A DNA stretch of 64,000 bases from assembly GCF_026686735.1 (NCBI RefSeq), contig NZ_CP113432.1:1860001-1924000 (forward strand). The letters run 5' to 3'. The notes under the pieces were generated by a model. That model was not told the DNA's origin. It searched no databases and saw nothing but the letters and a program-made list of their open reading frames with translations. Positions 1 through 64,000 of this stretch are shown in pieces. Both the position numbers and the translations under genes were made by a program. Each line of letters opens with the position of its first letter. The first letter of the stretch is position 1. The stretch comes from Pseudomonas triclosanedens (lineage in GTDB: Bacteria > Pseudomonadota > Gammaproteobacteria > Pseudomonadales > Pseudomonadaceae).

Positions 1-1127
1 ACGGTGATGATGAAATCTTCCTCTATGCGCTGGCGCGCCCGGCTGGTTAGCAGCCGGCTGACCTGTTGCAGCGACTGACCGCGTTCCACGGCGAGGAAAT
101 CGGTGCTCATCAGCCGGCTGATCGGCTTGCGTGCGTACAGCTCCGGCGCGAATGGCTTGAGCAGGGCGTCGGAGAGCGCGTGGCGATGGACGATGCCGAC
201 TGGTTGCTGGTGTCTATCGAGGACTGCCAGCGAGTTCAGGTTGGCCTGGGCGCGGAAGGCTTCCAGCACGTCGCCGATGGGCGTGTCGTCGCCCACGGCT
301 GGCTGCTCCAGCAGCAGTGGTTGCAGGTCCGATTGTTCGTCGGCGAGCAGTGTGCCACTGGCATCGACTTCCGGCAGCAGGCTGCGGGCGTCGCGAGGCG
401 GTTGCTCGTTGGGGCGGCCGAACAGATAACCCTGGACCAGATCGACGCCCATCTCGGAAAGCACCGCGAGCTCCTCCGGCAATTCGATGCCTTCGGCGAT
501 GACCTGGGCCCGCGAGGCGTGAGCCATTTTCAGGATCGAGCCGACGAACTCGCGCTTCACCACATCCTGGTGGATTCCCTCGATGAAGTGGCGGTCGATC
601 TTCACGTAGTCCGGGCGCAGTTCGGACCACAAACGCAAGCTGGAGTAGCCGGCGCCCAGGTCGTCGAGAGCGATGGAGAATCCCATCGCCCGGTAATGGT
701 GGAGGGCCGTGTCGAGCAGGCTGAAGTCCTCGATCGGCGTCTGCTCGGTGAGCTCTATCACCACGTCGTTCGGTGAGATGCCGAAGGTCTGTAGTAGCTG
801 CAGCGTGCGGCCGGGCTGGTGGGTGCGCTCCAGCAGAGATTCCGGGGAGACGTTGAGGAACAGCTTGCCGTCCAGCCTCAGGTCGCGGAAGCGGGCGCAC
901 GCCTTGCGCCGGCAGAGTAATTCCAACTGGCTGAGTCGTCCGCTGCTACGGGCGATGCTGAACAGTGGCAGTGGCGAATGCAGGGGGCCGTTGGAAGGGC
1001 CGCGGGTGAGTGCCTCGTAGCCGACCAGGCGCCGTTCGGAAAGCGACAGAATAGGCTGGAACAGGCAGTGCAGGTCGCCGTGAGCGAGGATCTGGTCCAG
1101 CGCGCTCAACTGCTCGGTGACGGTCAT
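1..1127 (-). CDS. EAL-domain c-di-GMP phosphodiesterase with C-terminal CBS region (partial)
   Basis: Reading the minus strand from the ATG at 1127 gives an open frame of about 375 residues that leaves the window at base 1, so the C-terminus is missing. Residues ~10-250 form an EAL domain, which hydrolyses the second messenger c-di-GMP in the cytoplasm. Visible motifs are YEALTRGP (E38), NVSPESLL, IELTEQTP, DDLGAGYSSL with both catalytic-site aspartates, KIDRHFI and AEGIE, so the domain looks active. After ~residue 265 the sequence (IGDVLEAFRAQANLNSLAVL, then GIVHRHALSD and SRLMSTDFLAV) resembles paired CBS repeats, which often bind adenine nucleotides. There is no membrane segment. It precedes nothing in an operon with prc, which is terminated separately. 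The same gene neighbours prc in P. aeruginosa, from memory. Family confident; specific signal unknown. Confidence 0.88.
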   Translation of the reverse strand, partial: MTVTEQLSALDQILAHGDLHCLFQPILSLSERRLVGYEALTRGPSNGPLHSPLPLFSIARSSGRLSQLELLCRRKACARFRDLRLDGKLFLNVSPESLLERTHQPGRTLQLLQTFGISPNDVVIELTEQTPIEDFSLLDTALHHYRAMGFSIALDDLGAGYSSLRLWSELRPDYVKIDRHFIEGIHQDVVKREFVGSILKMAHASRAQVIAEGIELPEELAVLSEMGVDLVQGYLFGRPNEQPPRDARSLLPEVDASGTLLADEQSDLQPLLLEQPAVGDDTPIGDVLEAFRAQANLNSLAVLDRHQQPVGIVHRHALSDALLKPFAPELYARKPISRLMSTDFLAVERGQSLQQVSRLLTSRARQRIEEDFIIT

Positions 1128-1145
1128 GACGGTTCTCGCTGGGTG

Positions 1146-1176
1146 AAAATGCAAAGGGCCGGTTTCCCGGCCCCTG
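1146..1176 (-). terminator. Rho-independent terminator after prc
   Basis: On the minus strand GGGCCGG and CCGGCCC arms pair around a short A-rich loop and are followed by TTTGCATTTT. It lies between the prc stop and the start of the EAL gene, so it should end prc transcription. Confidence 0.6.
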
Positions 1177-1215
1177 CATTTCACGACAGCGTCATGACTG
1201 TTTGATTACATCCGA

Positions 1216-3294
1216 TCAGTGTTTGGCGACCTGAGAGTCCAGATTCAGGTAGTCGATCAGGATGTGCCCGGACTCGGTCAGGTAGGCGTCGTCCTCCGGT
1301 TTGGTCTTGTCCTCTTCCGGCAGGGCACTCTCGTCTTCCTTCTTCAGCTCCTTGAGCGGCTCCTGGCCCTTGGATTTGCGCAGGGCATTCTCCATCGCCA
1401 ACTGGCGGCTCTCGATGCTGCTCTGCTGGGCACGGCGCTTGGCTTCGTTGAGGCTGACGGTCTTCTCTTTCATCAGCTCCTGCGCCAGCGCCAGGCGCTC
1501 GCGGGCGTAGACGAAGTCGGCGTTGTTCTCGGTACGGGCGTCATGCCGGGTACGCAACTGGTCGAGGAATGGCTTGAACGGGTCTGCCTGGGCCTTGAGC
1601 ACCGGCTTGATGGTGTCCCAGGGCATGGAGTCGGGCAGGGCGCTCTCGCCGATTTCCTTGTCGTCGACGATCGACGGATAGCTGATGTCCGGGATCACGC
1701 CCTGGTGCTGGGTGCTTTGGCCGGAGACTCGGTAGAACTTGGCCAGGGTCAGCTTCAGTTCGCCGTGGTTGAGCGGCTGGATAGTCTGCACGGTGCCCTT
1801 GCCGAAGGTCTGGCCGCCGACGATCAGTGCGCGGTGGTAGTCCTGCATGGCGCCGGCGAAGATCTCCGATGCCGAAGCGGACAGGCGGTTGACCAGCACG
1901 GTCATCGGGCCGTTGTAGAACGCCTTGCCTTCGTCGTCGTTGAGCACGTCCACGCGGCCGTCGCTATTGCGTACCAGCACCGTCGGGCCCTGATCGATGA
2001 ATAGCCCGGTCAGCTCGGTGGCTTCCTGCAGGGAGCCGCCGCCGTTGTTGCGCAGGTCGATGACGATGCCGTCGACCTTGTCTTTCTGCAACTCGCCGAT
2101 CAGCTTCTTCACGTCGCGTGTAGTGGACTTGTAGTCCGGGTCGCCAGCGCGATAGGCCTTGAAGTCGAGGTAGAAGGCCGGCACGTCGATCACGCCCAGC
2201 TTGTAGCTCTTGCCTTCATGGTCGATGGTGATTTCCGATTTCTTCGCCGCCTGGTCTTCCAGCTTGACCGCCTCGCGAGTGATGGTGACGATCTTGCTGG
2301 TCTGGTCGTTCGGCGCATTGGTTGCCGGGATGACTTCCAGGCGAACCTGCGAGCCTTTCGGGCCGCGGATCAGCTTCACCACTTCGTCCAGGCGCCAGCC
2401 GATCACGTCGACCATTTCGCCTTTGCCCTGGGCGACGCCGACGATCTTGTCGGACGTTGCGATCTGCTTGCTCTTCTCCGCGGGGCCGGCCGGTACCAGC
2501 CGCACGACCTTCACATAGTCGTTGTCGCTCTGCAGTACCGCGCCGATGCCTTCCAGCGACAGGCTCATGTTGATGTCGAAGTTTTCCGCGCTATCGGGCG
2601 ACAGGTACTGGGTATGCGGGTCGTAGGTCTGCGCGAAGGCGTTGATGTAGGCCTGGAAGATGTCTTCGCTGCGGGTCTGCTCCAGGCGCATCAACTGGTT
2701 CTTGTAGCGCTTGGTCAATTGTTCCTGGATAGCCTTGTTGTCCTTGCCGGCGATCTTCAGGCGCAGCACTTCATCCTTGACCTTCTTGCGCCACAGCTCG
2801 TCCAGCTCGGCGCTGTTCTTCGCCCAGGGAGCTTTCTCGCGATCGATATCGAGGCTTTCGTTGGTGCTGAAGTCGATCTTGTCGACGCCTTTTCCGAGTA
2901 CCGCCAGGGCGAAGTCCAGGCGTTCCTTCAGGCGATCGAGGTGGCGCTTGTAGATGGTGAAGCCCGGCTCCAGCTCGCCGCTCTTGAGGAAGTCGTCGAA
3001 CTGGGTGCGCCACGGGGCGAACTGGTCGATATCGGCGGCGGTGAAGTACATCCGCGCCGGATCGAGCGTCTTCAGGTAGCTGTCGTAGATCTTCGCCGAG
3101 CGATCGTCGTTCAGCGGCGGTTTGTTGTAGTGATGGCGTTTGAGCAGCTCAACGATGTTGAGGCTGGCGATCACCTGATCCCGATCCGGCTGCAGGCCAT
3201 CCCACACGTTCGGGCTACTGGTGGCTGCGAACGAGGACAGGGCGGTTGCGCCGAGGATGAACAACAGGGCGGTACGGGGCAAAAATCGCTTCAT
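1216..3294 (-). CDS. prc: Tail-specific C-terminal processing periplasmic protease
   Basis: 692-residue S41-family serine protease. It degrades periplasmic proteins marked by their C-terminus; in Pseudomonas, Prc homologues influence MucA/AlgU envelope-stress signalling. The chosen start is the methionine before KRFLPRTALLFILGATALSS, a Sec signal peptide; an in-frame ATG at 3327 would add 11 polar residues. Order of parts: signal peptide, N-terminal helical domain, PDZ domain (~245-330, with LSLEGIGAVLQSD), then the catalytic core with DLRNNGGGSL and SASASEIFAG. By alignment with E. coli Prc the Ser-Lys dyad is Ser474 and Lys499 (in TFGKGTVQ), with Asp485 between them. The C-terminal ~100 residues are charged (KKEDESALPEEDKTK). 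Full length and no broken motif. Confidence 0.95.
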   Translation of the reverse strand: MKRFLPRTALLFILGATALSSFAATSSPNVWDGLQPDRDQVIASLNIVELLKRHHYNKPPLNDDRSAKIYDSYLKTLDPARMYFTAADIDQFAPWRTQFDDFLKSGELEPGFTIYKRHLDRLKERLDFALAVLGKGVDKIDFSTNESLDIDREKAPWAKNSAELDELWRKKVKDEVLRLKIAGKDNKAIQEQLTKRYKNQLMRLEQTRSEDIFQAYINAFAQTYDPHTQYLSPDSAENFDINMSLSLEGIGAVLQSDNDYVKVVRLVPAGPAEKSKQIATSDKIVGVAQGKGEMVDVIGWRLDEVVKLIRGPKGSQVRLEVIPATNAPNDQTSKIVTITREAVKLEDQAAKKSEITIDHEGKSYKLGVIDVPAFYLDFKAYRAGDPDYKSTTRDVKKLIGELQKDKVDGIVIDLRNNGGGSLQEATELTGLFIDQGPTVLVRNSDGRVDVLNDDEGKAFYNGPMTVLVNRLSASASEIFAGAMQDYHRALIVGGQTFGKGTVQTIQPLNHGELKLTLAKFYRVSGQSTQHQGVIPDISYPSIVDDKEIGESALPDSMPWDTIKPVLKAQADPFKPFLDQLRTRHDARTENNADFVYARERLALAQELMKEKTVSLNEAKRRAQQSSIESRQLAMENALRKSKGQEPLKELKKEDESALPEEDKTKPEDDAYLTESGHILIDYLNLDSQVAKH

Positions 3295-3378
3295 GCTGAT
3301 TCGACTGAGTGCGGAGTTATGACGCATATTAGGCCGTAATTGGCGGCGCCGGGTTCAATCGCAAGAGAAATCGGCGCG

Positions 3379-3408
3379 AAAAAAAGGCCCGACCTTACGG
3401 ATCGGGCC
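3379..3408 (-). terminator. Minus-strand hairpin plus T-run upstream of prc
   Basis: GGCCCGA (3386-3392) and TCGGGCC (3402-3408) form a perfect 7-bp stem with a 9-nt loop; the seven As at 3379-3385 become a T-run on the minus strand. It is therefore a canonical terminator pointing at prc, although no minus-strand gene lies upstream of it. It may insulate prc from antisense transcription, or sit in the 5' leader of the oxidoreductase mRNA. Confidence 0.6.
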
Positions 3409-3432
3409 CTGCAAGGTCACTATGGAGGTAGC

Positions 3433-4395
3433 GTGAACGCATTGCAAGGTATCGAAGGGAGGGTGGAGTGGGGCGAGCGTGCTTCTCCGACCTGCGTACA
3501 GGGGCAGATCCGCATTCAGGTCGCCGCGGCCGGACTCAATCGTGCTGACCTGCTGCAGGTGGCGGGGCTGTACCCGCCGCCGCCGGGAGCCAGCGACGTC
3601 ATAGGCCTGGAGTGCTCGGGCGTAGTGACCGAGGTTGGCGCCGGCAGTACCTGGCAGGTGGGTGATCGCGTCTGCGCGCTGCTCGCCGGTGGCGGAATGG
3701 CCGAGGAAGTAGTGGTGGACGAGCGCCATGTATTGCCGGTGCCGGCGGGCCTGTCTCTCGCGCAGGCCGCCGGGTTGCCCGAGGTCTACGCCACCGCCTG
3801 GCTGAACCTGTTCATGCTCGGTGCGCTGCAGCCTGGCGAGAAGGTGCTGCTGCATGCCGGCGCCAGCGGCGTTGGTTCCGCTGGGATCCAGTTGTGCAAG
3901 GCGTTCGGCAGCCCATGCTGGGTCAGCGTCGGCACCGCGGAGCGCCTGGCCTATTGCGAGAGCCTGGGCGCCGAAGGTGGCGCTCTGCGTGGCGAGAGTC
4001 TCGAATCACTTCGGGATTTCGCTCCGTTCGATGTGATCCTCGACCCGGTGGGGGCAAGCTACGCGGCGCTGGACCTGGAGATACTCGGGCGCGATGGGCG
4101 ATGGGTGGTCATTGGGCTGATGGGCGGCCGCAAGGCCGAACTTGATCTGGCGCTGCTGCTTGGCAAGCGCATCCAACTGATCGGCTCGACCCTGCGCACG
4201 CGCGATGCCGACTTCAAGGCGCAGCTGATCGCCGAACTCGGACAGAAGGTCTGGCCATTGTTCGAAACCGGCAAGCTGAACCCGCAACTGGAGCGCACCT
4301 TCCCCGCCCGCGATGCGCAGAGCGCGTTCGACGCGCTGGCGAGCAACCAGGTGCAGGGCAAGGCCGTGCTGGTGATCGATCCCGAACTGAACTGA
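3433..4395 (+). CDS. Zinc-independent quinone oxidoreductase (MDR family, PIG3-like)
   Basis: About 320 residues. Member of the medium-chain dehydrogenase/reductase superfamily, NAD(P)H:quinone reductase branch, cytosolic. The open frame extends upstream, but GTG at 3433 is preferred because GGAGG sits at 3424-3428 and the protein then starts MNALQGIEGRVEW as family members do. Visible features: the N-terminal GroES-like fold with AAGLNRADLLQVAGLYPPPPG and VIGLECSGVV, typical of the quinone oxidoreductase branch; the nucleotide-binding HAGASGVGSAGIQL at residues 141-154; and no structural-zinc cysteine cluster. It is divergent from prc and is followed 28 bp later by the M50 gene. Substrate is not predictable beyond quinone-like compounds. 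Confidence 0.88.
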   Translation: MNALQGIEGRVEWGERASPTCVQGQIRIQVAAAGLNRADLLQVAGLYPPPPGASDVIGLECSGVVTEVGAGSTWQVGDRVCALLAGGGMAEEVVVDERHVLPVPAGLSLAQAAGLPEVYATAWLNLFMLGALQPGEKVLLHAGASGVGSAGIQLCKAFGSPCWVSVGTAERLAYCESLGAEGGALRGESLESLRDFAPFDVILDPVGASYAALDLEILGRDGRWVVIGLMGGRKAELDLALLLGKRIQLIGSTLRTRDADFKAQLIAELGQKVWPLFETGKLNPQLERTFPARDAQSAFDALASNQVQGKAVLVIDPELN

Positions 4396-4423
4396 GTCGA
4401 TACGAAGCGCAGGGAGCGCAGAC

Positions 4424-5587
4424 ATGACAGATACGCAGGAAGCCACGAGGGCACCTCTGGCGCCGGTCGGGTTCTGGTCGCTGCCGCGCTGGCTGAACGA
4501 GCCGCTTAGGCTGCTGCAGAAGGCGTTGAGCCTGGCGGCATCCATCTCTGGCATGGCGCTGACCATCGTGGCGATGCCGCCGGCGCCAGCCTGGCTGATC
4601 CCGGGTTGCATCCTTGGCTTCCTGGTCATCTACCTGTCGGTGTTCGTCCATGAGCTCGGACACCTGATGGGTGCGCGCCGGGGCGGTATGACAGTGCTGC
4701 GCATGCGGGTGGGGCGCCTGGATTTGCAGGCAAGGCGTCGCGGCTGGAGCGTCGGCTGGCGCCCCAAGGCAGACCAGCGCCTGTCGGGCTTCGTACTGGC
4801 TTTCGCCGATCCCCGCGGTCCGTGGCGCCAGCAGCATCTGCGCTTCGTCGCTGGCGGCCCGCTGGCGAATCTTCTGCTGGCGATGCTCCTGGGGCTTTCC
4901 GCGCTGTGGATGGCGCCGGGGGTTGTACGTGGCCTGTTTACGGCGCTGGCTGTGTGCAACGCTTGCCTCGGGCTGGCCAACCTGCTGCCGGTAGAGCGCA
5001 AGCCACTGGTGAGCGATGGGCTCTGGTGGCTGCGCTGGCGTCGGGGAATCGATACCCGTCACCCGGCGCTGGCGTTCGCGCGGCTCATGGGGCTCGCATG
5101 TGCAGGGACCTGTGCCGATGAGGTGCCAGAAACGGACCTGCTCCTGCTGGAGTCCCAGGAACAGCCCATGCCGCTGGTGGCGATGTACATCCGCCTCAAG
5201 GCGCTGCTGATCCAGGGACGCTGGCAGGAAGCGGCCGCGCTGGATCCCCCGTTCCAGGCGCAGCGCATGGCGCTTCCCGAACTGGTACAGCGGCCGCTTT
5301 ACGACATCCTGCGCCTGATGAACGCCGAGCTGGCGTTCGCCGAGGCGATGGCCAGTCGAAGTGCCGCAGGGCTGCTCGAGGACTTGCTGCCCATCCGTCT
5401 GCAACGGGAATACGCCAGCCTGTGGGCACGTTGCCTGGCGTTGCGAGCGGCTCTGGCGGGGGATGATCAGGCTGTTGCGCAGAACCTGGCGCACGGGCTG
5501 GCGCATGCCGCGCGTTCGCCCGATCTTTCCCTTGAGAAGGAGGAGCAGCGCCTCCAGCGACACATGCTCCAGTCGTTGCGCGGCTGA
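4424..5587 (+). CDS. M50-type (site-2-protease-like) membrane metalloprotease
   Basis: 387 residues. An intramembrane zinc protease by motif: HELGH at 76-80 inside a hydrophobic stretch (LVIYLSVFVHELGH), FVAGGPLANLLLAML at ~141-155 (the GPxxN substrate-binding element) and VERKPLVSDG at ~190-199, where Asp198 takes the place of the third zinc ligand in the family's NPDG-type motif. Four hydrophobic segments are seen (about 40-75, 145-165, 165-185 and the region at HELGH). The C-terminal ~170 residues are soluble and helical, probably regulatory. The substrate is unknown. Spacing of 28 bp after the oxidoreductase suggests co-transcription. No PDZ domain is seen, unlike RseP. Confidence 0.8.
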   Translation: MTDTQEATRAPLAPVGFWSLPRWLNEPLRLLQKALSLAASISGMALTIVAMPPAPAWLIPGCILGFLVIYLSVFVHELGHLMGARRGGMTVLRMRVGRLDLQARRRGWSVGWRPKADQRLSGFVLAFADPRGPWRQQHLRFVAGGPLANLLLAMLLGLSALWMAPGVVRGLFTALAVCNACLGLANLLPVERKPLVSDGLWWLRWRRGIDTRHPALAFARLMGLACAGTCADEVPETDLLLLESQEQPMPLVAMYIRLKALLIQGRWQEAAALDPPFQAQRMALPELVQRPLYDILRLMNAELAFAEAMASRSAAGLLEDLLPIRLQREYASLWARCLALRAALAGDDQAVAQNLAHGLAHAARSPDLSLEKEEQRLQRHMLQSLRG

Positions 5588-5593
5588 GCCGGC

Positions 5594-6247
5594 TCAGCGC
5601 CAGTCGAGTGCGTCCCAGCCCATCTTCTGCGCGTGCTCCTTGAGCACCGGGTCGGCATTCACCACATGCGGATGGCCAACCAGCTTGAGCAGTGGCAGGT
5701 CGTTGCGCGAGTCCGAATAAAAGTGTGCGCCGGCCAGTTGGCTGTCGTCGCCTTCCAGCAGGTCGAGCAGGCGCAGGACCTTGCCCTCGCGGTAGGTGAG
5801 GGTGCCGACGGTGCGGCCGGTGTAGTGGCCGTCGACCACTTCGAGATCGATTGCCAGCACTTCGTCGATGCCGATGCGTTCGGCGATCGGCTGCACCAGA
5901 TGCACGCCCGAGGCGGATATCACCAGGGCGCGGTCGCCGGCCTCGCGGTGGCGGGCGAGGGTGGCGCAGGCATCGCTGTGGATCAGCGGCTCGATCACGT
6001 CCTCGACGAAAACCTCCACTTCCCGATCGACTTCTTCCACGCTGCGCCCGGCCATCGGCTCCAGGCTGAAGGCCATGTAGTCCTCCATCGGCAGCTTGCC
6101 CTCGGCGTACAGCCCCATCAGTTCGGCGTCACGCTTGAGGAACGACTCCGCGTCGACCCAGCCGAGGTCCGCCATGCGCTTGCTCCACAGGCTCGCACAG
6201 TCGCCGTCGATGAGGGTGTCGTCGAGGTCGAATATCACCAGGGCCAT
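5594..6247 (-). CDS. HAD-superfamily subfamily IB phosphatase
   Basis: 217 residues, cytoplasmic. HAD motif I is IFDLDDTLIDGD (nucleophile Asp7, acid/base Asp9), motif II is VISASG, and motif IV is YSDSRNDLPLL, as in SerB-like subfamily IB enzymes. They remove phosphate from small molecules. The start is the ATG that overlaps the stop of the upstream ABC ATPase gene (TGATG), showing translational coupling, so the enzyme belongs to the transport operon. A much longer frame exists upstream but overlaps the ATPase out of frame and is spurious. Together with the alkaline-phosphatase-fold enzyme in the same operon it suggests that the imported compound carries a phosphate. The exact substrate is unknown. 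Confidence 0.85.
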   Translation of the reverse strand: MALVIFDLDDTLIDGDCASLWSKRMADLGWVDAESFLKRDAELMGLYAEGKLPMEDYMAFSLEPMAGRSVEEVDREVEVFVEDVIEPLIHSDACATLARHREAGDRALVISASGVHLVQPIAERIGIDEVLAIDLEVVDGHYTGRTVGTLTYREGKVLRLLDLLEGDDSQLAGAHFYSDSRNDLPLLKLVGHPHVVNADPVLKEHAQKMGWDALDWR

Positions 6248-7242
6248 CAGGCCACCTCCCGAATGCTTTCGATATCTATGTGCAGGCCGAGCGCGCTGCC
6301 GGCCGGGTACAGGCGCTCGGCGCTGCGGTTGAGGACGTCGACGGTCAGCTCGACGCCGGCGGCGTCCACCCGGTAGCGGATCACGTTGCCCAGCAGGCTG
6401 TGGGAGAGTACCCGAACCGGAATGCCATCGCCCGGCTCCATGCTCAGGCGCAGGGATTCGGGACGGATCGCGACTTTCTGGCGGAACGGTCGGTCCAGCA
6501 ATTGCGTGGCCTGGGTCGCCTCCAGCAGGTTGTAATTGCCGATGAAACCGGCGGCGAAGGCGTTTTCCGGCGCGGTGTAGAGAGTCTCCGCATCGCCGCT
6601 CTGAACGATGCGCCCGGCATTCATCAGTACGATGCGGTCGGACAGCGTCAAGGCTTCTTCCTGGTCGTGGGTGACGAATACCGTGGTCAGTTTCAGCTCC
6701 TGCTGGATGCGCCGGATCTGCTCGCGCAGGTGCTTGCGGATGCGCGCGTCCAGCGCCGACAGCGGTTCGTCGAGCAGCAGCAGGCGCGGTCTCGTCACCA
6801 ACGAGCGGGCAAGGGCCACGCGCTGGCACTGGCCGCCGGAAAGCTGGTGCGGATAGCGTGTCGCCAGGCCTCCCAGTTCGACCATCTCCAGCGCTTCGCG
6901 CACACGCTGCGCGGACTCCGCCGCTGGCACCTTCTGCATGCGCAGACCGAAGGCAACGTTCTGCTCCACCGTCATGTTGGGAAACAGTGCGTAGCTCTGG
7001 AACACCATCGCGATGCCGCGCTTCTGCGGGCTTTTGGGCACGATGTCCTCGCCATCGAGGAGGATGCGTCCGTTGTCCACCGGTGTCAGGCCGGCGATGC
7101 AGCGCAGCAGGGTTGACTTACCGCAGCCGCTGGGACCGAGCAGGGTGACGAATTCGCCACGCTCGGCGGCAAAGTCGATATCCTGGAACACCGTGGTTGT
7201 GCCGTAGCTCTTGTTCAGTGTCTCGACGCTGAGGAAGCTCAT
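6247..7242 (-). CDS. ABC transporter ATP-binding protein (putative organophosphorus uptake)
   Basis: 331 residues. Importer ATPase on the cytoplasmic face. Walker A GPSGCGKST at 36-44, Q-loop VFQSYALFPNMTV, signature LSGGQ at 134-138, Walker B LLLLDEP with Asp158/Glu159, D-loop SALD and switch FVTHDQ are all present. The C-terminal ~90 residues form a TOBE-like domain (IRPESLRLS). It belongs to the PotA/FbpC/PhnT group that serves binding-protein importers for iron, polyamines or 2-aminoethylphosphonate. Start overlaps the stop of the upstream permease by ATGA. Substrate assignment rests on context only. Confidence 0.9.
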   Translation of the reverse strand: MSFLSVETLNKSYGTTTVFQDIDFAAERGEFVTLLGPSGCGKSTLLRCIAGLTPVDNGRILLDGEDIVPKSPQKRGIAMVFQSYALFPNMTVEQNVAFGLRMQKVPAAESAQRVREALEMVELGGLATRYPHQLSGGQCQRVALARSLVTRPRLLLLDEPLSALDARIRKHLREQIRRIQQELKLTTVFVTHDQEEALTLSDRIVLMNAGRIVQSGDAETLYTAPENAFAAGFIGNYNLLEATQATQLLDRPFRQKVAIRPESLRLSMEPGDGIPVRVLSHSLLGNVIRYRVDAAGVELTVDVLNRSAERLYPAGSALGLHIDIESIREVA

Positions 7243-8021
7243 GCCTTGTCCTTGCTTAAACGGTTCGCCGCCCAGGTGAGCAGCAGGACGAAGAGGAAAT
7301 AGGAAACCACCACCGCGCTGGTGTAGTGGCCACTGCTGTTGCGCATGTTGTTGAGGAACACCTGCAGTGTTTCGTAGCGGGTGCCCACCAGCAGGTTGGC
7401 GAAGACGAACTCGCCGATGAGGAAGGAGAACGACAGGAACAGCGCCACCATCAGGCCCTTGCGCAGGTTCGGCAGCACTACCAGCAACGCGGCTTGCCAG
7501 GTGCTGGCGCCGAGCAGGTGAGCGGCGTCCATCAGGTCGTGCAGGTTGATTGCCTGCAGGTTATTGCTGATCGCCCGATACATGAACGGCAGCGCGATGG
7601 TGAAGTAGCAGCCGATCAGCACCCACGGCGTGCCGATCAGCGGCAACGGGCCCGCGGCATAGAGTTGTAGCAGCCCGACCGAGGAAACCACCGGCGGCAC
7701 CGCGAAAGGCAGCAGGATCAGTACGTTCATCAGTGCGTCGAGACGCGGGAAGTAGTAGTGCACGACGAACATCAGCGGCAGCACCAGCACCACACTCAGC
7801 ACCAGCGAGCCGAAGCACACCAGCAGCGACTGGCCGAAGGCGGTGAGGAAGCGCGGATCGCTCCACAGTGCCAGGTACCATTTCATCGTCAGGCCGTCGG
7901 GCAGCACGCTCGCGCTCCACGAAGTCGCCAGCGAGTAGAGCAGCGTGGCGGCCAGCGGCAGGAGGAGCAGCAGGAACAGCGCATACACCACTACGCGGTG
8001 GTAGAGCCTACTTCTGGACAT
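7239..8021 (-). CDS. ABC transporter permease, second subunit
   Basis: 260 residues with about six membrane helices (first at ~11-30, ALFLLLLLPLAATLLYSL). The binding-protein-dependent transport motif that contacts the ATPase appears as DLMDAAHLLGASTWQAALLVVLPNLRKG (EAA loop, ~165-190). It pairs with the permease at 8008-8847, the two genes overlapping by 14 bp. This PotC/PhnV-like subunit would form half of the inner-membrane channel. Confidence 0.88.
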   Translation of the reverse strand: MSRSRLYHRVVVYALFLLLLLPLAATLLYSLATSWSASVLPDGLTMKWYLALWSDPRFLTAFGQSLLVCFGSLVLSVVLVLPLMFVVHYYFPRLDALMNVLILLPFAVPPVVSSVGLLQLYAAGPLPLIGTPWVLIGCYFTIALPFMYRAISNNLQAINLHDLMDAAHLLGASTWQAALLVVLPNLRKGLMVALFLSFSFLIGEFVFANLLVGTRYETLQVFLNNMRNSSGHYTSAVVVSYFLFVLLLTWAANRLSKDKA

Positions 8022-8847
8022 GGTAGCTCCGGCGCAACAGCCACTGGTGGGCCAGGGTGATCAGGGTCATCAGTCCTACCAGGAACATCGCCAGGGCGCT
8101 GGCCATGTTCGGATCGAGGAATACGTCGCCCGACACCAGCCCGGCGATGCGGATCGGCACCACGTTGAAATTGCCGGTGGTCAGCGAGTACACCGTGGCA
8201 TAGGCGCCCAGGGCGTTGGCCAGCAGAATGACGAAGGTGCCCAGCAGAGCGGGAGTCAGCACCGGAATGCCGATGTACCGCCAGAACTGCCAGTGGTTGG
8301 CGCCCAGCAGGGCGGCAGACTCGCGCCAGTCCTCGCGCAGCGCGTCGAAGGCCGGGTAGAGCAGCATCACCCCCAGCGGAATCTGGAAGTAGGTGTAGAG
8401 AATGATCAGGCCGGTCTTCGAGTAGAGGTTGAAGTCTTCGATGATCCCCGCTTGCTTCAGCAGAAGCGTGATGGCGCCGTTGAAGCCGAGGATGATGATG
8501 AAGGCGAAGGCCAGCGGCACTCCCGCGAAGTTGCTGGTCATGTTGGCGAAGGCCATCACGAAGTCGCGCAGCCTGCTGTCCACCTGGCGTAGCGAATAGC
8601 TGCCGAGCACGGCGATGAGCAGGCCGATCAGGCTCGACCAGATCGAGATTTCCAGGCTGTAGCGGATTGCCTGGCGATAGAACGGCGAGTCCAGGATTTC
8701 GGCGAAGTTGCCCAGCCCCCAGGCATCGCCGGCGCGCAGGCTGTTGACCGCGACCCACACCAGCGGGGCGATCTGGAAGGCAATGAAGAACACCGCGAAG
8801 GGCAGCAGGAAGAGCAGGGCGATGAGTTTTCCGCGATTCGATCTCAT
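8008..8847 (-). CDS. ABC transporter permease, first subunit
   Basis: 279 residues, six predicted membrane helices beginning with LIALLFLLPFAVFFIAFQIAPLVW. The EAA-like loop is DALREDWRESAALLGANHWQFWRYIGIPVLTPALLG. Its companion is the permease at 7239-8021; the start overlaps the stop of the preceding phosphatase-fold gene by four bases (ATGA). PotB/PhnU-like. Role in the heterodimeric inner-membrane channel is inferred from family and operon position. Confidence 0.88.
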   Translation of the reverse strand: MRSNRGKLIALLFLLPFAVFFIAFQIAPLVWVAVNSLRAGDAWGLGNFAEILDSPFYRQAIRYSLEISIWSSLIGLLIAVLGSYSLRQVDSRLRDFVMAFANMTSNFAGVPLAFAFIIILGFNGAITLLLKQAGIIEDFNLYSKTGLIILYTYFQIPLGVMLLYPAFDALREDWRESAALLGANHWQFWRYIGIPVLTPALLGTFVILLANALGAYATVYSLTTGNFNVVPIRIAGLVSGDVFLDPNMASALAMFLVGLMTLITLAHQWLLRRSYHVQK

Positions 8848-9653
8848 GCCTTGAGCAACTCCCGGCAGACCGGTTTGTCATGGGCGGCACCGAGCAGCTC
8901 GCACAACGTGCCGCACAGCTCGACCTGGCGCGGGCGCGCCTGGTCATCGAGGCTGAAAGCCTCGCCGAAGACGAATAGCGGCACTTCGCGTTCCTCCGCC
9001 AGGATGCCGCCGTGGCTGCGGTCGTCGTTCATGCCGTGGTCGGCGGTGACCATCACCTGATAGCCGGTCTCCAGCCACAGGTGCAGGTATTCGGAGAGGA
9101 TGATGTCGGCATGCCGCGCGCTGTTGCGGTACTGCGGTGTGCTCAGGCCGTGCTTGTGGCCGGCGTCGTCGATGTTCATCGGATGCACAACGAGGCAGTT
9201 CGGCGAATGCCGACGGCGCAGCGACTCCGCATCGGCGAACAGGTGCGAGTCGGGGTAATGGTCGGTCCAGTAGAAATGGCCGTGCTGGATCGGCAGCGAT
9301 TCGTCGTGGGTATGGCGGTCGCGGGCCGCATCGAATGGCGCGCGGTTATACAACTCGCTGACCCAGTGATAGGCCGCGGCGGCGGTCGTGAGGCCGGCGC
9401 CGCGAGCGTAGTGGAACAGGCTGCGCTGGTTTGAAAGGCGCACCACATCGTTGTGCAGGATGCCGCTGTCGATAGGCGCGACGCCGGTAAGGATGCACTC
9501 GTAGAGCGGCCGCGACAGCGACGGCAGCTCGCACTCGATGCGATAGAGCTGGCCGCGACCGGCGTTGCAGAGGGCCTGCAGATGGCCCATGCAGTCATGG
9601 GCGACGCTGTAGTTGAGGCCGTCGAGGATGACCAGGATGACGTCGTGGCGCAT
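8844..9653 (-). CDS. Alkaline-phosphatase-superfamily phosphodiesterase/nucleotide pyrophosphatase-like enzyme
   Basis: 269 residues without a signal peptide, so cytoplasmic. Metal-binding elements of the superfamily are visible: VILDGLNYS (Asp11), LPSLSRPLY where Ser47 stands where many relatives have the nucleophilic threonine, NIDDAGHKHG (Asp162/Asp163, His166) and TADHGMND (Asp205, His206). The family hydrolyses phosphodiesters, phosphonates or phosphate esters. It lies between the substrate-binding protein and the permeases in the transport operon, which suggests it works on the imported substrate inside the cell. Substrate unknown. A phosphonoacetate- or glycerophosphodiester-type hydrolase are possibilities. 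Confidence 0.83.
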   Translation of the reverse strand: MRHDVILVILDGLNYSVAHDCMGHLQALCNAGRGQLYRIECELPSLSRPLYECILTGVAPIDSGILHNDVVRLSNQRSLFHYARGAGLTTAAAAYHWVSELYNRAPFDAARDRHTHDESLPIQHGHFYWTDHYPDSHLFADAESLRRRHSPNCLVVHPMNIDDAGHKHGLSTPQYRNSARHADIILSEYLHLWLETGYQVMVTADHGMNDDRSHGGILAEEREVPLFVFGEAFSLDDQARPRQVELCGTLCELLGAAHDKPVCRELLKA

Positions 9654-9710
9654 GGAGAAGTCTTCGTCTGGGCGCGAAACCGCCCCGGCGCGAACCGGGG
9701 CGGCCGGGCG

Positions 9711-10769
9711 TCATTGCATGTTGATGATCACGTGCTCCTGCCACATGCGCGGCAGACGCTTGGAGGTCTCTTCCCACGCCTTGGCATCCTTGATCGGTTG
9801 GGCCTTGGCGTACTGCTCGTTGGGCAGCAGCTTGGCCTTCACGTCATCCGGCAGGGTCAGGTGCTCGGCGCGGATCGGGCGTGCATTGCCCTTGGCCAGG
9901 TTGGTCTGCCCGGCATCGCTGAAGATGTACTCGCGAGCCAGCTTGGCGGCGTTCGGGTTCTTCGCGTACTTGTTGATGATGGTGGTGTAGCCGGAGATCA
10001 CCGAGCCGTCCGAGGGGATCAGCACCTCGAAGCGCGACGGGTCGATCTGGTCGCGATAGCTCAGGCCGTTGAAGTCCCAGACGATGCCGACTTCCACTTC
10101 ACCCTTCTCCAGGGTGTTGATCACCGGGTTGGTCAGCGACAGGCGGCCCTGCTTGGCGATCTGCGCGAAGAAGTCCAGGCCCGGCTTGATGTTCTTCTCG
10201 TCGCCGCCATTGGCGATGCTGGCCGCCAGCACGCCGTTCACGGCCTGGGCGGCGGCGCTGACGTCGCCGATGGTGACCTTGTACTTGCCTTTGAGCAGGT
10301 CGGCCCAGCTATGCGGCACGTCCTTTACCAACTGCTTGTTGACGATGAAGGCGATGGTGCCGGTGTAGGCCAGCGCCCAGTGGCCGTCCTTGTCCTTGGC
10401 CCATTCCGGAACCTGTTCCCAGGTGCTCGGCTTGTAGGGTTGGCTGACACCCTGCTGCACGGCGATGGGGCCGAATGCTGCGCCGACGTCACCAATATCG
10501 GCGCTGGCGTTCTCGCCCTCGGCCTTGAACTTGGCCAGTTCCTGGGCGGAGCTCATGTCGGTGTCCATGTGCTTCAAGCCGTATTTGCTTTCCAGGTCCT
10601 TCCAGGTGTCCTTCCAGTTCGCCCAACTGTCGGGCATGCCCACGCTGTTCACCTGGCCCTCCTTGCGGGCGGCGGCTTCCAGCGATTGCAGGTCGGCGTC
10701 GGCCGCCATGACGAGGCCACTGCCGATGGCAATGGCCGATCCCAGCAGTGAAGCAAGCAAGCGTTTCAT
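9711..10769 (-). CDS. ABC transporter periplasmic substrate-binding protein
   Basis: 352 residues, first gene of the operon. The start at 10769 has AAGGAGC seven bases upstream and yields a clean signal peptide MKRLLASLLGSAIAIGSGLVMAADAD with cleavage near AMA/AA-D; an upstream ATG at 10811 would only add 14 polar residues. It is a family-1-type extracellular solute-binding protein (motifs AAAFGPIAVQQGV, IVNKQLVKDVPHSWADLLKGKYKVTIGD, GIVWDFNGLSYRD). Relatives bind iron, thiamine or 2-aminoethylphosphonate. Gap of 57 bp to the next gene. The divergent GntR regulator and the two phosphatases point to an organophosphorus ligand, an inference. Confidence 0.88.
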   Translation of the reverse strand: MKRLLASLLGSAIAIGSGLVMAADADLQSLEAAARKEGQVNSVGMPDSWANWKDTWKDLESKYGLKHMDTDMSSAQELAKFKAEGENASADIGDVGAAFGPIAVQQGVSQPYKPSTWEQVPEWAKDKDGHWALAYTGTIAFIVNKQLVKDVPHSWADLLKGKYKVTIGDVSAAAQAVNGVLAASIANGGDEKNIKPGLDFFAQIAKQGRLSLTNPVINTLEKGEVEVGIVWDFNGLSYRDQIDPSRFEVLIPSDGSVISGYTTIINKYAKNPNAAKLAREYIFSDAGQTNLAKGNARPIRAEHLTLPDDVKAKLLPNEQYAKAQPIKDAKAWEETSKRLPRMWQEHVIINMQ

Positions 10770-10831
10770 TCGGTGCTCCTTCGATCGTGAGGGTTGGTCC
10801 GTGTCCGGCATCCGCCGACGCGGGAAAATTG

Positions 10832-10843
10832 TGGTCTAGATCA
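10832..10843. promoter_or_regulatory. Candidate GntR/UTRA operator, transporter side
   Basis: TGGTCTAGATCA, a 10-of-12 palindrome 62 bp upstream of the binding-protein start. Known HutC/PhnF-class regulators bind sites of the type TGGTNTAGACCA. The second copy next to gntR shares TGGNCTAGNYCA, supporting both. Confidence 0.6.
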
Positions 10844-10996
10844 GCAAGACCCAGGCCAATCTATGCGGCCTGGATGACAGTTTGATGTCCGGCCTGGAGG
10901 CAGGTGTGGCTGTCTGACCGTCCGGCGCGGTATCGGAGGAAAGCGTAGACCATCGCCAATGCCGCGATTTCACTGGGCTACGCTGGTCTCGAAAGC

Positions 10997-11012
10997 TGGC
11001 ACGAGCGCTGCT
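10997..11012 (+). promoter_or_regulatory. Possible sigma-54 (-24/-12) promoter
   Basis: TGGCACG, four bases, CTGCT: the GG and GC are separated by 10 bases as required for RpoN promoters and the -24 half is perfect. It would transcribe toward gntR with a leader of about 100 nt. Such matches arise by chance in GC-rich DNA and no enhancer site was found. Confidence 0.3.
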
Positions 11013-11098
11013 TGAATGCTTGCTGTCACGGGACGGTCACGGGAGTTTTCTAGGATGACGAGGACCCGCGAGGGTGACGAAATGCTCCATTTCGGGGC

Positions 11099-11110
11099 TG
11101 GACTAGGCCA
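11099..11110. promoter_or_regulatory. Candidate GntR/UTRA operator, gntR side
   Basis: TGGACTAGGCCA, a 10-of-12 palindrome ending 15 bp before the gntR start codon. It matches the transporter-side site in TGGNCTAGNYCA. Position over the ribosome-binding region suggests autorepression. Confidence 0.6.
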
Positions 11111-11125
11111 GTAGAGGGAGTTGGC

Positions 11126-11842
11126 ATGCGCGACACGGCGCTACCCACTGTGACGGCGATCTGCCGGGCACTGATCGAACAGATCGATAGCGGGCTGCTC
11201 ATCGCTGGCGGCAAGCTGCCAGCGGAGCGCAAGCTCAGTGAGCTGTTCGACACCACGCGGATCACCCTGCGCGAAGCCCTTGGCCAACTGGAAGCGCAGG
11301 GGCTGATCTACCGCGAGGAACGCCGTGGCTGGTTCGTTTCGCCACCGCGCCTGCTCTACAACCCGCTGGTGCGCAGTCACTATCATGCGATGGTGGAGGG
11401 GCAGGGGCGGATGCCGGCCACCGAAGTGCTGTCGGCGCGACAGGTTCCCGCCAGCGCGGCGATCTGCGAATTGCTTGAGCTGCCGGCTCTATCGAGCGTG
11501 TTCCAGATTCGCCGCTTGCGGCGGGTGGATGGTCGGCTGGTGCTCTATGTAGAGCACTACCTCAACCCGGCGTACTTCCCCGCCATTCTCGACAGCGACC
11601 TGACCTGCTCGCTGACCGAGCTGTATGCCAGCCGTTATGACATCCACTATGGCCGCGTGCGCTTCGACATGGTGCCTACCGCGCTGCACGGCGAGGCAGC
11701 CAGCGTGCTGCGCGTGGCCGATGGCAGTCCGGCGCTGCGTATCACCCGTATCAACCGCGACCAGCACGGGAGGATCATCGATTGCGACCTGGAGTTCTGG
11801 CGGCACGACGCGATCCACGTCAGCGTGGAAGTGCCGGATTGA
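11126..11842 (+). CDS. GntR-family regulator with UTRA ligand domain (HutC/PhnF subfamily)
   Basis: 238 residues, cytoplasmic. The N-terminal winged helix-turn-helix spans ~8-75 (LPAERKLSELFDTTRITLREALGQLEAQGLIYREERRGWFV). The UTRA ligand-sensing domain follows from ~95 to 235 (FQIRRLRRVDGRLVLYVEHYLNPAYFP, SLTELYASRYDIHYGRVRF, PALRITRINRDQHGRIIDCDLEFWRHDAI). GAGGGAG lies 7 bp before the ATG. It is divergent from the ABC operon and is its likely repressor, with inducer probably a substrate of the transporter. PhnF-like regulators of phosphonate uptake belong to the same subfamily. Confidence 0.88.
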   Translation: MRDTALPTVTAICRALIEQIDSGLLIAGGKLPAERKLSELFDTTRITLREALGQLEAQGLIYREERRGWFVSPPRLLYNPLVRSHYHAMVEGQGRMPATEVLSARQVPASAAICELLELPALSSVFQIRRLRRVDGRLVLYVEHYLNPAYFPAILDSDLTCSLTELYASRYDIHYGRVRFDMVPTALHGEAASVLRVADGSPALRITRINRDQHGRIIDCDLEFWRHDAIHVSVEVPD

Positions 11843-11986
11843 CCCTCTGGCACTGAAAGCGGGCGTGCAGGGTGCGGCATGGCGACCGACAGGATGGGTA
11901 GCGCATGAGCGATACCCAGGCTGTGGATACCGGCTCGATCGCCATCCTGTGTGGAGTGCTCCGCTGCGAGCCGTGGCAGCGGCGCT

Positions 11987-12388
11987 TCAGCGATCCGGGC
12001 TCCACTCTGGATAGGCGGGAATGCCGTCCTGTGCCAGCCAAGGCCGGTCGTGGGATACCCAGATATGCCGCGCAGGCCGCGCACCCGGATCGTCGTCGAG
12101 GCTCGCTACGCGGACGATGACGTGCGGTTGGCCGGCGCGTTCGGCGATCAGTTGCGTGCCGCAGCGCGGGCAGAACTTGCGCAGCTTGCCGGGCGAGGAT
12201 TTATAGGCTGCCGCCTTGTCCTCGCCACGCTTCCAGCGGAAGTGTTCGCGCATTGCCCCGGCGGTGCTGGCGAAGGCCGCGGAATGGGCCTTCTGGCAGG
12301 TCATGCAGTGGCAATGGCCGATCGGCATGTCGAGCTTGTCGACCTGATAGGCGATGTCGCCACACAGGCAGCTTCCATCGAGGGGCAT
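11987..12388 (-). CDS. GFA-family (glutathione-dependent formaldehyde-activating-like) zinc protein
   Basis: 133 residues. The zinc-binding cysteines of the GFA fold are all there: CLCG near the N-terminus, CHCMTC at ~29-34, and CPRCG at ~75-79, with GTQL following. The family includes glutathione-dependent enzymes but most members have no proven reaction. ATG at 12388 is chosen because GGAG lies seven bases before it; an ATG six bases upstream is too close to that site. The frame is open far upstream but overlaps apeB and is spurious there. The gene stands alone behind the apeB terminator, convergent with gntR. Confidence 0.85.
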   Translation of the reverse strand: MPLDGSCLCGDIAYQVDKLDMPIGHCHCMTCQKAHSAAFASTAGAMREHFRWKRGEDKAAAYKSSPGKLRKFCPRCGTQLIAERAGQPHVIVRVASLDDDPGARPARHIWVSHDRPWLAQDGIPAYPEWSPDR

Positions 12389-12417
12389 GTCCATTCTCCG
12401 GAAAGACGCTCTGTACG

Positions 12418-12437
12418 AAAAAGGCCCGACGGGGGCC
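12418..12437 (-). terminator. Rho-independent terminator after apeB
   Basis: On the minus strand GGCCC, five-base loop, GGGCC, then five Ts. It lies 11 bp past the apeB stop. Confidence 0.6.
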
Positions 12438-12447
12438 GGACCTTTGG

Positions 12448-13737
12448 TCAGGGCAGGTCGGCGCTGTCGTAGAAGGCGCTGAGCACCTTGGTCAGGTAGC
12501 GCAGGTCCTGGCTGCCTGCCAGTTCGCGGATCGAGTGCATGGCGAAGGTCGGCAGTCCGATATCCACAGTGCGCACGCCGATCTGGCTGGCGGTGATCGG
12601 CCCGATGGTGGAGCCGCAACCCATGTCGCTGCGGGTCACGAAGCTCTGTACGGGCACTTCGTTTTCCAGGCACAGGTGGCGGAAGAAGCCGGCGGTTTCG
12701 CTGTTGGTGGCGTAGCGCTGGTTACTGTTGATCTTGATTACCGGGCCGCCGTTGAGCTTCGGGCCGTGGTTGGCGTCGTGCTTGTCCGCGTAGTTCGGAT
12801 GCACACCGTGGGCGTTGTCGGCGGAAACCAGCAGCGAGCGCTGCACGGTGCGGGTGAAGGCATCGCCGTCGGGCAACACGCGGCGCAGCACCTGTTCCAG
12901 GAACGGGCCGTCGGCGCCGCAGGCGGAGCAGGAGCCGACTTCCTCGTGGTCGGTGCATACCAGCACACCGCTGTAGTCGTCGCTGCTGGCCAGCAGGGCT
13001 TCGAGGCCGGCATAGCAGGACAGCAGGTTGTCCAGGCGGGCACCCGCGATGAAGGCTCCGTCGAGGCCGATCACGGCGGCGCGCTGGGTGTCGTAGAAGC
13101 TCAGCTCGTAGTCGAGGATGGCATCGGCGGTGATGCCGTGTTCCGCCTGCAACTGCTCGCCGAGCAGGTCGCGGAAGTCACGGGTTTCGCCGGCGGACAC
13201 CTGAGCCAGGATTGGCGGCAACTCGGTCTGGGCGTTGATCGCCCAGCCCATGTTGGCGTCGCGGTTGAGATGGATGGCCAGGTTGGGGATTACGGCGATC
13301 GGTGCCTTGAAGTCGATCAGCTTGCTTTCCACCTTGCCGGCCAGGCGGAAGGTGACGCGACCGGCCAGGGACAGATCGCGGTCGAACCACGGCGCGAACA
13401 GGGCACCGCCGTACACTTCTACACCCAACTGCCAGTAGCCCTGGCGCACCAGTTCGGGGTTGGGCTTGACCCGCAGGCAGGGGCTGTCGGTGTGCGCGCC
13501 GACCAGGCGCAGGCCGTTCTCCAGCAGCGGCGCGGTGCCGAGTTTGAAAGCGATCAGAGAGGAATCGTTGCGGGTGACGTAATAGCGGCCACCGGCCTCG
13601 GTGCGCCAGGCGTCGCGCTCGTCCAGACGCTGGTAGCCGGCTTCTTCGAGACGGCGGGCGAGGGTCTGGGTAGCGTGGAAAGGCGTGGGGGAGGCCGCGA
13701 GGAAATCGACAAGGCCCTGATTGAGTTCTGCGCGCAT
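12448..13737 (-). CDS. apeB: M18-family aspartyl aminopeptidase-like metallo-aminopeptidase
   Basis: 429 residues, cytoplasmic. The M18 family uses two zinc or cobalt ions and removes N-terminal acidic or other residues from peptides. Ligand and catalytic motifs: [13 protein letters not shown] (His82, Asp84), [15 protein letters not shown] with the catalytic and metal-binding glutamates, [12 protein letters not shown], and [12 protein letters not shown] near the C-terminus. Start ATG at 13737 has GGAG about 8 bp upstream and gives the usual [13 protein letters not shown]; the frame upstream is spurious. Full length for the family, 133 bp from rluA. Confidence 0.93.
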
Positions 13738-13869
13738 GGGTAACTCCGGACAGCGAATGGCCGGAAGTTTAACGTAAATGGGGGATTCTGCGGCCTGAGG
13801 CGCGGTCCTGTGTGAGGAGCGGGGTATTCGCATCGCGGACAAGGTCCGCTACTACGGCAGCTCGAAGCG

Positions 13870-14505
13870 TCAGAACGGAGCGGGCGACTCGAAGCGCAGG
13901 CGCTCGCCGGTTTGCGGGTGGGTCAGGGCCAGCATGCTGGCATGCAGGCACAGGCGGTCGCGCAGGGTCAGAGCCTCGCCTTCGGCGTACAGTCGGTCGC
14001 CCAGCAGAGGATGGCCGATGCTCAGCATATGCACGCGCAACTGGTGCGAGCGGCCGGTGATCGGGGTGAGTTCGACGCGGCTCCAGTTGCCGTGGCGCTC
14101 CAGCACCAGCCAGAAAGTCAGTGCGTGGCGGCCTTGCTCGAAGTCCACCACATGGCGTGGCTTGGTTGGCGGGTCGTAGCGCAGCGGGGCCTCGATGCGG
14201 CCGCTGTCCAGTTCCGGTTCGCCCCAGCACAGCGCAGTGTAGGCCTTTTCGGTTTCGCGGTCGTGGAACTGACGGGACAACTCGCGATGGCTGTCGGCAT
14301 CGCGGGCCAGCACGATCAGGCCGGAGGTTTCCCAGTCCAGCCGATGGACAATGCGCGCTTCCGGGTAGCCGTTTTCCTGCAGGCGGGTGATCAGGCAGTC
14401 CTTGTTGTCGTCCGCGCGGCCGGGCACGGAGAGCAGCAGGGTGGGCTTGTTCACCACCAGAAGGGCGGCGTCCTCGTGAATGAATTCGATCTGGGAAAGC
14501 GGCAT
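13870..14505 (-). CDS. rluA: RluA-family tRNA/rRNA pseudouridine synthase
   Basis: 211 residues. Converts uridine to pseudouridine in 23S rRNA and tRNA (family role of RluA). The catalytic aspartate is in RIVHRLDWETSGLIVLARD (residues ~52-70); other family motifs are LLVVNKPTLLLSVPGR, EKAYTALCWG and TPITGRSHQLRVHM followed by GHPLLGDRLYA. No S4 RNA-binding domain, as in RluA and unlike RluB/D. It follows minE after a strong terminator and so has its own transcript. Confidence 0.88.
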   Translation of the reverse strand: MPLSQIEFIHEDAALLVVNKPTLLLSVPGRADDNKDCLITRLQENGYPEARIVHRLDWETSGLIVLARDADSHRELSRQFHDRETEKAYTALCWGEPELDSGRIEAPLRYDPPTKPRHVVDFEQGRHALTFWLVLERHGNWSRVELTPITGRSHQLRVHMLSIGHPLLGDRLYAEGEALTLRDRLCLHASMLALTHPQTGERLRFESPAPF

Positions 14506-14532
14506 GGAGGCTCGGTTACGAAATGGGAAGGC

Positions 14533-14564
14533 AAAAACGACTGCGGCGGCCGAAGCCGCCGCAG
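14533..14564 (-). terminator. Rho-independent terminator of the min operon
   Basis: A perfect 10-bp stem, CTGCGGCGGC against GCCGCCGCAG with a TTCG tetraloop on the minus strand, followed by TCGTTTTT. It is 17 bp past the minE stop. Confidence 0.85.
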
Positions 14565-14580
14565 GTTCACCCAGGCCGGA

Positions 14581-14835
14581 TCAACGCTCCGGCAGGGTGA
14601 TGTTGAGTTCCAGGATCGAACAACTGCCCTGGTTGGCCAGCTCGACCTGGACTTGTTCCTGGTCGATGGGCACGTATTTGCGGATCACTTCCAGCAGATC
14701 TTTCTGCAACTGCGGGAGGTAGTCCGGTTGCGAACGGTTGCCGCGCTCATGGGCGACGATGATCTGGAGTCTTTCTTTCGCGATAGAGGCGCTGGATTGC
14801 GACTTCCGGCTGCGGAAGAAATCTAAAAGGCTCAT
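14581..14835 (-). CDS. minE: Cell division topological specificity factor MinE
   Basis: 84 residues, the standard MinE length. N-terminal [11 protein letters not shown] is the membrane/MinD-interacting part, [13 protein letters not shown] the anti-MinCD helix, and [21 protein letters not shown] the dimerisation domain. MinE stimulates the MinD ATPase and drives the pole-to-pole oscillation that keeps the division site at midcell. Start overlaps the minD stop by ATGA. Confidence 0.97.
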
Positions 14836-15647
14836 TCACGTCCTCCGAACAGTCGTTGCAGGAATCCTTTCTTCTGCACATCGAGGAATCGATGCGGCAT
14901 CTCTTTGCCCAGCAGGCGCTCGACGGCGTCGCTGTAGGCCTGGCCGGCATCGCTCTCTTCGTCGAGGATGACCGGTACGCCCTGGTTCGATGCCTTCAGC
15001 ACGGCCTGGGATTCCGGAATCACACCGAGCAGGCGGATGGCCAGGATTTCTTCGACGTCTTCCACGCCGAGCATTTCGCCCTTGGTGACTCGCTCGGGGT
15101 TATAGCGGGTCAGCAGCAGGTGCTCCTTGATCGCTTCCTCGCCCTTCTCGGCGCGGGCGGACTTGCTGGCCAGCAGGCCGAGCATGCGGTCGGAGTCGCG
15201 GACCGAGGAAACTTCCGGGTTGGTCACGACGATCGCCTCGTCGGCGTAGTACATGGCCAGGTGGGCACCTTTCTCGATGCCTGCCGGGGAGTCGCAGATC
15301 ACATAGTCGAAGTTTTGCTTGAGTTCCTCGATGACCTTACCGACGCCTTCCTGGGTGAGGGCGTCCTTGTCGCGGGTCTGGCTGGCAGCCAGCACGAACA
15401 GGTTTTCGAGGCGCTTGTCCTTGATCAGGGCCTGGGTGAGGGTGGCTTCGCCATTGATGACATTGACGAAGTCGTACACCACGCGGCGTTCGCAGCCCAT
15501 GATCAGGTCGAGGTTACGCAGGCCCACGTCGAAGTCGACGATGACGGTCTTGTGGCCGCGCAGGGCCAGGCCGGTGCCGATGGCTGCGCTGGTGGTGGTT
15601 TTACCGACGCCACCCTTACCGGAAGTGACTACGAGGATCTTGGCCAA
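14832..15647 (-). CDS. minD: Septum site-determining ATPase MinD
   Basis: 271 residues. Deviant Walker [11 protein letters not shown] at 9-18 (ParA/MinD class), [11 protein letters not shown] switch region, [11 protein letters not shown]alker B, and a C-terminal amphipathic membrane-targeting helix (FLQRLFGG). On ATP binding it docks on the membrane and recruits MinC. Middle gene of minC-minD-minE. Confidence 0.97.
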
Positions 15648-15708
15648 GGTGATTCACCCCAAAGAAAAAACGAAGAATTCTGGTCCCTGAAAGTCGCGGC
15701 AGTATCCG

Positions 15709-16644
15709 TTAAAGGCGGGTGATGTTCAACACGTCTCCCGACAGGCTGACGTGCACTGCCTGACCCCATTGCGGACTGCGTCGCAGGTCTTCGGCGACCT
15801 TGTAATTTCCAGCGATGGACACGAGTTCCGCAGCCAGTTGCTGGCAGAAGATCCGTGCGCTGGTGTCACCCTTGACACCGGCCAGGGCGCGACCGCGCAT
15901 CGGTCCGTACACATGGATATTTCCGTCAGCGAGAAGTTCCGCGCCGGGACTGACCGGCGCGAGCACGATCAGGTCGCCGCCGGCAGCGTAGATCTGTACG
16001 CCGCCGCGTACCGGGGTGGTTACCAGCTTGGTCGGACGGACCACCGGCGTCGGCGGTTCGGCCGGTTTTTCAGGGGCCGCTTCCACAGCGTCCGCGGCGG
16101 GCGCTTGCTGGGTATCGGCAGGCGCTTGCGTCATGGTTTCGGTGGGCTTCTCGCCCTGGGTGTCGGCAGGCTTCTCGGCGGTCTGTGCGCTGCCGGCGGC
16201 CTGCTCCACGACTTTCGCGGACAATTTCTCGCCGCGCGGGCGACGAACCGGCGCGGCGCCAGTCACTTGCGGGGTGGAGTCCTTTGGCTCGACGACGCGC
16301 TCGCGGGACGAACCGGACGGCGGCAGCACCGGGATATCGAACATGGTGGCCAGGCGAATGTCTTCCTCGCGGCTGGCACGGATCGCCAGGGTGCGCAGGC
16401 CGTGGCGGCGGCAGATGTCGAGCACGCCCTGCAGGTCGAGCTGGCCTTCGCCGTCGGGCAACTTGTCCAGCGCCAGCACCAGCGGAGTGTCGCGGAAGAA
16501 GTTGGGTGCCTGGGCGACCTTGTCGGCGAGCTGCCGGTCCAGGCGCGGCAGGTCGTTGTGGGCCAGTTCCAGAACGGTGACGGCCAGCATGCTGCCCTTG
16601 AGCTGGAATACGGGATCGTGGTCGAGAAGGTCAGCTTGGCTCAT
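15709..16644 (-). CDS. minC: Septum site-determining protein MinC, with long linker
   Basis: 311 residues. The N-terminal FtsZ-inhibiting domain is residues ~1-108 ([36 protein letters not shown]) and the C-terminal beta-helical MinD-binding domain ~210-311 ([50 protein letters not shown]). Between them is a linker of about 100 residues very rich in Pro, Ala, Glu and Thr ([18 protein letters not shown]). MinC proteins of related species are about 50 residues shorter by memory. First gene of the operon, 61 bp before minD. Confidence 0.94.
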
Positions 16645-16876
16645 GGTCGGACTGCGTCGTCAAAATGGTTGGACTTATAGCGGACCGCCCCGGCAGCCGC
16701 AAGCGTGGCCGATTGCCAAGGGCCGCCGGCGTTTCGCCGCGGCTGCGGCACAGATGCATTTCGCGCGGTGCGCGGCAACGTACCTTGCGCCGAAACGGCA
16801 GCGGCCCCTGCAGCGGGAAGCGCGGGACGTGTCGGCAGGGTAGAATGTCGGGCTTCGATCGTGACCGGAAAGTTCA

Positions 16877-17809
16877 ATGGACCGCCCCACCTTTCGCCGT
16901 GAGTTCCTCCATCCCCGCCACTGGCCGCTCTGGCTCGGCCTCGGCGTACTCTGGCTGGTGGTGCAATTGCCGTATCCGGCGCTGCTCTGGCTGGGACGCG
17001 CACTCGGCGGCGTGATGTACCGCGTGGTCGGCAGCCGGCGCGCCATCGCCGCGCGCAACCTTGAGCTGTGCTTCCCGGAACTATCCGCCGCCGAGCGCAA
17101 GCGCCTGCTGAAGGAAAACTTCGCCTCCACTGGCATCGCCTTCTTCGAGATGGCCATGAGCTGGTGGTGGCCGAAGGCACGCCTGGCGAAGCTTGCGCAC
17201 ATTGAAGGTCTGGAGCACCTGCGCAAGGCCGAGGCCGAAGGCAAGGGTGTGATCCTCATGGCCATGCACTTCACCACCCTGGAGATCGGCGCCGCGCTGC
17301 TCGGCCAGGTGCAGACCATCGATGGCATGTACCGCGAGCACGACAACCCTGTGTTCGATTTCGTCCAGCGCAGCGGCCGCGAACGGCATAACGACGATGC
17401 CACCGCCATCGAGCGCGAGGATGTGCGCGCGATGCTCAAGGTGCTGCGCGCCGGCCGTGCCATCTGGTATGCGCCCGACCAGGACTATGGCATCAAGCAG
17501 AGCATTTTCGTGCCGCTGTTCGGTATCCACGCCGCCACCGTCACCGCCACTACCAAGTTCGCCCGCCTGGGCCGCGCGCTGGTCTGCCCGTTCACCCAAT
17601 CGCGCCTGGCCGATGGTTCCGGCTATCGCCTGACCATCCACCCGCCGCTGGAGGACTTTCCCGGCGAGAGCGAGGAGGCCGACTGCCTGCGCGTCAATCG
17701 CTGGGTCGAGCAGGAAATTCGCCGTCAGCCCGAGCAGTACCTTTGGGCGCACCGCCGCTTCAAGAGCCGCCCCGAAGGCGAGCCCAAGCTCTACGACAAG
17801 AAGAAGTAG
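16877..17809 (+). CDS. Lipid A biosynthesis (Kdo)2-lipid IVA lauroyl-type acyltransferase
   Basis: 310 residues, LpxL/HtrB family, inner-membrane enzyme that adds a secondary acyl chain to lipid A on its cytoplasmic side. An N-terminal hydrophobic segment (LWLGLGVLWLVVQLPYPALLWL) anchors it. The HX4(D/E) catalytic motif is MAMHFTTLE at ~133-141; MYREHDNPVFD, WYAPDQDYG and VPLFGIHAATVT are other family blocks. P. aeruginosa has two HtrB paralogues and this position corresponds to the second. Divergent from minC over 232 bp. The stretch GTAGAATGTCGGGC before the start shows no strong ribosome site. Confidence 0.9.
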   Translation: MDRPTFRREFLHPRHWPLWLGLGVLWLVVQLPYPALLWLGRALGGVMYRVVGSRRAIAARNLELCFPELSAAERKRLLKENFASTGIAFFEMAMSWWWPKARLAKLAHIEGLEHLRKAEAEGKGVILMAMHFTTLEIGAALLGQVQTIDGMYREHDNPVFDFVQRSGRERHNDDATAIEREDVRAMLKVLRAGRAIWYAPDQDYGIKQSIFVPLFGIHAATVTATTKFARLGRALVCPFTQSRLADGSGYRLTIHPPLEDFPGESEEADCLRVNRWVEQEIRRQPEQYLWAHRRFKSRPEGEPKLYDKKK

Positions 17810-17865
17810 CCAGCGTCGAACGGCACGTCTGCCAAGCTGGATACGACGCGACAAGGACTTTAGCC

Positions 17866-19053
17866 GTGACCAACTCCGCCAGCAGTTCCCAGCATCCACT
17901 CGCCGTCACCGGCCTGATCCTCTCCGGAGGCGGTGCGCGGGCTGCGTATCAGGTCGGTGTGCTGGCGGCGATCGCCGAGCTGTTGCCCGAGGACGCCGAG
18001 AACCCCTTTCCGGTGATCGTCGGTACCTCCGCGGGGGCTATCAATGCGGTCGGGCTGGCGTGCGGCGCGCTGTCGTTCCCGACGGCCGTGCAACGCCTTA
18101 CCGCGGTCTGGAAGGGGTTTCGCACCGGTCAGGTGTACCGCGCCGACTGGCCCGGGGTGGTCGTCCAGGCTCTGCGTTTCCTCGGCCACAGCCTTCTGGG
18201 GTTGGGCAAGCGCCAGCCGGTGGCGCTGCTGGACAGTACGCCGCTGCGTTATCTGCTGGAGCGCGAGCTGGATTTCTCGGGCATTGCCGCCGCCGTGCGC
18301 CGCCGCAACCTGCGTGCGGTCGCGGTCACCGCGTTCGGCTATGAGTCCGGGCAGGCCGTGACCTTTTACCAGGGCCGCGCCACCATCGATCCCTGGCTGC
18401 GACACCGCCGGGTCGGTGTTCCGACCCGGCTGCAACTGGAGCACCTGCTGGCCAGTTCGGCGATCCCGCTGCTGTTCGAGCCGGTGAAGGTCCACCGCGA
18501 GTATTTCGGCGATGGCGCAGTGCGCCAGCAGGCGCCGATCAGTCCGGCCCTGCACCTGGGGGCCAACCGTATCCTGGTGATCGGTGTGAGCGGCAATCCG
18601 GCCCAGGGCGACGCCAACGAGCCCGTCGGCCGTCACCAGACCGGGCAGCCACCGAGCCTGGCGCAGGTCGGCATCCATCTGCTCAACAGCACCTTCATCG
18701 ATAGCCTGGAAGGCGACATCGAACTGCTCAACCGTATCAACTACCTGAGTTCGCTGGTTCCCGAAGGCAAGAGCCGCAAGGCGCTGGGCCTGCAGCCGGT
18801 GGATGTGCTGGTGATTTCGCCGAGCCGGCCTCTGGATGAGATCGCCGCACAGTTTCGCCACGAACTGCCGAGCGCGCTGCGGCTGTTCCTGCGCGGGCCG
18901 GGCGCGACCAAGGCGAGCGGGGCGGGTGTGTTGAGCTATCTGCTGTTCGAGCCGGGATACTGCAATGCTCTGATCGAGCTGGGCTATCGCGATGCGATGG
19001 AAAAGCGCACGGAAATCGCGCGCTTTCTGGGAATGGAGGATTGGTCCCTCTAG
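17866..19053 (+). CDS. Patatin-like phospholipase
   Basis: 395 residues from the GTG at 17866, which has AAGGAC upstream; the open frame before it overlaps the acyltransferase. Patatin catalytic features: oxyanion-hole LSGGGARAAYQVG at ~19-31, nucleophile in VGTSAGAIN (Ser55) and the dyad aspartate in YFGDGAVRQQAPIS. A C-terminal extension of ~120 residues follows. No signal peptide. It probably hydrolyses acyl esters of phospholipids inside the cell. 56 bp after the acyltransferase gene and likely co-transcribed, which links it to envelope lipid metabolism. Confidence 0.87.
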   Translation: MTNSASSSQHPLAVTGLILSGGGARAAYQVGVLAAIAELLPEDAENPFPVIVGTSAGAINAVGLACGALSFPTAVQRLTAVWKGFRTGQVYRADWPGVVVQALRFLGHSLLGLGKRQPVALLDSTPLRYLLERELDFSGIAAAVRRRNLRAVAVTAFGYESGQAVTFYQGRATIDPWLRHRRVGVPTRLQLEHLLASSAIPLLFEPVKVHREYFGDGAVRQQAPISPALHLGANRILVIGVSGNPAQGDANEPVGRHQTGQPPSLAQVGIHLLNSTFIDSLEGDIELLNRINYLSSLVPEGKSRKALGLQPVDVLVISPSRPLDEIAAQFRHELPSALRLFLRGPGATKASGAGVLSYLLFEPGYCNALIELGYRDAMEKRTEIARFLGMEDWSL

Positions 19054-19088
19054 GGGCTTGCGTCCTGACCATCCTGCGTGCGTGTCGG

Positions 19089-19949
19089 TCAGACCGCCAG
19101 TACGCCGTCCCGGTAGTCGCGCAGAGCCTGCTCGATTTCCTCGCGGCTGTTCATCACGAACGGGCCGTATTGCACGATGGGCTCGTTGAGCGGCTTGCCG
19201 GCCAGCAGCAGGACGCGGGCGCCATTGTCGCTGGACAGGCGAATCTCGTCGCCCTGGCCCAGGCGCACCAGGCGGTTGGTGGCGATGGTCTCGTCGCCGC
19301 GTTCGCCCGGAACCTGCAGCGAACCTTCGTAGACGTACAGCATCACCCGGTGCCCGGTGGGCAGGATCGGCGTCACCGATGCGCCGGCTGGCAGGTTCAG
19401 GTCGTAGTAGTGCGGCTCGGTGCCGGGACGTTGCACGGCACCGTCCAGAGCGGTTTCGCCATCGTCGAAGCGGCCGGCGATCACCGTCACGGCGACACCT
19501 TGCGAAGTGCTGGCGCGGGGCACGTCTTCGGGCTCGATGTCGCGGTAGCCCGCCGGCGACAGCTTGTCCTTCGCCGGCAGGTTCAGCCAGAGCTGGAAGC
19601 CGCGCATGGCGCCTTCTTCCTGTTCGGGCATCTCGCTGTGGATGATGCCGTGGGCCGCCGTCATCCACTGCACACCGCCGGGCTTGAGCAGGCCACGGTT
19701 GCCCAGGTGATCCTCGTGGCGCATACGGCCTTCGAGCATATAGGTGACGGTCTCGAAGCCACGGTGCGGGTGGGCCGGGAAGCCGGCGATGTAGTCGTCC
19801 GGATTCTGCGTGTCGAACTGGTCGAGCATCAGGAACGGATCGAAGCGTTCGAGGCCGGGGCCGCCGATCACGCGGGTCAGGCGCACGCCTGCGCCGTCGG
19901 AGGCGGGGTGGCCTATGTGCTGGTCGATCACGGTACGCAAGCGAGACAT
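19089..19949 (-). CDS. Pirin family protein
   Basis: 286 residues, bicupin. The four metal ligands of the pirin N-terminal cupin are conserved: FPAHPHRGFETVTY (His60, His62) and TAAHGIIHSEMP (His104, Glu106). The C-terminal cupin has YVYEGSLQVPGE and RVLLLAGKPLNEPIVQYGPFVMN. Members act as iron-binding regulators or quercetin dioxygenases; no function is fixed for this one. The start at 19949 has a perfect AGGAGG seven bases upstream; a longer frame upstream overlaps mlaA and is spurious. Convergent with the patatin gene. Confidence 0.92.
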   Translation of the reverse strand: MSRLRTVIDQHIGHPASDGAGVRLTRVIGGPGLERFDPFLMLDQFDTQNPDDYIAGFPAHPHRGFETVTYMLEGRMRHEDHLGNRGLLKPGGVQWMTAAHGIIHSEMPEQEEGAMRGFQLWLNLPAKDKLSPAGYRDIEPEDVPRASTSQGVAVTVIAGRFDDGETALDGAVQRPGTEPHYYDLNLPAGASVTPILPTGHRVMLYVYEGSLQVPGERGDETIATNRLVRLGQGDEIRLSSDNGARVLLLAGKPLNEPIVQYGPFVMNSREEIEQALRDYRDGVLAV

Positions 19950-20054
19950 GGAAACCTCCTCAATCTGTGAATGAGGCCATCCTAGTCCTGAACGATGGAT
20001 GAATGGTTGCGAGTTTTTCGCCAAATCAATCGAATCAATGGATGTTTCTGGAGG

Positions 20055-20082
20055 AAGAAAACCGCCGCACAAGGCGGCGGTT
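20055..20082 (-). terminator. Rho-independent terminator after mlaA
   Basis: On the minus strand AACCGCC and GGCGGTT arms close a hairpin that runs into TTTTC. It lies just past the mlaA stop and before the pirin promoter. Confidence 0.65.
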
Positions 20083-20086
20083 GCGG

Positions 20087-20899
20087 TCACTCGCTGATCT
20101 GCAGCTTGCGCGCTTCGGTGTAGACGTAGCGCAGCTTCTCGTACTCGAACGGCGAGTTCATCTGGCCATAGCGGAAGCTGGTGCTGTAGCGCTTGTCGAT
20201 GATCTGCAGCGTTGGAATCTCCCAGTACTCGCTGCCCAGGGTGGAAACATTGAGGTAGTCCACCTCCCGGCTCGCCACGAAATCGGTGACCAGGCCGCCG
20301 GTGTCGCGCAGGTTGGACGGGCCGAGGATTGGCAGCATCAGATACGGGCCGGCAGGCACGCCGTAGTAGCCCAGGGTCTGGCCGAAGTCTTCGCTGAGCT
20401 TGGGTAGCCCCATGCTGCTGGCCGGGTCCCAGAAGCCGAGAATGCCGAAGGTGGTGTTGAACAGCAGCCGCGCGGTGCTGTTCATTGCCTGCTTGGGCTT
20501 GAGCTGGGCGATGCTGTTGAGCAGGGTCGGCACTTCTCCGAGGTTGCTGAAGAAGTTGCTCACGCCGGTGCGGACGAAGCGCGGGGTGACGTACTCGTAG
20601 CCGTGGACAACGGGCAGGAACACCCATTGGTCGAAGCGGTAGTTGAAGTGGTAGACCCGGCGGTTCCACGATTCCCAGGGGTCGTAAACGTTCAGCGCAT
20701 CCAGGGTGGCGCGCTCGAACTCGCGTTGATCGAGGCTGGGGTTGAACTTCAGTGCGTCGAGCGGGTGCTTGAATCCGTCGGCGTCAGGCTGTTCGGTGAC
20801 CATGCCGTTGCTGCGCAGCGGTTGCGTCGGCGTATCGTCGGCCTGGGCCAGGCCGCAGCCGAGCGCCAGGACGAAAATCCAGGAAGGGCGAAATGGCAT
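20087..20899 (-). CDS. mlaA: Outer-membrane phospholipid asymmetry protein MlaA (VacJ)
   Basis: 270 residues. MlaA sits in the outer membrane and extracts mislocalised phospholipids from the outer leaflet for retrograde transport by MlaC and MlaFEDB. Typical blocks: VYDPWESWNRRVYHFNYRFD, PRFVRTGVSNFFSNLGEVP, LLNSIAQLKPKQA, TFGILGFWDPAS and EDFGQTLGYYGVPAGPYLMLPILGPSNLRD. The signal sequence (FVLALGCGLAQADD) contains a Cys but the lipobox is poor (ALG-C), so lipidation is uncertain. Three bp after the stop of the hydrolase gene, hence one operon. Confidence 0.95.
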   Translation of the reverse strand: MPFRPSWIFVLALGCGLAQADDTPTQPLRSNGMVTEQPDADGFKHPLDALKFNPSLDQREFERATLDALNVYDPWESWNRRVYHFNYRFDQWVFLPVVHGYEYVTPRFVRTGVSNFFSNLGEVPTLLNSIAQLKPKQAMNSTARLLFNTTFGILGFWDPASSMGLPKLSEDFGQTLGYYGVPAGPYLMLPILGPSNLRDTGGLVTDFVASREVDYLNVSTLGSEYWEIPTLQIIDKRYSTSFRYGQMNSPFEYEKLRYVYTEARKLQISE

Positions 20900-20902
20900 G
20901 AT

Positions 20903-22252
20903 TCAGTTCCCTGTCTGCGCGGTTGCCAGGCCCGGAGCCTGCGCATCCTGTCCTTTGAAGAACGTCAGCATGTCCTGAGCGTTCACGCGGTAGTTGAGGT
21001 TGCCGCAGTGGCCGCCGAGCGGGTAGAGCGTCAGGCGGTCGCCGAAAGTGCGGCGCAGGAAGCCGATGTCGCCGGGGCCGAGGATGACATCGTCGGCGTT
21101 GTGCATCACGGCGATCTTCCGGCTGTCGTGCAGGTAGTCCTGCAGGGCGTAGAGGCTGACCTGGTTGATCAGTTGCGGCAGGCTGCCGCCGTCATAGCGT
21201 ACGCGCCACATGGGGATCAGTTGCTCGGTCATGTAGCACTCGAAGTCACACTGCATGGCACGCTTGAAGAAAGGTTCGAGGCTGGTGCCTTCGGTGATCG
21301 GGTAGTTCGGCGGGGTAACCAGGCCGCGGCGGTTGATCAGGTCGGAGGTGAACGCGATGTCGGCGGAGGAGAAGCGGAACGTCGCGCCGATCAGCATGGC
21401 CATTTCTTCGTTGGAGAGGTGCTGCCTGGACTGCTGCAACTCATAGAGGAAGGCATCGTTGAGGTCGATGTAGCCCTTCTGCTGGAAGTAGCGTGACAGC
21501 TTGCCCAGCACAACTTCGTAGAAGGTCTTGGAGTCGTTGATGCCCTTCACCTGGGTTTGCACCATCTTGTCCAGGTTGCTCACCGAGGTATAGAGGTTCA
21601 CTGGCGGGTTGAGCAGCAGCACGCGCTTGAAGTTGAAGCTGCGGCGGGTCTCGTCGAGCTTGCTGACGAAGGCCGCGTGCAGGGCGCCCAGGCTATAGCC
21701 GGTGAGGTAGTAATCGCTGATCGGCAGCTCCGGATGCTGGGCACGCACGGCCTGCATCACGCGGTAGAGGTCGTCGGCGTCGTCGGGGGAGTAGCCCGGC
21801 GTGGCGTGGGGCGAAGCACCGGCCATGAAGTCCCAGCTGGTCGGCGAGGACAATTGCACCACGTGGTAGCCGGCCCCGTAGAACAGGCGCTTGAGGTATT
21901 CCGGGGTGCTGCTGGCGTAGTGCGCGCCGGTACCGGCGATGATGAACACCAGCGGCGCCTCATGGTCCTGCCGTGCCAGGCGGTAGTGCAGCTTCTTCAC
22001 CGGCCAGAAGTTGTCCGGCAACTGGTGCTCGCGCTCCGGGCGCAGCTTCAGCGCATAGTCGGACTGGTTGATGTCGCCGTCTTCGGGCAACTGCGGGCGC
22101 AGATCCGGCGGCGTGGTGGCGATGGTCGCTTCGAAGGGGTTGACCAGTGGGTAGCCATACCCGGCCAGGTCGACGTCACGGCTGAATGCCGGCCCGGCGA
22201 GACCCAGGGCGAGGCAGCCGAGCAGTACGGCCGCGCGTGAAAGACGTGTCAT
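20903..22252 (-). CDS. Secreted alpha/beta-hydrolase, probable serine esterase or lipase
   Basis: 449 residues from the ATG at 22252, which gives a signal peptide (MTRLSRAAVLLGCLALGLAGPAFS). The catalytic triad can be proposed: Ser187 in LTGYSLGALH, the Asp in MHNADDVILG, and the His in GGHCGNLNYR near the C-terminus. AGTGAHYAS near residue 107 would be the oxyanion loop. Periplasmic by prediction. Only three bases separate it from mlaA, so it is probably co-translated and may act on phospholipids or envelope lipids handled by MlaA; that link is inference. No named family was recognised beyond the fold. Confidence 0.8.
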   Translation of the reverse strand: MTRLSRAAVLLGCLALGLAGPAFSRDVDLAGYGYPLVNPFEATIATTPPDLRPQLPEDGDINQSDYALKLRPEREHQLPDNFWPVKKLHYRLARQDHEAPLVFIIAGTGAHYASSTPEYLKRLFYGAGYHVVQLSSPTSWDFMAGASPHATPGYSPDDADDLYRVMQAVRAQHPELPISDYYLTGYSLGALHAAFVSKLDETRRSFNFKRVLLLNPPVNLYTSVSNLDKMVQTQVKGINDSKTFYEVVLGKLSRYFQQKGYIDLNDAFLYELQQSRQHLSNEEMAMLIGATFRFSSADIAFTSDLINRRGLVTPPNYPITEGTSLEPFFKRAMQCDFECYMTEQLIPMWRVRYDGGSLPQLINQVSLYALQDYLHDSRKIAVMHNADDVILGPGDIGFLRRTFGDRLTLYPLGGHCGNLNYRVNAQDMLTFFKGQDAQAPGLATAQTGN

Positions 22253-22339
22253 GGATGTGGAGTCCTTTCGGAAAGAAGCCAACTCTAGGGAGACAGGCGA
22301 ATATGACCAGCGCATTGCCGACAAGTGCGACGTTGCGTT

Positions 22340-22825
22340 TCAGGCCTTGCCGGCCAGGTCATGCAGCGCCGCTCCGGTAAGACGATAGACGGTCCATTCG
22401 TCCTGTGGGAGGGCGCCGAGGCTGCGATAGAAGCCGATTGCCGGCTCGTTCCAGTCCAGCACCGACCATTCCAGCCGACCGCAACCGCGTTCCACTGCCA
22501 GCCGTGCCAGTTCGGTGAGCAGCGCCTTGCCCAGCCCGGCACCGCGCGCGGCGGGGCGGACGTACAGGTCCTCCAGGTAGATGCCTGGCTGGCTGAGCCA
22601 TGTGGAGTAGTTGTGGAAGAACAGCGCGAAGCCCTGCGCTTCGCCGTCCACCTCGCCGACCAGTACCTCGGCGTAGGGGCGCGGGCCGAACAGGTGCTCG
22701 TGCATGCGCTGGGCGTCGGCCTTGACCTCATGGACCAGGCGCTCGTAGTCGGCGAGTTCGGTGATCAGCTCGATGAGCAGCGGGATATCGGCGGGGACAG
22801 CGGGGCGGAGCGAAACGCGCGGCAT
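22340..22825 (-). CDS. GNAT-family N-acetyltransferase (diamine acetyltransferase-like)
   Basis: 161 residues from the ATG at 22825 with AAGGTG upstream. GNAT motif A for acetyl-CoA binding is IYLEDLYVRPAARGAGLGKALLTELA; motif B follows as RLEWSVLDWNEPAIGFYRSLGA. The pattern YSTWLSQPGIYLEDLYV is like the spermidine/diamine acetyltransferase branch, so a polyamine or amine substrate is plausible. Single gene. Confidence 0.85.
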   Translation of the reverse strand: MPRVSLRPAVPADIPLLIELITELADYERLVHEVKADAQRMHEHLFGPRPYAEVLVGEVDGEAQGFALFFHNYSTWLSQPGIYLEDLYVRPAARGAGLGKALLTELARLAVERGCGRLEWSVLDWNEPAIGFYRSLGALPQDEWTVYRLTGAALHDLAGKA

Positions 22826-22889
22826 GGGTAACACCTTGCAGTGTGGGATGTTCGAGCATGCCCCGTGGCCGCCGCCGCTGGCAACCGTC

Positions 22890-23462
22890 CTAGCGGCGTT
22901 CCAGGCTCTCCACCCAGACCAGCTCGCAGGCGCCGGCGCCGGTGTCTTCGCGGCTCAGCGAGCTGATCCAGCGCCAGCCGTCATCAGCCTCCACGCGCAC
23001 CAGCTTGCCGCTCAGGCGAATGGTGTCGTCCTTGCCGACCTGGGCGAGGGTTCGCGCCACGCTGTCATTGGCGGGGATCATGTGCATGTTGGCGCTGTGG
23101 GTTTCGATTTCGCGGCGCGGGATCGGCATGGAATCCGCGCGCCAGTAGTACCAGCGATTACCCTGGGTAATGCGGATGCTGGACAGCACCTGCGGGTCGG
23201 CCATCGGCCCCCAGCCCAGTGCCAGGTCGGTGGGGGAGAGGTCCGACCCGCGGTCCAGGCGATAATCCTCGCGTCCCAGTACTCGGGCTTCGATGCTGAA
23301 ATCCTGCAGCGGGTAGATGGAGTACGCCGCCACGCGGAAACCGCCATTGGATAGCATCTGGCCCGGCTGTGGCTGCGGCGGCGTATGCTGCCGACCGCCA
23401 GGCCACAGCCACCAGAAGCTGATCGCCACGCAGACAAGCAGGAACTGGGTCGATCGCTTCAT
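22890..23462 (-). CDS. Hypothetical membrane-anchored protein
   Basis: 190 residues beginning MKRSTQFLLVCVAISFWWLWPGGRQ, an uncleaved signal-anchor or Sec signal. The rest is soluble and would be periplasmic; recognisable local patterns are YSIYPLQDFSIEARVLGRE, YYWRADSMPIPRREIETH and HMIPAND. No cysteine pair and no lipobox. I do not recognise a family or enzyme motif. Conserved-looking codon use suggests a real gene. Start chosen for the TGGAGA site; a start 12 bases upstream is possible. Confidence 0.7.
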   Translation of the reverse strand: MKRSTQFLLVCVAISFWWLWPGGRQHTPPQPQPGQMLSNGGFRVAAYSIYPLQDFSIEARVLGREDYRLDRGSDLSPTDLALGWGPMADPQVLSSIRITQGNRWYYWRADSMPIPRREIETHSANMHMIPANDSVARTLAQVGKDDTIRLSGKLVRVEADDGWRWISSLSREDTGAGACELVWVESLERR

Positions 23463-23574
23463 CGGTGTCTCCATCGGGAGAGGCAGTTTACGCAAGGTGT
23501 GCGGCTACTTGCATCGGCTCCGGCGCCGGTTATGCTGGGCGCCGATTTCCCCGCCGGCCCGGAGTAGTGGCGCC

Positions 23575-23937
23575 ATGTCCCGTCGATTGCCCGTGATCCT
23601 CCTGCTGCTCGCCCTGGCGCTCTGGCTGGCCGCCAGCTATGGCGTGCGTTTCGGGCTGATGGAGGACAGCCGCTGGGTCGGCATCTGCGCCGACGAGGCC
23701 ACGCGCTGGGAATGTGGTGTGCGTGCGCAGCTCGGCTGGGCGATCCACTTCGGCGTGTTCGGCAAGCTGGCGTCTGGGCTGGCACTGCTGGCGTTCTTCG
23801 TCCCGCGCCGGGCCGGCTGGTGGCTGGCAGTGCTGGCGATGCTGGTCACGCTGCCGGCGCTGGTGCTGTATAACGCCGGTCTCGCCGTGTTCGCCGTGGT
23901 GCTGGCCGGGTTGCGCCTGGTCCGGGCGACGTCGTGA
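23575..23937 (+). CDS. Small integral membrane protein, hypothetical
   Basis: 120 residues with an N-terminal hydrophobic segment (VILLLLALALWLAASYGV) and two more (LASGLALLAFFV; WLAVLAMLVTLPALVLYNAGLAVFAVVLAGL). Two cysteines (GICADEATRWECG) lie in the first loop and may form a disulfide on the periplasmic side. GGAG is ten bases before the ATG. Its stop overlaps the GTG start of the next gene, so the two are translationally coupled. No family recognised. Confidence 0.72.
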   Translation: MSRRLPVILLLLALALWLAASYGVRFGLMEDSRWVGICADEATRWECGVRAQLGWAIHFGVFGKLASGLALLAFFVPRRAGWWLAVLAMLVTLPALVLYNAGLAVFAVVLAGLRLVRATS

Positions 23938-24356
23938 TCCGGCGCAGCGTGCTGCTCCTGCTGGCGCTGCCGGTACTGGCAGTGGCGCGGGATTTCCCCG
24001 CGGAAGGCGAAGCGTGCATCGCGGCCAATTCCGGTGCGGACTCGGTGCACTGCCTCACGCAGCTGTACTACCAGAGCAACCAGGAGCTTCGCCGCCTGGA
24101 AGACCGTCTCGTCGCGCATTCCACACAGCGCCTGCGGGATGACCGGATCACCCGCACTCACCACGAGCAGGCTGTTTCCTCGCTGCGCGACGCCGCCCGG
24201 CGCTACGCGACATTCAGCGAGCGCCAGTGCGATTTCGAGGTGGGCTATTCCGGCGCCGCCGCGTCAGGCGCGCAGCAGGTCTTCTATCGCTGCTTGCTGC
24301 GGCTCAACCAGGGACGGCGGGATTATCTGCAGGGTGCGATGAACGGCGCGGACTAG
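23934..24356 (+). CDS. Secreted LprI/DUF1311-like protein
   Basis: 140 residues, GTG start overlapping the stop of the preceding membrane protein gene (GTGA). N-terminal signal MIRRSVLLLLALPVLAVARD. The mature part has four cysteines (EACIAANSG, SVHCLTQ, RQCDFEVG, FYRCLLRL) and the YYQSNQELRRLEDRLV / ALRDAARRY-like heptads of the DUF1311 (LprI) fold; some members inhibit lysozyme. Assignment from pattern only. The 3' end overlaps the convergent GH17 gene by 53 bp. Confidence 0.72.
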   Translation: MIRRSVLLLLALPVLAVARDFPAEGEACIAANSGADSVHCLTQLYYQSNQELRRLEDRLVAHSTQRLRDDRITRTHHEQAVSSLRDAARRYATFSERQCDFEVGYSGAAASGAQQVFYRCLLRLNQGRRDYLQGAMNGAD

Positions 24357-25902
24357 TCGTCAGGCGCACACCGCGCAGCAGCGCGCCGACCAGCAGCAGG
24401 CTTACGGCCGCCCAGCCCAGTGCCTGCAGATTGCTCGCTCCTTCCAGGGCCAGTTGCGCGGGCATGCCGACCGCGATGATCAGCGCCAGCAGCAGCGCTT
24501 CACGCCGTGGCGCCGCGGCCGGTCGGCACAGGTACACCAGCGCCGGGAATAGCAGCGCCGCGCTGGGGAAGCTGCGATAGCGCGCATCGAAGACCATTCC
24601 GAGCATCAGCACTGCGCCAGCGAAACCGGCGATCGCCAGCCACAGGCCGGCGCGGTTTTGCAGCCATTCATAAACTTTCGATCGCCAGCCCGTGCGGGCC
24701 GACGAGGCCAGGCAGGCGTGCAGCAGCACCAGCAGGTTGAGGCCGACCAGCGCCGCCGCCCAGAGCCATTCGCCCCAGAAGCGGCTGGTGATCACCGACA
24801 GCTCCAGCCACAGGCCGATGCAGCCGGCACCCAGTGCGCTGACCAGCGGCAACACGAAGGCGCTGCGGGCAGAGGCGGGACGGCCGCCCAGCAGCAGCCC
24901 GCCGAACAGGATCACGCCGCAGAGCCCCAGCCACAATGGCCAGCCCGGCAGGTTGCTGATCGGCCCGGCGAGCACGCCTTTCTCCTCGCGGTCGGCGCTG
25001 AACAGGCCCCAGTAGCCGCCCACGGCGCCCTCGCTCTGGCGCTTCCACGGCTGGTCGAAGGCTTCGATCAGGTTGTAGCGCCAGCCGTTTTCCTCGGCCA
25101 TGTGCACGAAACCGCGAATGAAGCGCGCTTCGTTGACCCGGCTGGGCAGGGCGGTCTCGCGCTGGCGGCCTTCGCTGGGCCAGCCGGTCTCGCCGATGAG
25201 GATGTCCTTGGGCGCGAACTCGCGGCCGAAGTCCTGGCGAATCTTCGCGACATGGGCGAGTGCATCGTCGATGCCGCTCGGGTTGTCTTCCCAGTACGGC
25301 AGCAGGTGGATGGTCAGGAAGTCCACCGCCGGTGCGATTTCCGGATGGCGGTGCCAGAACTCCCAGACATCGGCATAGGTCACCGGCTGGCGAACCTGCG
25401 ATTTCACCCGCTGGATGAGCCCGGCCAGGTAGGGAGCAGTGACCTCCTTGCGCAGCAGGGTCTCGTTGCCGACGATCACCGCCTGCACCACGTCCGGGTA
25501 CTGGTTGGCGGCCTTGATCAGCGCGTTCACCTCGCGGTCGGTGTCCGCCGGATTGGCGTTGACCCAGGCACCGAGCATCAGCTTCAGGCCGTGCTTGCGG
25601 GCGAGGGCGGGGATCTGCTCCAGCCCGGTCATCGAATAGGTGCGCACACAGTCGAAGCGCGTCGCCAGCAGTGCTAGGTCGGCATCCATCTGCTGTGGGC
25701 GCAGTACGAACGGCTGATCGAAGGGTGACTGGTCCTTGGCGAACGGGCTGTACGACGCGCATTGCAGCTTATGCGTGGGCGTCGCCGCATCCGGCAGGTT
25801 CACCGGTTGGCCAAGGCCGTACCAGAGCCCGCAGAGCGCGACGATGGCCAGTAGCAGGGCGAGGCAGTAGGGGAAAAGCGGAAAGCGCGAGGACTGGGGC
25901 AT
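24304..25902 (-). CDS. Membrane-bound glycoside hydrolase family 17-like protein
   Basis: 532 residues. An N-terminal signal anchor (LFPYCLALLLAIVALCGLWYGL) precedes a GH17-like TIM barrel (~45-330) with the two catalytic glutamates: acid/base Glu147 in AVIVGNETLLRKE and nucleophile Glu238 in ILIGETGWPSEGR. The last ~190 residues form about seven membrane helices. Related proteins are the beta-glucan transglycosylase part of NdvB-like systems, so it may cut or transfer periplasmic beta-1,3 or cyclic glucans. No glycosyltransferase domain is fused. Start at 25902; a longer start at 25947 has no better ribosome site. Confidence 0.85.
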   Translation of the reverse strand: MPQSSRFPLFPYCLALLLAIVALCGLWYGLGQPVNLPDAATPTHKLQCASYSPFAKDQSPFDQPFVLRPQQMDADLALLATRFDCVRTYSMTGLEQIPALARKHGLKLMLGAWVNANPADTDREVNALIKAANQYPDVVQAVIVGNETLLRKEVTAPYLAGLIQRVKSQVRQPVTYADVWEFWHRHPEIAPAVDFLTIHLLPYWEDNPSGIDDALAHVAKIRQDFGREFAPKDILIGETGWPSEGRQRETALPSRVNEARFIRGFVHMAEENGWRYNLIEAFDQPWKRQSEGAVGGYWGLFSADREEKGVLAGPISNLPGWPLWLGLCGVILFGGLLLGGRPASARSAFVLPLVSALGAGCIGLWLELSVITSRFWGEWLWAAALVGLNLLVLLHACLASSARTGWRSKVYEWLQNRAGLWLAIAGFAGAVLMLGMVFDARYRSFPSAALLFPALVYLCRPAAAPRREALLLALIIAVGMPAQLALEGASNLQALGWAAVSLLLVGALLRGVRLTTSPRRSSHPADNPAVPG

Positions 25903-25982
25903 GGAGGCTGAGGCACGCGAGCCGTGGCGAGGCGCGCATCTTAGCAACGCCGCCCGGCGGCGTCAGTGCCCCGATGGGGCAC

Positions 25983-26204
25983 TCACGCGTGGCGGTGAAT
26001 CCAGTTGTGGGTCGGCGCGGTCTCGCTGGCCGAGCCGTTCTCGAAGCGCTTCCATATCTTCTCGTGGAAGTGGAAGCCCACCGCGTTGCACAGCGGCTCG
26101 ACGATCGCCACCAGACCGCCCACGGTCACGCTGCCGGTCAGGGCGTAGGCCACGCTGAAGGCGATAGCGAAGTGCATCAGGGTGAAGGTAACGGTCTTGA
26201 GCAT
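25983..26204 (-). CDS. DUF2061 small membrane protein
   Basis: 73 residues. Matches the DUF2061 pattern MLKTVTFTLMHFAIAFSVAYALTGS, VGGLVAIVEPLCNAVGFHFHEKIW, with two membrane segments and several histidines (HF, FHFHEK, HNWIHRH) that could bind metal. GGAGAG lies upstream of the ATG. A Fur-box-like palindrome 18 bp upstream suggests repression by iron. Function unknown. A long upstream extension of the frame is spurious. Confidence 0.85.
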   Translation of the reverse strand: MLKTVTFTLMHFAIAFSVAYALTGSVTVGGLVAIVEPLCNAVGFHFHEKIWKRFENGSASETAPTHNWIHRHA

Positions 26205-26221
26205 GGTGTTCTCTCCAAGTT

Positions 26222-26234
26222 GAGAATGATTCTC
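26222..26234. promoter_or_regulatory. Fur-box-like palindrome
   Basis: GAGAATGATTCTC, a perfect 13-bp palindrome around the central G, within TTGAGAATGATTCTCTG. It fits the 7-1-7 Fur pattern TGATAATNATTATCA at about 12 of 15 positions. Position just upstream of the DUF2061 start fits Fur repression. Confidence 0.6.
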
Positions 26235-26482
26235 TGTTGAGAAGAGGTTAGTTCCGTGCCGCCCTGCCGGGTAATTGGCTGTTCGTATCGGCGCGATAGG
26301 AGACGGCCGGCGTCGTGGATGGACAGGGCGGGTCGCGGATGGCTGGATTCTGTCGCTTATCGGACCGTTGCGTGTCGTTCTCAGAGCAGCCCCCCGGTTG
26401 TCCGCGCCGATGATGGAAGGGCGGCCAAGACCGCGACATGCGCCGGGCTGCCCGGCGCTCACAAAACCAAGGGGAGAAAACC

Positions 26483-27337
26483 ATGCGAATGATGCGACGC
26501 CTGTTGGGCCTGGGCGCAGGGCTTGTGCTGTCGGCGGCGGCGGGGCTGGCCGCAGCGGCGGCCAAGCCGGAGATCACCATCGGTTACGTAGACGGCTGGT
26601 CGGACAGCGTGGCCACCACCCATGTGGCCGCGGAAATCATGCGCGAGAAGCTCGGCTATCAGGTCAAGCTGATGCCGGTCGCCGCCGGGATCATGTGGCA
26701 GGGCGTGGCGCGCGGTAAGCTCGACGCCATGTTGTCGGCCTGGCTGCCGGTCACCCACGGCGCCTACTACGAGAAAATGAAGGACAAGGTGGTCAACCTG
26801 GGCGTGAACTACCCGGGCGCGAAAATCGGCCTGATCGTGCCCGAGTACGTGAAAGCCAACAGCATCGAGGACCTCAACGCGCAGAAAGCCGATTTCGACG
26901 GTCGCATCGTCGGCATCGATGCCGGCGCCGGAGTGATGCTCAAGACCGACCAGGCGATCAAGGACTACGGCCTGGACTACAAGCTGGTGGCCAGTTCCGG
27001 CAGCGGCATGATCGCCGAGCTGACCCGCGCGGAGAACGACAAGAAGGCCATAGCCGTCACCGGCTGGATTCCGCACTGGATGTTCGCCAAGTGGAAGCTG
27101 AAGTTCCTCGAAGACCCGAAGAAGGTCTACGGCGAAGAGGAACACGTCGACAGCGTGGCCAACCCGGCTCTGGAGAAGAAGGCGCCGGAAGTCTGGGCGT
27201 TCCTGAAGAAGTTCCAGTGGAAGGACGGCCAGGAAATCGGCGAAGTGATGCTCGCGGTGCAGAATGGCGAAAAGCCCGACGTCGCTGCGAAGAAGTGGGT
27301 CGAGGCGCATCCGGATCGGGTGAAGGAGTGGCTGTAA
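26483..27337 (+). CDS. Glycine betaine/choline-type ABC substrate-binding protein
   Basis: 284 residues from ATG 26483, with GGGGAG seven bases upstream and a signal peptide ending LAAAAA. OpuAC/ProX family: ITIGYVDGWSDSVATTHVAAEIM, WQGVARGKLDAMLSAWLPVTHGAYY, GWIPHWMFAKWKLKFLEDPKKVYG and the C-terminal AVQNGEKPDVAAKKWVEAHPDRVKEWL. Aromatic residues (Trp, Tyr) for quaternary-amine binding are seen at the expected blocks. No permease or ATPase is adjacent, so it is an orphan binding protein that presumably feeds a transporter encoded elsewhere. Osmoprotectant or betaine uptake. Confidence 0.88.
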   Translation: MRMMRRLLGLGAGLVLSAAAGLAAAAAKPEITIGYVDGWSDSVATTHVAAEIMREKLGYQVKLMPVAAGIMWQGVARGKLDAMLSAWLPVTHGAYYEKMKDKVVNLGVNYPGAKIGLIVPEYVKANSIEDLNAQKADFDGRIVGIDAGAGVMLKTDQAIKDYGLDYKLVASSGSGMIAELTRAENDKKAIAVTGWIPHWMFAKWKLKFLEDPKKVYGEEEHVDSVANPALEKKAPEVWAFLKKFQWKDGQEIGEVMLAVQNGEKPDVAAKKWVEAHPDRVKEWL

Positions 27338-27369
27338 GCGTCATCTGACGCCAGCCCGTGCACAGGAAA

Positions 27370-27407
27370 ATCCCTCGCGAACTTCGACGTTCGTGGGGGA
27401 TTTTTTT
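27370..27407 (+). terminator. Rho-independent terminator after the betaine-binding gene
   Basis: AATCCCTCGCGAAC pairs with GTTCGTGGGGGATT (two G-U type pairs) around TTCGAC, followed by seven Ts. Confidence 0.8.
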
Positions 27408-27467
27408 ATTCCGATGTGTCTATTCCGGGCTTCCTCGCAAACCCTCGCCGTTCATCAGGTTCGCGCT

Positions 27468-27481
27468 ACGACTAAAGTCGT
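27468..27481. promoter_or_regulatory. Palindromic operator candidate upstream of yjcH-actP
   Basis: ACGACTAAAGTCGT, perfect 6-bp arms around AA, about 78 bp upstream of yjcH. Acetate permease and acetyl-CoA synthetase genes in pseudomonads are under the CrbSR/MxtR-ErbR two-component system; I propose this is such a site, but the known binding motif was not checked. Confidence 0.45.
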
Positions 27482-27558
27482 CTGGAGCGCTTGCAGCGGA
27501 CACATAAATTAGGAAACGACGACATCCGCGTCATCCCCGCTGTGAGGACAAGAACAAA

Positions 27559-27870
27559 ATGAACGACAGCATCTACCAGCGGATTGATACCAATCCGCGC
27601 TTCAAAGAATTGGTAGCCAAGCGCGAGCGATTCGCCTGGCTGCTTTCCCTGATCATGTTGGGCCTGTACGTGGTCTTCATCCTGCTCATTGCCTTCCAGC
27701 CGCAGTTGCTCGGCGCGAAGATCAGTGCCGGTTCGTCCGTCACCTGGGGCATCCCCATGGGCGTCGGGCTGATCCTCTCTGCCTTCGTGCTTACTGGCAT
27801 CTACGTGCGCCGTGCGAACGGTGAGTTCGACCGCCTCAATCAGGAAGTCCTCAAGGAGGCCCAGCAATGA
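27559..27870 (+). CDS. yjcH: DUF485 membrane protein, acetate permease partner
   Basis: 103 residues. DUF485 pattern: [42 protein letters not shown] with two membrane helices (~28-48, ~65-85). It is always found next to ActP. GTGAGGACAAG precedes the start. The stop overlaps the actP start by ATGA, so both are translationally coupled. Confidence 0.92.
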
Positions 27871-29522
27871 AAGGCCGAATTACAGCGGCCCTAGCGCTGG
27901 CCGCCTTCGCTCCCGCAATCTGGGCTGACGCCCTCACCGGCGAGGTACAGCGCCAGCCGCTGAATATCTCCGCCATCGTCATGTTCGTCGCCTTCGTCGG
28001 CCTGACCCTGTGCATCACCTACTGGGCCTCGAAGCGCAGCAAGTCGGCTGCCGACTTCTATACCGCCGGCGGCAGCATCACCGGTTTCCAGAACGGCCTG
28101 GCAATCGCTGGCGACTATATGTCCGCCGCGTCCTTCCTCGGCATTTCCGCGCTGGTGTTCACTTCTGGCTATGACGGCCTGATCTACTCCATCGGCTTCC
28201 TCGTCGGCTGGCCGATCATCCTCTTCCTGATCGCCGAACGCCTGCGCAACCTGGGCAAATACACCTTCGCCGACGTGGCATCCTACCGTCTCAAGCAGAA
28301 GGACATCCGCACCCTGTCCGCCTGCGGTTCGCTGGTGGTCGTGGCCTTCTACCTGATCGCGCAGATGGTCGGCGCCGGCAAGCTCATCGAGCTGCTGTTC
28401 GGCCTGAACTACCACGTCGCGGTCGTGCTGGTAGGCATCCTGATGGTGCTCTACGTGCTGTTCGGCGGCATGCTGGCCACCACCTGGGTACAGATCATCA
28501 AGGCCGTGCTGCTGCTGTCGGGCGCGACCTTCATGGCGATCATGGTGCTCAAGCACGTCAACTTCGACATCAGCACCCTGTTCTCCGAAGCCATCAAGGT
28601 TCACCCCAAGGGTGAGTCCATCATGAGTCCCGGCGGCTTGGTGAAAGACCCGATCTCGGCCTTCTCCCTTGGCTTCGCGCTGATGTTCGGCACCGCGGGC
28701 CTGCCGCACATCCTGATGCGCTTCTTCACCGTCGGCGACGCCAAGGAAGCCCGCAAGTCGGTGTTCTTCGCCACTGGCTTCATCGGCTACTTCTACATCC
28801 TGACCTTCATCATCGGCTTTGGAGCGATTCTGCTGGTCAGCACCAACCCGGACTTCAAGGATGCCACCGGCGCCCTGCTGGGCGGCAACAACATGGCCGC
28901 CGTGCACCTGGCCAACGCCGTGGGCGGCAGCCTGTTCCTGGGCTTCATCTCCGCCGTGGCGTTCGCCACCATCCTCGCGGTGGTTGCCGGCCTGACCCTG
29001 GCCGGCGCCTCGGCCGTGTCCCACGACCTTTACGCCAGCGTACTGAAGGGCGGCAAGGCCAACGAGAAGGACGAACTGCGCGTATCGAAGATCACCACCG
29101 TTTGCCTGGGTGTGGTCGCGATCATTCTCGGCATCCTGTTCGAGAAGCAGAACATCGCCTTCATGGTCGGCCTGGCCTTCTCCATCGCCGCGAGCTGCAA
29201 CTTCCCGGTACTGCTGCTCTCCATGTACTGGAAGAAACTGACCACCCGTGGCGCCAAGATCGGCGGCTGGCTGGGCCTGATCACCGCGGTGGTGCTGATG
29301 ATCCTTGGCCCGACCATCTGGGTGCAGATCCTCGGCCACGATAAGCCCATCTACCCGTTCGAATACCCGGCGCTGTTCTCGATGGCCGTGGCTTTCATCG
29401 GTATCTGGTTCTTCTCCATCACCGACAAGTCTGCCGCTGCCGACGAAGAGCGTGCGCGCTTCTTCCCGCAGTTCATCCGTTCGCAGACCGGCCTGGGCGC
29501 CACTGGTGCCGTAGCCCACTGA
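27867..29522 (+). CDS. actP: Cation/acetate symporter
   Basis: 551 residues, sodium:solute symporter family with a signal-like first helix and about 13 membrane segments. Family signatures are [83 protein letters not shown] and [19 protein letters not shown]. Imports acetate (and glycolate in E. coli) with a cation. Coupled to yjcH. Confidence 0.95.
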
Positions 29523-29542
29523 CAGCCTGAGGCTGTCGGTCG

Positions 29543-29581
29543 AGGGCCGGGTGGCGGTGACGCCCCCGGCCCTGCTTTTTT
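29543..29581 (+). terminator. Rho-independent terminator after actP
   Basis: AGGGCCGGG (29543-29551) pairs with CCCGGCCCT (29565-29573); six Ts follow after GC. Confidence 0.85.
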
Positions 29582-29611
29582 GCGACCCCATGATGCGAGC
29601 CGGAGGCCACG

Positions 29612-31402
29612 ATGTCCGACGACTTCAACTTTTCCTCACCACCCTTCGATCAGCTCCGGCCATTCGAGCGCGAGCAGTTGCGTGACGCGTTGAGCGTCGG
29701 CTACTACGCCGTCGGCGAAGTGCTGCTGGAGGCCGGGGCGGCGGTGCCGTCGCTGTTCGTCCTGCTCAAGGGTGTGATCGAGGAGCGCGGCGAGGACGGC
29801 AGGCTGTTCGCCCAGTACGCCGCCGAAGACCTGTTCGATGTGCGCGGCCTGTTCTCCGGCAGCAGCAAGCATCGCTACCAGGCGGTGGAGGAGAGCATCG
29901 TCTATGAACTGCCGGCGGGTGTGTTCCACCAGCTCTGCGCCGGCAATCCCGATTTCGCGCGCTTCTTCCGGGCGGACCTGGCGAGCAAGCGCCAACTGGA
30001 GCGCCGCGACGGGCAGAACCTCGCCGAATTCATCCTGACCCGCATCGCCCGCGAGCACCTGCTGCCCGCCATCGAAGTGGAACCGACGTTGCCGCTGGGC
30101 GACGCCGCGCGACTGCAACTGAGCCGTGGCGCGGATGCCTTGCTGGTGCGCGAAGACGGCGAGCTGGGCATCGTCACCCGGACCGACCTGATGACCGCGC
30201 ATTTCCGCGACGGCTTTGGTGAGGAGCTGCACATCGGCCCACTGGCCCACCGTCCGCTGTCCCATGTCGAACTGGGCGACTTCCTGTTCGACGCCATGAT
30301 CCTCATGACCCGCCAGCGTATCGAGCGGGTCGCCGTGTGCGAGGAAGGCGAGGTGGTCGGGCTGCTGCACCTGACCCAGGTGCTCAGCCTGTTCTCCACC
30401 CACTCCCATGTGCTGGCGCTGCGCATCGCCCGCGCGGAAAGCGAAATGGAACTGCGCGCGGCGGCGGAAACCCTGCATACGCTGATCGCCACGCTGGCCG
30501 GCAACGGCATCCGCCTGCGTTTCATCATGCAACTGGTCAGTGCTCTCAACGAACAACTGCTGGAGCGTCTCTTCGAGCTGCAGGTACCGCCTGCCCTGCG
30601 TGGGCGCTGCTGTCTGATGGTGATGGGCAGCGAAGGTCGCGCCGAGCAATTGCTGAAGACCGACCAGGACAATGCGCTGATCCTCGCCGACGACCTGCCG
30701 GCGGAGCAGGGCCTGCTGTTGATGCAGCGCTTCTCCGCGGCGCTGCTGGACTTTGGCTACCCGCCGTGCCCGGGAGGCGTCATGGCCAGTCGCCCCGAAT
30801 GGTGCAAGCCGCTGGCGGAGTGGAAGCGCGACCTGCTCGATGTGTCGTTGCAGGGGCGCCCCGAGCAACTGATGCGCCTTTCGATCCTCGCCGACGCCTG
30901 GCCGGTGGCCGGCAACCTTCAACTGTTCGAGGGGCTGCGCGAGAGCCTGGGCGAACTGGCCGGCGACAACATCCGCTGGTTGAGCGATCTGGCGTTACCG
31001 GCACTGCAGTTCGACACGCCGCTCACCTTCCTCGGCCAGCTCAAGACCCACGATGCCCATCTCGATATCAAGCGTGGCGGCATCTTCCCGATCGTCCACG
31101 GCGCCCGCGCGCTCGCCCTGCGCGAGGGGCTGGCGGAACGCGGCACCCTTGCGCGCCTGGCGGCGCTCCAGCGGCTGGGTGTGCTGGACGAGGCGCTGGC
31201 CGACAACCTCGCCGAATCCTTCGAACTGTTCCTGCAACTGCGCCTGCGCCAGCAACTGGCAGGTCAACGCGATGGCCGCGAGCAGGGGCTGGACGTATCG
31301 CGTCTGAGCCGCCACGAGCGCGACCTGCTGCGCTACGGTTTGCATGTGGTGAAAAAGTTCAAGCAGAGTCTGACTCGACAATTCCATCTGGAGACCCGAT
31401 GA
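29612..31402 (+). CDS. DUF294 putative nucleotidyltransferase with cNMP-like and CBS domains
   Basis: 596 residues. N-terminal cyclic-nucleotide-binding-like domain (~10-135), two CBS-like modules (~150-285), then the DUF294 nucleotidyltransferase-like core with GSEGRAEQLLKTDQDN near 338-353, and a C-terminal DUF294_C helical domain. GSxGR..TDQDN is the family's metal/nucleotide signature. It probably senses a nucleotide and controls an unknown target; the next gene encodes an exonuclease and starts inside its stop codon, so the two proteins likely work together. GGAGG is upstream of the ATG. Confidence 0.88.
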   Translation: MSDDFNFSSPPFDQLRPFEREQLRDALSVGYYAVGEVLLEAGAAVPSLFVLLKGVIEERGEDGRLFAQYAAEDLFDVRGLFSGSSKHRYQAVEESIVYELPAGVFHQLCAGNPDFARFFRADLASKRQLERRDGQNLAEFILTRIAREHLLPAIEVEPTLPLGDAARLQLSRGADALLVREDGELGIVTRTDLMTAHFRDGFGEELHIGPLAHRPLSHVELGDFLFDAMILMTRQRIERVAVCEEGEVVGLLHLTQVLSLFSTHSHVLALRIARAESEMELRAAAETLHTLIATLAGNGIRLRFIMQLVSALNEQLLERLFELQVPPALRGRCCLMVMGSEGRAEQLLKTDQDNALILADDLPAEQGLLLMQRFSAALLDFGYPPCPGGVMASRPEWCKPLAEWKRDLLDVSLQGRPEQLMRLSILADAWPVAGNLQLFEGLRESLGELAGDNIRWLSDLALPALQFDTPLTFLGQLKTHDAHLDIKRGGIFPIVHGARALALREGLAERGTLARLAALQRLGVLDEALADNLAESFELFLQLRLRQQLAGQRDGREQGLDVSRLSRHERDLLRYGLHVVKKFKQSLTRQFHLETR

Positions 31403-32025
31403 ACGCCTGCGTTTGTCTTCCCGACCACCAATGGTCGACCTGGCGGCGGCGCCTCTACTGGTGGAGACACGATCCAGCGGATGCCGAAGAACTGGTATCT
31501 CTGGACCTGGAGACAACCAGCCTCGACCCGCGCCGCGCCGATATCCTCAGCGTTGGTGCAGTGGTCGTGCGGCGCGGCAAGCTGATCCTCGGCGAACGCC
31601 TCGAACTGCTGGTGCAAGCGCCGCCTAGCCTGGACGGCGAGTCCATCCGCATTCACAAGCTGCGCCGCGCTGACCTGGAGGGGCAACTGCCGCTGGACGA
31701 GGTGCTGCGCAGGGTGGTGGAGTTCATCGGCGACCGCCCGCTGCTCGGCTACTACCTGTCGTTCGACGTCGCCGTCCTGCGCCGGCACTTGCGCGAGCGG
31801 CTTGGCCTGCGCCTGGACAATCCACGGGTCGAGGTTTCCGAGCTGTATTACCGCAAGATGAGCCGGCGCTTCCCCGACCTGCATCTGGACCTGCGCTTCG
31901 ACACCCTGGCGCGCAACCTGGATATCCCCATCGAAGGCCGTCATACCGCCATCGGCGATGCGTGCACCACTGCCCTGATGTTCCTGCGCCTGCGCAAGGG
32001 CTCGCTGCCGCGCAACCTGGTCTGA
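31399..32025 (+). CDS. DEDDh-family 3'-5' exonuclease (DnaQ/epsilon-like)
   Basis: 208 residues, start ATG overlapping the previous stop (ATGA). Exo I motif SLDLETTSLD (Asp36, Glu38), Exo II YYLSFDVAVLRRHL, Exo III RHTAIGDACTTA with His182 and Asp187. Fold and motifs match the proofreading-exonuclease-like proteins paired with DUF294 in Pseudomonas. N-terminal ~30 residues (WSTWRRRLYWWRHDPADAEE) are a non-catalytic leader. Confidence 0.9.
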   Translation: MNACVCLPDHQWSTWRRRLYWWRHDPADAEELVSLDLETTSLDPRRADILSVGAVVVRRGKLILGERLELLVQAPPSLDGESIRIHKLRRADLEGQLPLDEVLRRVVEFIGDRPLLGYYLSFDVAVLRRHLRERLGLRLDNPRVEVSELYYRKMSRRFPDLHLDLRFDTLARNLDIPIEGRHTAIGDACTTALMFLRLRKGSLPRNLV

Positions 32026-32142
32026 GGCGGCGTGGAGATTCTTTGAATCTTCCCATCCGTCTCCCGGTCCCAGTTTCAGGCGCCGGCTTTGCGCCCCCGG
32101 GCACGGGCCGCGCTCCTCGTCGAACGAAAGAGGAGAGATGCT

Positions 32143-32301
32143 ATGGGACTCGGGACCATTCTGTTGATCGTACTGATACTGCTGCTGATCGGTGGCCTGC
32201 CGGTCTTCCCTCACTCACGCAACTGGGGATACGGGCCATCGAGCGTCGTCGGCGTCGTCCTGGTGGTGCTGCTGGTCCTGGTCCTGCTGGGGCATGTGTG
32301 A
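32143..32301 (+). CDS. DUF3309 small hydrophobic protein
   Basis: 52 residues: MGLGTILLIVLILLLIGGLPVFPHSRNWGYGPSSVVGVVLVVLLVLVLLGHV by position, two membrane segments separated by the conserved P-H-S-R-N-WGYGPS turn typical of DUF3309. AGGAGA is six bases before the ATG. Function unknown; many such proteins are stress-induced. Confidence 0.85.
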   Translation: MGLGTILLIVLILLLIGGLPVFPHSRNWGYGPSSVVGVVLVVLLVLVLLGHV

Positions 32302-32420
32302 CGCACTGCGCAACGCCCCGTCCTGGGCAAACCGTGCGGCCCACGGGGTGATTGGTCGCACAGCCCAGGTGTTGATGGCGTATTACCATAGCGGACCTTT
32401 GCCGATATGGAGCCGAAAGG

Positions 32421-32717
32421 ATGCCGGGTGTTGTGCTGGTCGCGCTGGGATTGTTGTGGTTGGTCGTCCAGTGCGGAGTCGGGTTGCTGCCAATGGCCGA
32501 TTCATTCGCGCTGGAGCCGGTGAGCCAGCCCGAGCGCTACTGGCAGTTCGCATTCCTCGGCCCTTCGGTTCCCCTGGCCTTCGGCCTGTTCCTGCTGCGC
32601 TATCGGGTGCAGCGCTTCGCTCAGCTTCGCCATGAGCGGGTCAACTGCGCCGCCTACCTGCTGATCTGCGCCGGGGTGGCGCTGGTGCTGGGCAAACTCT
32701 GCGTTCTGCTGCTCTAG
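32421..32717 (+). CDS. Small hypothetical membrane protein
   Basis: 98 residues with three hydrophobic segments (VVLVALGLLWLVVQCGVGLL; FAFLGPSVPLAFGLFLL; AAYLLICAGVALVLGKLCVLLL). AAAGG precedes the ATG. No family recognised. Codon usage fits neighbouring genes. Confidence 0.62.
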   Translation: MPGVVLVALGLLWLVVQCGVGLLPMADSFALEPVSQPERYWQFAFLGPSVPLAFGLFLLRYRVQRFAQLRHERVNCAAYLLICAGVALVLGKLCVLLL

Positions 32718-32838
32718 GTTTCGCCATCTGCGGCGGCGGTTTGCCGCGGCCATTCAGCACCCTGATGTCACCGCCGGGCGCGGAAAGCCTTGGTTACACT
32801 TCGGTTCACTGTCCGAACCAGATAAGGCGAACCTCCCT

Positions 32839-33651
32839 ATGCAAAACCGCATCATGATCACCGGCGCCGGTTCCGGCCTCGGCCGTGAAATCGCACTGCG
32901 CTGGGCCCGCGAGGGCTGGAACCTGGCGCTGGCCGACGTCAACGAGGCGGGCCTCGCGGAAACTCTCAAGCTGGTACGTGCCGCCGGTGGCGATGGCTTC
33001 ACCCAGCGCTGCGACGTGCGCGACTACAGCCAACTGACCCAACTGGCGCAGGCTTGCGAAGAGAAGTTCGGTGGCATTGATGTAATCGTCAACAACGCCG
33101 GCGTTGCGTCGGGCGGGTTCTTCAGCGAGCTGTCGCTGGAAGACTGGGACTGGCAGATATCGATCAACCTGATGGGTGTGGTCAAGGGCTGCAAGGCGTT
33201 CCTGCCGCTGCTGGAGCAGAGCAAGGGACGCATCATCAACATCGCCTCGATGGCTGCGCTGATGCAGGGGCCGGCGATGAGCAACTACAACGTGGCCAAG
33301 GCCGGCGTGGTGGCACTGTCCGAGAGTCTGCTGGCCGATCTGAGCCTGGTGGACGTCAAGGTGCATGTGGTCTGCCCGTCGTTCTTCCAGACCAACCTGC
33401 TGGACTCCTTCCGCGGCCCCAGCCCGGAGATGAAGAGCCAGGTCGGCAAGCTGCTGGAGAGCTCGCCGATCAGCGCCGCCGATATCGCCGACTACATCCA
33501 CCAGGAAGTCGCCCGCGACACCTTCATGATCCTGCCCCACGAACAGGGCCGCATGGCCTGGCAGATCAAGCAGCACAACCCGCAGGCAATCTACGACGAG
33601 ATGGCGAAGATGGCGGAGAAGATGCAGGCCAAGCGCCGCAACCTCGCCTGA
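32839..33651 (+). CDS. Short-chain dehydrogenase/reductase
   Basis: 270 residues, classical SDR, cytosolic. Cofactor motif ITGAGSGLG at 7-15, NNAGVA near 90, catalytic Ser137 in NIASMAA and Tyr150/Lys154 in SNYNVAKAGV. Asp in LADVNEAG after strand 2 suggests NAD(H) preference. Substrate unknown. The C-terminus (EMAKMAEKMQAKRRNLA) is a positively charged helix. Confidence 0.9.
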   Translation: MQNRIMITGAGSGLGREIALRWAREGWNLALADVNEAGLAETLKLVRAAGGDGFTQRCDVRDYSQLTQLAQACEEKFGGIDVIVNNAGVASGGFFSELSLEDWDWQISINLMGVVKGCKAFLPLLEQSKGRIINIASMAALMQGPAMSNYNVAKAGVVALSESLLADLSLVDVKVHVVCPSFFQTNLLDSFRGPSPEMKSQVGKLLESSPISAADIADYIHQEVARDTFMILPHEQGRMAWQIKQHNPQAIYDEMAKMAEKMQAKRRNLA

Positions 33652-33966
33652 CAGCGACGCTGCGCCGGCCTGCCGGGCAGCCTGGGGGGTGCCTTTAGTG
33701 CCGCCCGGCAGGCTTGGAGGGGGTGTCGAACGATGATTTTCGCCCCCTTTCGGTGCATCGCAAGGCGGGGCTTGCCCAGGCCGGTGCAAAGGGTTAGTTT
33801 TAGTTACCGGCCTGCCTGGCTGAAGTACGTTGGACCCCGGTGAAAGCCCCGCGAATGTCGCGGGGCTTTTGCTTTTTCGGACCATTGCGCATCGATGTCG
33901 ATTCGCGCTTTGCGTGTTGGCGGGCCTGTGTTAGAAGGCACCGGTGTCATTGAAGGAAGAACCCGC
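33652..33966. other. Intergenic region with two hairpins, no confident gene
   Basis: 315 bp. It contains an 11-bp perfect inverted repeat (GCCTGCCGGGC at 33668-33678 with its complement at 33703-33713) without a T-run, a Pribnow-poor AT-richer stretch around 33795-33805, and the strong terminator at 33846-33870. It could encode a short RNA ending at that terminator, but no promoter was fixed. Confidence 0.4.
33846..33870 (+). terminator. Rho-independent terminator
   Basis: GCCCCGCGA and TCGCGGGGC (9-bp perfect stem, ATG loop) followed by TTTTGCTTTTT. It would end the SDR transcript or a small RNA from 33.7-33.85 kb. Confidence 0.82.
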
Positions 33967-34392
33967 TTGCAGTCCGAATCCATCGTCTATGGTTGCATCC
34001 GCGACTGGCCCGGCGACTCGATGGAGCGCCGCCTGCGCCGCGCCGCCAACCGCAAGGTGCTCGACAGCCTGCCGATGGGGGAGGCCTGGCCGTTCCTCGG
34101 CCGCGAGATGTTCAGCCGCTGCGAAACCGAAGGGGCCGGTCTTTACCAGTCCCAGGTGATCCATTTCGGTGCCAGCTACCAGACCATCGAATACGAGTGG
34201 AAACTCTGGGTCGAGCAATTCGAAGCCCTGCTGCGCCGCCTGTACTGGTCCAGCGCGGTGGTCCACCTGGAAACCGAAGTCAACGGCAGCCATACCTTCC
34301 GCTGGGAGTCCGAGAATGGCTTCCATAGTCCGCGCGAAGGCGAACTGAAAGTGCGCTGCGCCTGGGAACGCGAGGGCGGCCTGCGCGGCTGA
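33967..34392 (+). CDS. Conserved hypothetical protein
   Basis: About 141 residues if started at the TTG at 33967, which has AAGGAAGA at 33953-33960; the frame is open from an ATG at 33895 without a ribosome site. The protein is soluble and mixed charge with patterns [63 protein letters not shown] and [13 protein letters not shown] do not recognise the family. It is 16 bp before the ynfA homologue and likely shares its transcript. Confidence 0.65.
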
Positions 34393-34408
34393 GCCCGGGA
34401 AGCGAACA

Positions 34409-34738
34409 ATGATCAATTACCTCTGGTTCGTCCTCGCCGCGTTCTGCGAGATCGCCGGCTGCTACGCCTTCTATCTGTGGCTGCGGCTGGACCGGAGCGC
34501 CCTGTGGATAGTCCCCGGCTTGCTCAGCCTGACGGTCTTCGCCCTGCTGCTCACCCGCGTCGAAGCCAACTACGCCGGACGCGCCTACGCCGCGTATGGC
34601 GGCATCTATGTGGCGTCATCGCTGTTCTGGTTAGCCTTCGTGGAGAAGAGCCGCCCACTGTGGAGCGACTGGGTGGGTGTGGCGCTCTGCCTGATCGGCG
34701 CCAGCGTGGTGTTGTTCGGCCCTCGACTCGCGCCCTGA
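34409..34738 (+). CDS. YnfA/UPF0060 family membrane protein
   Basis: 109 residues with four membrane helices. Family signatures: [53 protein letters not shown] and [17 protein letters not shown]. YnfA is a small multidrug-resistance-like exporter candidate. The gene ends normally, and the usher remnant begins at its stop codon. Confidence 0.92.
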
Positions 34739-34739
34739 G

Positions 34740-36044
34740 CTGAGCGCCATACAGCATACTGGCCGGTCCCACGCCAACCTGTATGGCAATACTCAGGAGT
34801 CCGGCCACAGCTCGCGCCTGGCCTACTCGCGCAGTTTCCCCTCGACAGGCACCGACTTCGCTCTGGCGACCTTCCGCTACTCCAGTAGCGGTTACCTGGA
34901 TCTGGTCGACGCCGCCACCCTGAATGATCTGATGAAGAGTTCCGGTACCAGCAATCCGGATACGGTGGGCTACTTGCGCAGCAAGCAGCGCCAGACCCTG
35001 ACCCTCAACCAGAACCTGGGACAGCGCATTGGCCAGCTCAACGTCACCGCCAGCCGCGACCGTTACTGGGGGGATGCACCCGGCTCGACAACGTTCTCCG
35101 TTGGCTACAACACCCGTGTAATGCGCGCCAACGTCAACGTGACCGCCTCCCGCACATACAACGCCCACAACGACAACAACAACGGCTACGACAGCCAGAT
35201 CACCCTCAACCTGTCGATGCCACTGGGTAGTCCCTCCGCACGGCATCCGGCCACCCTCAGCCTGACCAGCACCCATGACAAGGCCAATGGCGACAGCCAC
35301 AACGCCGGCCTTAGCGGGTCGCTGGGCGAGCACAACCAGTACATCTACGGCACCCAGGTCAGCCGTTCCGACACCCGCGATGGCACCACATTCATTGGCA
35401 ACGTCGGCTGGCAGGCCTCCAATGCCAACCTGGGTGGCAGCTATAGCCAGTCCAGCAGCTACAAGCAGGCCTCCCTCAGCGCATCGGGCGGCCTGGTCGT
35501 CCACCCCGGCGGGCTCGTGTTCATGCCCAGCCAGGACATCGGCAACCCCATCGGCATCGTCGAAGCCAGGAACGCGAAGGGTGCACGTGTTTCCAGCAGC
35601 GGCGAGGGGCGCATCGACGGTAGCGGTCAGGCCGTGGCCACCGGCCTGATGCCCTATCGCATGAATGACGTCACCCTCGACCCGGAAGGAACCTCCATGG
35701 ATGTTCAACTGCAGACGACCCGTGTGCAGACCGTGCCGCGTGCTGGCGCCGTAGTGAAGCTGACCTTCGAGACCGAGACCGGTCGCGCCGTCCTGATCAA
35801 CGCCCGCCGAGCCAACGGCGAAGAACTGCCCTTCGGTGCAGTGGCCCTGGATAAGGCAGGCCATGAAGTCGGCACAGTGGGGCAGGGTGGCAGCGTCTTC
35901 GTCCGCGTAGCCGAGCAAGGCGGCCAATTGACGCTGCGTTGGGGCGAGACCGCCGATCGCCAGTGTCGCCTCGATTACCAGTTACCCAAGCGCGCCGAAG
36001 ATGCGGCGGAGCCATTTACCACGGTCGAGGCAGTGTGCCGTTGA
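34740..36044 (+). pseudogene. 5'-truncated fimbrial usher (C-terminal half, FimD/PapC family)
   Basis: The frame is open from the ynfA stop codon to 36044 (~434 codons) but has no start codon of its own near the 5' end. The translation from 34740 gives usher sequence immediately: GHSSRLAYSRSFPSTGTDFALATFRYSSSGYLDL aligns by eye with the mid-barrel GQS..LLYSKSL..TGT..QL..YRYSTSGY block of FimD, around its residue 400 of ~830. The C-terminal plug/CTD features are also there (GRIDGSGQAVATGLMPYRMNDVTLDP, LPFGAVALD, TLRWG near a C-terminal Cys pair). So the N-terminal domain, the plug and the first half of the barrel, needed for chaperone-subunit binding and export, are missing. No chaperone or major pilin gene remains upstream. 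An internal ATG at 34932 could only give a non-functional fragment. Confidence 0.88.
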
Positions 36045-36112
36045 ACATCAACCGGGCAGTGAGCATCGCCATGGGCAGCCCTGCAAATGGTCCGACTTCT
36101 GGAGCAAAGCAA

Positions 36113-36784
36113 ATGAGTTTCTCGAATCGTTGTATCAAGTTTCTGCTTTCATTCGCGATGTTGGCCGCAGGGCAGACTGCGTGGGCAGGCTGTAGTTCGG
36201 CCACGACATCTGCGTCCAGGACCTTCGGCAGTACCACCATATCCGTCGCTCGTGATGTGGCCCCGGGTACGGCGATTGGCCCCACCTATGGTCCCTACGA
36301 TGGCACAGCCGCCACCATAAGCTGCTCCGCAGGCACCACCTATTTGATGCTCAAGTTCACATCAACCATGACGGCGTCCGGCTATACCGATATCTACCAG
36401 ACCAACGTCCCAGGGATTGGCGTGAAGGCCTGGAGCGACTTCCAGAACACCGTCTATCTGGGGAATTCCCTGAAGTTCTGGTATTCCCCTGGCGCCGCCT
36501 TTTCGGGTGGTGCCTGGATCACCAATATTCACTTCCAGTTTTATGTCATCGGTCCGGTTTCCACAGGCCAGGTCACATTGCCAGCCCCGATTGCCGAGTC
36601 CTGGGCGAATAGCGTGTCGGGCAGCACTGCTGGCGGTACGCGTTACAACACGCTTACGATGACCGATGGGATCTCGATCAGCGCCAAGGCCTGCACCACG
36701 CCGAGCCTCACGGTGGACCTGGGTAAGCACAATTTATATTGGAAAAAAATCTTGAATGATTGCCCGGCAGCATTGCCTGATTGA
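36113..36784 (+). pseudogene. Fimbrial tip adhesin, truncated in the pilin domain
   Basis: 223 residues from ATG 36113 after a signal peptide (FLLSFAMLAAGQTAWAG). Residues ~22-195 look like a lectin-type adhesin domain with Cys27 and Cys67 for a disulfide. At ACTTPSLTVDLGKH the pilin domain begins, where family members continue for ~120 residues to a beta-strand motif with conserved glycine and tyrosine. Here the match stops and the frame ends 17 residues later in unrelated AT-richer sequence (NLYWKKILNDCPAALPD). Without the pilin domain it cannot be polymerised. It is the partner of the usher remnant. An ORF start at 35939 is out of the biological frame context and is ignored. Confidence 0.75.
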
Positions 36785-36986
36785 TGCTGCTGTTGGTCTT
36801 GTCGAACCAGTGGATAGTCTGGCGGGAGTTTGAAGTTTGGCGTGGGGCGCTTGTAAATGCATAAGTCCGGTAACGCGCAAATATACTGGCTGCGTCCGGA
36901 CTATGTTGTGTTAAACAAGCCACCAGAATTGTGCTGACTTGTTCTGGTTTATTCGAATTATATGATTGGTTTCCTTTCTCCATGCT
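36785..36986. other. AT-rich junction segment, no gene
   Basis: About 200 bp with lower GC than the DNA to the left. It contains an inverted repeat AGTCCGG/CCGGACT (36864-36902) and a weak hairpin ACCAGAA/TTCTGGT (36922-36948) followed by TTTATT, which may end plus-strand transcription of the fimbrial remnant. No integrase or direct-repeat att site was found. Confidence 0.45.
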
Positions 36987-37685
36987 TCAGACCGTATCCA
37001 GAATATCCAGGCGATAGCCAAAGCTGTAGATAGTGCTCAGGCGGACGCCGTTTGTGGCTGTCAGATTCAACAGCCGGCGTAAGCGGGAAATATGTGTATC
37101 GAGCGTTCTTGAGTTGGCTTGCTCGGTTTGTGTCCAAATATTGTGCAGGATATGTGCCCGTGAAAGCAGTTCGCCTGCATGGCGGAAGAGAAACAATGCG
37201 AGCTCAAATTCGCGGGGTTTTAGTGTTACGGTGTCGCCATTGACTTGAATGCTGCGCGAAATGGGATCTATCAGATAGTGCTTGAGTTTCAGGGGAGTGT
37301 CGCCGATTTGCGTGCCCTGGGTTCGACGCAGCAGCGCTGCCACTCTGGCAAGTAATTCTCCCGTGCGCATGGGTTTGGCGAGGTAGTCATCGGCGCCCTC
37401 ATTGAGACCAAGAATAACGTCGGTTTCGGAGGTGCGGTTGGTGATGAACATGACGGGAGTTGCCATCTGCAGATCAGTTCGGATGACCCTCAGCACGTCC
37501 AGTCCGTTTATCGTAGGCATTTCCCAGTCGAGCAAGATCATGTCAAAGCTATCGCGGGCCAGGGCATGAATCAGCTCCGTGCCCTTTGCAAAAGCTATAA
37601 CTTCGTACCCTGAGAGCGACAGGGCCGTTTCAATAAGAGCCAATTGTTCGGCGTCATCATCCAGGGCGGCAATTCGCATATGCAT
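36987..37685 (-). CDS. OmpR/PhoB-family response regulator of the adhesin island
   Basis: 232 residues. Receiver domain 1-120 with acidic pocket ALDDDAEQ, phospho-acceptor Asp53 in MILLDWEMP, Thr/Ser and Lys of ITNRTSE and YLAKPMR. The DNA-binding winged helix (~130-230) has LKPREFELALFLFRHAGELLSRAHIL, RTLDTHISRLRRLL and STIYSFGYRL. It is downstream of the kinase gene by 29 bp on the same strand, with GGAG nine bases before its first ATG. I infer that it binds the 21-bp-period repeats upstream of the T1SS, adhesin and tolC genes. Confidence 0.92.
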   Translation of the reverse strand: MHMRIAALDDDAEQLALIETALSLSGYEVIAFAKGTELIHALARDSFDMILLDWEMPTINGLDVLRVIRTDLQMATPVMFITNRTSETDVILGLNEGADDYLAKPMRTGELLARVAALLRRTQGTQIGDTPLKLKHYLIDPISRSIQVNGDTVTLKPREFELALFLFRHAGELLSRAHILHNIWTQTEQANSRTLDTHISRLRRLLNLTATNGVRLSTIYSFGYRLDILDTV

Positions 37686-37714
37686 ATTTTCTTTCTCCTT
37701 GCTGTTCCGTTGTT

Positions 37715-39484
37715 CTATGAGTTACAGGGGGTTCTGAGCGGCAAGATCAGGCTGAACCGAGTTCCTACTCCGAGTGTACTTTCGATTGTGAGCTTTCCAC
37801 CATGTCGTTGCGCCACCTTGGATACGAACGCGAGGCCGAGCCCGAAACCATTGTGCCTTGAGCCTATTGGTGACCGCGAGAAGGGCTTGAGCAGGGCTTG
37901 CACCTGGTGCTGCGCCAGGCCCGGTCCCTGGTCGATGACATTGATTTGCCACGAATCATTCGATTGAGTTACTTGGCAAACGATCTCGGTATTGGGTGGG
38001 CTGGCCTTGATGGCATTGTCCAGCAGATTGGCGAGAGCTCGATGTAATAGCGCGGTATCGGCAAGGACTTCCCCCTCATCTGGCCGGTCGAGTTTAATGT
38101 CGATTCGGCAGGCTTGGGCTATTGACCACGCCTGATCTATCACTTCATAAAGAATGGAATCTAACTGACAGGGGGAGAGGTGGATCTCGCCTTCCTGTGC
38201 TTTGGACAGGAGCAGGAAGGATTCAGCCAGTTGCAGCGTTCTGCGAGCGTTATTCTCAACGCGACGTATGAATTCTTCGGGCTCGACTGCATCCGGATTT
38301 ACGCGCAGCAGTTCAATGAGCGTAAGTGTCGAAGCCTGAGGTGCGCGCATGTCATGGGTGATGAATCGGAGGGCTTCGTCACGCTCGGCTTGCGCCTGAC
38401 GCAATCCGCTGATGTCGGTAAATATGATGACATATTCATCATCATGGGTAATGGATACGGTTTCGTGCAGGCGCGTCATGCGCAATAAAAGTGATCGCTC
38501 TCCATCGTTGCATTCAATGCAGTTCTGCTCGTGCGCGATTATTCCCAGTCCCAGTTTTCCAAATACCGAATCTCCCGCCAGGGTACGCAATCCCTTAAGT
38601 AGCGAGGAGGCTTTTCTTTCGCATAAATCAGACGGCGTGTTGACCTGAAAATAGCGGGCAGCCGCTCGATTGGCCAATATCACGTTACTGAGTGCATCAC
38701 ATATGAGCGTAGGGTCTGGAATTGCTTGCAGGGCATCGTCAAGAAACTTTCTGTAATTGTGGAGCTGTGCCGTGCGCTCTGTTATTTGCTCCTCAAGGGA
38801 GTGGTTCAGCTCTCTGAGTTGAGCCTGGACTTCGCATGATTCGCATAAATCGGGGACATAGGGCTGAGTCTGCCGATGAAGAGTTAGCAGCCGCGTGAAC
38901 AGCATGGCCAATCCGAGCATGGCCACGGGTAATGCACCAAGGTTCTGTGCTGTAACCGGTTCGATCCAGCCAAGTCGCGTGGCTGCAACGCTCCCCAGGT
39001 ACAGTGCCAGGGTGGTCAGCACCACCGTATGGCCAGGAAGCGGGGCGCGGTGCGCCGCGATTAGCGTCAGGATGCCGAAGCCGACGAAATACACAGCACT
39101 GATGCACAGAGCGGCCAGCACGCTCAATTGATGGGTGGCGCTTAAGCCAATTTCTAGCGTCGCCACCAGCAAGCTGAGCCTTAGCGCCCAGCGGTGCAGA
39201 TTGCCCGACGCAGATGTCGCGCCGGTCATCCCCATCATCACCAGCGTCAACGCAGTTGCCACCAATACCACCTGCAGGAAAGGGGCATTCGCCTCGCCGA
39301 TCTGCAATACGCCACGGAGCCCGAACGCCACGCCCCCGAAGCCATAGGCCAGCGCAAACGACAGTAGCCAGTACCAGCGATGCACGCGCCAGGCGCTAAA
39401 GAACAGCGTCCCGGTTAGCGCCAGTGTTGACGCGATGGCACACCCAAGGGGGTCGGTGGTTGGGAGGAACTCCACGAAACTCAA
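37715..39484 (-). CDS. Membrane sensor histidine kinase
   Basis: 589 residues. N-terminal membrane domain of about seven helices (residues ~10-205), a cytoplasmic Cys-containing linker and coiled coil (CESCEVQAQLRELNHSLEEQITERTAQLHNYRKFLDDAL), a PAS-like domain (~250-360), then the transmitter: H-box RFITHDMRAPQAS with His377, N-box LANLLDNAIKAS, G1 DQGPGLAQ, G2 GFGLGLAFV. A membrane 7TM sensor without a periplasmic domain suggests it senses a signal within the membrane or near it. Pair with the downstream regulator. GC content is lower than in the core genes, consistent with horizontal origin. Confidence 0.9.
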   Translation of the reverse strand: MSFVEFLPTTDPLGCAIASTLALTGTLFFSAWRVHRWYWLLSFALAYGFGGVAFGLRGVLQIGEANAPFLQVVLVATALTLVMMGMTGATSASGNLHRWALRLSLLVATLEIGLSATHQLSVLAALCISAVYFVGFGILTLIAAHRAPLPGHTVVLTTLALYLGSVAATRLGWIEPVTAQNLGALPVAMLGLAMLFTRLLTLHRQTQPYVPDLCESCEVQAQLRELNHSLEEQITERTAQLHNYRKFLDDALQAIPDPTLICDALSNVILANRAAARYFQVNTPSDLCERKASSLLKGLRTLAGDSVFGKLGLGIIAHEQNCIECNDGERSLLLRMTRLHETVSITHDDEYVIIFTDISGLRQAQAERDEALRFITHDMRAPQASTLTLIELLRVNPDAVEPEEFIRRVENNARRTLQLAESFLLLSKAQEGEIHLSPCQLDSILYEVIDQAWSIAQACRIDIKLDRPDEGEVLADTALLHRALANLLDNAIKASPPNTEIVCQVTQSNDSWQINVIDQGPGLAQHQVQALLKPFSRSPIGSRHNGFGLGLAFVSKVAQRHGGKLTIESTLGVGTRFSLILPLRTPCNS

Positions 39485-39795
39485 TCCTCATGCTCTGTTT
39501 GGCTTGTGCGGTTTGGGTTGTGGTGTTCAGGGGAGAGATGGTTGCGGCGCATGAGATTCAGCCTTTTGGGGCTATTTCACTATTCATGCTGGCCATTGTT
39601 TGTTCTAAAAAATTGGTTGGGAAGAGGGTAATAACGGGAGTTTGGAATTGTTCAGATTCTGCTGATAAATGTTTGCAATGCCCGCCTTGGCCAAAGCGCT
39701 CCGCGTAGCAACAATTTAAGCATCTCCTACGCAGGACTCTTGAAATTGAGTACTGCAAATTCACCGATTCATAAGTTTTTAGCGGGGCCAGAAAC
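39485..39795. promoter_or_regulatory. Divergent promoter region, kinase genes versus T1SS operon
   Basis: 311 bp, AT-rich, with no credible gene. It holds two direct repeats of 21-bp period at 39644-39685 and a single related ATTGTTTG element at 39595-39602. The start of a plus-strand ORF at 39424 is a shadow. Confidence 0.7.
39644..39685 (+). repeat. Two 21-bp-spaced operator-like repeats upstream of the T1SS operon
   Basis: GGAATTGTTCAGATTCTG starts at 39644 and ATAAATGTTTGCAATG at 39665, exactly 21 bp apart. The first matches the adhesin-promoter repeat GGAATTGTTTGGAATCTG at 15 of 18 bases; the second keeps ATGTTTGC-AT. Likely bound by the island response regulator. Confidence 0.65.
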
Positions 39796-42024
39796 ATGAA
39801 CATGACTACTACGGGCGATGCGGGCGATAAGTCGTCGCCGGCATCACCCAACGGAAACAAGCGCCAGGGTGATTGGTTGTTACGGCGCCTGTCTCTGGTT
39901 GCGAGGCAGGATGGATTGCTGTCGCGGGCGCAGATTGAAGCTTTGCTCAATCAGGCTCCGGACGATGCCATGCCTGCGGCGGCTTGGCGTGCCTGGATCG
40001 TTATGGTGTCCGACGCCTGCAAGCTCCAGATGAGTGGGTGGAGTGATGAGCCGGACGTGGCAATGCTGCCTATGTTGATGCTCACGCCTGAAGGTGAAAT
40101 GGGCGTGGTCCTGGCGCGTGGCGCCGACGGCAGTTGGCGCATAGATGGGCCGGATGGCTTGGGCTATACGCACGACTGGCAGCCAGGAGCGCAGTTCACC
40201 AAGGTTGAAGTATCCGGCGTTGCGCCGGCAAGGCGCAGTGCAAAAGCGTTTTTCAAGGAAACTTTTTTCGCTGATCGACGCTGGGTTTTTTACGCCGCTC
40301 TGGTTGCAGTGCTGGGTAACATCCTGGCGCTGGCTACGTCGCTGTACTCCATGCAGGTCTACGACCGGGTTATCCCGACCCAGGGGTTTTCCACCCTGAT
40401 CGTACTGTCGGTGGGGGCGTTGATTGCCATTGTGCTGGAACTGCTGCTCAAGCTGGCCCGTTCGGCGATTGTCAATGAAGCGTTGTCGCATATCGACATT
40501 AACTTGTCTTCAGGGATCTTCGAGCGCCTGCTCAACCTGCGCATGGATCAGTTCCCTAGCCAGGTTGGCAGTCTTTCTGGGCAGTTGCGCAGCTACGAGA
40601 CCATCCGGGCATTCAATTCCGCCATCTCTCTGTTTGCCTGTTCGGATGCGCCGTTCGCGCTCTTCTTTCTCGCGGTGATCTTTTGGGTCGGTGGTCCTTT
40701 CGTAGCGGCGGTGCCTCTGGTCTTTCTGATACTGGCCGTTGTGGTGGGGCAGTTGTCTCGCAGTCGCATTGAACGGGCAGCGATGGCCGGTACCGGCGCC
40801 GGTAACCGCAAGCTCGGCCTTCTTGTTGAAGCGGTAAGCGGTGCTGAGGCGCTCAAGGCTGGCGGCGGAGGGTGGCAAGTGCTCACTCGCTGGAACGATC
40901 TATCGCGTGAATCCGTACGGCAGGATGCTGATATTCGCCACCTGAGTGAAACCTCCCAGTATCTGAGTGCTGCGCTCCAGCAGTTGTCCTACATATGTAT
41001 GGTTGCCACAGGCGCCTATGTGGCTACCACGGGCAGCATCACCAGTGGTGCGGTAGTTGCCTGCTCGATTTTGTCCGGGCGCGTACTCACTCCGGTCAAC
41101 ATGATCCCGGGGTTGCTGGTGCAATGGGCAAACGCCAAGGCCGCACACAAGAGCCTTGAGGCCATCTTTGCCCTGCGGTGTGACAACCATGAAGTCGAGC
41201 GCCCGTTGGTGCCGCAGCGGATTGAGGGGCGCCTTTCCCTCCAGGATGTGGCATTCACCTATGGCCCGGAAGGTCAGGGAATTGCAATCCCTCGTCTGGA
41301 AATCGCTCCTGGCGAGAGGGTGGCCATTCTTGGCGCCATCGGCGCAGGTAAAAGCACAGTGCTGCGCTTGCTCGGCGGTTTCTACTGTCCGCAGCAAGGG
41401 AGGGTGTTGCTCGATGGATTGGATATTCAACAGATCAGCCGTGATCGCTTGAGCGAAGTCCTCGGTTATCTGCCGCAGCATGTGTCGTTGTTTGGCGGAA
41501 CCTTGCGCGACAACCTGCTGCTTGGCCTGTCTTCGAAAGACGACGAGCAAGTGCTGCGAGCGGCGCAGGCCACTGGCCTCCAGGCTCTGATTGCGGGGCA
41601 CCCCAAAGGGCTGGATCTGCCTATCGCCGAAGGCGGTGCGGGCTTGTCTGGCGGACAGAAGCAATTGGTGGCACTCACCCGTTTGATGCTGTCGGCACCC
41701 AAGGTTTGGCTGTTGGATGAGCCCACTGCCTGCATGGACTCGCAAACCGAGGAGCGCTGCATTGTTGCGCTTGAGCAGGCGATGGCGGATGGGGCTACGG
41801 CAGTGCTGGTGACTCACAAGCACGCATTGTTGCGCCTGGTAGAGCGGATTGTGGTTTTGACCCCGCAGGGCGTGGTTCTGGATGGTGCGCGCGATGTTGT
41901 ATTGCGGCAATTGCAAGGAGGTGTGGTGGTAAGCCCCGGTGGCAACCCCTCGAACAGGCCGCAGCCTGGTAATCCCTCCGCGCCGCGTTCTGCGCCTTCG
42001 GCGCAGGTAATGACTACGAGGTAA
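39796..42024 (+). CDS. Type I secretion ABC protein (LapB-like)
   Basis: 742 residues, inner-membrane exporter. N-terminal ~130 residues form a C39-peptidase-like domain; the catalytic cysteine is absent, as in the non-proteolytic CLD of RTX/adhesin exporters. Six membrane helices lie at ~160-450 (YAALVAVLGNILALATSLYS, LIVLSVGALIAIVLELLL, and others). NBD: Walker A GAIGAGKST at 513-521, signature LSGGQKQ, Walker B VWLLDEPTACMD, H-loop VTHKH. The C-terminus is Pro/Ser rich. With the adaptor and TolC it exports the giant adhesin. The downstream adaptor start overlaps its stop (TAATG). Confidence 0.93.
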   Translation: MNMTTTGDAGDKSSPASPNGNKRQGDWLLRRLSLVARQDGLLSRAQIEALLNQAPDDAMPAAAWRAWIVMVSDACKLQMSGWSDEPDVAMLPMLMLTPEGEMGVVLARGADGSWRIDGPDGLGYTHDWQPGAQFTKVEVSGVAPARRSAKAFFKETFFADRRWVFYAALVAVLGNILALATSLYSMQVYDRVIPTQGFSTLIVLSVGALIAIVLELLLKLARSAIVNEALSHIDINLSSGIFERLLNLRMDQFPSQVGSLSGQLRSYETIRAFNSAISLFACSDAPFALFFLAVIFWVGGPFVAAVPLVFLILAVVVGQLSRSRIERAAMAGTGAGNRKLGLLVEAVSGAEALKAGGGGWQVLTRWNDLSRESVRQDADIRHLSETSQYLSAALQQLSYICMVATGAYVATTGSITSGAVVACSILSGRVLTPVNMIPGLLVQWANAKAAHKSLEAIFALRCDNHEVERPLVPQRIEGRLSLQDVAFTYGPEGQGIAIPRLEIAPGERVAILGAIGAGKSTVLRLLGGFYCPQQGRVLLDGLDIQQISRDRLSEVLGYLPQHVSLFGGTLRDNLLLGLSSKDDEQVLRAAQATGLQALIAGHPKGLDLPIAEGGAGLSGGQKQLVALTRLMLSAPKVWLLDEPTACMDSQTEERCIVALEQAMADGATAVLVTHKHALLRLVERIVVLTPQGVVLDGARDVVLRQLQGGVVVSPGGNPSNRPQPGNPSAPRSAPSAQVMTTR

Positions 42025-43184
42025 TGAACATGCAACGTCTCTCAAAAACTACGCGCGGGTCGCGCAGGGCGGCAGTTTTCATTGTGCTCGCCTCCCTGGG
42101 GCTGATCGGCACCATCAGTTTGTCTGCCTGGGTGCGTATCGACGAAATTGTGCATGCCAGCGGTCGCATTGTGGCTGTTGCGGGAACTCAAGTCATTCAG
42201 CCGGCTGACATGGGAATTATCTCCGCGGTCCTGGTCAAGGAAGGTGACCGCGTCGAGAAGGGGCAGTTGTTGGTTGAACTGCAACGAGCGCGTGCACAGG
42301 CCTCCAACGACGATAGCCAGGGCAAAGTCATAGCATTGAAGGCGACATTGGCTCGGCTGCAGGCAGAGGTGTTCTCCCGTCCTCTGCAGTTCCCTCCCGA
42401 AGTGAATGCCTACCCGGAATTCGTACGTAACCAGACTGAACTCTTCACCCTTCGGCAGCGTGCACTCAAGGAAGCGGAGGCCGCCCTGGAGAAGAACCTG
42501 CGCCCGGTACGTGCTGAACTCGCTCTCATGCGTCCGTTGCTGAACAGCAAAGATGTCGGCAAATCCGACGTGTTGCGCCTGGAGCACCAGCAGGCCGAGC
42601 TGGAGGGGCAGCTCGTCAATCTGCACAACAAGTATTTCCAGGATGCCCAGACGGAAATGACCAAGGCTGAAGAGGACCTCAATACTCGCGAGCAGGAGCT
42701 CGCCGACCGCCACGAGCTACTCGAACACACCAGACTGGTTGCCCCAATGAGCGGGGTGGTGCGCAACATCGACATTAATACCGTCGGCGCGAGTGTTCGC
42801 CCGGGGGATGTGATCATGCAAATTGTGCCCGGTGATGGTGAATTGGTGTTTGAGGCAAAGCTGCGGCCTGCCGACGTGGCATATGTGCGTAAAGGCGCAC
42901 CGGCCAGCGTTAAGCTGGACGCCTATGACTACAGCATCTTCGGTGTATTGAAAGGCCAGGTCACGTTCGTAAGTCCTGACGCCCTCACCGAAAAGACAGC
43001 ACGTGGCGAAGAAGTTTATTACCGCATTCGCATTAGCCTCAAAGGCAGTGATCGCATCCCCGGCACGGATCTGCAACCCGGTATTACTGGCCAGGTTGAT
43101 GTGCGCACGGGTAATCGCACGGTTCTGAACTATTTGATCAAGCCAATTACCAAAACAATATCTGAGGCGATGACTGAACGCTGA
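42024..43184 (+). CDS. HlyD-family T1SS membrane-fusion adaptor
   Basis: 386 residues. One N-terminal membrane anchor (AAVFIVLASLGLIGTISLSAW, ~15-35), a lipoyl-like hairpin (VIQPADMGIISAVLVKEGDRVEKGQLLVEL), a long coiled-coil stalk (~95-245, FVRNQTELFTLRQRALKEAEAALEKN, QAELEGQLVNLHNKYFQDAQTEMTKAEEDL) and the C-terminal beta-barrel with RLVAPMSGVVRNIDINTVGASVRPGDVIMQIVP. It bridges the ABC protein and TolC. Start shares bases with the ABC gene stop. Confidence 0.93.
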   Translation: MNMQRLSKTTRGSRRAAVFIVLASLGLIGTISLSAWVRIDEIVHASGRIVAVAGTQVIQPADMGIISAVLVKEGDRVEKGQLLVELQRARAQASNDDSQGKVIALKATLARLQAEVFSRPLQFPPEVNAYPEFVRNQTELFTLRQRALKEAEAALEKNLRPVRAELALMRPLLNSKDVGKSDVLRLEHQQAELEGQLVNLHNKYFQDAQTEMTKAEEDLNTREQELADRHELLEHTRLVAPMSGVVRNIDINTVGASVRPGDVIMQIVPGDGELVFEAKLRPADVAYVRKGAPASVKLDAYDYSIFGVLKGQVTFVSPDALTEKTARGEEVYYRIRISLKGSDRIPGTDLQPGITGQVDVRTGNRTVLNYLIKPITKTISEAMTER

Positions 43185-43251
43185 GTTAGTCGCTGTTCAG
43201 TGAGAAATAAGAGCATGAATTAAAATTTAAACTCAATTCAACCCATCATAT

Positions 43252-43288
43252 AGGCCGCAGCGGATGTCCCGTTTTGCGGCCTTTTTTG
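43252..43288 (+). terminator. Rho-independent terminator of the T1SS operon
   Basis: AGGCCGCA pairs with TTGCGGCCT around a 15-nt loop; six Ts follow. It separates the T1SS operon from the adhesin gene, which therefore has its own promoter. Confidence 0.85.
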
Positions 43289-43728
43289 TTTCTGCTGAAG
43301 TACTGGCTTTTTCTTGAGGCTGTCTGCGCCGGGTGTTGGCGCGGATATTTATAGCGCTGACCGTTCCTCCGTGGCTGGCAGGGGCCTACCTGCCAGGTGG
43401 CGCGGGCTTCGCTACCGGCCAGTAAAGAAGTCGCCGCGCGCCTGCAGATTGCAATGAGCGGAACCAGGCGCTGGGAGTGCCGACGGCATAGCCCTCCTTG
43501 CCGCCTGGCAGACGGACAGGGGCTGCCATGATCCCTTGGCAGCGCTGCCGGCAGACGTTGTCGCTTGGCTTGGTCGCAACGCCTGCGTTACCTGCTGCGC
43601 CAGGGCCAGCCCACAAACGGCAGCCTGAAACTGCCGCATTAAAGCCTGCGCCAATCATCCCTGCCTGGCTCGATACCCGCTGGAAGAACTTCTGAATCCT
43701 CATGCATTGGCGCGGGCAAGCCGCGTTT
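43289..43728. other. Intergenic region upstream of adhesin, no confident gene
   Basis: 440 bp of GC-rich sequence. Six-frame reading shows only short frames (plus strand ~43498-43695; minus strand 180 codons across 43386-43928, which also covers the operator repeats). Neither has a ribosome site or a recognisable product. May be a decayed remnant. Confidence 0.5.
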
Positions 43729-43791
43729 GGAATTGTTTGGAATCTGTTAGGGATTGTTTGAAATCCGTTAGGGATTGTTTGCGATTTTCCT
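43729..43791 (+). repeat. Three tandem 21-bp repeats upstream of the adhesin
   Basis: Units start at 43729, 43750 and 43771, each opening with GG(A/G)ATTGTTTG; units 1 and 2 also share the AATC-GTTA tail. A 21-bp period is two DNA turns, so proteins bound would stack on one face. Same core recurs at the T1SS and tolC promoters. They lie ~270 bp before the adhesin start, so a promoter downstream is expected between 43792 and 44050. Confidence 0.75.
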
Positions 43792-44062
43792 ATTGGGTAG
43801 CCGTATTGGGTGGGAGAGCATATGGCTATCTTGGATTTCAGGGAGTTATCGGTGCAATGGCGCACTTTAGTGCTCTTGCAAATCCTGTGGGTTCGATCAT
43901 TCGGGTGCTTGTCCAGAGCCTCTGGCAAGCCCCATTCGAACTCTTAAATTTTTCGGAAAATTCCTAGGCCCTTTTGAGAGGGGAGGGTGATGTCCTCACC
44001 TTTCCCTCAATTAAAGAATTAGTCGTTGCGTTTTGAATTCTGGTTTCTATAGAGGTATGAAA

Positions 44063-47000
44063 ATGACTCTGCTCCTTCGTAAGCATCTGGCCAACGGCCA
44101 TACTGAAACTGTCCAACTTGTTGCAGACAAGTCTGGGAAGATCGTGAAGATCAAGGCCGAGCCGGGCGCGCATTACGACGTGATTGACTCTGCGACCGGC
44201 AATCCGCCGGAGCATCTGTCGGTTAAGCGTGGTGGGAAGGCGCGGAAAGACCTGCTGGTCGAAGTCGACGGCCAGCAAGTGGTGAGTCTGGAAGGGTTCT
44301 ACAGTGATGACACAGTAGCGACCCCCTGTTACTTCGATACCGCGCCGGGTACTACTGAGAACTTCAGCATTTCGCCGTTGACTGCGGAAGGCCCTGAGGG
44401 AGGCCTGATTCCCCCCGCTTCATCAGTTCTCGGGGTAGGCGACATCCCGCTGTGGGCGGTAGGGCTGGCCGGCGCGGGTGTTGTTGGCCTGGCAGCGGCT
44501 GGCGGTGGCGGCGGTGGCGGCGGTTCTTCGTCGAAGCGCTCTGCTCCGTCGAACACGCCCTCGAGCAATCTGCCGTCCGCTCCGTCGGCCAAGATCGGTG
44601 ATCAGGACGGCGACGGTAAGCAGGACGTGTCGGGTACCGGTAAGCCGGGTGACACCATCACTGTATCCTGGCCGGACGGCAGCACCAGTACTGATGTTGT
44701 GGACGGTAATGGCCGCTGGCGGATTGACGTACCGCGAACCATGCACACCAATGGCCCTGTATCCGTCACCGAGACGGACTCTTCGGGCAAGGTGAGTCGG
44801 CCGACCAATGCCGGCAATATCGACGTAACCCCTCCGGCAGCGCCCGGCCTGGCGTTGGAAAGCGACACCGGCGCCAACGCCAGTGACGGCATCACCAGCA
44901 ACGGCACCATCAACGTCACCGGTCTGGAAGCCGGCGCTTCCTGGCAATACTCCCTCGATGGCGGCACCACCTGGCTGAATGGCTCGGGTACCCAGATCAC
45001 CGGTCTTGCCGAAGGCGCGAACACTGTTCAGGTCCGGCAGACCGACGCTGCGGGCAATGTCTCGCCGGTTGCCACGCTGAACGTCACCGTTGACACGGCT
45101 GCGGCAGCACCCGGCCTGGCACTGGAAAGCGACACCGGCGTGAGCGCCAGTGACGGCATCACCAGCAACGGCACCATCAACGTCACCGGTCTGGAAGCCG
45201 GCGCTTCCTGGCAATACTCCCTCGATGGCGGCACCACCTGGCTGGATGGCTCGGGTACCCAGATCACCGGTCTTGCCGAAGGCGCGAACACTGTTCAGGT
45301 CCGGCAGACCGACGCTGCGGGCAATGTCTCGCCGGTTGCTACGCTGAATGTCACCGTCGACACAGCGGCTCCGGCAGCGCCCAGCCTGGCGCTGGAAAGC
45401 GACACCGGCGCGAGCGCCAGTGACGGCATCACCAGCAACGGCACCATCAACGTCACCGGTCTGGAAGCCGGCGCTTCCTGGCAATACTCCCTCGATGGCG
45501 GCACCACCTGGGTGGATGGCTCGGGTACCCAGATCACCGGTCTTGCCGAAGGCGCGAACACTGTTCAGGTCCGGCAGACCGACGCTGCGGGCAATGTCTC
45601 GCCGGTTGCCACGCTGAATGTCACCGTCGACACGGCTGCCGCTGCACCCGGCCTGGCACTGGAAAGCGACACCGGCATGAGCGCCAGTGACGGCATCACC
45701 AGCGACGGCACCATCAACGTCACCGGTCTGGAAGCCGGCGCTTCCTGGCAATACTCTCTCGATGGCGGCACCACCTGGCTGAATGGCTCGGGTACCCAGA
45801 TCAGCGGTCTTGCCGAAGGCGCGAACACTGTTCAGGTCCGGCAGACCGACGCTGCGGGCAATGTCTCGCCGGTCGGCACGCTGAACGTCACCGTTGACAC
45901 GGCTGCGGCAGCACCCGGCCTGGCACTGGAAAGCGACACCGGCGTGAGCGCCAGTGACGGCATCACCAGCAACGGCACCATCAACGTCACCGGTCTGGAA
46001 GCCGGCGCTTCCTGGCAGTACTCCCTCGATGGCGGCACCACCTGGCTGAATGGCACGGGTACCCAGATCACCGGTCTTGCCGAAGGCGCGACCACTGTTC
46101 AGGTCCGGCAGACCGACGCTGCGGGCAATGTCTCGCCGGTTGCCACGCTGAATGTCACCGTCGACACAGCGGCTCCGGCAGCGCCCAGCCTGGCGCTGGA
46201 AAGCGACACCGGCGTGAGCGCCAGTGACAGCATCACCAGCAACGGCACCATCAACATCACCGGTCTGGAAACCGGCGCTTCCTGGCAGTACTCCCTCGAT
46301 GGCGGCACCACCTGGCTGGATGGCTCGGGTACCCAGATCACCGGTCTTGCCGATGGTGTATACGCTATTCAGGTCAGAGGGCTCGATACTGCGGGCAATG
46401 TCTCGCCGGTTGCCACGCTGAACGTCACCGTTGACACGGCTGCGGCAGCACCCGGCCTGGCACTGGAAAGCGACACCGGCGTGAGCGCCAGTGACGGCAT
46501 CACCAGCAACGGCACCATCAACATCACCGGTCTGGAAACCGGCGCTTCCTGGCAATACTCCCTCGATGGCGGCACCACCTGGCTGGATGGCACGGGTACC
46601 CAGATCACCGGTCTTGCCGAAGGCGCGACCACTGTTCAGGTCCGGCAGACCGACGCTGCGGGCAATGTCTCGCCGGTTGCCACGCTGAATGTCACCGTCG
46701 ACACAGCGGCTCCGGCAGCGCCCAGCCTGGCGCTGGAAAGCGACACCGGCGTGAGCGCCAGTGACAGCATCACCAGCAACGGCACCATCAACATCACCGG
46801 TCTGGAAACCGGCGCTTCCTGGCAGTACTCCCTCGATGGCGGCACCACCTGGCTGGATGGCTCGGGTACCCAGATCACCGGTCTTGCCGATGGTGTATAC
46901 GCTATTCAGGTCAGAGGGCTCGATACTGCGGGCAATGTCTCGCCGGTTGCCACGCTGAACGTCACCGTTGACACGGCTGCGGCAGCACCCGGCCTGGCAC

Positions 47001-50000
47001 TGGAAAGCGACACCGGCGTGAGCGCCAGTGACGGCATCACCAGCAACGGCACCATCAACATCACCGGTCTGGAAACCGGCGCTTCCTGGCAATACTCCCT
47101 CGATGGCGGCACCACCTGGCTGGATGGCACGGGTACCCAGATCACCGGTCTTGCCGAAGGCGCGACCACTGTTCAGGTCCGGCAGACCGACACTGCGGGC
47201 AATGTCTCGCCGGTTGCTACGCTGAATGTCACCGTCGACACAGCGGCTCCGGCAGCGCCCGGCCTGGCGCTGGAAAGCGACACCGGCGCCAACGCCAGTG
47301 ACAGCATCACCAGCAACGGCACCATCAACATCACCGGTCTGGAAACCGGCGCTTCCTGGCAGTACTCCCTCGATGGCGGCACCACCTGGCTGGATGGCTC
47401 GGGTACCCAGATCACCGGTCTTGCCGATGGTGTATACGCTATTCAGGTCAGAGAGCTCGATACTGCGGGCAATGTCTCGCCGGTTGCCACGCTGAACGTC
47501 ACCGTTGACACGGCTGCGGCAGCACCCGGCCTGGCACTGGAAAGCGACACCGGCGTGAGCGCCAGTGACGGCATCACCAGCAACGGCACCATCAACATCA
47601 CCGGTCTGGAAGCCGGCGCTTCCTGGCAATACTCCCTCGATGGCGGCACCACCTGGCTGGATGGCTCGGGTACCCAGATCACCGGTCTTGCCGAAGGCGC
47701 GAACACTGTTCAGGTCCGGCAGACCGACGCTGCGGGCAATGTCTCGCCGGTTGCTACGCTGAATGTCACCGTCGACACAGCGGCTCCGGCAGCGCCCAGC
47801 CTGGCGCTGGAAAGCGACACCGGCGCGAGCGCCAGTGACGGCATCACCAGCAACGGCACCATCAACGTCACCGGTCTGGAAGCCGGCGCTTCCTGGCAAT
47901 ACTCCCTCGATGGCGGCACCACCTGGGTGGATGGCTCGGGTACCCAGATCACCGGTCTTGCCGAAGGCGCGAACACTGTTCAGGTCCGGCAGACCGACGC
48001 TGCGGGCAATGTCTCGCCGGTTGCCACGCTGAATGTCACCGTCGACACGGCTGCCGCTGCACCCGGCCTGGCACTGGAAAGCGACACCGGCATGAGCGCC
48101 AGTGACGGCATCACCAGCAACGGCACCATCAACGTCACCGGTCTGGAAGCCGGCGCTTCCTGGCAATACTCTCTCGATGGCGGCACCACCTGGCTGAATG
48201 GCTCGGGTACCCAGATCACCGGTCTTGCCGAAGGCGCGAACACTGTTCAGGTCCGGCAGACCGACGCTGCGGGCAATGTCTCGCCGGTCGGCACGCTGAA
48301 CGTCACCGTTGACACGGCTGCGGCAGCACCCGGCCTGGCACTGGAAAGCGACACCGGCGTGAGCGCCAGTGACGGCATCACCAGCAACGGCACCATCAAC
48401 GTCACCGGTCTGGAAGCCGGCGCTTCCTGGCAGTACTCCCTCGATGGCGGCACCACCTGGGTGGATGGCTCGGGTACCCAGATCACCGGTCTTGCCGAAG
48501 GCGCGAACACTGTTCAGGTCCGGCAGACCGACGCTGCGGGCAATGTCTCGCCGGTCGGCACGCTGAACGTCACCGTTGACACGGCTGCGGCAGCACCCGG
48601 CCTGGCACTGGAAAGCGACACCGGCGTGAGCGCCAGTGACGGCATCACCAGCAACGGCACCATCAACGTCACCGGTCTGGAAACCGGCGCTTCCTGGCAG
48701 TACTCCCTCGATGGCGGCACCACCTGGCTGAATGGCACGGGTACCCAGATCACCGGTCTTGCCGAAGGCGCGAACACTGTTCAGGTCCGGCAGACCGACG
48801 CTGCGGGCAATGTCTCGCCGGTCAGCACCCTGAACGTCTCGGTCGACACCTCAGGCAGCCTGCTGCCGGACGGCTCTGCCGATCCGCTCGCCACTGCGAC
48901 CGTAACCATCATCCACATTTCGCACGATAGCGGGGCAAGCGACTCCGACTACATCACCAACGACAACACCCTTGTCATCCAGGGCACCAGCTCGGCTCCA
49001 GACAATACCGGTATCGCTGTCTACGTAGACGGCGTGTTCGCCGGTTATGCCATTGTGACGGGCGGCGCGTGGGGCTACCCCATTGCAACGGCTCTTGCCG
49101 ACGGCGAGCACGACATTGAAGCGAAACTGGTGGATGCGGCCGGCAACGTAGTCGGCCCGGTATCTGTTCAGGTCGTCACCATCGATACCGTCGCCTCTGG
49201 CACACCGACTGCGCAACTGGATCCGTCCAGCGATACGGGCATTTTGGGCGACGGCATTACCGCCAGCGACTTGCCGGTTATTTCGGGAACTGCCGAAGCC
49301 GGTGCCGTGGTAGAAGTAACGATCAACGGTCACACCTACACGGCCACCGCCGATGCTGCGGGCCGTTACTCCGTGGCGGTCACCGATCCGCTGCCAGATA
49401 ACACCTACACGCCGCACGTCAAGTTCACTGACAAGGCCGGCAACATCGCAGAGGCGGACGGCACCCCCTTCACCGTCATCTATGCCTCCGCCATTCATGT
49501 CACTCTGGATACGCTGACCGACAACGTCGGCGTACAGCAGGGCACCCTGAGCGCCGGCCAGTCCACCGACGACAGAACGCTGGACCTCTCCGGCACCCTG
49601 TCGGCCAGCCTCAGTACCGGCGACGTCGTGGCCATCTACGACGGCAGCATCCGCCGGGGTACCGCCACCGTTACTGGTACCAACTGGACCTACTTCACCG
49701 GCCTCCTCACCTCCGGCGCGCACAGCTTCACTGCGCGCGTCGAGAACACCGTCAGCGGCCAGTACGGCCCGTCCAGCCCGGCCTTCGCGGTCATCGAAAG
49801 CTCCGTGGCCATCGGCAGCGTCGGCGACGACATTGGCCTGGTGCTTGGCGCGGTGGACAACGGCGCCGCCACCGACGACCATCTGCCGACCCTTACCGGC
49901 ACGCTCGGCGCGGCGCTCGGCGCAGGCGAGAAGGTTGCCATCTACGATGGCGCCACCAAGCTCGGCAACGCCGTGGTCAACGGCACCACCTGGACCTTCA

Positions 50001-53000
50001 CCCCGTCCACCCCGCTGGCAGACGGCGCGCACATCCTGAGCGCCCACCTCCAGAGTAGCAGCGGCACCGACCGCATCCTCTCGGGCAACTACACCATCAA
50101 CGTGATCTCTCCTGTACCTCCGACCCAGACCGTAACCATCGCCACCGTAGCGGACAACGTCGGCGTGCAGCAGGGCAACCTGACCGCCGGCCAGTCCACC
50201 GACGACACCACGCTGGCCCTCTCGGGCACCCTGTCGGCCGGCCTCAATGTCGGCGACGTCGTGGCCATCTACGACGGCAGCACCCGCCTGGGTACCGCCA
50301 CCGTTACCGGCACCACCTGGACCTACACCACCGGTGCACTGGCATCCGGCGCCCACAACCTCACGGCCCGCGTCGAGAACCCGGTCAGCGGCCTGAGCGG
50401 CTCGTCCAGCCCGGCCTTCTCGGTCATCGAAAGCTCCGTGGCCATCGGCAGTGTCAGCGATGATGCCGGCCTGGTGGTCGGTGCGGTGGCCAATAACGGC
50501 ACCACCGACGACACCACCCCGACCTTGAGCGGCACGCTTGGCGCCGCCCTGGGCGCGGGCGAGAAGGTGGCCATCTACGACGGCGCCACCAGGCTTGGCG
50601 ACGCCGTGGTCAACGGCACTACCTGGACCTTCACCCCGACCACCGGCCTGGCCGTGGGCGCGCACACCCTGAGCGCCCACATCCAGGATGGCAGCGGCAC
50701 CGACCGCATCGTTTCGACCAATTTCACGATCAACACAATCACCGCGCCCGTGGCGCCGACCCAGACCGCTACCATCACCACCGTGGCGGACAACGTCGGC
50801 GTGCAGCAGGGCAACCTGACCGCCGGCCAATCCACCGACGACACCACCCTGGCCCTCTCCGGCACCCTGTCGGCCAGCTTCAGTACCGGCGACGTCGTGG
50901 CCATCTACGACGGCAGCACCCGCCTGGGTACCGCCACCATTACCGGCAGCACCACCTGGACCTACACCACCGGCGCACTCGCATCCGGCGCCCACAACCT
51001 CACGGCCCGCGTCGAAAACTCGGTCAGCGGCCTGAGCGGCTCGTCCAGCCCGGCCTTCTCGGTTGTCGAGAACGGCACCACGATCGCCGCATACAACGAC
51101 GTGGGTACCGAGGTTGGCAATGGTCCATCCGTTCGCTACATCCTGGTACAGCGCGAGAACATCTCGGGCTGGTGGCTGAGGGCGGGTGAGATCGAGGTCT
51201 ACTCGGGCGGTGTCAACGTCGCTCGTGGCAAGACCGTCACCACGTACAACGGCACCAACGGCAGTGGCGCAGTGGACGGCAACCCGAACGCCGAGTATTC
51301 CAGCGGCGGCTGGTCACAGACCGAATGGCTGCAGATCGACCTGGGCGGCTACTACACGGTGGAGAGCATCCACTACGTGGGCGGCCTGTATGGCGCAACC
51401 GACAACAACAACCTGACGATCCTGGGCGGCACCACCTCGCTCTCCGGGCGCACCCTGGCCGACCTGACGGCCGACAGCAATGTCGTGAACTATGGCAGGA
51501 CGCCGTCCAACGGCCCGGCCCAAGGGGCCACCTTCACCCTGGATACCGGAGTAAGCGATGCTCCGACGGCCGATCACCGGCCTGAATTCTCCGGTCATCT
51601 GGATGCCGCGCTTGGCGCGGGCGAGAAGGTTGCCATCTACGATGGCGCCACCAAGATCGGCGAGGCCACGGTCAATGGCACCAGTTGGACCTTTACTCCC
51701 ACCGTTGACCTGTCGGACGGTGTGCACACCCTGAGCGCCCACATCCAGAGTAGCAGCGGCACCGACCGCATCCTCTCGGGCAACTACACCATCAACGTGG
51801 TCTCTCCTGTGACCCCGACCCAGACAGTAACCATCGACACGGCGGTGGACAACGTCGGCGTGCAGCAGGGCAACCTGACTGCCGGCCAGTCCACCGACGA
51901 CACCACGCTGGCCCTCTCGGGCACCCTGTCGGCCGGCCTCAATGCTGGCGACGTGGTGGCCATCTACGACGGCAGCACCCGTTTGGGTACCGCCACCGTT
52001 ACCGGCACTGCGTGGACCTACACCACCGGCGTACTGGTATCCGGCGCGCACAACCTCACGGCACGCGTCGAGAACCCGGTCAGCGGCCAGAACGGCCCGT
52101 CCAGCCCGGCCTTCGCGGCGCTCGAGAACGCCGTCGCTATCAGCGGCGCCCTCGACGACGTGGGCGCGGTGGTTGGCGCTGTCGCAGACAACGGCACCAC
52201 CGACGATGCCACCCCCACCCTGAGCGGCACGCTCGGCGCGGCGCTGGCGGCAGGTGAGAAGGTGGCCATCTACGACGGTACCACCCGGCTCGGCGACGCC
52301 GTGGTCAACGGCACCACCTGGACCTTCACCCCGGGCACCGGCCTGGCCCAGGGAGCACATACCCTGAGCGCCCATATCCAGGACGGCAGCGGCAACGACC
52401 GCATCCTCTCGGGCAACTACACCATCAACGTGGCCTCTCCTGTAGCACCGACCCAGGCCGTGACCATCGTGGCCGTGGCGGACAACTTCGGCGCGCAGAA
52501 GGGCAACCTGACCGCCGGCCAGTCCACCGACGACAGCACGCTGGACCTCTCCGGCACCCTGTCGGCCGGCCTCAATGCTGGCGACGTGGTGGCCATCTAC
52601 GACGGCAGCACCCGCCTGGGTACCGCCACCGTTACTGGTACCAACTGGACCTACTTCACCGGCTACCTGGAATCCGGCGCGCACAGCCTCACGGCACGCG
52701 TCGAGAACCCCGCCAGCGGCCTGAACGGCCCGTCCAGCCCGGCCTTCGTGGCGGTCGAGAACGCCGTCGCCATCAGCGGCGCCGTCGACGACGTAGGCGC
52801 GGTGGTCGGTGCGGTCGACTACGGGGACATCACCGACGACACCATGCCGACGCTGAACGGCGAGCTCGACGCGGCGCTGGCCTCCGGCGAGAAGGTGGCT
52901 ATCTACGATGGCGTCACCAAGCTCGGCGACGCCGTGGTCAACGGCACCGGCTGGACCTTCACCCCGTCCACCCCGCTGGCGGACGGTGCGCACAAACTGA

Positions 53001-56000
53001 GCGCTCACATCCAGGACGGCAGCGGCAACGACCGCGTCGTCTCCGCCAGCTATACGGTCAAAGTGGCCTCTCCTGTGCCCCCGACCCAGAACGTGGCCAT
53101 CGTGGTCGTGGAGGATAACGTCGGCGTACAGCAGGGCAACCTGACCAACCTGACCGCCGGCTCCACCGACGACACCACGCTGGCCCTCTCCGGCATCCTG
53201 TCGGCTGGCCTCAATGCCGGCGACATCGTGGCGATCTACGATGGCGCAACCCGCCTGGGTATCGCCACCGTTACCGGCACGGCCTGGACCTACACCACCG
53301 GCGCGCTGGCCTCCGGCGCGCACAACTTCACCGCGCGCGTCGAAAACCCGGTCAGCGGCCAGAACGGCCCGTCCAGCCCGGCCTACTCGACGATCGAGAA
53401 CGGTATTGGCTTCGCAGTCACGGTGGATCAGGGCAATATCAGGGCGGATTCGGCGAGCACCACCCAGCTTGCCTACAACCAGTACGTACAGTCGACGGGG
53501 TCCATCATCGGCACGGGGCTGGTCAGCGGCATTACCTCAGCTTCGCAGGTCGCGGCCATGTCCGGCGGTACGCAGGTCGGCGGGGTAAGCGCCTACGGCG
53601 TCTACCTGTTCGATAACTCGACACCGGGTGTCGTCAAGTTCTGGCTTGAAAAAGTCGATGAAATTTTCGTCAAGGCCGTTCAGGTCTCGCTGACCAATGA
53701 CGCGGAAGGCAACATCATCGCGACGGTGCTGCAGGCGAAGCATTCGTCGGCTGACCAGTTGGGCATCATCGACTTCAATGTCAGCGGCATCCAAAGCGCT
53801 ATCGCTAACTCGGCCTCGCAAGGCGGGTACGGTGTCTCCTCCCTGACGCTTCAAGTAGTGGCAAATGCGCTCGTGCAGGATCACACCCCGACCCTGGAGG
53901 GCACGCTGGATGCGGCGCTGGGCGTGGGTGAGAAGGTGTCCATCTTCGACGGCGCCACCAAGATTGGCGAAGCCACGGTCAATGGCACCCATTGGACCTT
54001 CACCCCGGCCACCCCGTTGGCTGAGGGCGCGCACAACCTCAGTGCCCACATCCAGGATGGCCTCGGCCACGACCGTATCGTCTCGGGCAATGTCGTGATC
54101 AACGTAGTCTCTCCAGCGGCCCCGGCCCAGACCGTGACCATCGTGGCTGCGGTGGACAACGTCGGCGTCCAGCAGGGCAACCTGACCGCCGGCCAGTCTA
54201 CCGACGACACTACGCTGGCTCTGTCCGGCACCCTGTCGGCCGGCCTCAATGCTGGCGACGTGGTGGCCATCTACGACGGCAGTACCCGCCTGGGTACCGC
54301 CACCGTGACTGGCACCACCTGGACCTACACCACCGGTGCACTGGCGTCCGGCGCGCACAGCCTCACGGCGCGCGTCGAGAACATCGTCAGCGGCCTGAGT
54401 GGCTCGTCGAGCCCGGCCTTCGCGGTCATCGAAAGCTCCGTGGCCATCGGCAGTGTCGGCGATGACGTGGGCGCGGTGGTTGGCGCTGTCGCAGACAACG
54501 GCACCACCGACGATGCCACCCCGACCCTGAGCGGTACGCTCGGCGCGGCGCTGGCGGCAGGCGAGAAGGTGGCCATCTACGACGGTACCACCCGGCTCGG
54601 CGACGCCGTGGTCAACGGCACCACCTGGACCTTCACCCCGGGCACCGGCCTGGCCCAGGGAGCACATACCCTGAGCGCCCATATCCAGGACGGCAGCGGC
54701 AACGACCGCATCCTCTCGGGCAACTACACCATCAACGTGGCCTCTCCTTTGGCCCCAACCCAGACCGTGACCATCGTGGCCGTGGCGGACAACGCCGGCG
54801 TGCAGCAGGGCAACCTGAGCGCCGGCCAGTCCACCGACGACACCACACTGGCCCTCTCCGGCACGCTGTCGGCTGGTCTCCATACCGGCGACGTAGTGGC
54901 CATCTACGACGGCGCAACCCGTTTGGGTACCGCCTCCGTGACTGGCAACACCTGGTCCTACACCACGGCAGCGCTCCAGGGTGGTCTGCACAATCTGACG
55001 GTACGGGTGGAAAACCCGGCATCCGGCCTCAATGGCCCTGCTGCGTCGTTCGACGCCGACATCAAGTTTGTCGAGCTCCAGCAGGTGGTTGTCAGCACGG
55101 GTGCCCAACAGGGCAACCTGGCCGCCAATGGCGCTACCTCCGGCCTGAGCGGTGATAGCTCGCCGGTACTGTCGGGCCTGCTCAAGGGTGCGCTCGATGC
55201 GTCGGAGCGGATCGCGGTATACGACGGTACGACCTACCTCGGTGCAGCGACGGTGGCCGACGGCGTGTGGGCATTCAATACCTCCGGCCTGGCCGCAGGG
55301 CAGCATCAACTGCGCGTCGTGCTGGAGGACTCGGCTACCCATGCGCCGGTCTCGCAGGCCTCTTACAACCTGACGGTCGATACTGCCGTGCCGCACCAGA
55401 GGGCCGCCATTACCTCCGTCGGTGGTGAAAGCACCAGCGGTGTGGATGTTCACAACCGTCTGCCGCAGATCGTGGGTACCCTCAGCGCCAACCTCACGGC
55501 TGGCCAGAAGGTGGGTGTGTACGACAACGGCGAACTGCTGGGCTACGCAACCGTCAGCGGTTCGGGTTGGACCTTCACCCCGGCCTACGAGCTGGCGGGC
55601 GGCAACCACTCGATCACGGCCCGCGTGCTGGGTGGTGTGGACGGTGTAGCGTCTCCGGCCTTCTCGGTCTACGAGAACACCATCGACGCGAACGCGGTCT
55701 CCGTGTCCTCGGCCACTCCGACGTTGACCGGTTCGGTGCTCGCCGACCTTCGGGCGAACCAGGTCGTCGGCATCTATGACGGCGACACTCGCCTGGGTTC
55801 GGCAACGCTCAACGCCAACCACACCTGGACGTACTCGGTGCCTGCGGCCTTGGCCAATGGTCTGCACCATCTTTCGGCCCGGATCGAAGACTCCACCACG
55901 CATGTCCCGGTGGTCAGCGATACGGTCGATTGCCAGGTAGGCACCCCTGCCGTTACGACGACGCTCATGATCACCAGCGACGGTTCGGTGGCCTACACCG

Positions 56001-58000
56001 ATGACGGTGGTGTGAGTGTGGACGGCCGCTCGCCCACTCTGTCGGGCCAGCTCAGCGGGGCGTTGCTCTCCTCGGAGGTGGTGGCGATCTACGACGGCTC
56101 TACGCGTCTGGGCACCGCTACGGTCAATGGCACCACATGGACGTTCACGGATCTGACCAATACCCGCACCGGCTTGCAGAAGGTCGTATGGTCCGACGGG
56201 CTGCATAACCTGACGGCACGGGTCGAGAGCACGCTGTCTGGTGCCCAAGGCCCGGCCAGCCCGGCAGCGGTGGTCAACCTGCTGCACCTGGGCTTCGATA
56301 CGATCCAGGACGATGTGGGTGGGGTCCAGGGCAACCTGAAGGCCAACTCCACGGCCACCGAGTTCGTGACCGACGATGGCACCCCGTTGCTCGGCGGCAC
56401 GCTCTCGGCTGCCATGCAGCCGGGCGAATCGCTAGTGATTTACGACGGCACCACTCGCCTGGGCACCGCCACGCTGAACGGCACCACCTGGAGCTTCGCC
56501 AGCACATTGGCGGTTGGTACGCACCAACTGACGGCTGTGGTGGAAGATGCCAGCGGCAACGCTCACGTCCGCTCGACTGCCTTCACTGTGAATGTGGAGC
56601 CGGCTGTGGCCCCGACGCAGGCGGCGACCATCACTGCGGTCAACGACCCGGCCTCGCACGCAGCGATTACCGATGGCGGTACGACATCGGCCGCGACTGT
56701 CGGCCTGAACGGCACCGTCAGTGCCGCGCTGGCTACAGGTGAGCAGGTGGTGGTGTACGACGGCTCCAGCCGCCTGGGCGTGGCCACGATGATCGATGCC
56801 ACTCACTGGTCCTACACCACTAGCAACCTCGGGCTGGGCGGCCACGCCCTGACGGCGCGCGTCGAGACGACAGCCGGCCAGCAAGGTGCTGCTTCGTCCG
56901 CGTGGGATGTTGCGGTCCAGGGTGACCACCCGACCCAGGTTGTGACCCTCGACGGTCCCCAGCCAACGGCCTACAGCTCCGGCGGCCAGACTTCCTACGG
57001 AGATTTCGACGGCGGCGTGAATCACTACTACGGTCGTTTGTCCGATGGCCTGGGAGCCAACGAGAAGCTCGCTGTGTATGACGGCGCCACCCTGGTCGGC
57101 TACGCAACGGTATCCGGGCTCTCCTGGACGATGGATGTCGATGTAAACCAGCACGGGAGCCACGCTATCTCCGCGAGGGTCGTCGATACCGTGACGCACG
57201 CCGAGGGGACGAGTTCCAACGTGAGTTCGTTCATTACGGTGTTTGGCTCCGACAACCACTCGTTCACGATCAACAATGACAACTTCACCACAAGCAACGA
57301 TGTCAGCGGTTGGTCCGGCCCCCTGCAGGATGGTGCGGTCACGGACTCCACCAGCGTCTCGGTGGGTGGCTCGATCGATTATGGACTCGGCGCCGCCGTC
57401 AACGTCTACGACAACGGTTCGCTGATCGCCAGCTTCTCGCAGGACGACAGCGGCTGGGGCGGCACGATCAACGGCCTGAGCCTCGGCGAGCACACGCTGG
57501 AGTTCCGGACTGCGGTGGAAGGCCAGGAGTCGGGCGTCCTGAAGACCATGCACCTTACGGTGGTCGAGCAGAACGGCGAAGTGGCCCACCTGCTGCAGGA
57601 CGTTGGCGGCCTCAAGACGCTGAATGTGGCTGGCCATGACCAGATCATCGACCTCAACAAGGTCGCCGACCTGCGCATTGACTCGATCCTCCTCGATGGC
57701 ACGGGCGCCAACACGCTCAAGCTGTCGGCGGCGGATGTGCTCCAGTCCGGTGTCGATCAGTTCAACAATGCCAGCGGCTGGACAGGGCTGGTCAGCGGCG
57801 GTCGCCATCAGATGGTGATCACCGGTGGAGCTGACGATACCGTCCAACTGGGTCAGTCCTGGAACGCAGCTGACTGGACCAGGGCTGGTACTGTGACGCA
57901 CGGCGGCCACACCTACGACGTGTATAACAGCACCAACGGCCAGTCGCAGGTGTTGCTGGACGAGGCGATCATGCGCAGCAACAGCGGTGCCGTCCTGTAA
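44063..58000 (+). CDS. Giant BapA/LapF-like T1SS-secreted repeat adhesin
   Basis: About 4,645 residues. ATG 44063 is preferred because AGAGG (44051-44055) is eight bases upstream; an ATG six bases earlier is too close. Parts in order: BapA/LapF-type prefix domain (MTLLLRKHLANGHTETVQLV...) to ~110; hydrophobic helix plus glycine run (WAVGLAGAGVVGLAAAGGGG, ~130-155); one Ig-like unit; 15 near-identical 89-residue Ig-like repeats (44830-48850); two divergent Ig-like domains; then ~22 units with VAIYDGxTRLGxA cores alternating between two types (49500-57240), interrupted by a discoidin-like domain (51064-51560) and an unrecognised domain (53395-53875); finally a C-terminal T1SS signal region (DGTGANTLKLSAADVL, GGADDTVQLGQSWNAADW). 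No RTX nonapeptides and no LapG di-alanine retention module are seen. It would be surface-exposed and mediate biofilm or surface adhesion. Very few cysteines. Confidence 0.92.
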   Translation: MTLLLRKHLANGHTETVQLVADKSGKIVKIKAEPGAHYDVIDSATGNPPEHLSVKRGGKARKDLLVEVDGQQVVSLEGFYSDDTVATPCYFDTAPGTTENFSISPLTAEGPEGGLIPPASSVLGVGDIPLWAVGLAGAGVVGLAAAGGGGGGGGSSSKRSAPSNTPSSNLPSAPSAKIGDQDGDGKQDVSGTGKPGDTITVSWPDGSTSTDVVDGNGRWRIDVPRTMHTNGPVSVTETDSSGKVSRPTNAGNIDVTPPAAPGLALESDTGANASDGITSNGTINVTGLEAGASWQYSLDGGTTWLNGSGTQITGLAEGANTVQVRQTDAAGNVSPVATLNVTVDTAAAAPGLALESDTGVSASDGITSNGTINVTGLEAGASWQYSLDGGTTWLDGSGTQITGLAEGANTVQVRQTDAAGNVSPVATLNVTVDTAAPAAPSLALESDTGASASDGITSNGTINVTGLEAGASWQYSLDGGTTWVDGSGTQITGLAEGANTVQVRQTDAAGNVSPVATLNVTVDTAAAAPGLALESDTGMSASDGITSDGTINVTGLEAGASWQYSLDGGTTWLNGSGTQISGLAEGANTVQVRQTDAAGNVSPVGTLNVTVDTAAAAPGLALESDTGVSASDGITSNGTINVTGLEAGASWQYSLDGGTTWLNGTGTQITGLAEGATTVQVRQTDAAGNVSPVATLNVTVDTAAPAAPSLALESDTGVSASDSITSNGTINITGLETGASWQYSLDGGTTWLDGSGTQITGLADGVYAIQVRGLDTAGNVSPVATLNVTVDTAAAAPGLALESDTGVSASDGITSNGTINITGLETGASWQYSLDGGTTWLDGTGTQITGLAEGATTVQVRQTDAAGNVSPVATLNVTVDTAAPAAPSLALESDTGVSASDSITSNGTINITGLETGASWQYSLDGGTTWLDGSGTQITGLADGVYAIQVRGLDTAGNVSPVATLNVTVDTAAAAPGLALESDTGVSASDGITSNGTINITGLETGASWQYSLDGGTTWLDGTGTQITGLAEGATTVQVRQTDTAGNVSPVATLNVTVDTAAPAAPGLALESDTGANASDSITSNGTINITGLETGASWQYSLDGGTTWLDGSGTQITGLADGVYAIQVRELDTAGNVSPVATLNVTVDTAAAAPGLALESDTGVSASDGITSNGTINITGLEAGASWQYSLDGGTTWLDGSGTQITGLAEGANTVQVRQTDAAGNVSPVATLNVTVDTAAPAAPSLALESDTGASASDGITSNGTINVTGLEAGASWQYSLDGGTTWVDGSGTQITGLAEGANTVQVRQTDAAGNVSPVATLNVTVDTAAAAPGLALESDTGMSASDGITSNGTINVTGLEAGASWQYSLDGGTTWLNGSGTQITGLAEGANTVQVRQTDAAGNVSPVGTLNVTVDTAAAAPGLALESDTGVSASDGITSNGTINVTGLEAGASWQYSLDGGTTWVDGSGTQITGLAEGANTVQVRQTDAAGNVSPVGTLNVTVDTAAAAPGLALESDTGVSASDGITSNGTINVTGLETGASWQYSLDGGTTWLNGTGTQITGLAEGANTVQVRQTDAAGNVSPVSTLNVSVDTSGSLLPDGSADPLATATVTIIHISHDSGASDSDYITNDNTLVIQGTSSAPDNTGIAVYVDGVFAGYAIVTGGAWGYPIATALADGEHDIEAKLVDAAGNVVGPVSVQVVTIDTVASGTPTAQLDPSSDTGILGDGITASDLPVISGTAEAGAVVEVTINGHTYTATADAAGRYSVAVTDPLPDNTYTPHVKFTDKAGNIAEADGTPFTVIYASAIHVTLDTLTDNVGVQQGTLSAGQSTDDRTLDLSGTLSASLSTGDVVAIYDGSIRRGTATVTGTNWTYFTGLLTSGAHSFTARVENTVSGQYGPSSPAFAVIESSVAIGSVGDDIGLVLGAVDNGAATDDHLPTLTGTLGAALGAGEKVAIYDGATKLGNAVVNGTTWTFTPSTPLADGAHILSAHLQSSSGTDRILSGNYTINVISPVPPTQTVTIATVADNVGVQQGNLTAGQSTDDTTLALSGTLSAGLNVGDVVAIYDGSTRLGTATVTGTTWTYTTGALASGAHNLTARVENPVSGLSGSSSPAFSVIESSVAIGSVSDDAGLVVGAVANNGTTDDTTPTLSGTLGAALGAGEKVAIYDGATRLGDAVVNGTTWTFTPTTGLAVGAHTLSAHIQDGSGTDRIVSTNFTINTITAPVAPTQTATITTVADNVGVQQGNLTAGQSTDDTTLALSGTLSASFSTGDVVAIYDGSTRLGTATITGSTTWTYTTGALASGAHNLTARVENSVSGLSGSSSPAFSVVENGTTIAAYNDVGTEVGNGPSVRYILVQRENISGWWLRAGEIEVYSGGVNVARGKTVTTYNGTNGSGAVDGNPNAEYSSGGWSQTEWLQIDLGGYYTVESIHYVGGLYGATDNNNLTILGGTTSLSGRTLADLTADSNVVNYGRTPSNGPAQGATFTLDTGVSDAPTADHRPEFSGHLDAALGAGEKVAIYDGATKIGEATVNGTSWTFTPTVDLSDGVHTLSAHIQSSSGTDRILSGNYTINVVSPVTPTQTVTIDTAVDNVGVQQGNLTAGQSTDDTTLALSGTLSAGLNAGDVVAIYDGSTRLGTATVTGTAWTYTTGVLVSGAHNLTARVENPVSGQNGPSSPAFAALENAVAISGALDDVGAVVGAVADNGTTDDATPTLSGTLGAALAAGEKVAIYDGTTRLGDAVVNGTTWTFTPGTGLAQGAHTLSAHIQDGSGNDRILSGNYTINVASPVAPTQAVTIVAVADNFGAQKGNLTAGQSTDDSTLDLSGTLSAGLNAGDVVAIYDGSTRLGTATVTGTNWTYFTGYLESGAHSLTARVENPASGLNGPSSPAFVAVENAVAISGAVDDVGAVVGAVDYGDITDDTMPTLNGELDAALASGEKVAIYDGVTKLGDAVVNGTGWTFTPSTPLADGAHKLSAHIQDGSGNDRVVSASYTVKVASPVPPTQNVAIVVVEDNVGVQQGNLTNLTAGSTDDTTLALSGILSAGLNAGDIVAIYDGATRLGIATVTGTAWTYTTGALASGAHNFTARVENPVSGQNGPSSPAYSTIENGIGFAVTVDQGNIRADSASTTQLAYNQYVQSTGSIIGTGLVSGITSASQVAAMSGGTQVGGVSAYGVYLFDNSTPGVVKFWLEKVDEIFVKAVQVSLTNDAEGNIIATVLQAKHSSADQLGIIDFNVSGIQSAIANSASQGGYGVSSLTLQVVANALVQDHTPTLEGTLDAALGVGEKVSIFDGATKIGEATVNGTHWTFTPATPLAEGAHNLSAHIQDGLGHDRIVSGNVVINVVSPAAPAQTVTIVAAVDNVGVQQGNLTAGQSTDDTTLALSGTLSAGLNAGDVVAIYDGSTRLGTATVTGTTWTYTTGALASGAHSLTARVENIVSGLSGSSSPAFAVIESSVAIGSVGDDVGAVVGAVADNGTTDDATPTLSGTLGAALAAGEKVAIYDGTTRLGDAVVNGTTWTFTPGTGLAQGAHTLSAHIQDGSGNDRILSGNYTINVASPLAPTQTVTIVAVADNAGVQQGNLSAGQSTDDTTLALSGTLSAGLHTGDVVAIYDGATRLGTASVTGNTWSYTTAALQGGLHNLTVRVENPASGLNGPAASFDADIKFVELQQVVVSTGAQQGNLAANGATSGLSGDSSPVLSGLLKGALDASERIAVYDGTTYLGAATVADGVWAFNTSGLAAGQHQLRVVLEDSATHAPVSQASYNLTVDTAVPHQRAAITSVGGESTSGVDVHNRLPQIVGTLSANLTAGQKVGVYDNGELLGYATVSGSGWTFTPAYELAGGNHSITARVLGGVDGVASPAFSVYENTIDANAVSVSSATPTLTGSVLADLRANQVVGIYDGDTRLGSATLNANHTWTYSVPAALANGLHHLSARIEDSTTHVPVVSDTVDCQVGTPAVTTTLMITSDGSVAYTDDGGVSVDGRSPTLSGQLSGALLSSEVVAIYDGSTRLGTATVNGTTWTFTDLTNTRTGLQKVVWSDGLHNLTARVESTLSGAQGPASPAAVVNLLHLGFDTIQDDVGGVQGNLKANSTATEFVTDDGTPLLGGTLSAAMQPGESLVIYDGTTRLGTATLNGTTWSFASTLAVGTHQLTAVVEDASGNAHVRSTAFTVNVEPAVAPTQAATITAVNDPASHAAITDGGTTSAATVGLNGTVSAALATGEQVVVYDGSSRLGVATMIDATHWSYTTSNLGLGGHALTARVETTAGQQGAASSAWDVAVQGDHPTQVVTLDGPQPTAYSSGGQTSYGDFDGGVNHYYGRLSDGLGANEKLAVYDGATLVGYATVSGLSWTMDVDVNQHGSHAISARVVDTVTHAEGTSSNVSSFITVFGSDNHSFTINNDNFTTSNDVSGWSGPLQDGAVTDSTSVSVGGSIDYGLGAAVNVYDNGSLIASFSQDDSGWGGTINGLSLGEHTLEFRTAVEGQESGVLKTMHLTVVEQNGEVAHLLQDVGGLKTLNVAGHDQIIDLNKVADLRIDSILLDGTGANTLKLSAADVLQSGVDQFNNASGWTGLVSGGRHQMVITGGADDTVQLGQSWNAADWTRAGTVTHGGHTYDVYNSTNGQSQVLLDEAIMRSNSGAVL
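44830..48850 (+). repeat. Fifteen near-identical ~267/270-bp coding repeats in the adhesin
   Basis: Fifteen tandem units, each coding LALESDTGxxASDGITSNG, TINVTGLEAGASWQYSLDGG, TTWxxGxGTQITGLAEGA, and a VRQTDAAGNVSPVATLNVTVD end. Lengths are 267 bp, or 270 when an extra proline codon (AAPAAP) is present. Variant letters (V/A/M/N before SASD; WLDG/WVDG/WLNG) allow copies to be followed: two-unit block 46.2-46.7 kb recurs at 46.7-47.3 kb, and three-unit block around 45.1-45.9 kb recurs 2,415 bp later. Confidence 0.9.
51064..51560 (+). other. Discoidin-like (F5/8 type C / CBM32-type) domain inside the adhesin
   Basis: About 165 residues interrupting the repeat array: ISGWWLRAGEIEVYSGGVNVARGKTV, GSGAVDGNPNAEYSSGGWSQ and TEWLQIDLGGYYTVESIHYVGG match the F5/8 type C signature (LA..K.V, DGN, W(L/I)QIDLG). 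This fold binds glycans or phospholipids, so it could be the receptor-binding part. Confidence 0.75.
53395..53875 (+). other. Unrecognised domain inserted in the adhesin stalk
   Basis: About 160 residues (FAVTVDQGNIRADSASTTQ, YLFDNSTPGVVKFWLEKVDE, IIATVLQAKHSSADQLG, GVSSLTLQVVANALV) that do not follow the VAIYDG unit pattern and replace one unit boundary. I cannot place it in a family; it looks like an all-beta binding domain. Confidence 0.6.
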
Positions 58001-58090
58001 CCCTCGGTTCCGCTTCGGCGGATAGGGGAAGGCGCACAACCCGGACGTTTGGGTTGTGCGCGGTTCCCTGGTCAGGAAGGCGACTTTTCC

Positions 58091-58125
58091 ACGGGGCGTC
58101 GGCGCAAGCCGGTGCCCCGTTTTTC
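58091..58125 (+). terminator. Rho-independent terminator after the adhesin
   Basis: ACGGGGC...GTCGGC, GCAA loop, GCCGGT...GCCCCGT with a near-complete stem, followed by five Ts. A further perfect 11-bp inverted repeat (GCGCACAACCC, 58032-58042 with 58051-58061) just upstream lacks Ts. Confidence 0.85.
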
Positions 58126-58520
58126 ATTTATGTCATTGCAGGGATTGGCCGCTTGGCCCGCGCCTGGCTGCCGGATTCCCGCACGGAACGATCAGGCGGG
58201 GAATCACCTGGCTCACCCAGCGTATGAATCGGTAGGGATCAAACCCGCCCGCAGGGGGGATTGCCCTCGGCAGCGTAAGGTGGCGGGGCAGCCGGTTCAG
58301 CGTCCGCTCCCGCCACATGGGGCGCACCCAGCGCCATCATCTGCATCTTGCTCAGATCACCAAGGGCCTCATTGAGGCTCAGGGTATGGCTGTTCAACTT
58401 TCGCCCCCGAAAGAGCAGCAAAAGTACAACTTCGCCATATGAAGTTATAGGTTCGCTTGCAATCCATTGATTGTTAAAGGGGGCTTCGTTCTATCGACAC
58501 GAAGGTCACCGGCGGCGTTT
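58126..58520. other. Intergenic stretch, no confident gene
   Basis: About 395 bp. Two short minus-strand frames (58133-58327 and 58239-58421) have no ribosome site and no recognised product. GC drops toward 58440-58520 where the tolC promoter would be. Confidence 0.5.
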
Positions 58521-58562
58521 GCAATTGTTTGCTTAGTGGCAGCAATTGTTGACTGTTGCCTT
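58521..58562 (+). repeat. Two 21-bp-spaced operator-like repeats upstream of tolC
   Basis: GCAATTGTTTGC at 58521 and GCAATTGTTGAC at 58542, exactly 21 bp apart, about 90 bp before the start codon. Same ATTGTTTG core and period as at the adhesin and T1SS promoters. Confidence 0.7.
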
Positions 58563-58633
58563 ATTGGGCGACGGAACTCGATACGGGACAATTTGCATGA
58601 ATTGGCTATCCGTTGTTTACGAGGGATATGAAT

Positions 58634-59968
58634 ATGAAAGTCTTCAAAGCCGACCCGTGTCGACTCCGTCCGATTAATAGGTTGCCGTTGCGTCCGATCG
58701 TATTGGCAGTGTTATTGATCGCCAGTGGTACTGGCAATGCAACTGTCAATACTTTCAGCGATACCAGTGCCGAGAGTCTGACGCTGCAATCACTGCTGGA
58801 CGAAACGCTGCGCAGCCATCCGTCGTTGGGGGCCGCGCGTGTCGAAGTGAAGGCGGCGGGCCAGGACGTCGAGGCCGCGAAGCTCCAGCGCCTGCCGTCA
58901 CTCACTGTGGGCGCGGAGCGCGGCACGGACTCGAATGAAAGCCGGTCGTCCGTGCAGTTGAAGCAGACGATATGGGATGGCGGACGGGTCCGCGCGGGCA
59001 TCGACTCTGCTTTGGTCGGCGAGCAGGTTGCCCGCGAATCAATCCGCAGCCAATGGTGGAGCCTGGCGCAACAGATCATCGATGCGTGGCAGCAGCTCCT
59101 GGCCTTTGCAGGCAAGCGCGATGTGGCCCACGCAACGATTGCCAAGCTCGAAGAGTTGCAGGCAAGCATGCAAAGACGTGTGGCCACTGGCGCCTCGCCC
59201 GAGATCGATCTCGACCTGGTGCACGCGCGGCTATTGCAGGCGCAGACGGAGTTGCAGGAGGCTCAAGTGGGCTTGCGTACTACGTTGGCGACATTGGCGC
59301 AGCTCAGCGGGGTGTTGGAGCTCACGCAGTTGCCGATCGATTCCATCCAGCCTGAACGTTTGCCGGTACAGGACCTGAAAATGGCAGCCGCGCAGTATGC
59401 CGACACCGATTGGCCCGCGATGGCGGCCAAGTCCCCTCTGGTTGTCACTGCTCACTATGCGGTGAGTCGGGCTGAGCAGCAGATGAAGGCCAGGCAAGCC
59501 GAGCGCTGGCCCGAGGTGTTTGTGCGCCTGGACCAGCCGCTGGGAGGCAATGGCAGCAACAATGGCGACCGTTCAATGGCTGCCTTCATCGGGTTGAGCT
59601 ACACCCCCGGCAATGGATTCTCTTCGTTTTCTGCGGCGAAGGCGGCAGCCACCCGCGTCGGGGCCGCCGAGGAAAATGTCGGTACGGCCATTCGCGAGAT
59701 GAGAAAACTCCAGGACGCGCAGGTGGAAACCTTCTTTGGTACCCAGGCCCGGCTCGAGTCGCTGCGTGCTTCGGTCGACAGCAGTGCTTCGATAGTCAGC
59801 TCTTATGAGCGGCAATTCATTGCCGGCCGAAAGTCGTGGCAGGACGTTATGAATGCGGTGCGTGACCTGGCTCAAAATGAATATGCCTGGCAAGACGCGA
59901 ATGCCCGGGTGGCGGGTTCGCTTTATCAGTTGAAACTTCTCTCCGGGCAGCTCGATAAAAACTTCTAA
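58634..59968 (+). CDS. TolC-family outer-membrane protein of the T1SS
   Basis: 444 residues from ATG 58634, eight bases after GAGGG (an ATG at 58628 is too close). Signal peptide ends near GTGNATVNT. TolC/OEP features: SLLDETLRSHPSLGAARVEVKAAGQDVEAAKLQRLPSL, long helical hairpins, and the conserved Tyr-rich and helical C-terminal half (RVGAAEENVGTAIREMRKLQDAQVETFFGTQARLESL, SSYERQFIAGRKSWQDVMNAVRDLAQNEYAW). It forms the outer-membrane channel for the adhesin exporter. First gene of an operon with the hybrid kinase (10-bp gap) and HD-GYP regulator, an unusual partnership. Confidence 0.92.
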   Translation: MKVFKADPCRLRPINRLPLRPIVLAVLLIASGTGNATVNTFSDTSAESLTLQSLLDETLRSHPSLGAARVEVKAAGQDVEAAKLQRLPSLTVGAERGTDSNESRSSVQLKQTIWDGGRVRAGIDSALVGEQVARESIRSQWWSLAQQIIDAWQQLLAFAGKRDVAHATIAKLEELQASMQRRVATGASPEIDLDLVHARLLQAQTELQEAQVGLRTTLATLAQLSGVLELTQLPIDSIQPERLPVQDLKMAAAQYADTDWPAMAAKSPLVVTAHYAVSRAEQQMKARQAERWPEVFVRLDQPLGGNGSNNGDRSMAAFIGLSYTPGNGFSSFSAAKAAATRVGAAEENVGTAIREMRKLQDAQVETFFGTQARLESLRASVDSSASIVSSYERQFIAGRKSWQDVMNAVRDLAQNEYAWQDANARVAGSLYQLKLLSGQLDKNF

Positions 59969-59978
59969 AGAGGCAGTC

Positions 59979-62777
59979 ATGGCCAATAGAGAGTTCCAGT
60001 TGATGCTTCGCCAGTTTGTAGATGGACAGTCGCGTAAGGGAATGCTTGCCTCGATCGAGCAGCCGGTTCTTAAACGCATGTTCATATACGGCATGACAAT
60101 GATTACGTGCATTGTGGCGGTGTATGCGGTGTTCTTCCTGTATAACGGAATGCCGCATCACTTGCTCAATGTACTGACGAACTTTGCAGGCATTGCCGTG
60201 GCGGCATTCATTGCATGGCGCTGGGGGAACTATCGGTGTGCGCTGCTGTTCATGAACAGCTCGGCATTTGTCATGGTAACGATTAATGCCGTTTATCAGG
60301 GTGGCGTTGGTTCACCCGCGTTCTGGTGGATGTCCGTCTTGCCCTTCGCGACCGTGCTGGGTGGTTCGATGCGGGCAGGTATTGTGCAGGCCTGTGTGTT
60401 GGTCGTTTTCGTGGCCTTGCACGCCTTGGGCGCGATGGAAGGCTGGCTGCCAGCTCTGGAGTTGGCGAAGCAGCCGGGTTTGCACAAGTCCCTGTCGGTC
60501 GTCTTTTCTACGCTGTACTTCCTGCTGTTCCTGATTCTGAGTTTGCGCTGGAAGTCGCTGTTGACCCAGGCGTTGTACGACGCCCTGAAGATGGCGCACG
60601 AAGCAACGGAGGCCAAGGCGCGCTTCCTGGCCAATATGAGCCACGAAATCCGTACTCCGATGAATGCGATTCACGGCCTGGGTCATTTGCTTGGAAGAAC
60701 GAAGCTTGACGACTGCCAGCGCGACCACGTGCGCAAGATCATGCAGGCCAGCCAGCACCTGTTGGGCATCATCAATGACATCCTGGATTACTCGAAGATC
60801 GAGGCGGGTTGCCTGAAGGTTGAAAAGGTACCGTTCGATTTGCCGAATATGCTCCATGAGGTGCGGGACCTGCTTGCCGAGCGCGCACAGGCTAAAGGCC
60901 TGCACCTGACACTTGAGGTCGATGCGGCAATCCCTCACGGGCTGATTGGCGACTCGCTGCGCCTTTCTCAGATACTCCTCAACCTTGGGGATAATGCCGT
61001 CAAGTTCACTCGCAGCGGCAGGGTAAGCATGACGGTGGAGTGCCTGCGTGCAGACGATAAGGACGTACTGCTGCGCTTCTCTGTGCTCGACACGGGGATT
61101 GGTCTGAGCGACGCGCAGAAAACCAGGCTGTTCCAGGATTTCACCCAGGCCGATGAATCGACGACCCGCCAGTACGGCGGAACGGGGTTGGGGCTGGCGA
61201 TTTCAAAGCGCCTTGTCGAGCTGATGGGCGGCGAAATCGGTGTGAACAGCGAGTTCGGCAAGGGTGCGACGTTCTGGTTCACTTTGCCGTTGCGCCGCGA
61301 CGGCGCGCCACAGATCTGGCAGGCGGCGACACAGGCCAATCGCCGTGTGCTGGTGATCGATAACGACGCGCACGATCGCCAGGCTCTGTGCCAGGCATTG
61401 AGAAGCCTTGGCGCGGAGCCATGCGAGGCGGCTAACGGCGAGGCCGCACTAGCCGCCTTGCAGACGGCTGTGAAGGTGGGTACGCCTTACGAGGCTGTGC
61501 TGGTCGACTGGCGCATGAGCGAAATGGACGGGCTGCAGGTGATTTCGGCCATTAAGACCCTGGCGCTGACGCCAGCGCCGCGCCTGGCTCTGGTGACTTC
61601 CTATGCGCATGAGCAGTTGCAGGCGCTTGATCTGGGCGCCGACACCGTGCTGTTGAAGCCAGTGCCAGCCGACTTGCTGGGGGCGGCGTTATGGCCTCGC
61701 ACCGAGGAGGCGCCTGCGCCGGCTGCACCTGCCTCCTCTTCGGCCAGTAGCTTGAAAGGCGCGCGCGTACTGGTGGCGGAAGACAATCTTCTGAACCGGC
61801 ACGTACTGTTGCAGTTGTTGGCGGAGTTCGATGTGCTGGCAGAGTTTGCCGACAACGGCTGCCAGGCGCTCCAGATGGCGAGCCAGAAAAGCTACGACGC
61901 CATATTGATGGACATTCAAATGCCGGAGATGGATGGCGTCGAGGCCACCATTCGACTGCGTGAGCGGCCCGAATTCGCGCAGTTGCCTATCATCGCGCTC
62001 ACCGCAAACGTGATGGAGGATGAGCGTCAACGCTGCCTGGCGGCGGGCATGAATGATTTCCTCGCAAAACCTGTTGAGCCATACACCCTGCAGCAGACCT
62101 TGCGGCACTGGATCAGCAATGAGCGCGGTGCCGATGCGGCGGAGAAGACACTCGCATCCCGGGAGCAGACCGAACCTTGGCCAATCGTGATCCAGGGCCT
62201 GGATATGGATACGGGGCTGCGCTATGTCATGGGCAAATACGATACCTACCTGACATTTGTGCAAGAGTTCGCTCACGACCAGGCTGGAGCGGCTGAGCAG
62301 GTGGCGCAAGCGCTTAGCCGCGGTGACTGGCAGAAGGCAGGCAGGATGGTGCACATCTGCAAGGGGCTCGCGGCAACGATCGGCGCCAGTGCCTGTGCCC
62401 AGGTCGCCGCTGAACTGGAGCAGGCATTGCGCAAGAAGCACGGCGACCCTGAATTGCAGGCACGCTTCGAAGCTGAGTTGGCCTCTGTGGTGAGTTCAAT
62501 TCGCTCGGCAATGCCGGCAGCGCCGCCCGGGGCGGAGAGGGAGGCTGCAACCGGCGTTGATTCAGACTCTCAGCGAGCCGTGGCGGCAATGCGCGAAATG
62601 CTGCGGAGCAACGACATGACGGCCAGATGGGTTTGGGACGATAACGCGGCGGTGTTCCTGGCAATGTTCGGGCAACGTTTTGATGAGTTGCAGCAGGCTG
62701 TTCACGAGGTCAATTACCCCTTGGCTTTGCGGATACTGGACGAAATTACGCGCCTGAACCCAGCGTGGGATAAGTGA
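59979..62777 (+). CDS. Hybrid sensor histidine kinase with two receivers and HPt
   Basis: 932 residues. About five to six membrane helices at 35-205 (membrane sensor, no large periplasmic domain). Transmitter: H-box FLANMSHEIRTPMNAI with His222, N-box LNLGDNAVKFTRSG, G boxes DTGIGLSD and GGTGLGLAIS. Receiver 1 (~335-455) with Asp510 region actually in VLVDWRMSEMDG, and receiver 2 with Asp645 in ILMDIQMPEMDG; receiver 1 shows VLVIDNDAHDR at its start. HPt domain near 735-830 with His792 in MVHICKGLAATIG. A full BvgS/BarA-type phosphorelay. The next gene, one base after its stop, is an HD-GYP regulator and the likely output. Confidence 0.92.
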   Translation: MANREFQLMLRQFVDGQSRKGMLASIEQPVLKRMFIYGMTMITCIVAVYAVFFLYNGMPHHLLNVLTNFAGIAVAAFIAWRWGNYRCALLFMNSSAFVMVTINAVYQGGVGSPAFWWMSVLPFATVLGGSMRAGIVQACVLVVFVALHALGAMEGWLPALELAKQPGLHKSLSVVFSTLYFLLFLILSLRWKSLLTQALYDALKMAHEATEAKARFLANMSHEIRTPMNAIHGLGHLLGRTKLDDCQRDHVRKIMQASQHLLGIINDILDYSKIEAGCLKVEKVPFDLPNMLHEVRDLLAERAQAKGLHLTLEVDAAIPHGLIGDSLRLSQILLNLGDNAVKFTRSGRVSMTVECLRADDKDVLLRFSVLDTGIGLSDAQKTRLFQDFTQADESTTRQYGGTGLGLAISKRLVELMGGEIGVNSEFGKGATFWFTLPLRRDGAPQIWQAATQANRRVLVIDNDAHDRQALCQALRSLGAEPCEAANGEAALAALQTAVKVGTPYEAVLVDWRMSEMDGLQVISAIKTLALTPAPRLALVTSYAHEQLQALDLGADTVLLKPVPADLLGAALWPRTEEAPAPAAPASSSASSLKGARVLVAEDNLLNRHVLLQLLAEFDVLAEFADNGCQALQMASQKSYDAILMDIQMPEMDGVEATIRLRERPEFAQLPIIALTANVMEDERQRCLAAGMNDFLAKPVEPYTLQQTLRHWISNERGADAAEKTLASREQTEPWPIVIQGLDMDTGLRYVMGKYDTYLTFVQEFAHDQAGAAEQVAQALSRGDWQKAGRMVHICKGLAATIGASACAQVAAELEQALRKKHGDPELQARFEAELASVVSSIRSAMPAAPPGAEREAATGVDSDSQRAVAAMREMLRSNDMTARWVWDDNAAVFLAMFGQRFDELQQAVHEVNYPLALRILDEITRLNPAWDK

Positions 62778-62778
62778 A

Positions 62779-63930
62779 ATGAGTACGCATCACGAACGAG
62801 GTAGGCAGACCGTCCTGGTAGTGGATGATGTTGCACGAAACCTCACGCTGATAAGCCATATATTGAGGCCGCATTACACCGTCAAGGCGGCAACGTGCGG
62901 CGAGCAGGCTCTGCACCTGGCGGTTGTAGTTCGCCCGGATCTGATTCTGCTGGATGTCGATATGCCAGGCATGGACGGGTACGCCGTTTGCCGGCGGTTG
63001 AAGGCCGATGCGGCTACGCGAGATATCCCGGTGATTTTCCTCACGGCCATGACCGGGCCGCTCGAAGAGACGGCGGGTTTTGACGCCGGGGCCGTGGATT
63101 ATATTTCCAAGCCGGTATTGGCCGAGATCATGCTCTCGCGCGTCAAGGCGCATCTGACGGTCGGCGTCATGGCCGGAATGTACCGTGACAAGGCCTCTTT
63201 TCTCGAAAGGGAGGTGGCACGGCGCACTGAGCAGATCGCCCGGGTGCAGGAGGTCACGCTGTTGATTACTTCGTCGCTGGCTGAGGCGCGTGACAATGAA
63301 ACAGGCACCCACATTTTGCGTACGCAACACTATGTGAAATGCCTGGCCGAGCATCTGCGGGCTCATCCGCGCTTTGCTGACCAGCTCACCGGCGAAACAA
63401 TCGAGGCGATCTTCAAGTCGGCGCCGTTGCACGATATTGGCAAGGTGGGGATTCCAGACCGCATTCTCTTGTTGCCTGGCCGACTTTCGCACCGGGAGAT
63501 GGAGATCATGAAAACCCATACCACGATTGGCCGCGATGCAATCGAGCGGGCAGAACAGCGTCTGGGTTACTCAATGCCTTTTTTGCGAGTTGCCAAGGAG
63601 ATGGCCTATTGTCATCACGAGAGGTGGGATGGCAGTGGCTACCCGCAGGGCCTGGCCGGCGATGCTATTCCAATCGCTGCCCGGTTGATGGCGCTTGCCG
63701 ATGTGTATGACGCATTGATCAGCAAGCGGGTTTACAAGCCCGCCATGTCGCATGATGACGCGACTCTCATCATCCTGGCGGGGCGGGGACAGCAATTCGA
63801 TCCCGATGTGGTGGATGCCTTCGAGGCGGTGCAGGTTGAGTTTCGGGATATCTCCATGCGGTTTGCCGATAGCCAGCAGGATTTCGACGAGGAGTTGCTT
63901 CGGCTTGATTGGGTGGCGGAGTCGCCATGA
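62779..63930 (+). CDS. Response regulator with HD-GYP c-di-GMP phosphodiesterase domain
   Basis: 383 residues. Receiver domain 1-125 with phospho-acceptor Asp59 in LILLDVDMPGMDG; then the HD-GYP domain with HDIGK at 218-222 and HHERWDGSGYPQGLAGDAIP from 279, all catalytic residues intact, so it should hydrolyse c-di-GMP. Start lies one base after the hybrid kinase stop and is co-translated. Pairing phosphorelay output to c-di-GMP turnover in the operon of the adhesin's own outer-membrane channel suggests control of adhesion or biofilm dispersal. Right edge of the window; 70 bp past it show no gene. Confidence 0.93.
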   Translation: MSTHHERGRQTVLVVDDVARNLTLISHILRPHYTVKAATCGEQALHLAVVVRPDLILLDVDMPGMDGYAVCRRLKADAATRDIPVIFLTAMTGPLEETAGFDAGAVDYISKPVLAEIMLSRVKAHLTVGVMAGMYRDKASFLEREVARRTEQIARVQEVTLLITSSLAEARDNETGTHILRTQHYVKCLAEHLRAHPRFADQLTGETIEAIFKSAPLHDIGKVGIPDRILLLPGRLSHREMEIMKTHTTIGRDAIERAEQRLGYSMPFLRVAKEMAYCHHERWDGSGYPQGLAGDAIPIAARLMALADVYDALISKRVYKPAMSHDDATLIILAGRGQQFDPDVVDAFEAVQVEFRDISMRFADSQQDFDEELLRLDWVAESP

Positions 63931-64000
63931 CTGCGTGGCCGCATCATTCCTCTATGTGTGGTCGGCCAATGAGTTCTGGGGGGCCTTTAGCGGTAACAAC

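Follow-up and report, generated by a model that had tools for sequence, protein, structure and literature searches.

Does the giant adhesin gene in a 64,000-nucleotide stretch of the Pseudomonas triclosanedens genome (the window) belong to an acquired system that carries its own regulation, and is that adhesin governed by LapG or in some other way?

Gene content and extent of the proposed island

The genes of the block and of the adjoining left end are as follows, with their basis in brackets.

34740..36784, plus strand: left end of the insertion, with a partial usher and a MrkD-like gene (profile matches, junction)
34932-36044, plus strand: fimbrial usher, C-terminal half, the 5' half being absent (usher profile positions 296-549 and PapC_C)
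35939-36784, plus strand: MrkD-like fimbrial adhesin gene (MrkDrd 22.3 bits, below the cut-off of 27)
36987..37685, minus strand: OmpR/PhoB-type response regulator that may be the block's master regulator (Response_reg, Trans_reg_C)
37715..39484, minus strand: membrane sensor kinase 1, multi-TM, with PAS, HisKA and HATPase (domain profiles, hydropathy)
39796..42024, plus strand: T1SS ABC exporter, LssB/LapB-like (ABC_membrane, ABC_tran)
42024..43184, plus strand: T1SS periplasmic adaptor, HlyD family (TIGR01843 282.1 bits, above the cut-off of 208.65)
44063..58000, plus strand: giant Ig-repeat adhesin, 4,645 aa from ATG 44063 (Big_13/Big_6 repeats)
58613..59968, plus strand: TolC-family outer-membrane channel (OEP, two stretches)
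59979..62777, plus strand: hybrid kinase, about 5 TM, with HisKA, HATPase, two REC and HPt (domain profiles, motifs)
62779..63930, plus strand: receiver-HD-GYP protein with complete catalytic motifs (domain profiles, motifs)
63952..64000 (C1:1923952-1925727), minus strand: sensor kinase 2, a kinase 1 paralogue of 591 aa with its 3' end in the window (sequence identity)

Domain profiles bear out the ABC, HlyD and TolC assignments of an earlier note on this DNA; the ABC exporter scores 621 bits against TIGR03375, below the cut-off of 693.1. The regulator has PhoB as its best NCBIfam match, at 165.6 bits and below the cut-off of 296.2. The same note described a 7TM kinase with an OmpR-type regulator. 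Both proteins are there, and for the membrane part a simple hydropathy scan of kinase 1 shows four strong segments, the pattern of its paralogue kinase 2 being more crowded. The two sensor kinases that had been counted are also present, with a third, kinase 2, just past the window edge. Its gene is convergent with the HD-GYP gene, 21 bases past the end of the latter. Kinases 1 and 2 are 67% identical over 589 positions. Their HisKA regions (58/65 identical, 89%) are far closer than their membrane parts (58%), which suggests two inputs to one regulator.

The gene block is inside an insertion of about 31.4 kb that reaches from about 34740, where it joins genus-conserved sequence, to about 66152 (window-based coordinates). 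These two flanks are only 0.38-0.82 kb apart in five of the six congeners compared, a sample from the 24 other genomes of the genus; for the sixth, G121, no left flank could be located. The block had been called self-contained, which holds for its own secretion and signalling genes and fails for its extent, the insertion being larger. At E 1e-25 the island TolC was found in 1 of 248 family genomes, its own, with at most six candidates scored per genome. A wider search at E 1e-20 gave 6 of 369 class genomes including its own (at most four candidates scored per genome), and the five other matches are 27-31% identical. The island kinases occur in 1 of 25 genus genomes, again only their own (at most 53 candidates scored per genome). 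The regulator, kinase, exporter, TolC and HD-GYP genes have a GC content of 53-61%, against flanks of 65% and 67%. The adhesin (65%) and the usher (64%) are like the flanks, which counts against acquisition. Judged from these comparisons, the block looks like a horizontally acquired adhesin island.

A promoter motif shared within the block

Three intergenic regions of the block carry related arrays, all given on the plus strand.

39640..39680: array between the divergent kinase 1 and ABC genes that the regulator may bind, half-sites imperfect (matrix 21.7 bits)
43725..43787: upstream of the adhesin, three tandem repeats of 21 bp that can be read as six direct half-sites
58517..58556: array before tolC that the regulator may bind, half-sites imperfect (matrix 15.24 bits)

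The half-sites of the adhesin array, GTTxGxxAT, are spaced 10, 11, 10, 11 and 10 bp. Tandem direct half-sites at about 10-11 bp are the layout of OmpR/PhoB-family regulators; it is clear at the adhesin and imperfect at ABC and TolC. A matrix built solely from the adhesin array was used to scan 79.9 kb on both strands. Outside the training site the ABC/kinase 1 gap ranked first, the tolC gap second and the region upstream of kinase 2 third. The score of the ABC/kinase 1 gap was reached in 1 of 1000 Markov shuffles and that of the tolC gap in 20 of 1000. The best score in 357,406 bases of other sequence was 14.3, compared with 21.7 for ABC/kinase 1 and 15.2 for tolC, a thin margin for the latter. 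At 12.57, the kinase 2 site scores about the same as a match inside the kinase 1 gene (12.55) and lower than four matches in other sequence; it may descend from the promoter of kinase 1.

The 12-mer TTTGSAATTGTT has four exact copies in 6.245 Mb, three of them within these gaps, and its reversed control has none. It should be noted that it was picked after viewing the three gaps, which only the matrix test leaves out. The fourth copy (C1:6215096) is inside the first codons of an MFS transporter gene and looks unrelated. A looser 20-mer pattern with three mismatches did not recover the tolC site. The 15-mer GTTTGSAATTGTTNG, allowing up to three mismatches over the whole window, gave 9 matches where 4.7 were expected, a count attained in 5 of 100 shuffles. 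The excess is not significant, and the regulon argument is based on the exact 12-mer together with the matrix test instead. A sigma-70 promoter scan of 39400-44200 found none (2.1 expected). Rfam gave no matches at gathering score on 32000-64000, so none of its curated riboswitch families is represented in that stretch. The shared motif supports a common regulator, and the block gives the appearance of a single regulon that regulates itself, with the local regulator presumed to bind the arrays.

The adhesin and LapG

The adhesin ORF opens at TTG 44033. In our own reading a better-spaced AGAGG precedes ATG 44063, and the length of about 4,645 residues given earlier matches that start. In brief, the protein has a short N-terminal domain, a hydrophobic stretch, a poly-Gly linker and Big_13/Big_6 repeats with a weak discoidin-like insert. 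We looked for an RTX motif in the adhesin and found none. The former label of BapA-like suits the tandem Ig-like repeats (35 Big_13 stretches) beside an ABC-HlyD-TolC set. A search at E 1e-4 with the N-terminal domain turned up just two relatives, 35% and 33% identical, and one of these is from Pelistega europaea. A single-sequence AlphaFold model of the first 176 residues had a mean pLDDT of 50, too poor for a fold search.

The adhesin had been said to lack a Lap retention module, and NF033682, the model for that module, does not match it; as positive controls, two native LapA-like adhesins encoded elsewhere in the genome score 128.6 and 128.7 bits. We did not find lapD or lapG among the block genes. 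The earlier statement that neither was in view is right for the window and does not extend to the genome: the proposed search for them elsewhere found two lapD-lapG pairs, along with the two adhesins that carry LapA retention modules. One pair is 18 kb from the adhesin gene. The lapD-lapG stretch has 76% DNA identity to P. aeruginosa, with an adjoining RND pump gene in both. Comparison with the native adhesins supports the classification of the window adhesin as not of the LapA type.

Should the adhesin nonetheless be a LapG substrate under the genome's LapD/LapG pairs, the HD-GYP protein would act via LapD. We hold this to be highly improbable. It would fit the presence of the two pairs, one so near, and a single AAAG at residue 144 from ATG 44063, located before the poly-Gly linker; in CraA, the AAAG is described as cleaved by V. 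cholerae LapG (PMC6890996), which we count in its favour. LapG substrates are, however, described with a DP turn and a targeting helix before the cleavage site (PMC13090378). The adhesin AAAG is within an Ala/Gly run after the hydrophobic stretch, with no DP just before it and no evident helix of that kind, whereas the native adhesins have DPTQ and then TAAG. The missing retention module, and the conservation of the nearby lapDG pair in the genus without the island, likewise speak against it. The window adhesin is thus probably not under LapG control.

The predicted HD-GYP relay, its precedents and a proposed mechanism

The gaps between the TolC and hybrid kinase genes (10 bases) and between the hybrid kinase and HD-GYP genes (1 base) make it very likely that the three form one operon; the earlier note had likewise placed a hybrid kinase with HPt and an HD-GYP gene in the TolC operon, and the domains agree. 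The hybrid kinase carries the HisKA motif SHEIRTP at 221, the REC motifs VDWRMSEMDG at 509 and MDIQMPEMDG at 644, and the HPt motif HICKG at 792. When its first 205 residues were searched by word matching against about 5.8 billion proteins, one relative besides itself came up at E 1e-5; viral contigs searched with the kinase gave none. At least 5,000 plasmid records match it, none over 80% of the kinase, and among the matches listed all start at residue 198 or later. The HD-GYP protein has HDIGK at 218, HTTIG at 247 and HHERWDGSGYP at 279, plus NETGTH and ADVYDAL, and is apparently an active c-di-GMP phosphodiesterase. Its best solved relative is 4r8z ("Cyclic di-GMP phosphodiesterase"; 217 of 218 residues aligned, 233 bits), a chain that we take to be PA4781. 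For 3m6m, the receiver domain of RpfC, the match is confined to the receiver of the hybrid kinase (50.8 bits).

RpfC is a hybrid kinase with HPt, and the hybrid-kinase/HD-GYP pair is RpfC/RpfG-like in its predicted layout. RpfG of Xanthomonas is described as a receiver-HD-GYP protein beside a sensor kinase (PMC3609779), as in the block. The block differs in that its kinase has a second receiver and a TolC gene is attached to the pair, and we found no crotonase gene (rpfF) among the typed genes of the block or the genes downstream of it. PA4781 of P. aeruginosa has the same domain order as the block protein; its phosphodiesterase is described as unmasked by receiver phosphorylation, which we count for a relay here, and in vitro it prefers pGpG (PMC3774798). 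The non-consensus Glu314, which in that account hinders c-di-GMP binding by PA4781, is by our own counting an Ala at the aligned place of the block protein.

RstA, the regulator of the OI-28 adhesins, is presumably encoded off that island. Like the block, the PprAB-BapA system of P. aeruginosa has a two-component system that switches on a giant T1SS adhesin together with its exporter, and its regulon includes chaperone-usher fimbriae too; unlike the block, pprA/pprB (PA4293, PA4296) are apart from bapABCD (PA1874-1877), and the operon as described includes no HD-GYP gene (PMC3510237). The EHEC OI-28 T1SS adhesins are described as under the response regulator RstA; they are RTX adhesins, unlike the Ig-repeat adhesin here, and that account shows no c-di-GMP enzyme (PMC12758282). 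Lap and the Dvh system of Desulfovibrio share with the block a T1SS giant adhesin with local c-di-GMP-related control; in the descriptions given they depend on a retention module together with a periplasmic protease, neither of which the block has, and the HD-GYP domain of DvhD, with SQ in place of HD, is a receptor without activity, whereas the motifs of the block protein are complete (PMC6890996, PMC13090378). In the block protein a receiver replaces the membrane sensor part of Dvh-type control, and the block holds no LapG-like gene. The earlier note was aware of no description of such a combination. Its ingredients do have precedents: response regulators govern T1SS adhesins in PprAB-BapA and RstA-OI-28, and DvhD is an HD-GYP protein encoded in the operon of an adhesin; the parts are familiar, and the combination of adhesin, exporter, sensors and HD-GYP is unusual.

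We suggest, as a reading rather more probable than its negation, that the block is an acquired, self-regulated island working independently of LapG. The two paralogous membrane kinases would phosphorylate the one OmpR/PhoB-type regulator, which would bind the direct repeats, arranged in tandem at 10/11-bp spacing, in front of the kinase/ABC, adhesin and TolC units; in doing so it would presumably turn on adhesin and export machinery jointly. The adhesin would exit via ABC-HlyD-TolC and be retained or shed without LapG. The TolC transcript would also yield the hybrid kinase and the receiver-HD-GYP protein, and when the signal of the hybrid kinase is present the relay would hand phosphate to the latter, which would hydrolyse c-di-GMP and so couple deployment of the adhesin to a drop in the general pool. 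The order of a hybrid kinase with HPt followed by a receiver-HD-GYP protein with complete motifs is counted for the relay. The layout of a phosphorelay to a c-di-GMP phosphodiesterase, as earlier claimed, is present; its action on this adhesin is nowhere evident from the sequence. Apart from the HD-GYP protein itself, none of the block genes showed a Pfam domain known as a c-di-GMP receptor, so any effect of that protein on the adhesin would be indirect.

The same lack of a receptor would suit an ordinary BapA-type T1SS locus in which the hybrid kinase and HD-GYP genes are passengers acting on something else, a possible but on balance unlikely alternative. Hybrid kinases occur only sporadically next to related exporters: among the best 80 of at least 575 confirmed exporter loci, one is nearby in 4 and a hybrid kinase with an HD-GYP gene in none. 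This would agree with passengers, and the absence counts as weak evidence, since many contigs are short and neighbours were sought with single block proteins. The 10- and 1-base gaps, which put both genes in the tolC operon behind the shared motif, argue against passengers. A decaying acquired fragment of little function, which we likewise consider highly improbable, would explain why the left end holds only the C-terminal half of an usher and why the kinases are found in 0 of 24 congeners (at most 53 candidates scored per genome); yet all eight block genes are open, the 14-kb adhesin gene among them, catalytic motifs are intact, and further members of the kinase and ABC clusters are carried on other contigs.

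LapA-type systems retain their adhesin on the surface at high c-di-GMP. In the self-regulated island, an adhesin without a LapG module would share both regulon and operon with an apparently c-di-GMP-lowering relay, in a cell that has two LapA-type adhesins beside it. The locus thereby makes two ideas testable: that a single messenger can keep one class of adhesin in place and let a second be deployed when the condition is reversed, and that adhesin systems move between species along with their own regulation. We speculate, with considerable doubt, that the island swaps adhesins: the HD-GYP relay would lower c-di-GMP, LapD would permit LapG to cleave off the native adhesins, and the island adhesin would stay or be deployed. 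This draws on layout only (two native TAAG adhesins and an island adhesin without retention module); if true, an invading adhesin system would clear its competitors from the surface. For Paracoccus denitrificans, removing c-di-GMP synthesis reportedly raised both BapA abundance and biofilm (PMC5588039).

Extent and rarity of the island

The adhesin island is real and rare, and apparently self-regulated. The block belongs to an insertion of about 31.4 kb. The window, extended by the 15.9 kb of genome that follow it, was compared with stretches from six congeners out of 24 other genus genomes. In five of these congeners (G008, G154, G107, G076 and G024), no more than 0.38-0.82 kb separates the sequence ending at approximately 34740 from that starting at 66152, which gives the insertion its size; the sixth, G121, matched the right-hand side only. 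From left to right the insertion carries genes for half an usher and a fimbrial adhesin, then the block, then a further copy of its first sensor kinase (kinase 1):

63952-65727, kinase 2, the second copy of kinase 1, within the insertion

The GC content is 53-61% for the regulator, kinase, exporter, TolC and HD-GYP genes, 65% for the adhesin gene, 64% for the usher piece and 65% and 67% for the flanks. No tRNA was found in a scan of the window up to 64000, and no integrase among the larger ORFs typed in the block and its surroundings.

At 34740-36784 a fimbrial usher gene is reduced to its C-terminal half. At approximately 34740 this remnant is fused directly to the end of a small membrane protein gene conserved in the genus, presumably ynfA-like. 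This suggests that the island came in as a piece cut from a donor chromosome.

The kinases were found in one of 25 genus genomes (E 1e-60) and the TolC in one of 248 family genomes (E 1e-25), in both cases the strain's own. The first 205 residues of the hybrid kinase have one relative besides themselves, 69% identical, in a search of about 5.8 billion proteins that requires shared five-residue words (E 1e-5). Searching the whole protein against 148 family genomes, all matches listed except its own full-length gene begin at residue 161 at the earliest. The closest relative of the exporter stands at 76%, on a short contig, and the second at 62%.

A shared motif and the paired kinases

The strongest new point is a motif common to the units of the block, which ties them together. 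Three 21-bp repeats lie within 878 bases upstream of the adhesin gene, and read as six half-sites GTTxGxxAT spaced 10, 11, 10, 11 and 10 bp. Direct half-sites at such 10/11-bp spacing are the layout of sites bound by OmpR/PhoB-family regulators, and the most obvious candidate for binding the motif is the block's own regulator.

A weight matrix built from these three copies alone was scanned over both strands of 79.9 kb. Outside the training site, the top matches were at 39640, between kinase 1 and the ABC gene (21.7 bits), 58517, before tolC (15.24 bits), 65898, before kinase 2 (12.57 bits), and 38714, within the coding sequence of kinase 1 (12.55 bits). Markov shuffles of the gaps reached the score in 1, 20 and 23 of 1000 cases for ABC, TolC and kinase 2, respectively. 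As 357,406 bases from elsewhere in the genome and from congeners gave a maximum of 14.28 and four scores above 13, the ABC site lies clearly above other sequence and the TolC site just above it; the kinase 2 site is not distinct by score and may have been inherited through the kinase duplication. A core 12-mer, picked only after the gaps had been inspected, has four copies in 6,245,384 bases, three of them in those gaps (reversed control, 0). A 20-mer pattern with at most three mismatches has five places, of which three lie before the adhesin and one before ABC, and misses the TolC site.

Kinases 1 and 2 are 67% identical overall; the membrane part shares 119 of 205 residues and the HisKA region 58 of 65. 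The parts that choose the partner are conserved and the sensing parts have drifted, a pattern that would be expected if the two kinases fed one regulator.

The adhesin and the Lap question

Domain searches of the window bore out the positions and domains that the earlier note gave for the eight genes. The adhesin has the 4,645 residues claimed, counted from ATG 44063, most likely its start. It comprises a short N-terminal domain, a hydrophobic stretch and a poly-glycine linker, with 35 Big_13 stretches. The RTX pattern GG.G.D.x has no match in it, and seven and four in the two native LapA-like adhesins. Two stretches inside the gene, with bounds set by eye, are unlike the Ig repeats: 53405-53866, not assigned to any family, and 51098-51502, which is discoidin-like and a possible sugar-binding head. 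A weak discoidin-like match covers ORF residues 2413-2450 (25.3 bits against a cut-off of 27.8).

It had also been claimed that no lapD or lapG is in view. This holds for the window, but the genome has two lapD-lapG pairs, with LapG scoring 347.6 and 381.0 bits (NF045674, cut-off 320) and LapD beside each. One pair adjoins a 3,104-residue adhesin with retention module and TAAG, plus TolC-, ABC- and HlyD-type genes. A second such adhesin with TAAG (C1:4462580-4468792) shares its locus with TolC, ABC and HlyD genes that extend to 4474155; both lapG genes are located away from this locus, L179 (G000:C1:4462580-4474155). The remaining lapDG pair, situated 12 kb past the window, is a feature of the genus: in 22 of 24 other genus genomes the top match is a LapG at 69% identity or above, and the pair is conserved in all six congener stretches compared (in G154 the stretch ends within it).

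LapG control of the window adhesin is unlikely. As the earlier note had it, the adhesin lacks a Lap retention module; the model that recognises both native adhesins gives no match. It holds one AAAG, without a DP turn and targeting helix ahead of it, which accompany the cleavage site of LapG substrates (PMC13090378).

Precedents and related exporter loci

TolC and the hybrid kinase gene are separated by 10 bases, and the latter and the HD-GYP gene by 1 base. The expected residues are kept in HisKA, both receivers, HPt and the HD-GYP protein. Any functional link between HD-GYP protein and adhesin is putative and the weakest point.

We found no description of a T1SS adhesin that comes with a hybrid kinase of its own and an active HD-GYP protein in the open-licence literature, covered mostly by titles and abstract openings. 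Each ingredient has a precedent in published papers: PprAB-BapA (PMC3510237), RstA-OI-28 (PMC12758282), DvhD (PMC6890996, PMC13090378), RpfC/RpfG (RpfG: PMC3609779), activation of PA4781 via its own receiver (PMC3774798) and, in Paracoccus, increased BapA upon lowered c-di-GMP (PMC5588039). Local c-di-GMP genes at such adhesins have been remarked on already, as GGDEF genes close to lapF and bapA (PMC3510237).

For comparison we used the best 80 of 575 confirmed exporter loci. TolC is upstream of ABC in 77 of the 80, including L104, with an EAL-like gene between the two, and L164, with TolC in pieces; it follows HlyD in one (L144) and was not found in two (L146 and L168). The window order, with TolC 3' of the adhesin, is thus unusual. 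Among these 80, counting neighbour matches above 40 bits, four have hybrid kinases (L107, L118, L122 and L166), nine OmpR-type regulators and one, L164, a partial HD-GYP-like match (55 bits); none combines hybrid kinase and HD-GYP. An OmpR-type regulator and a CHASE2 kinase occur at L161; L118:3946-7156, from a contig labelled Limnohabitans, has a YfiR-like gene as well as a CHASE8 hybrid kinase ahead of TolC-ABC-HlyD. Given such neighbours, signalling genes next to these exporters are known terrain; the window's set was not found elsewhere among the best 80.

The EAL-domain-like stretch of L104, a T1SS locus of Herbaspirillum aquaticum, lies at 7980-8894 (45 bits) and is a further local c-di-GMP gene amid adhesin-exporter-type genes. 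In the strain's own genome, L178 (G000:C1:2990904-2998422) holds a further ORF with Ig-like repeats, then TolC, ABC and HlyD genes, an order resembling bapABCD of P. aeruginosa.
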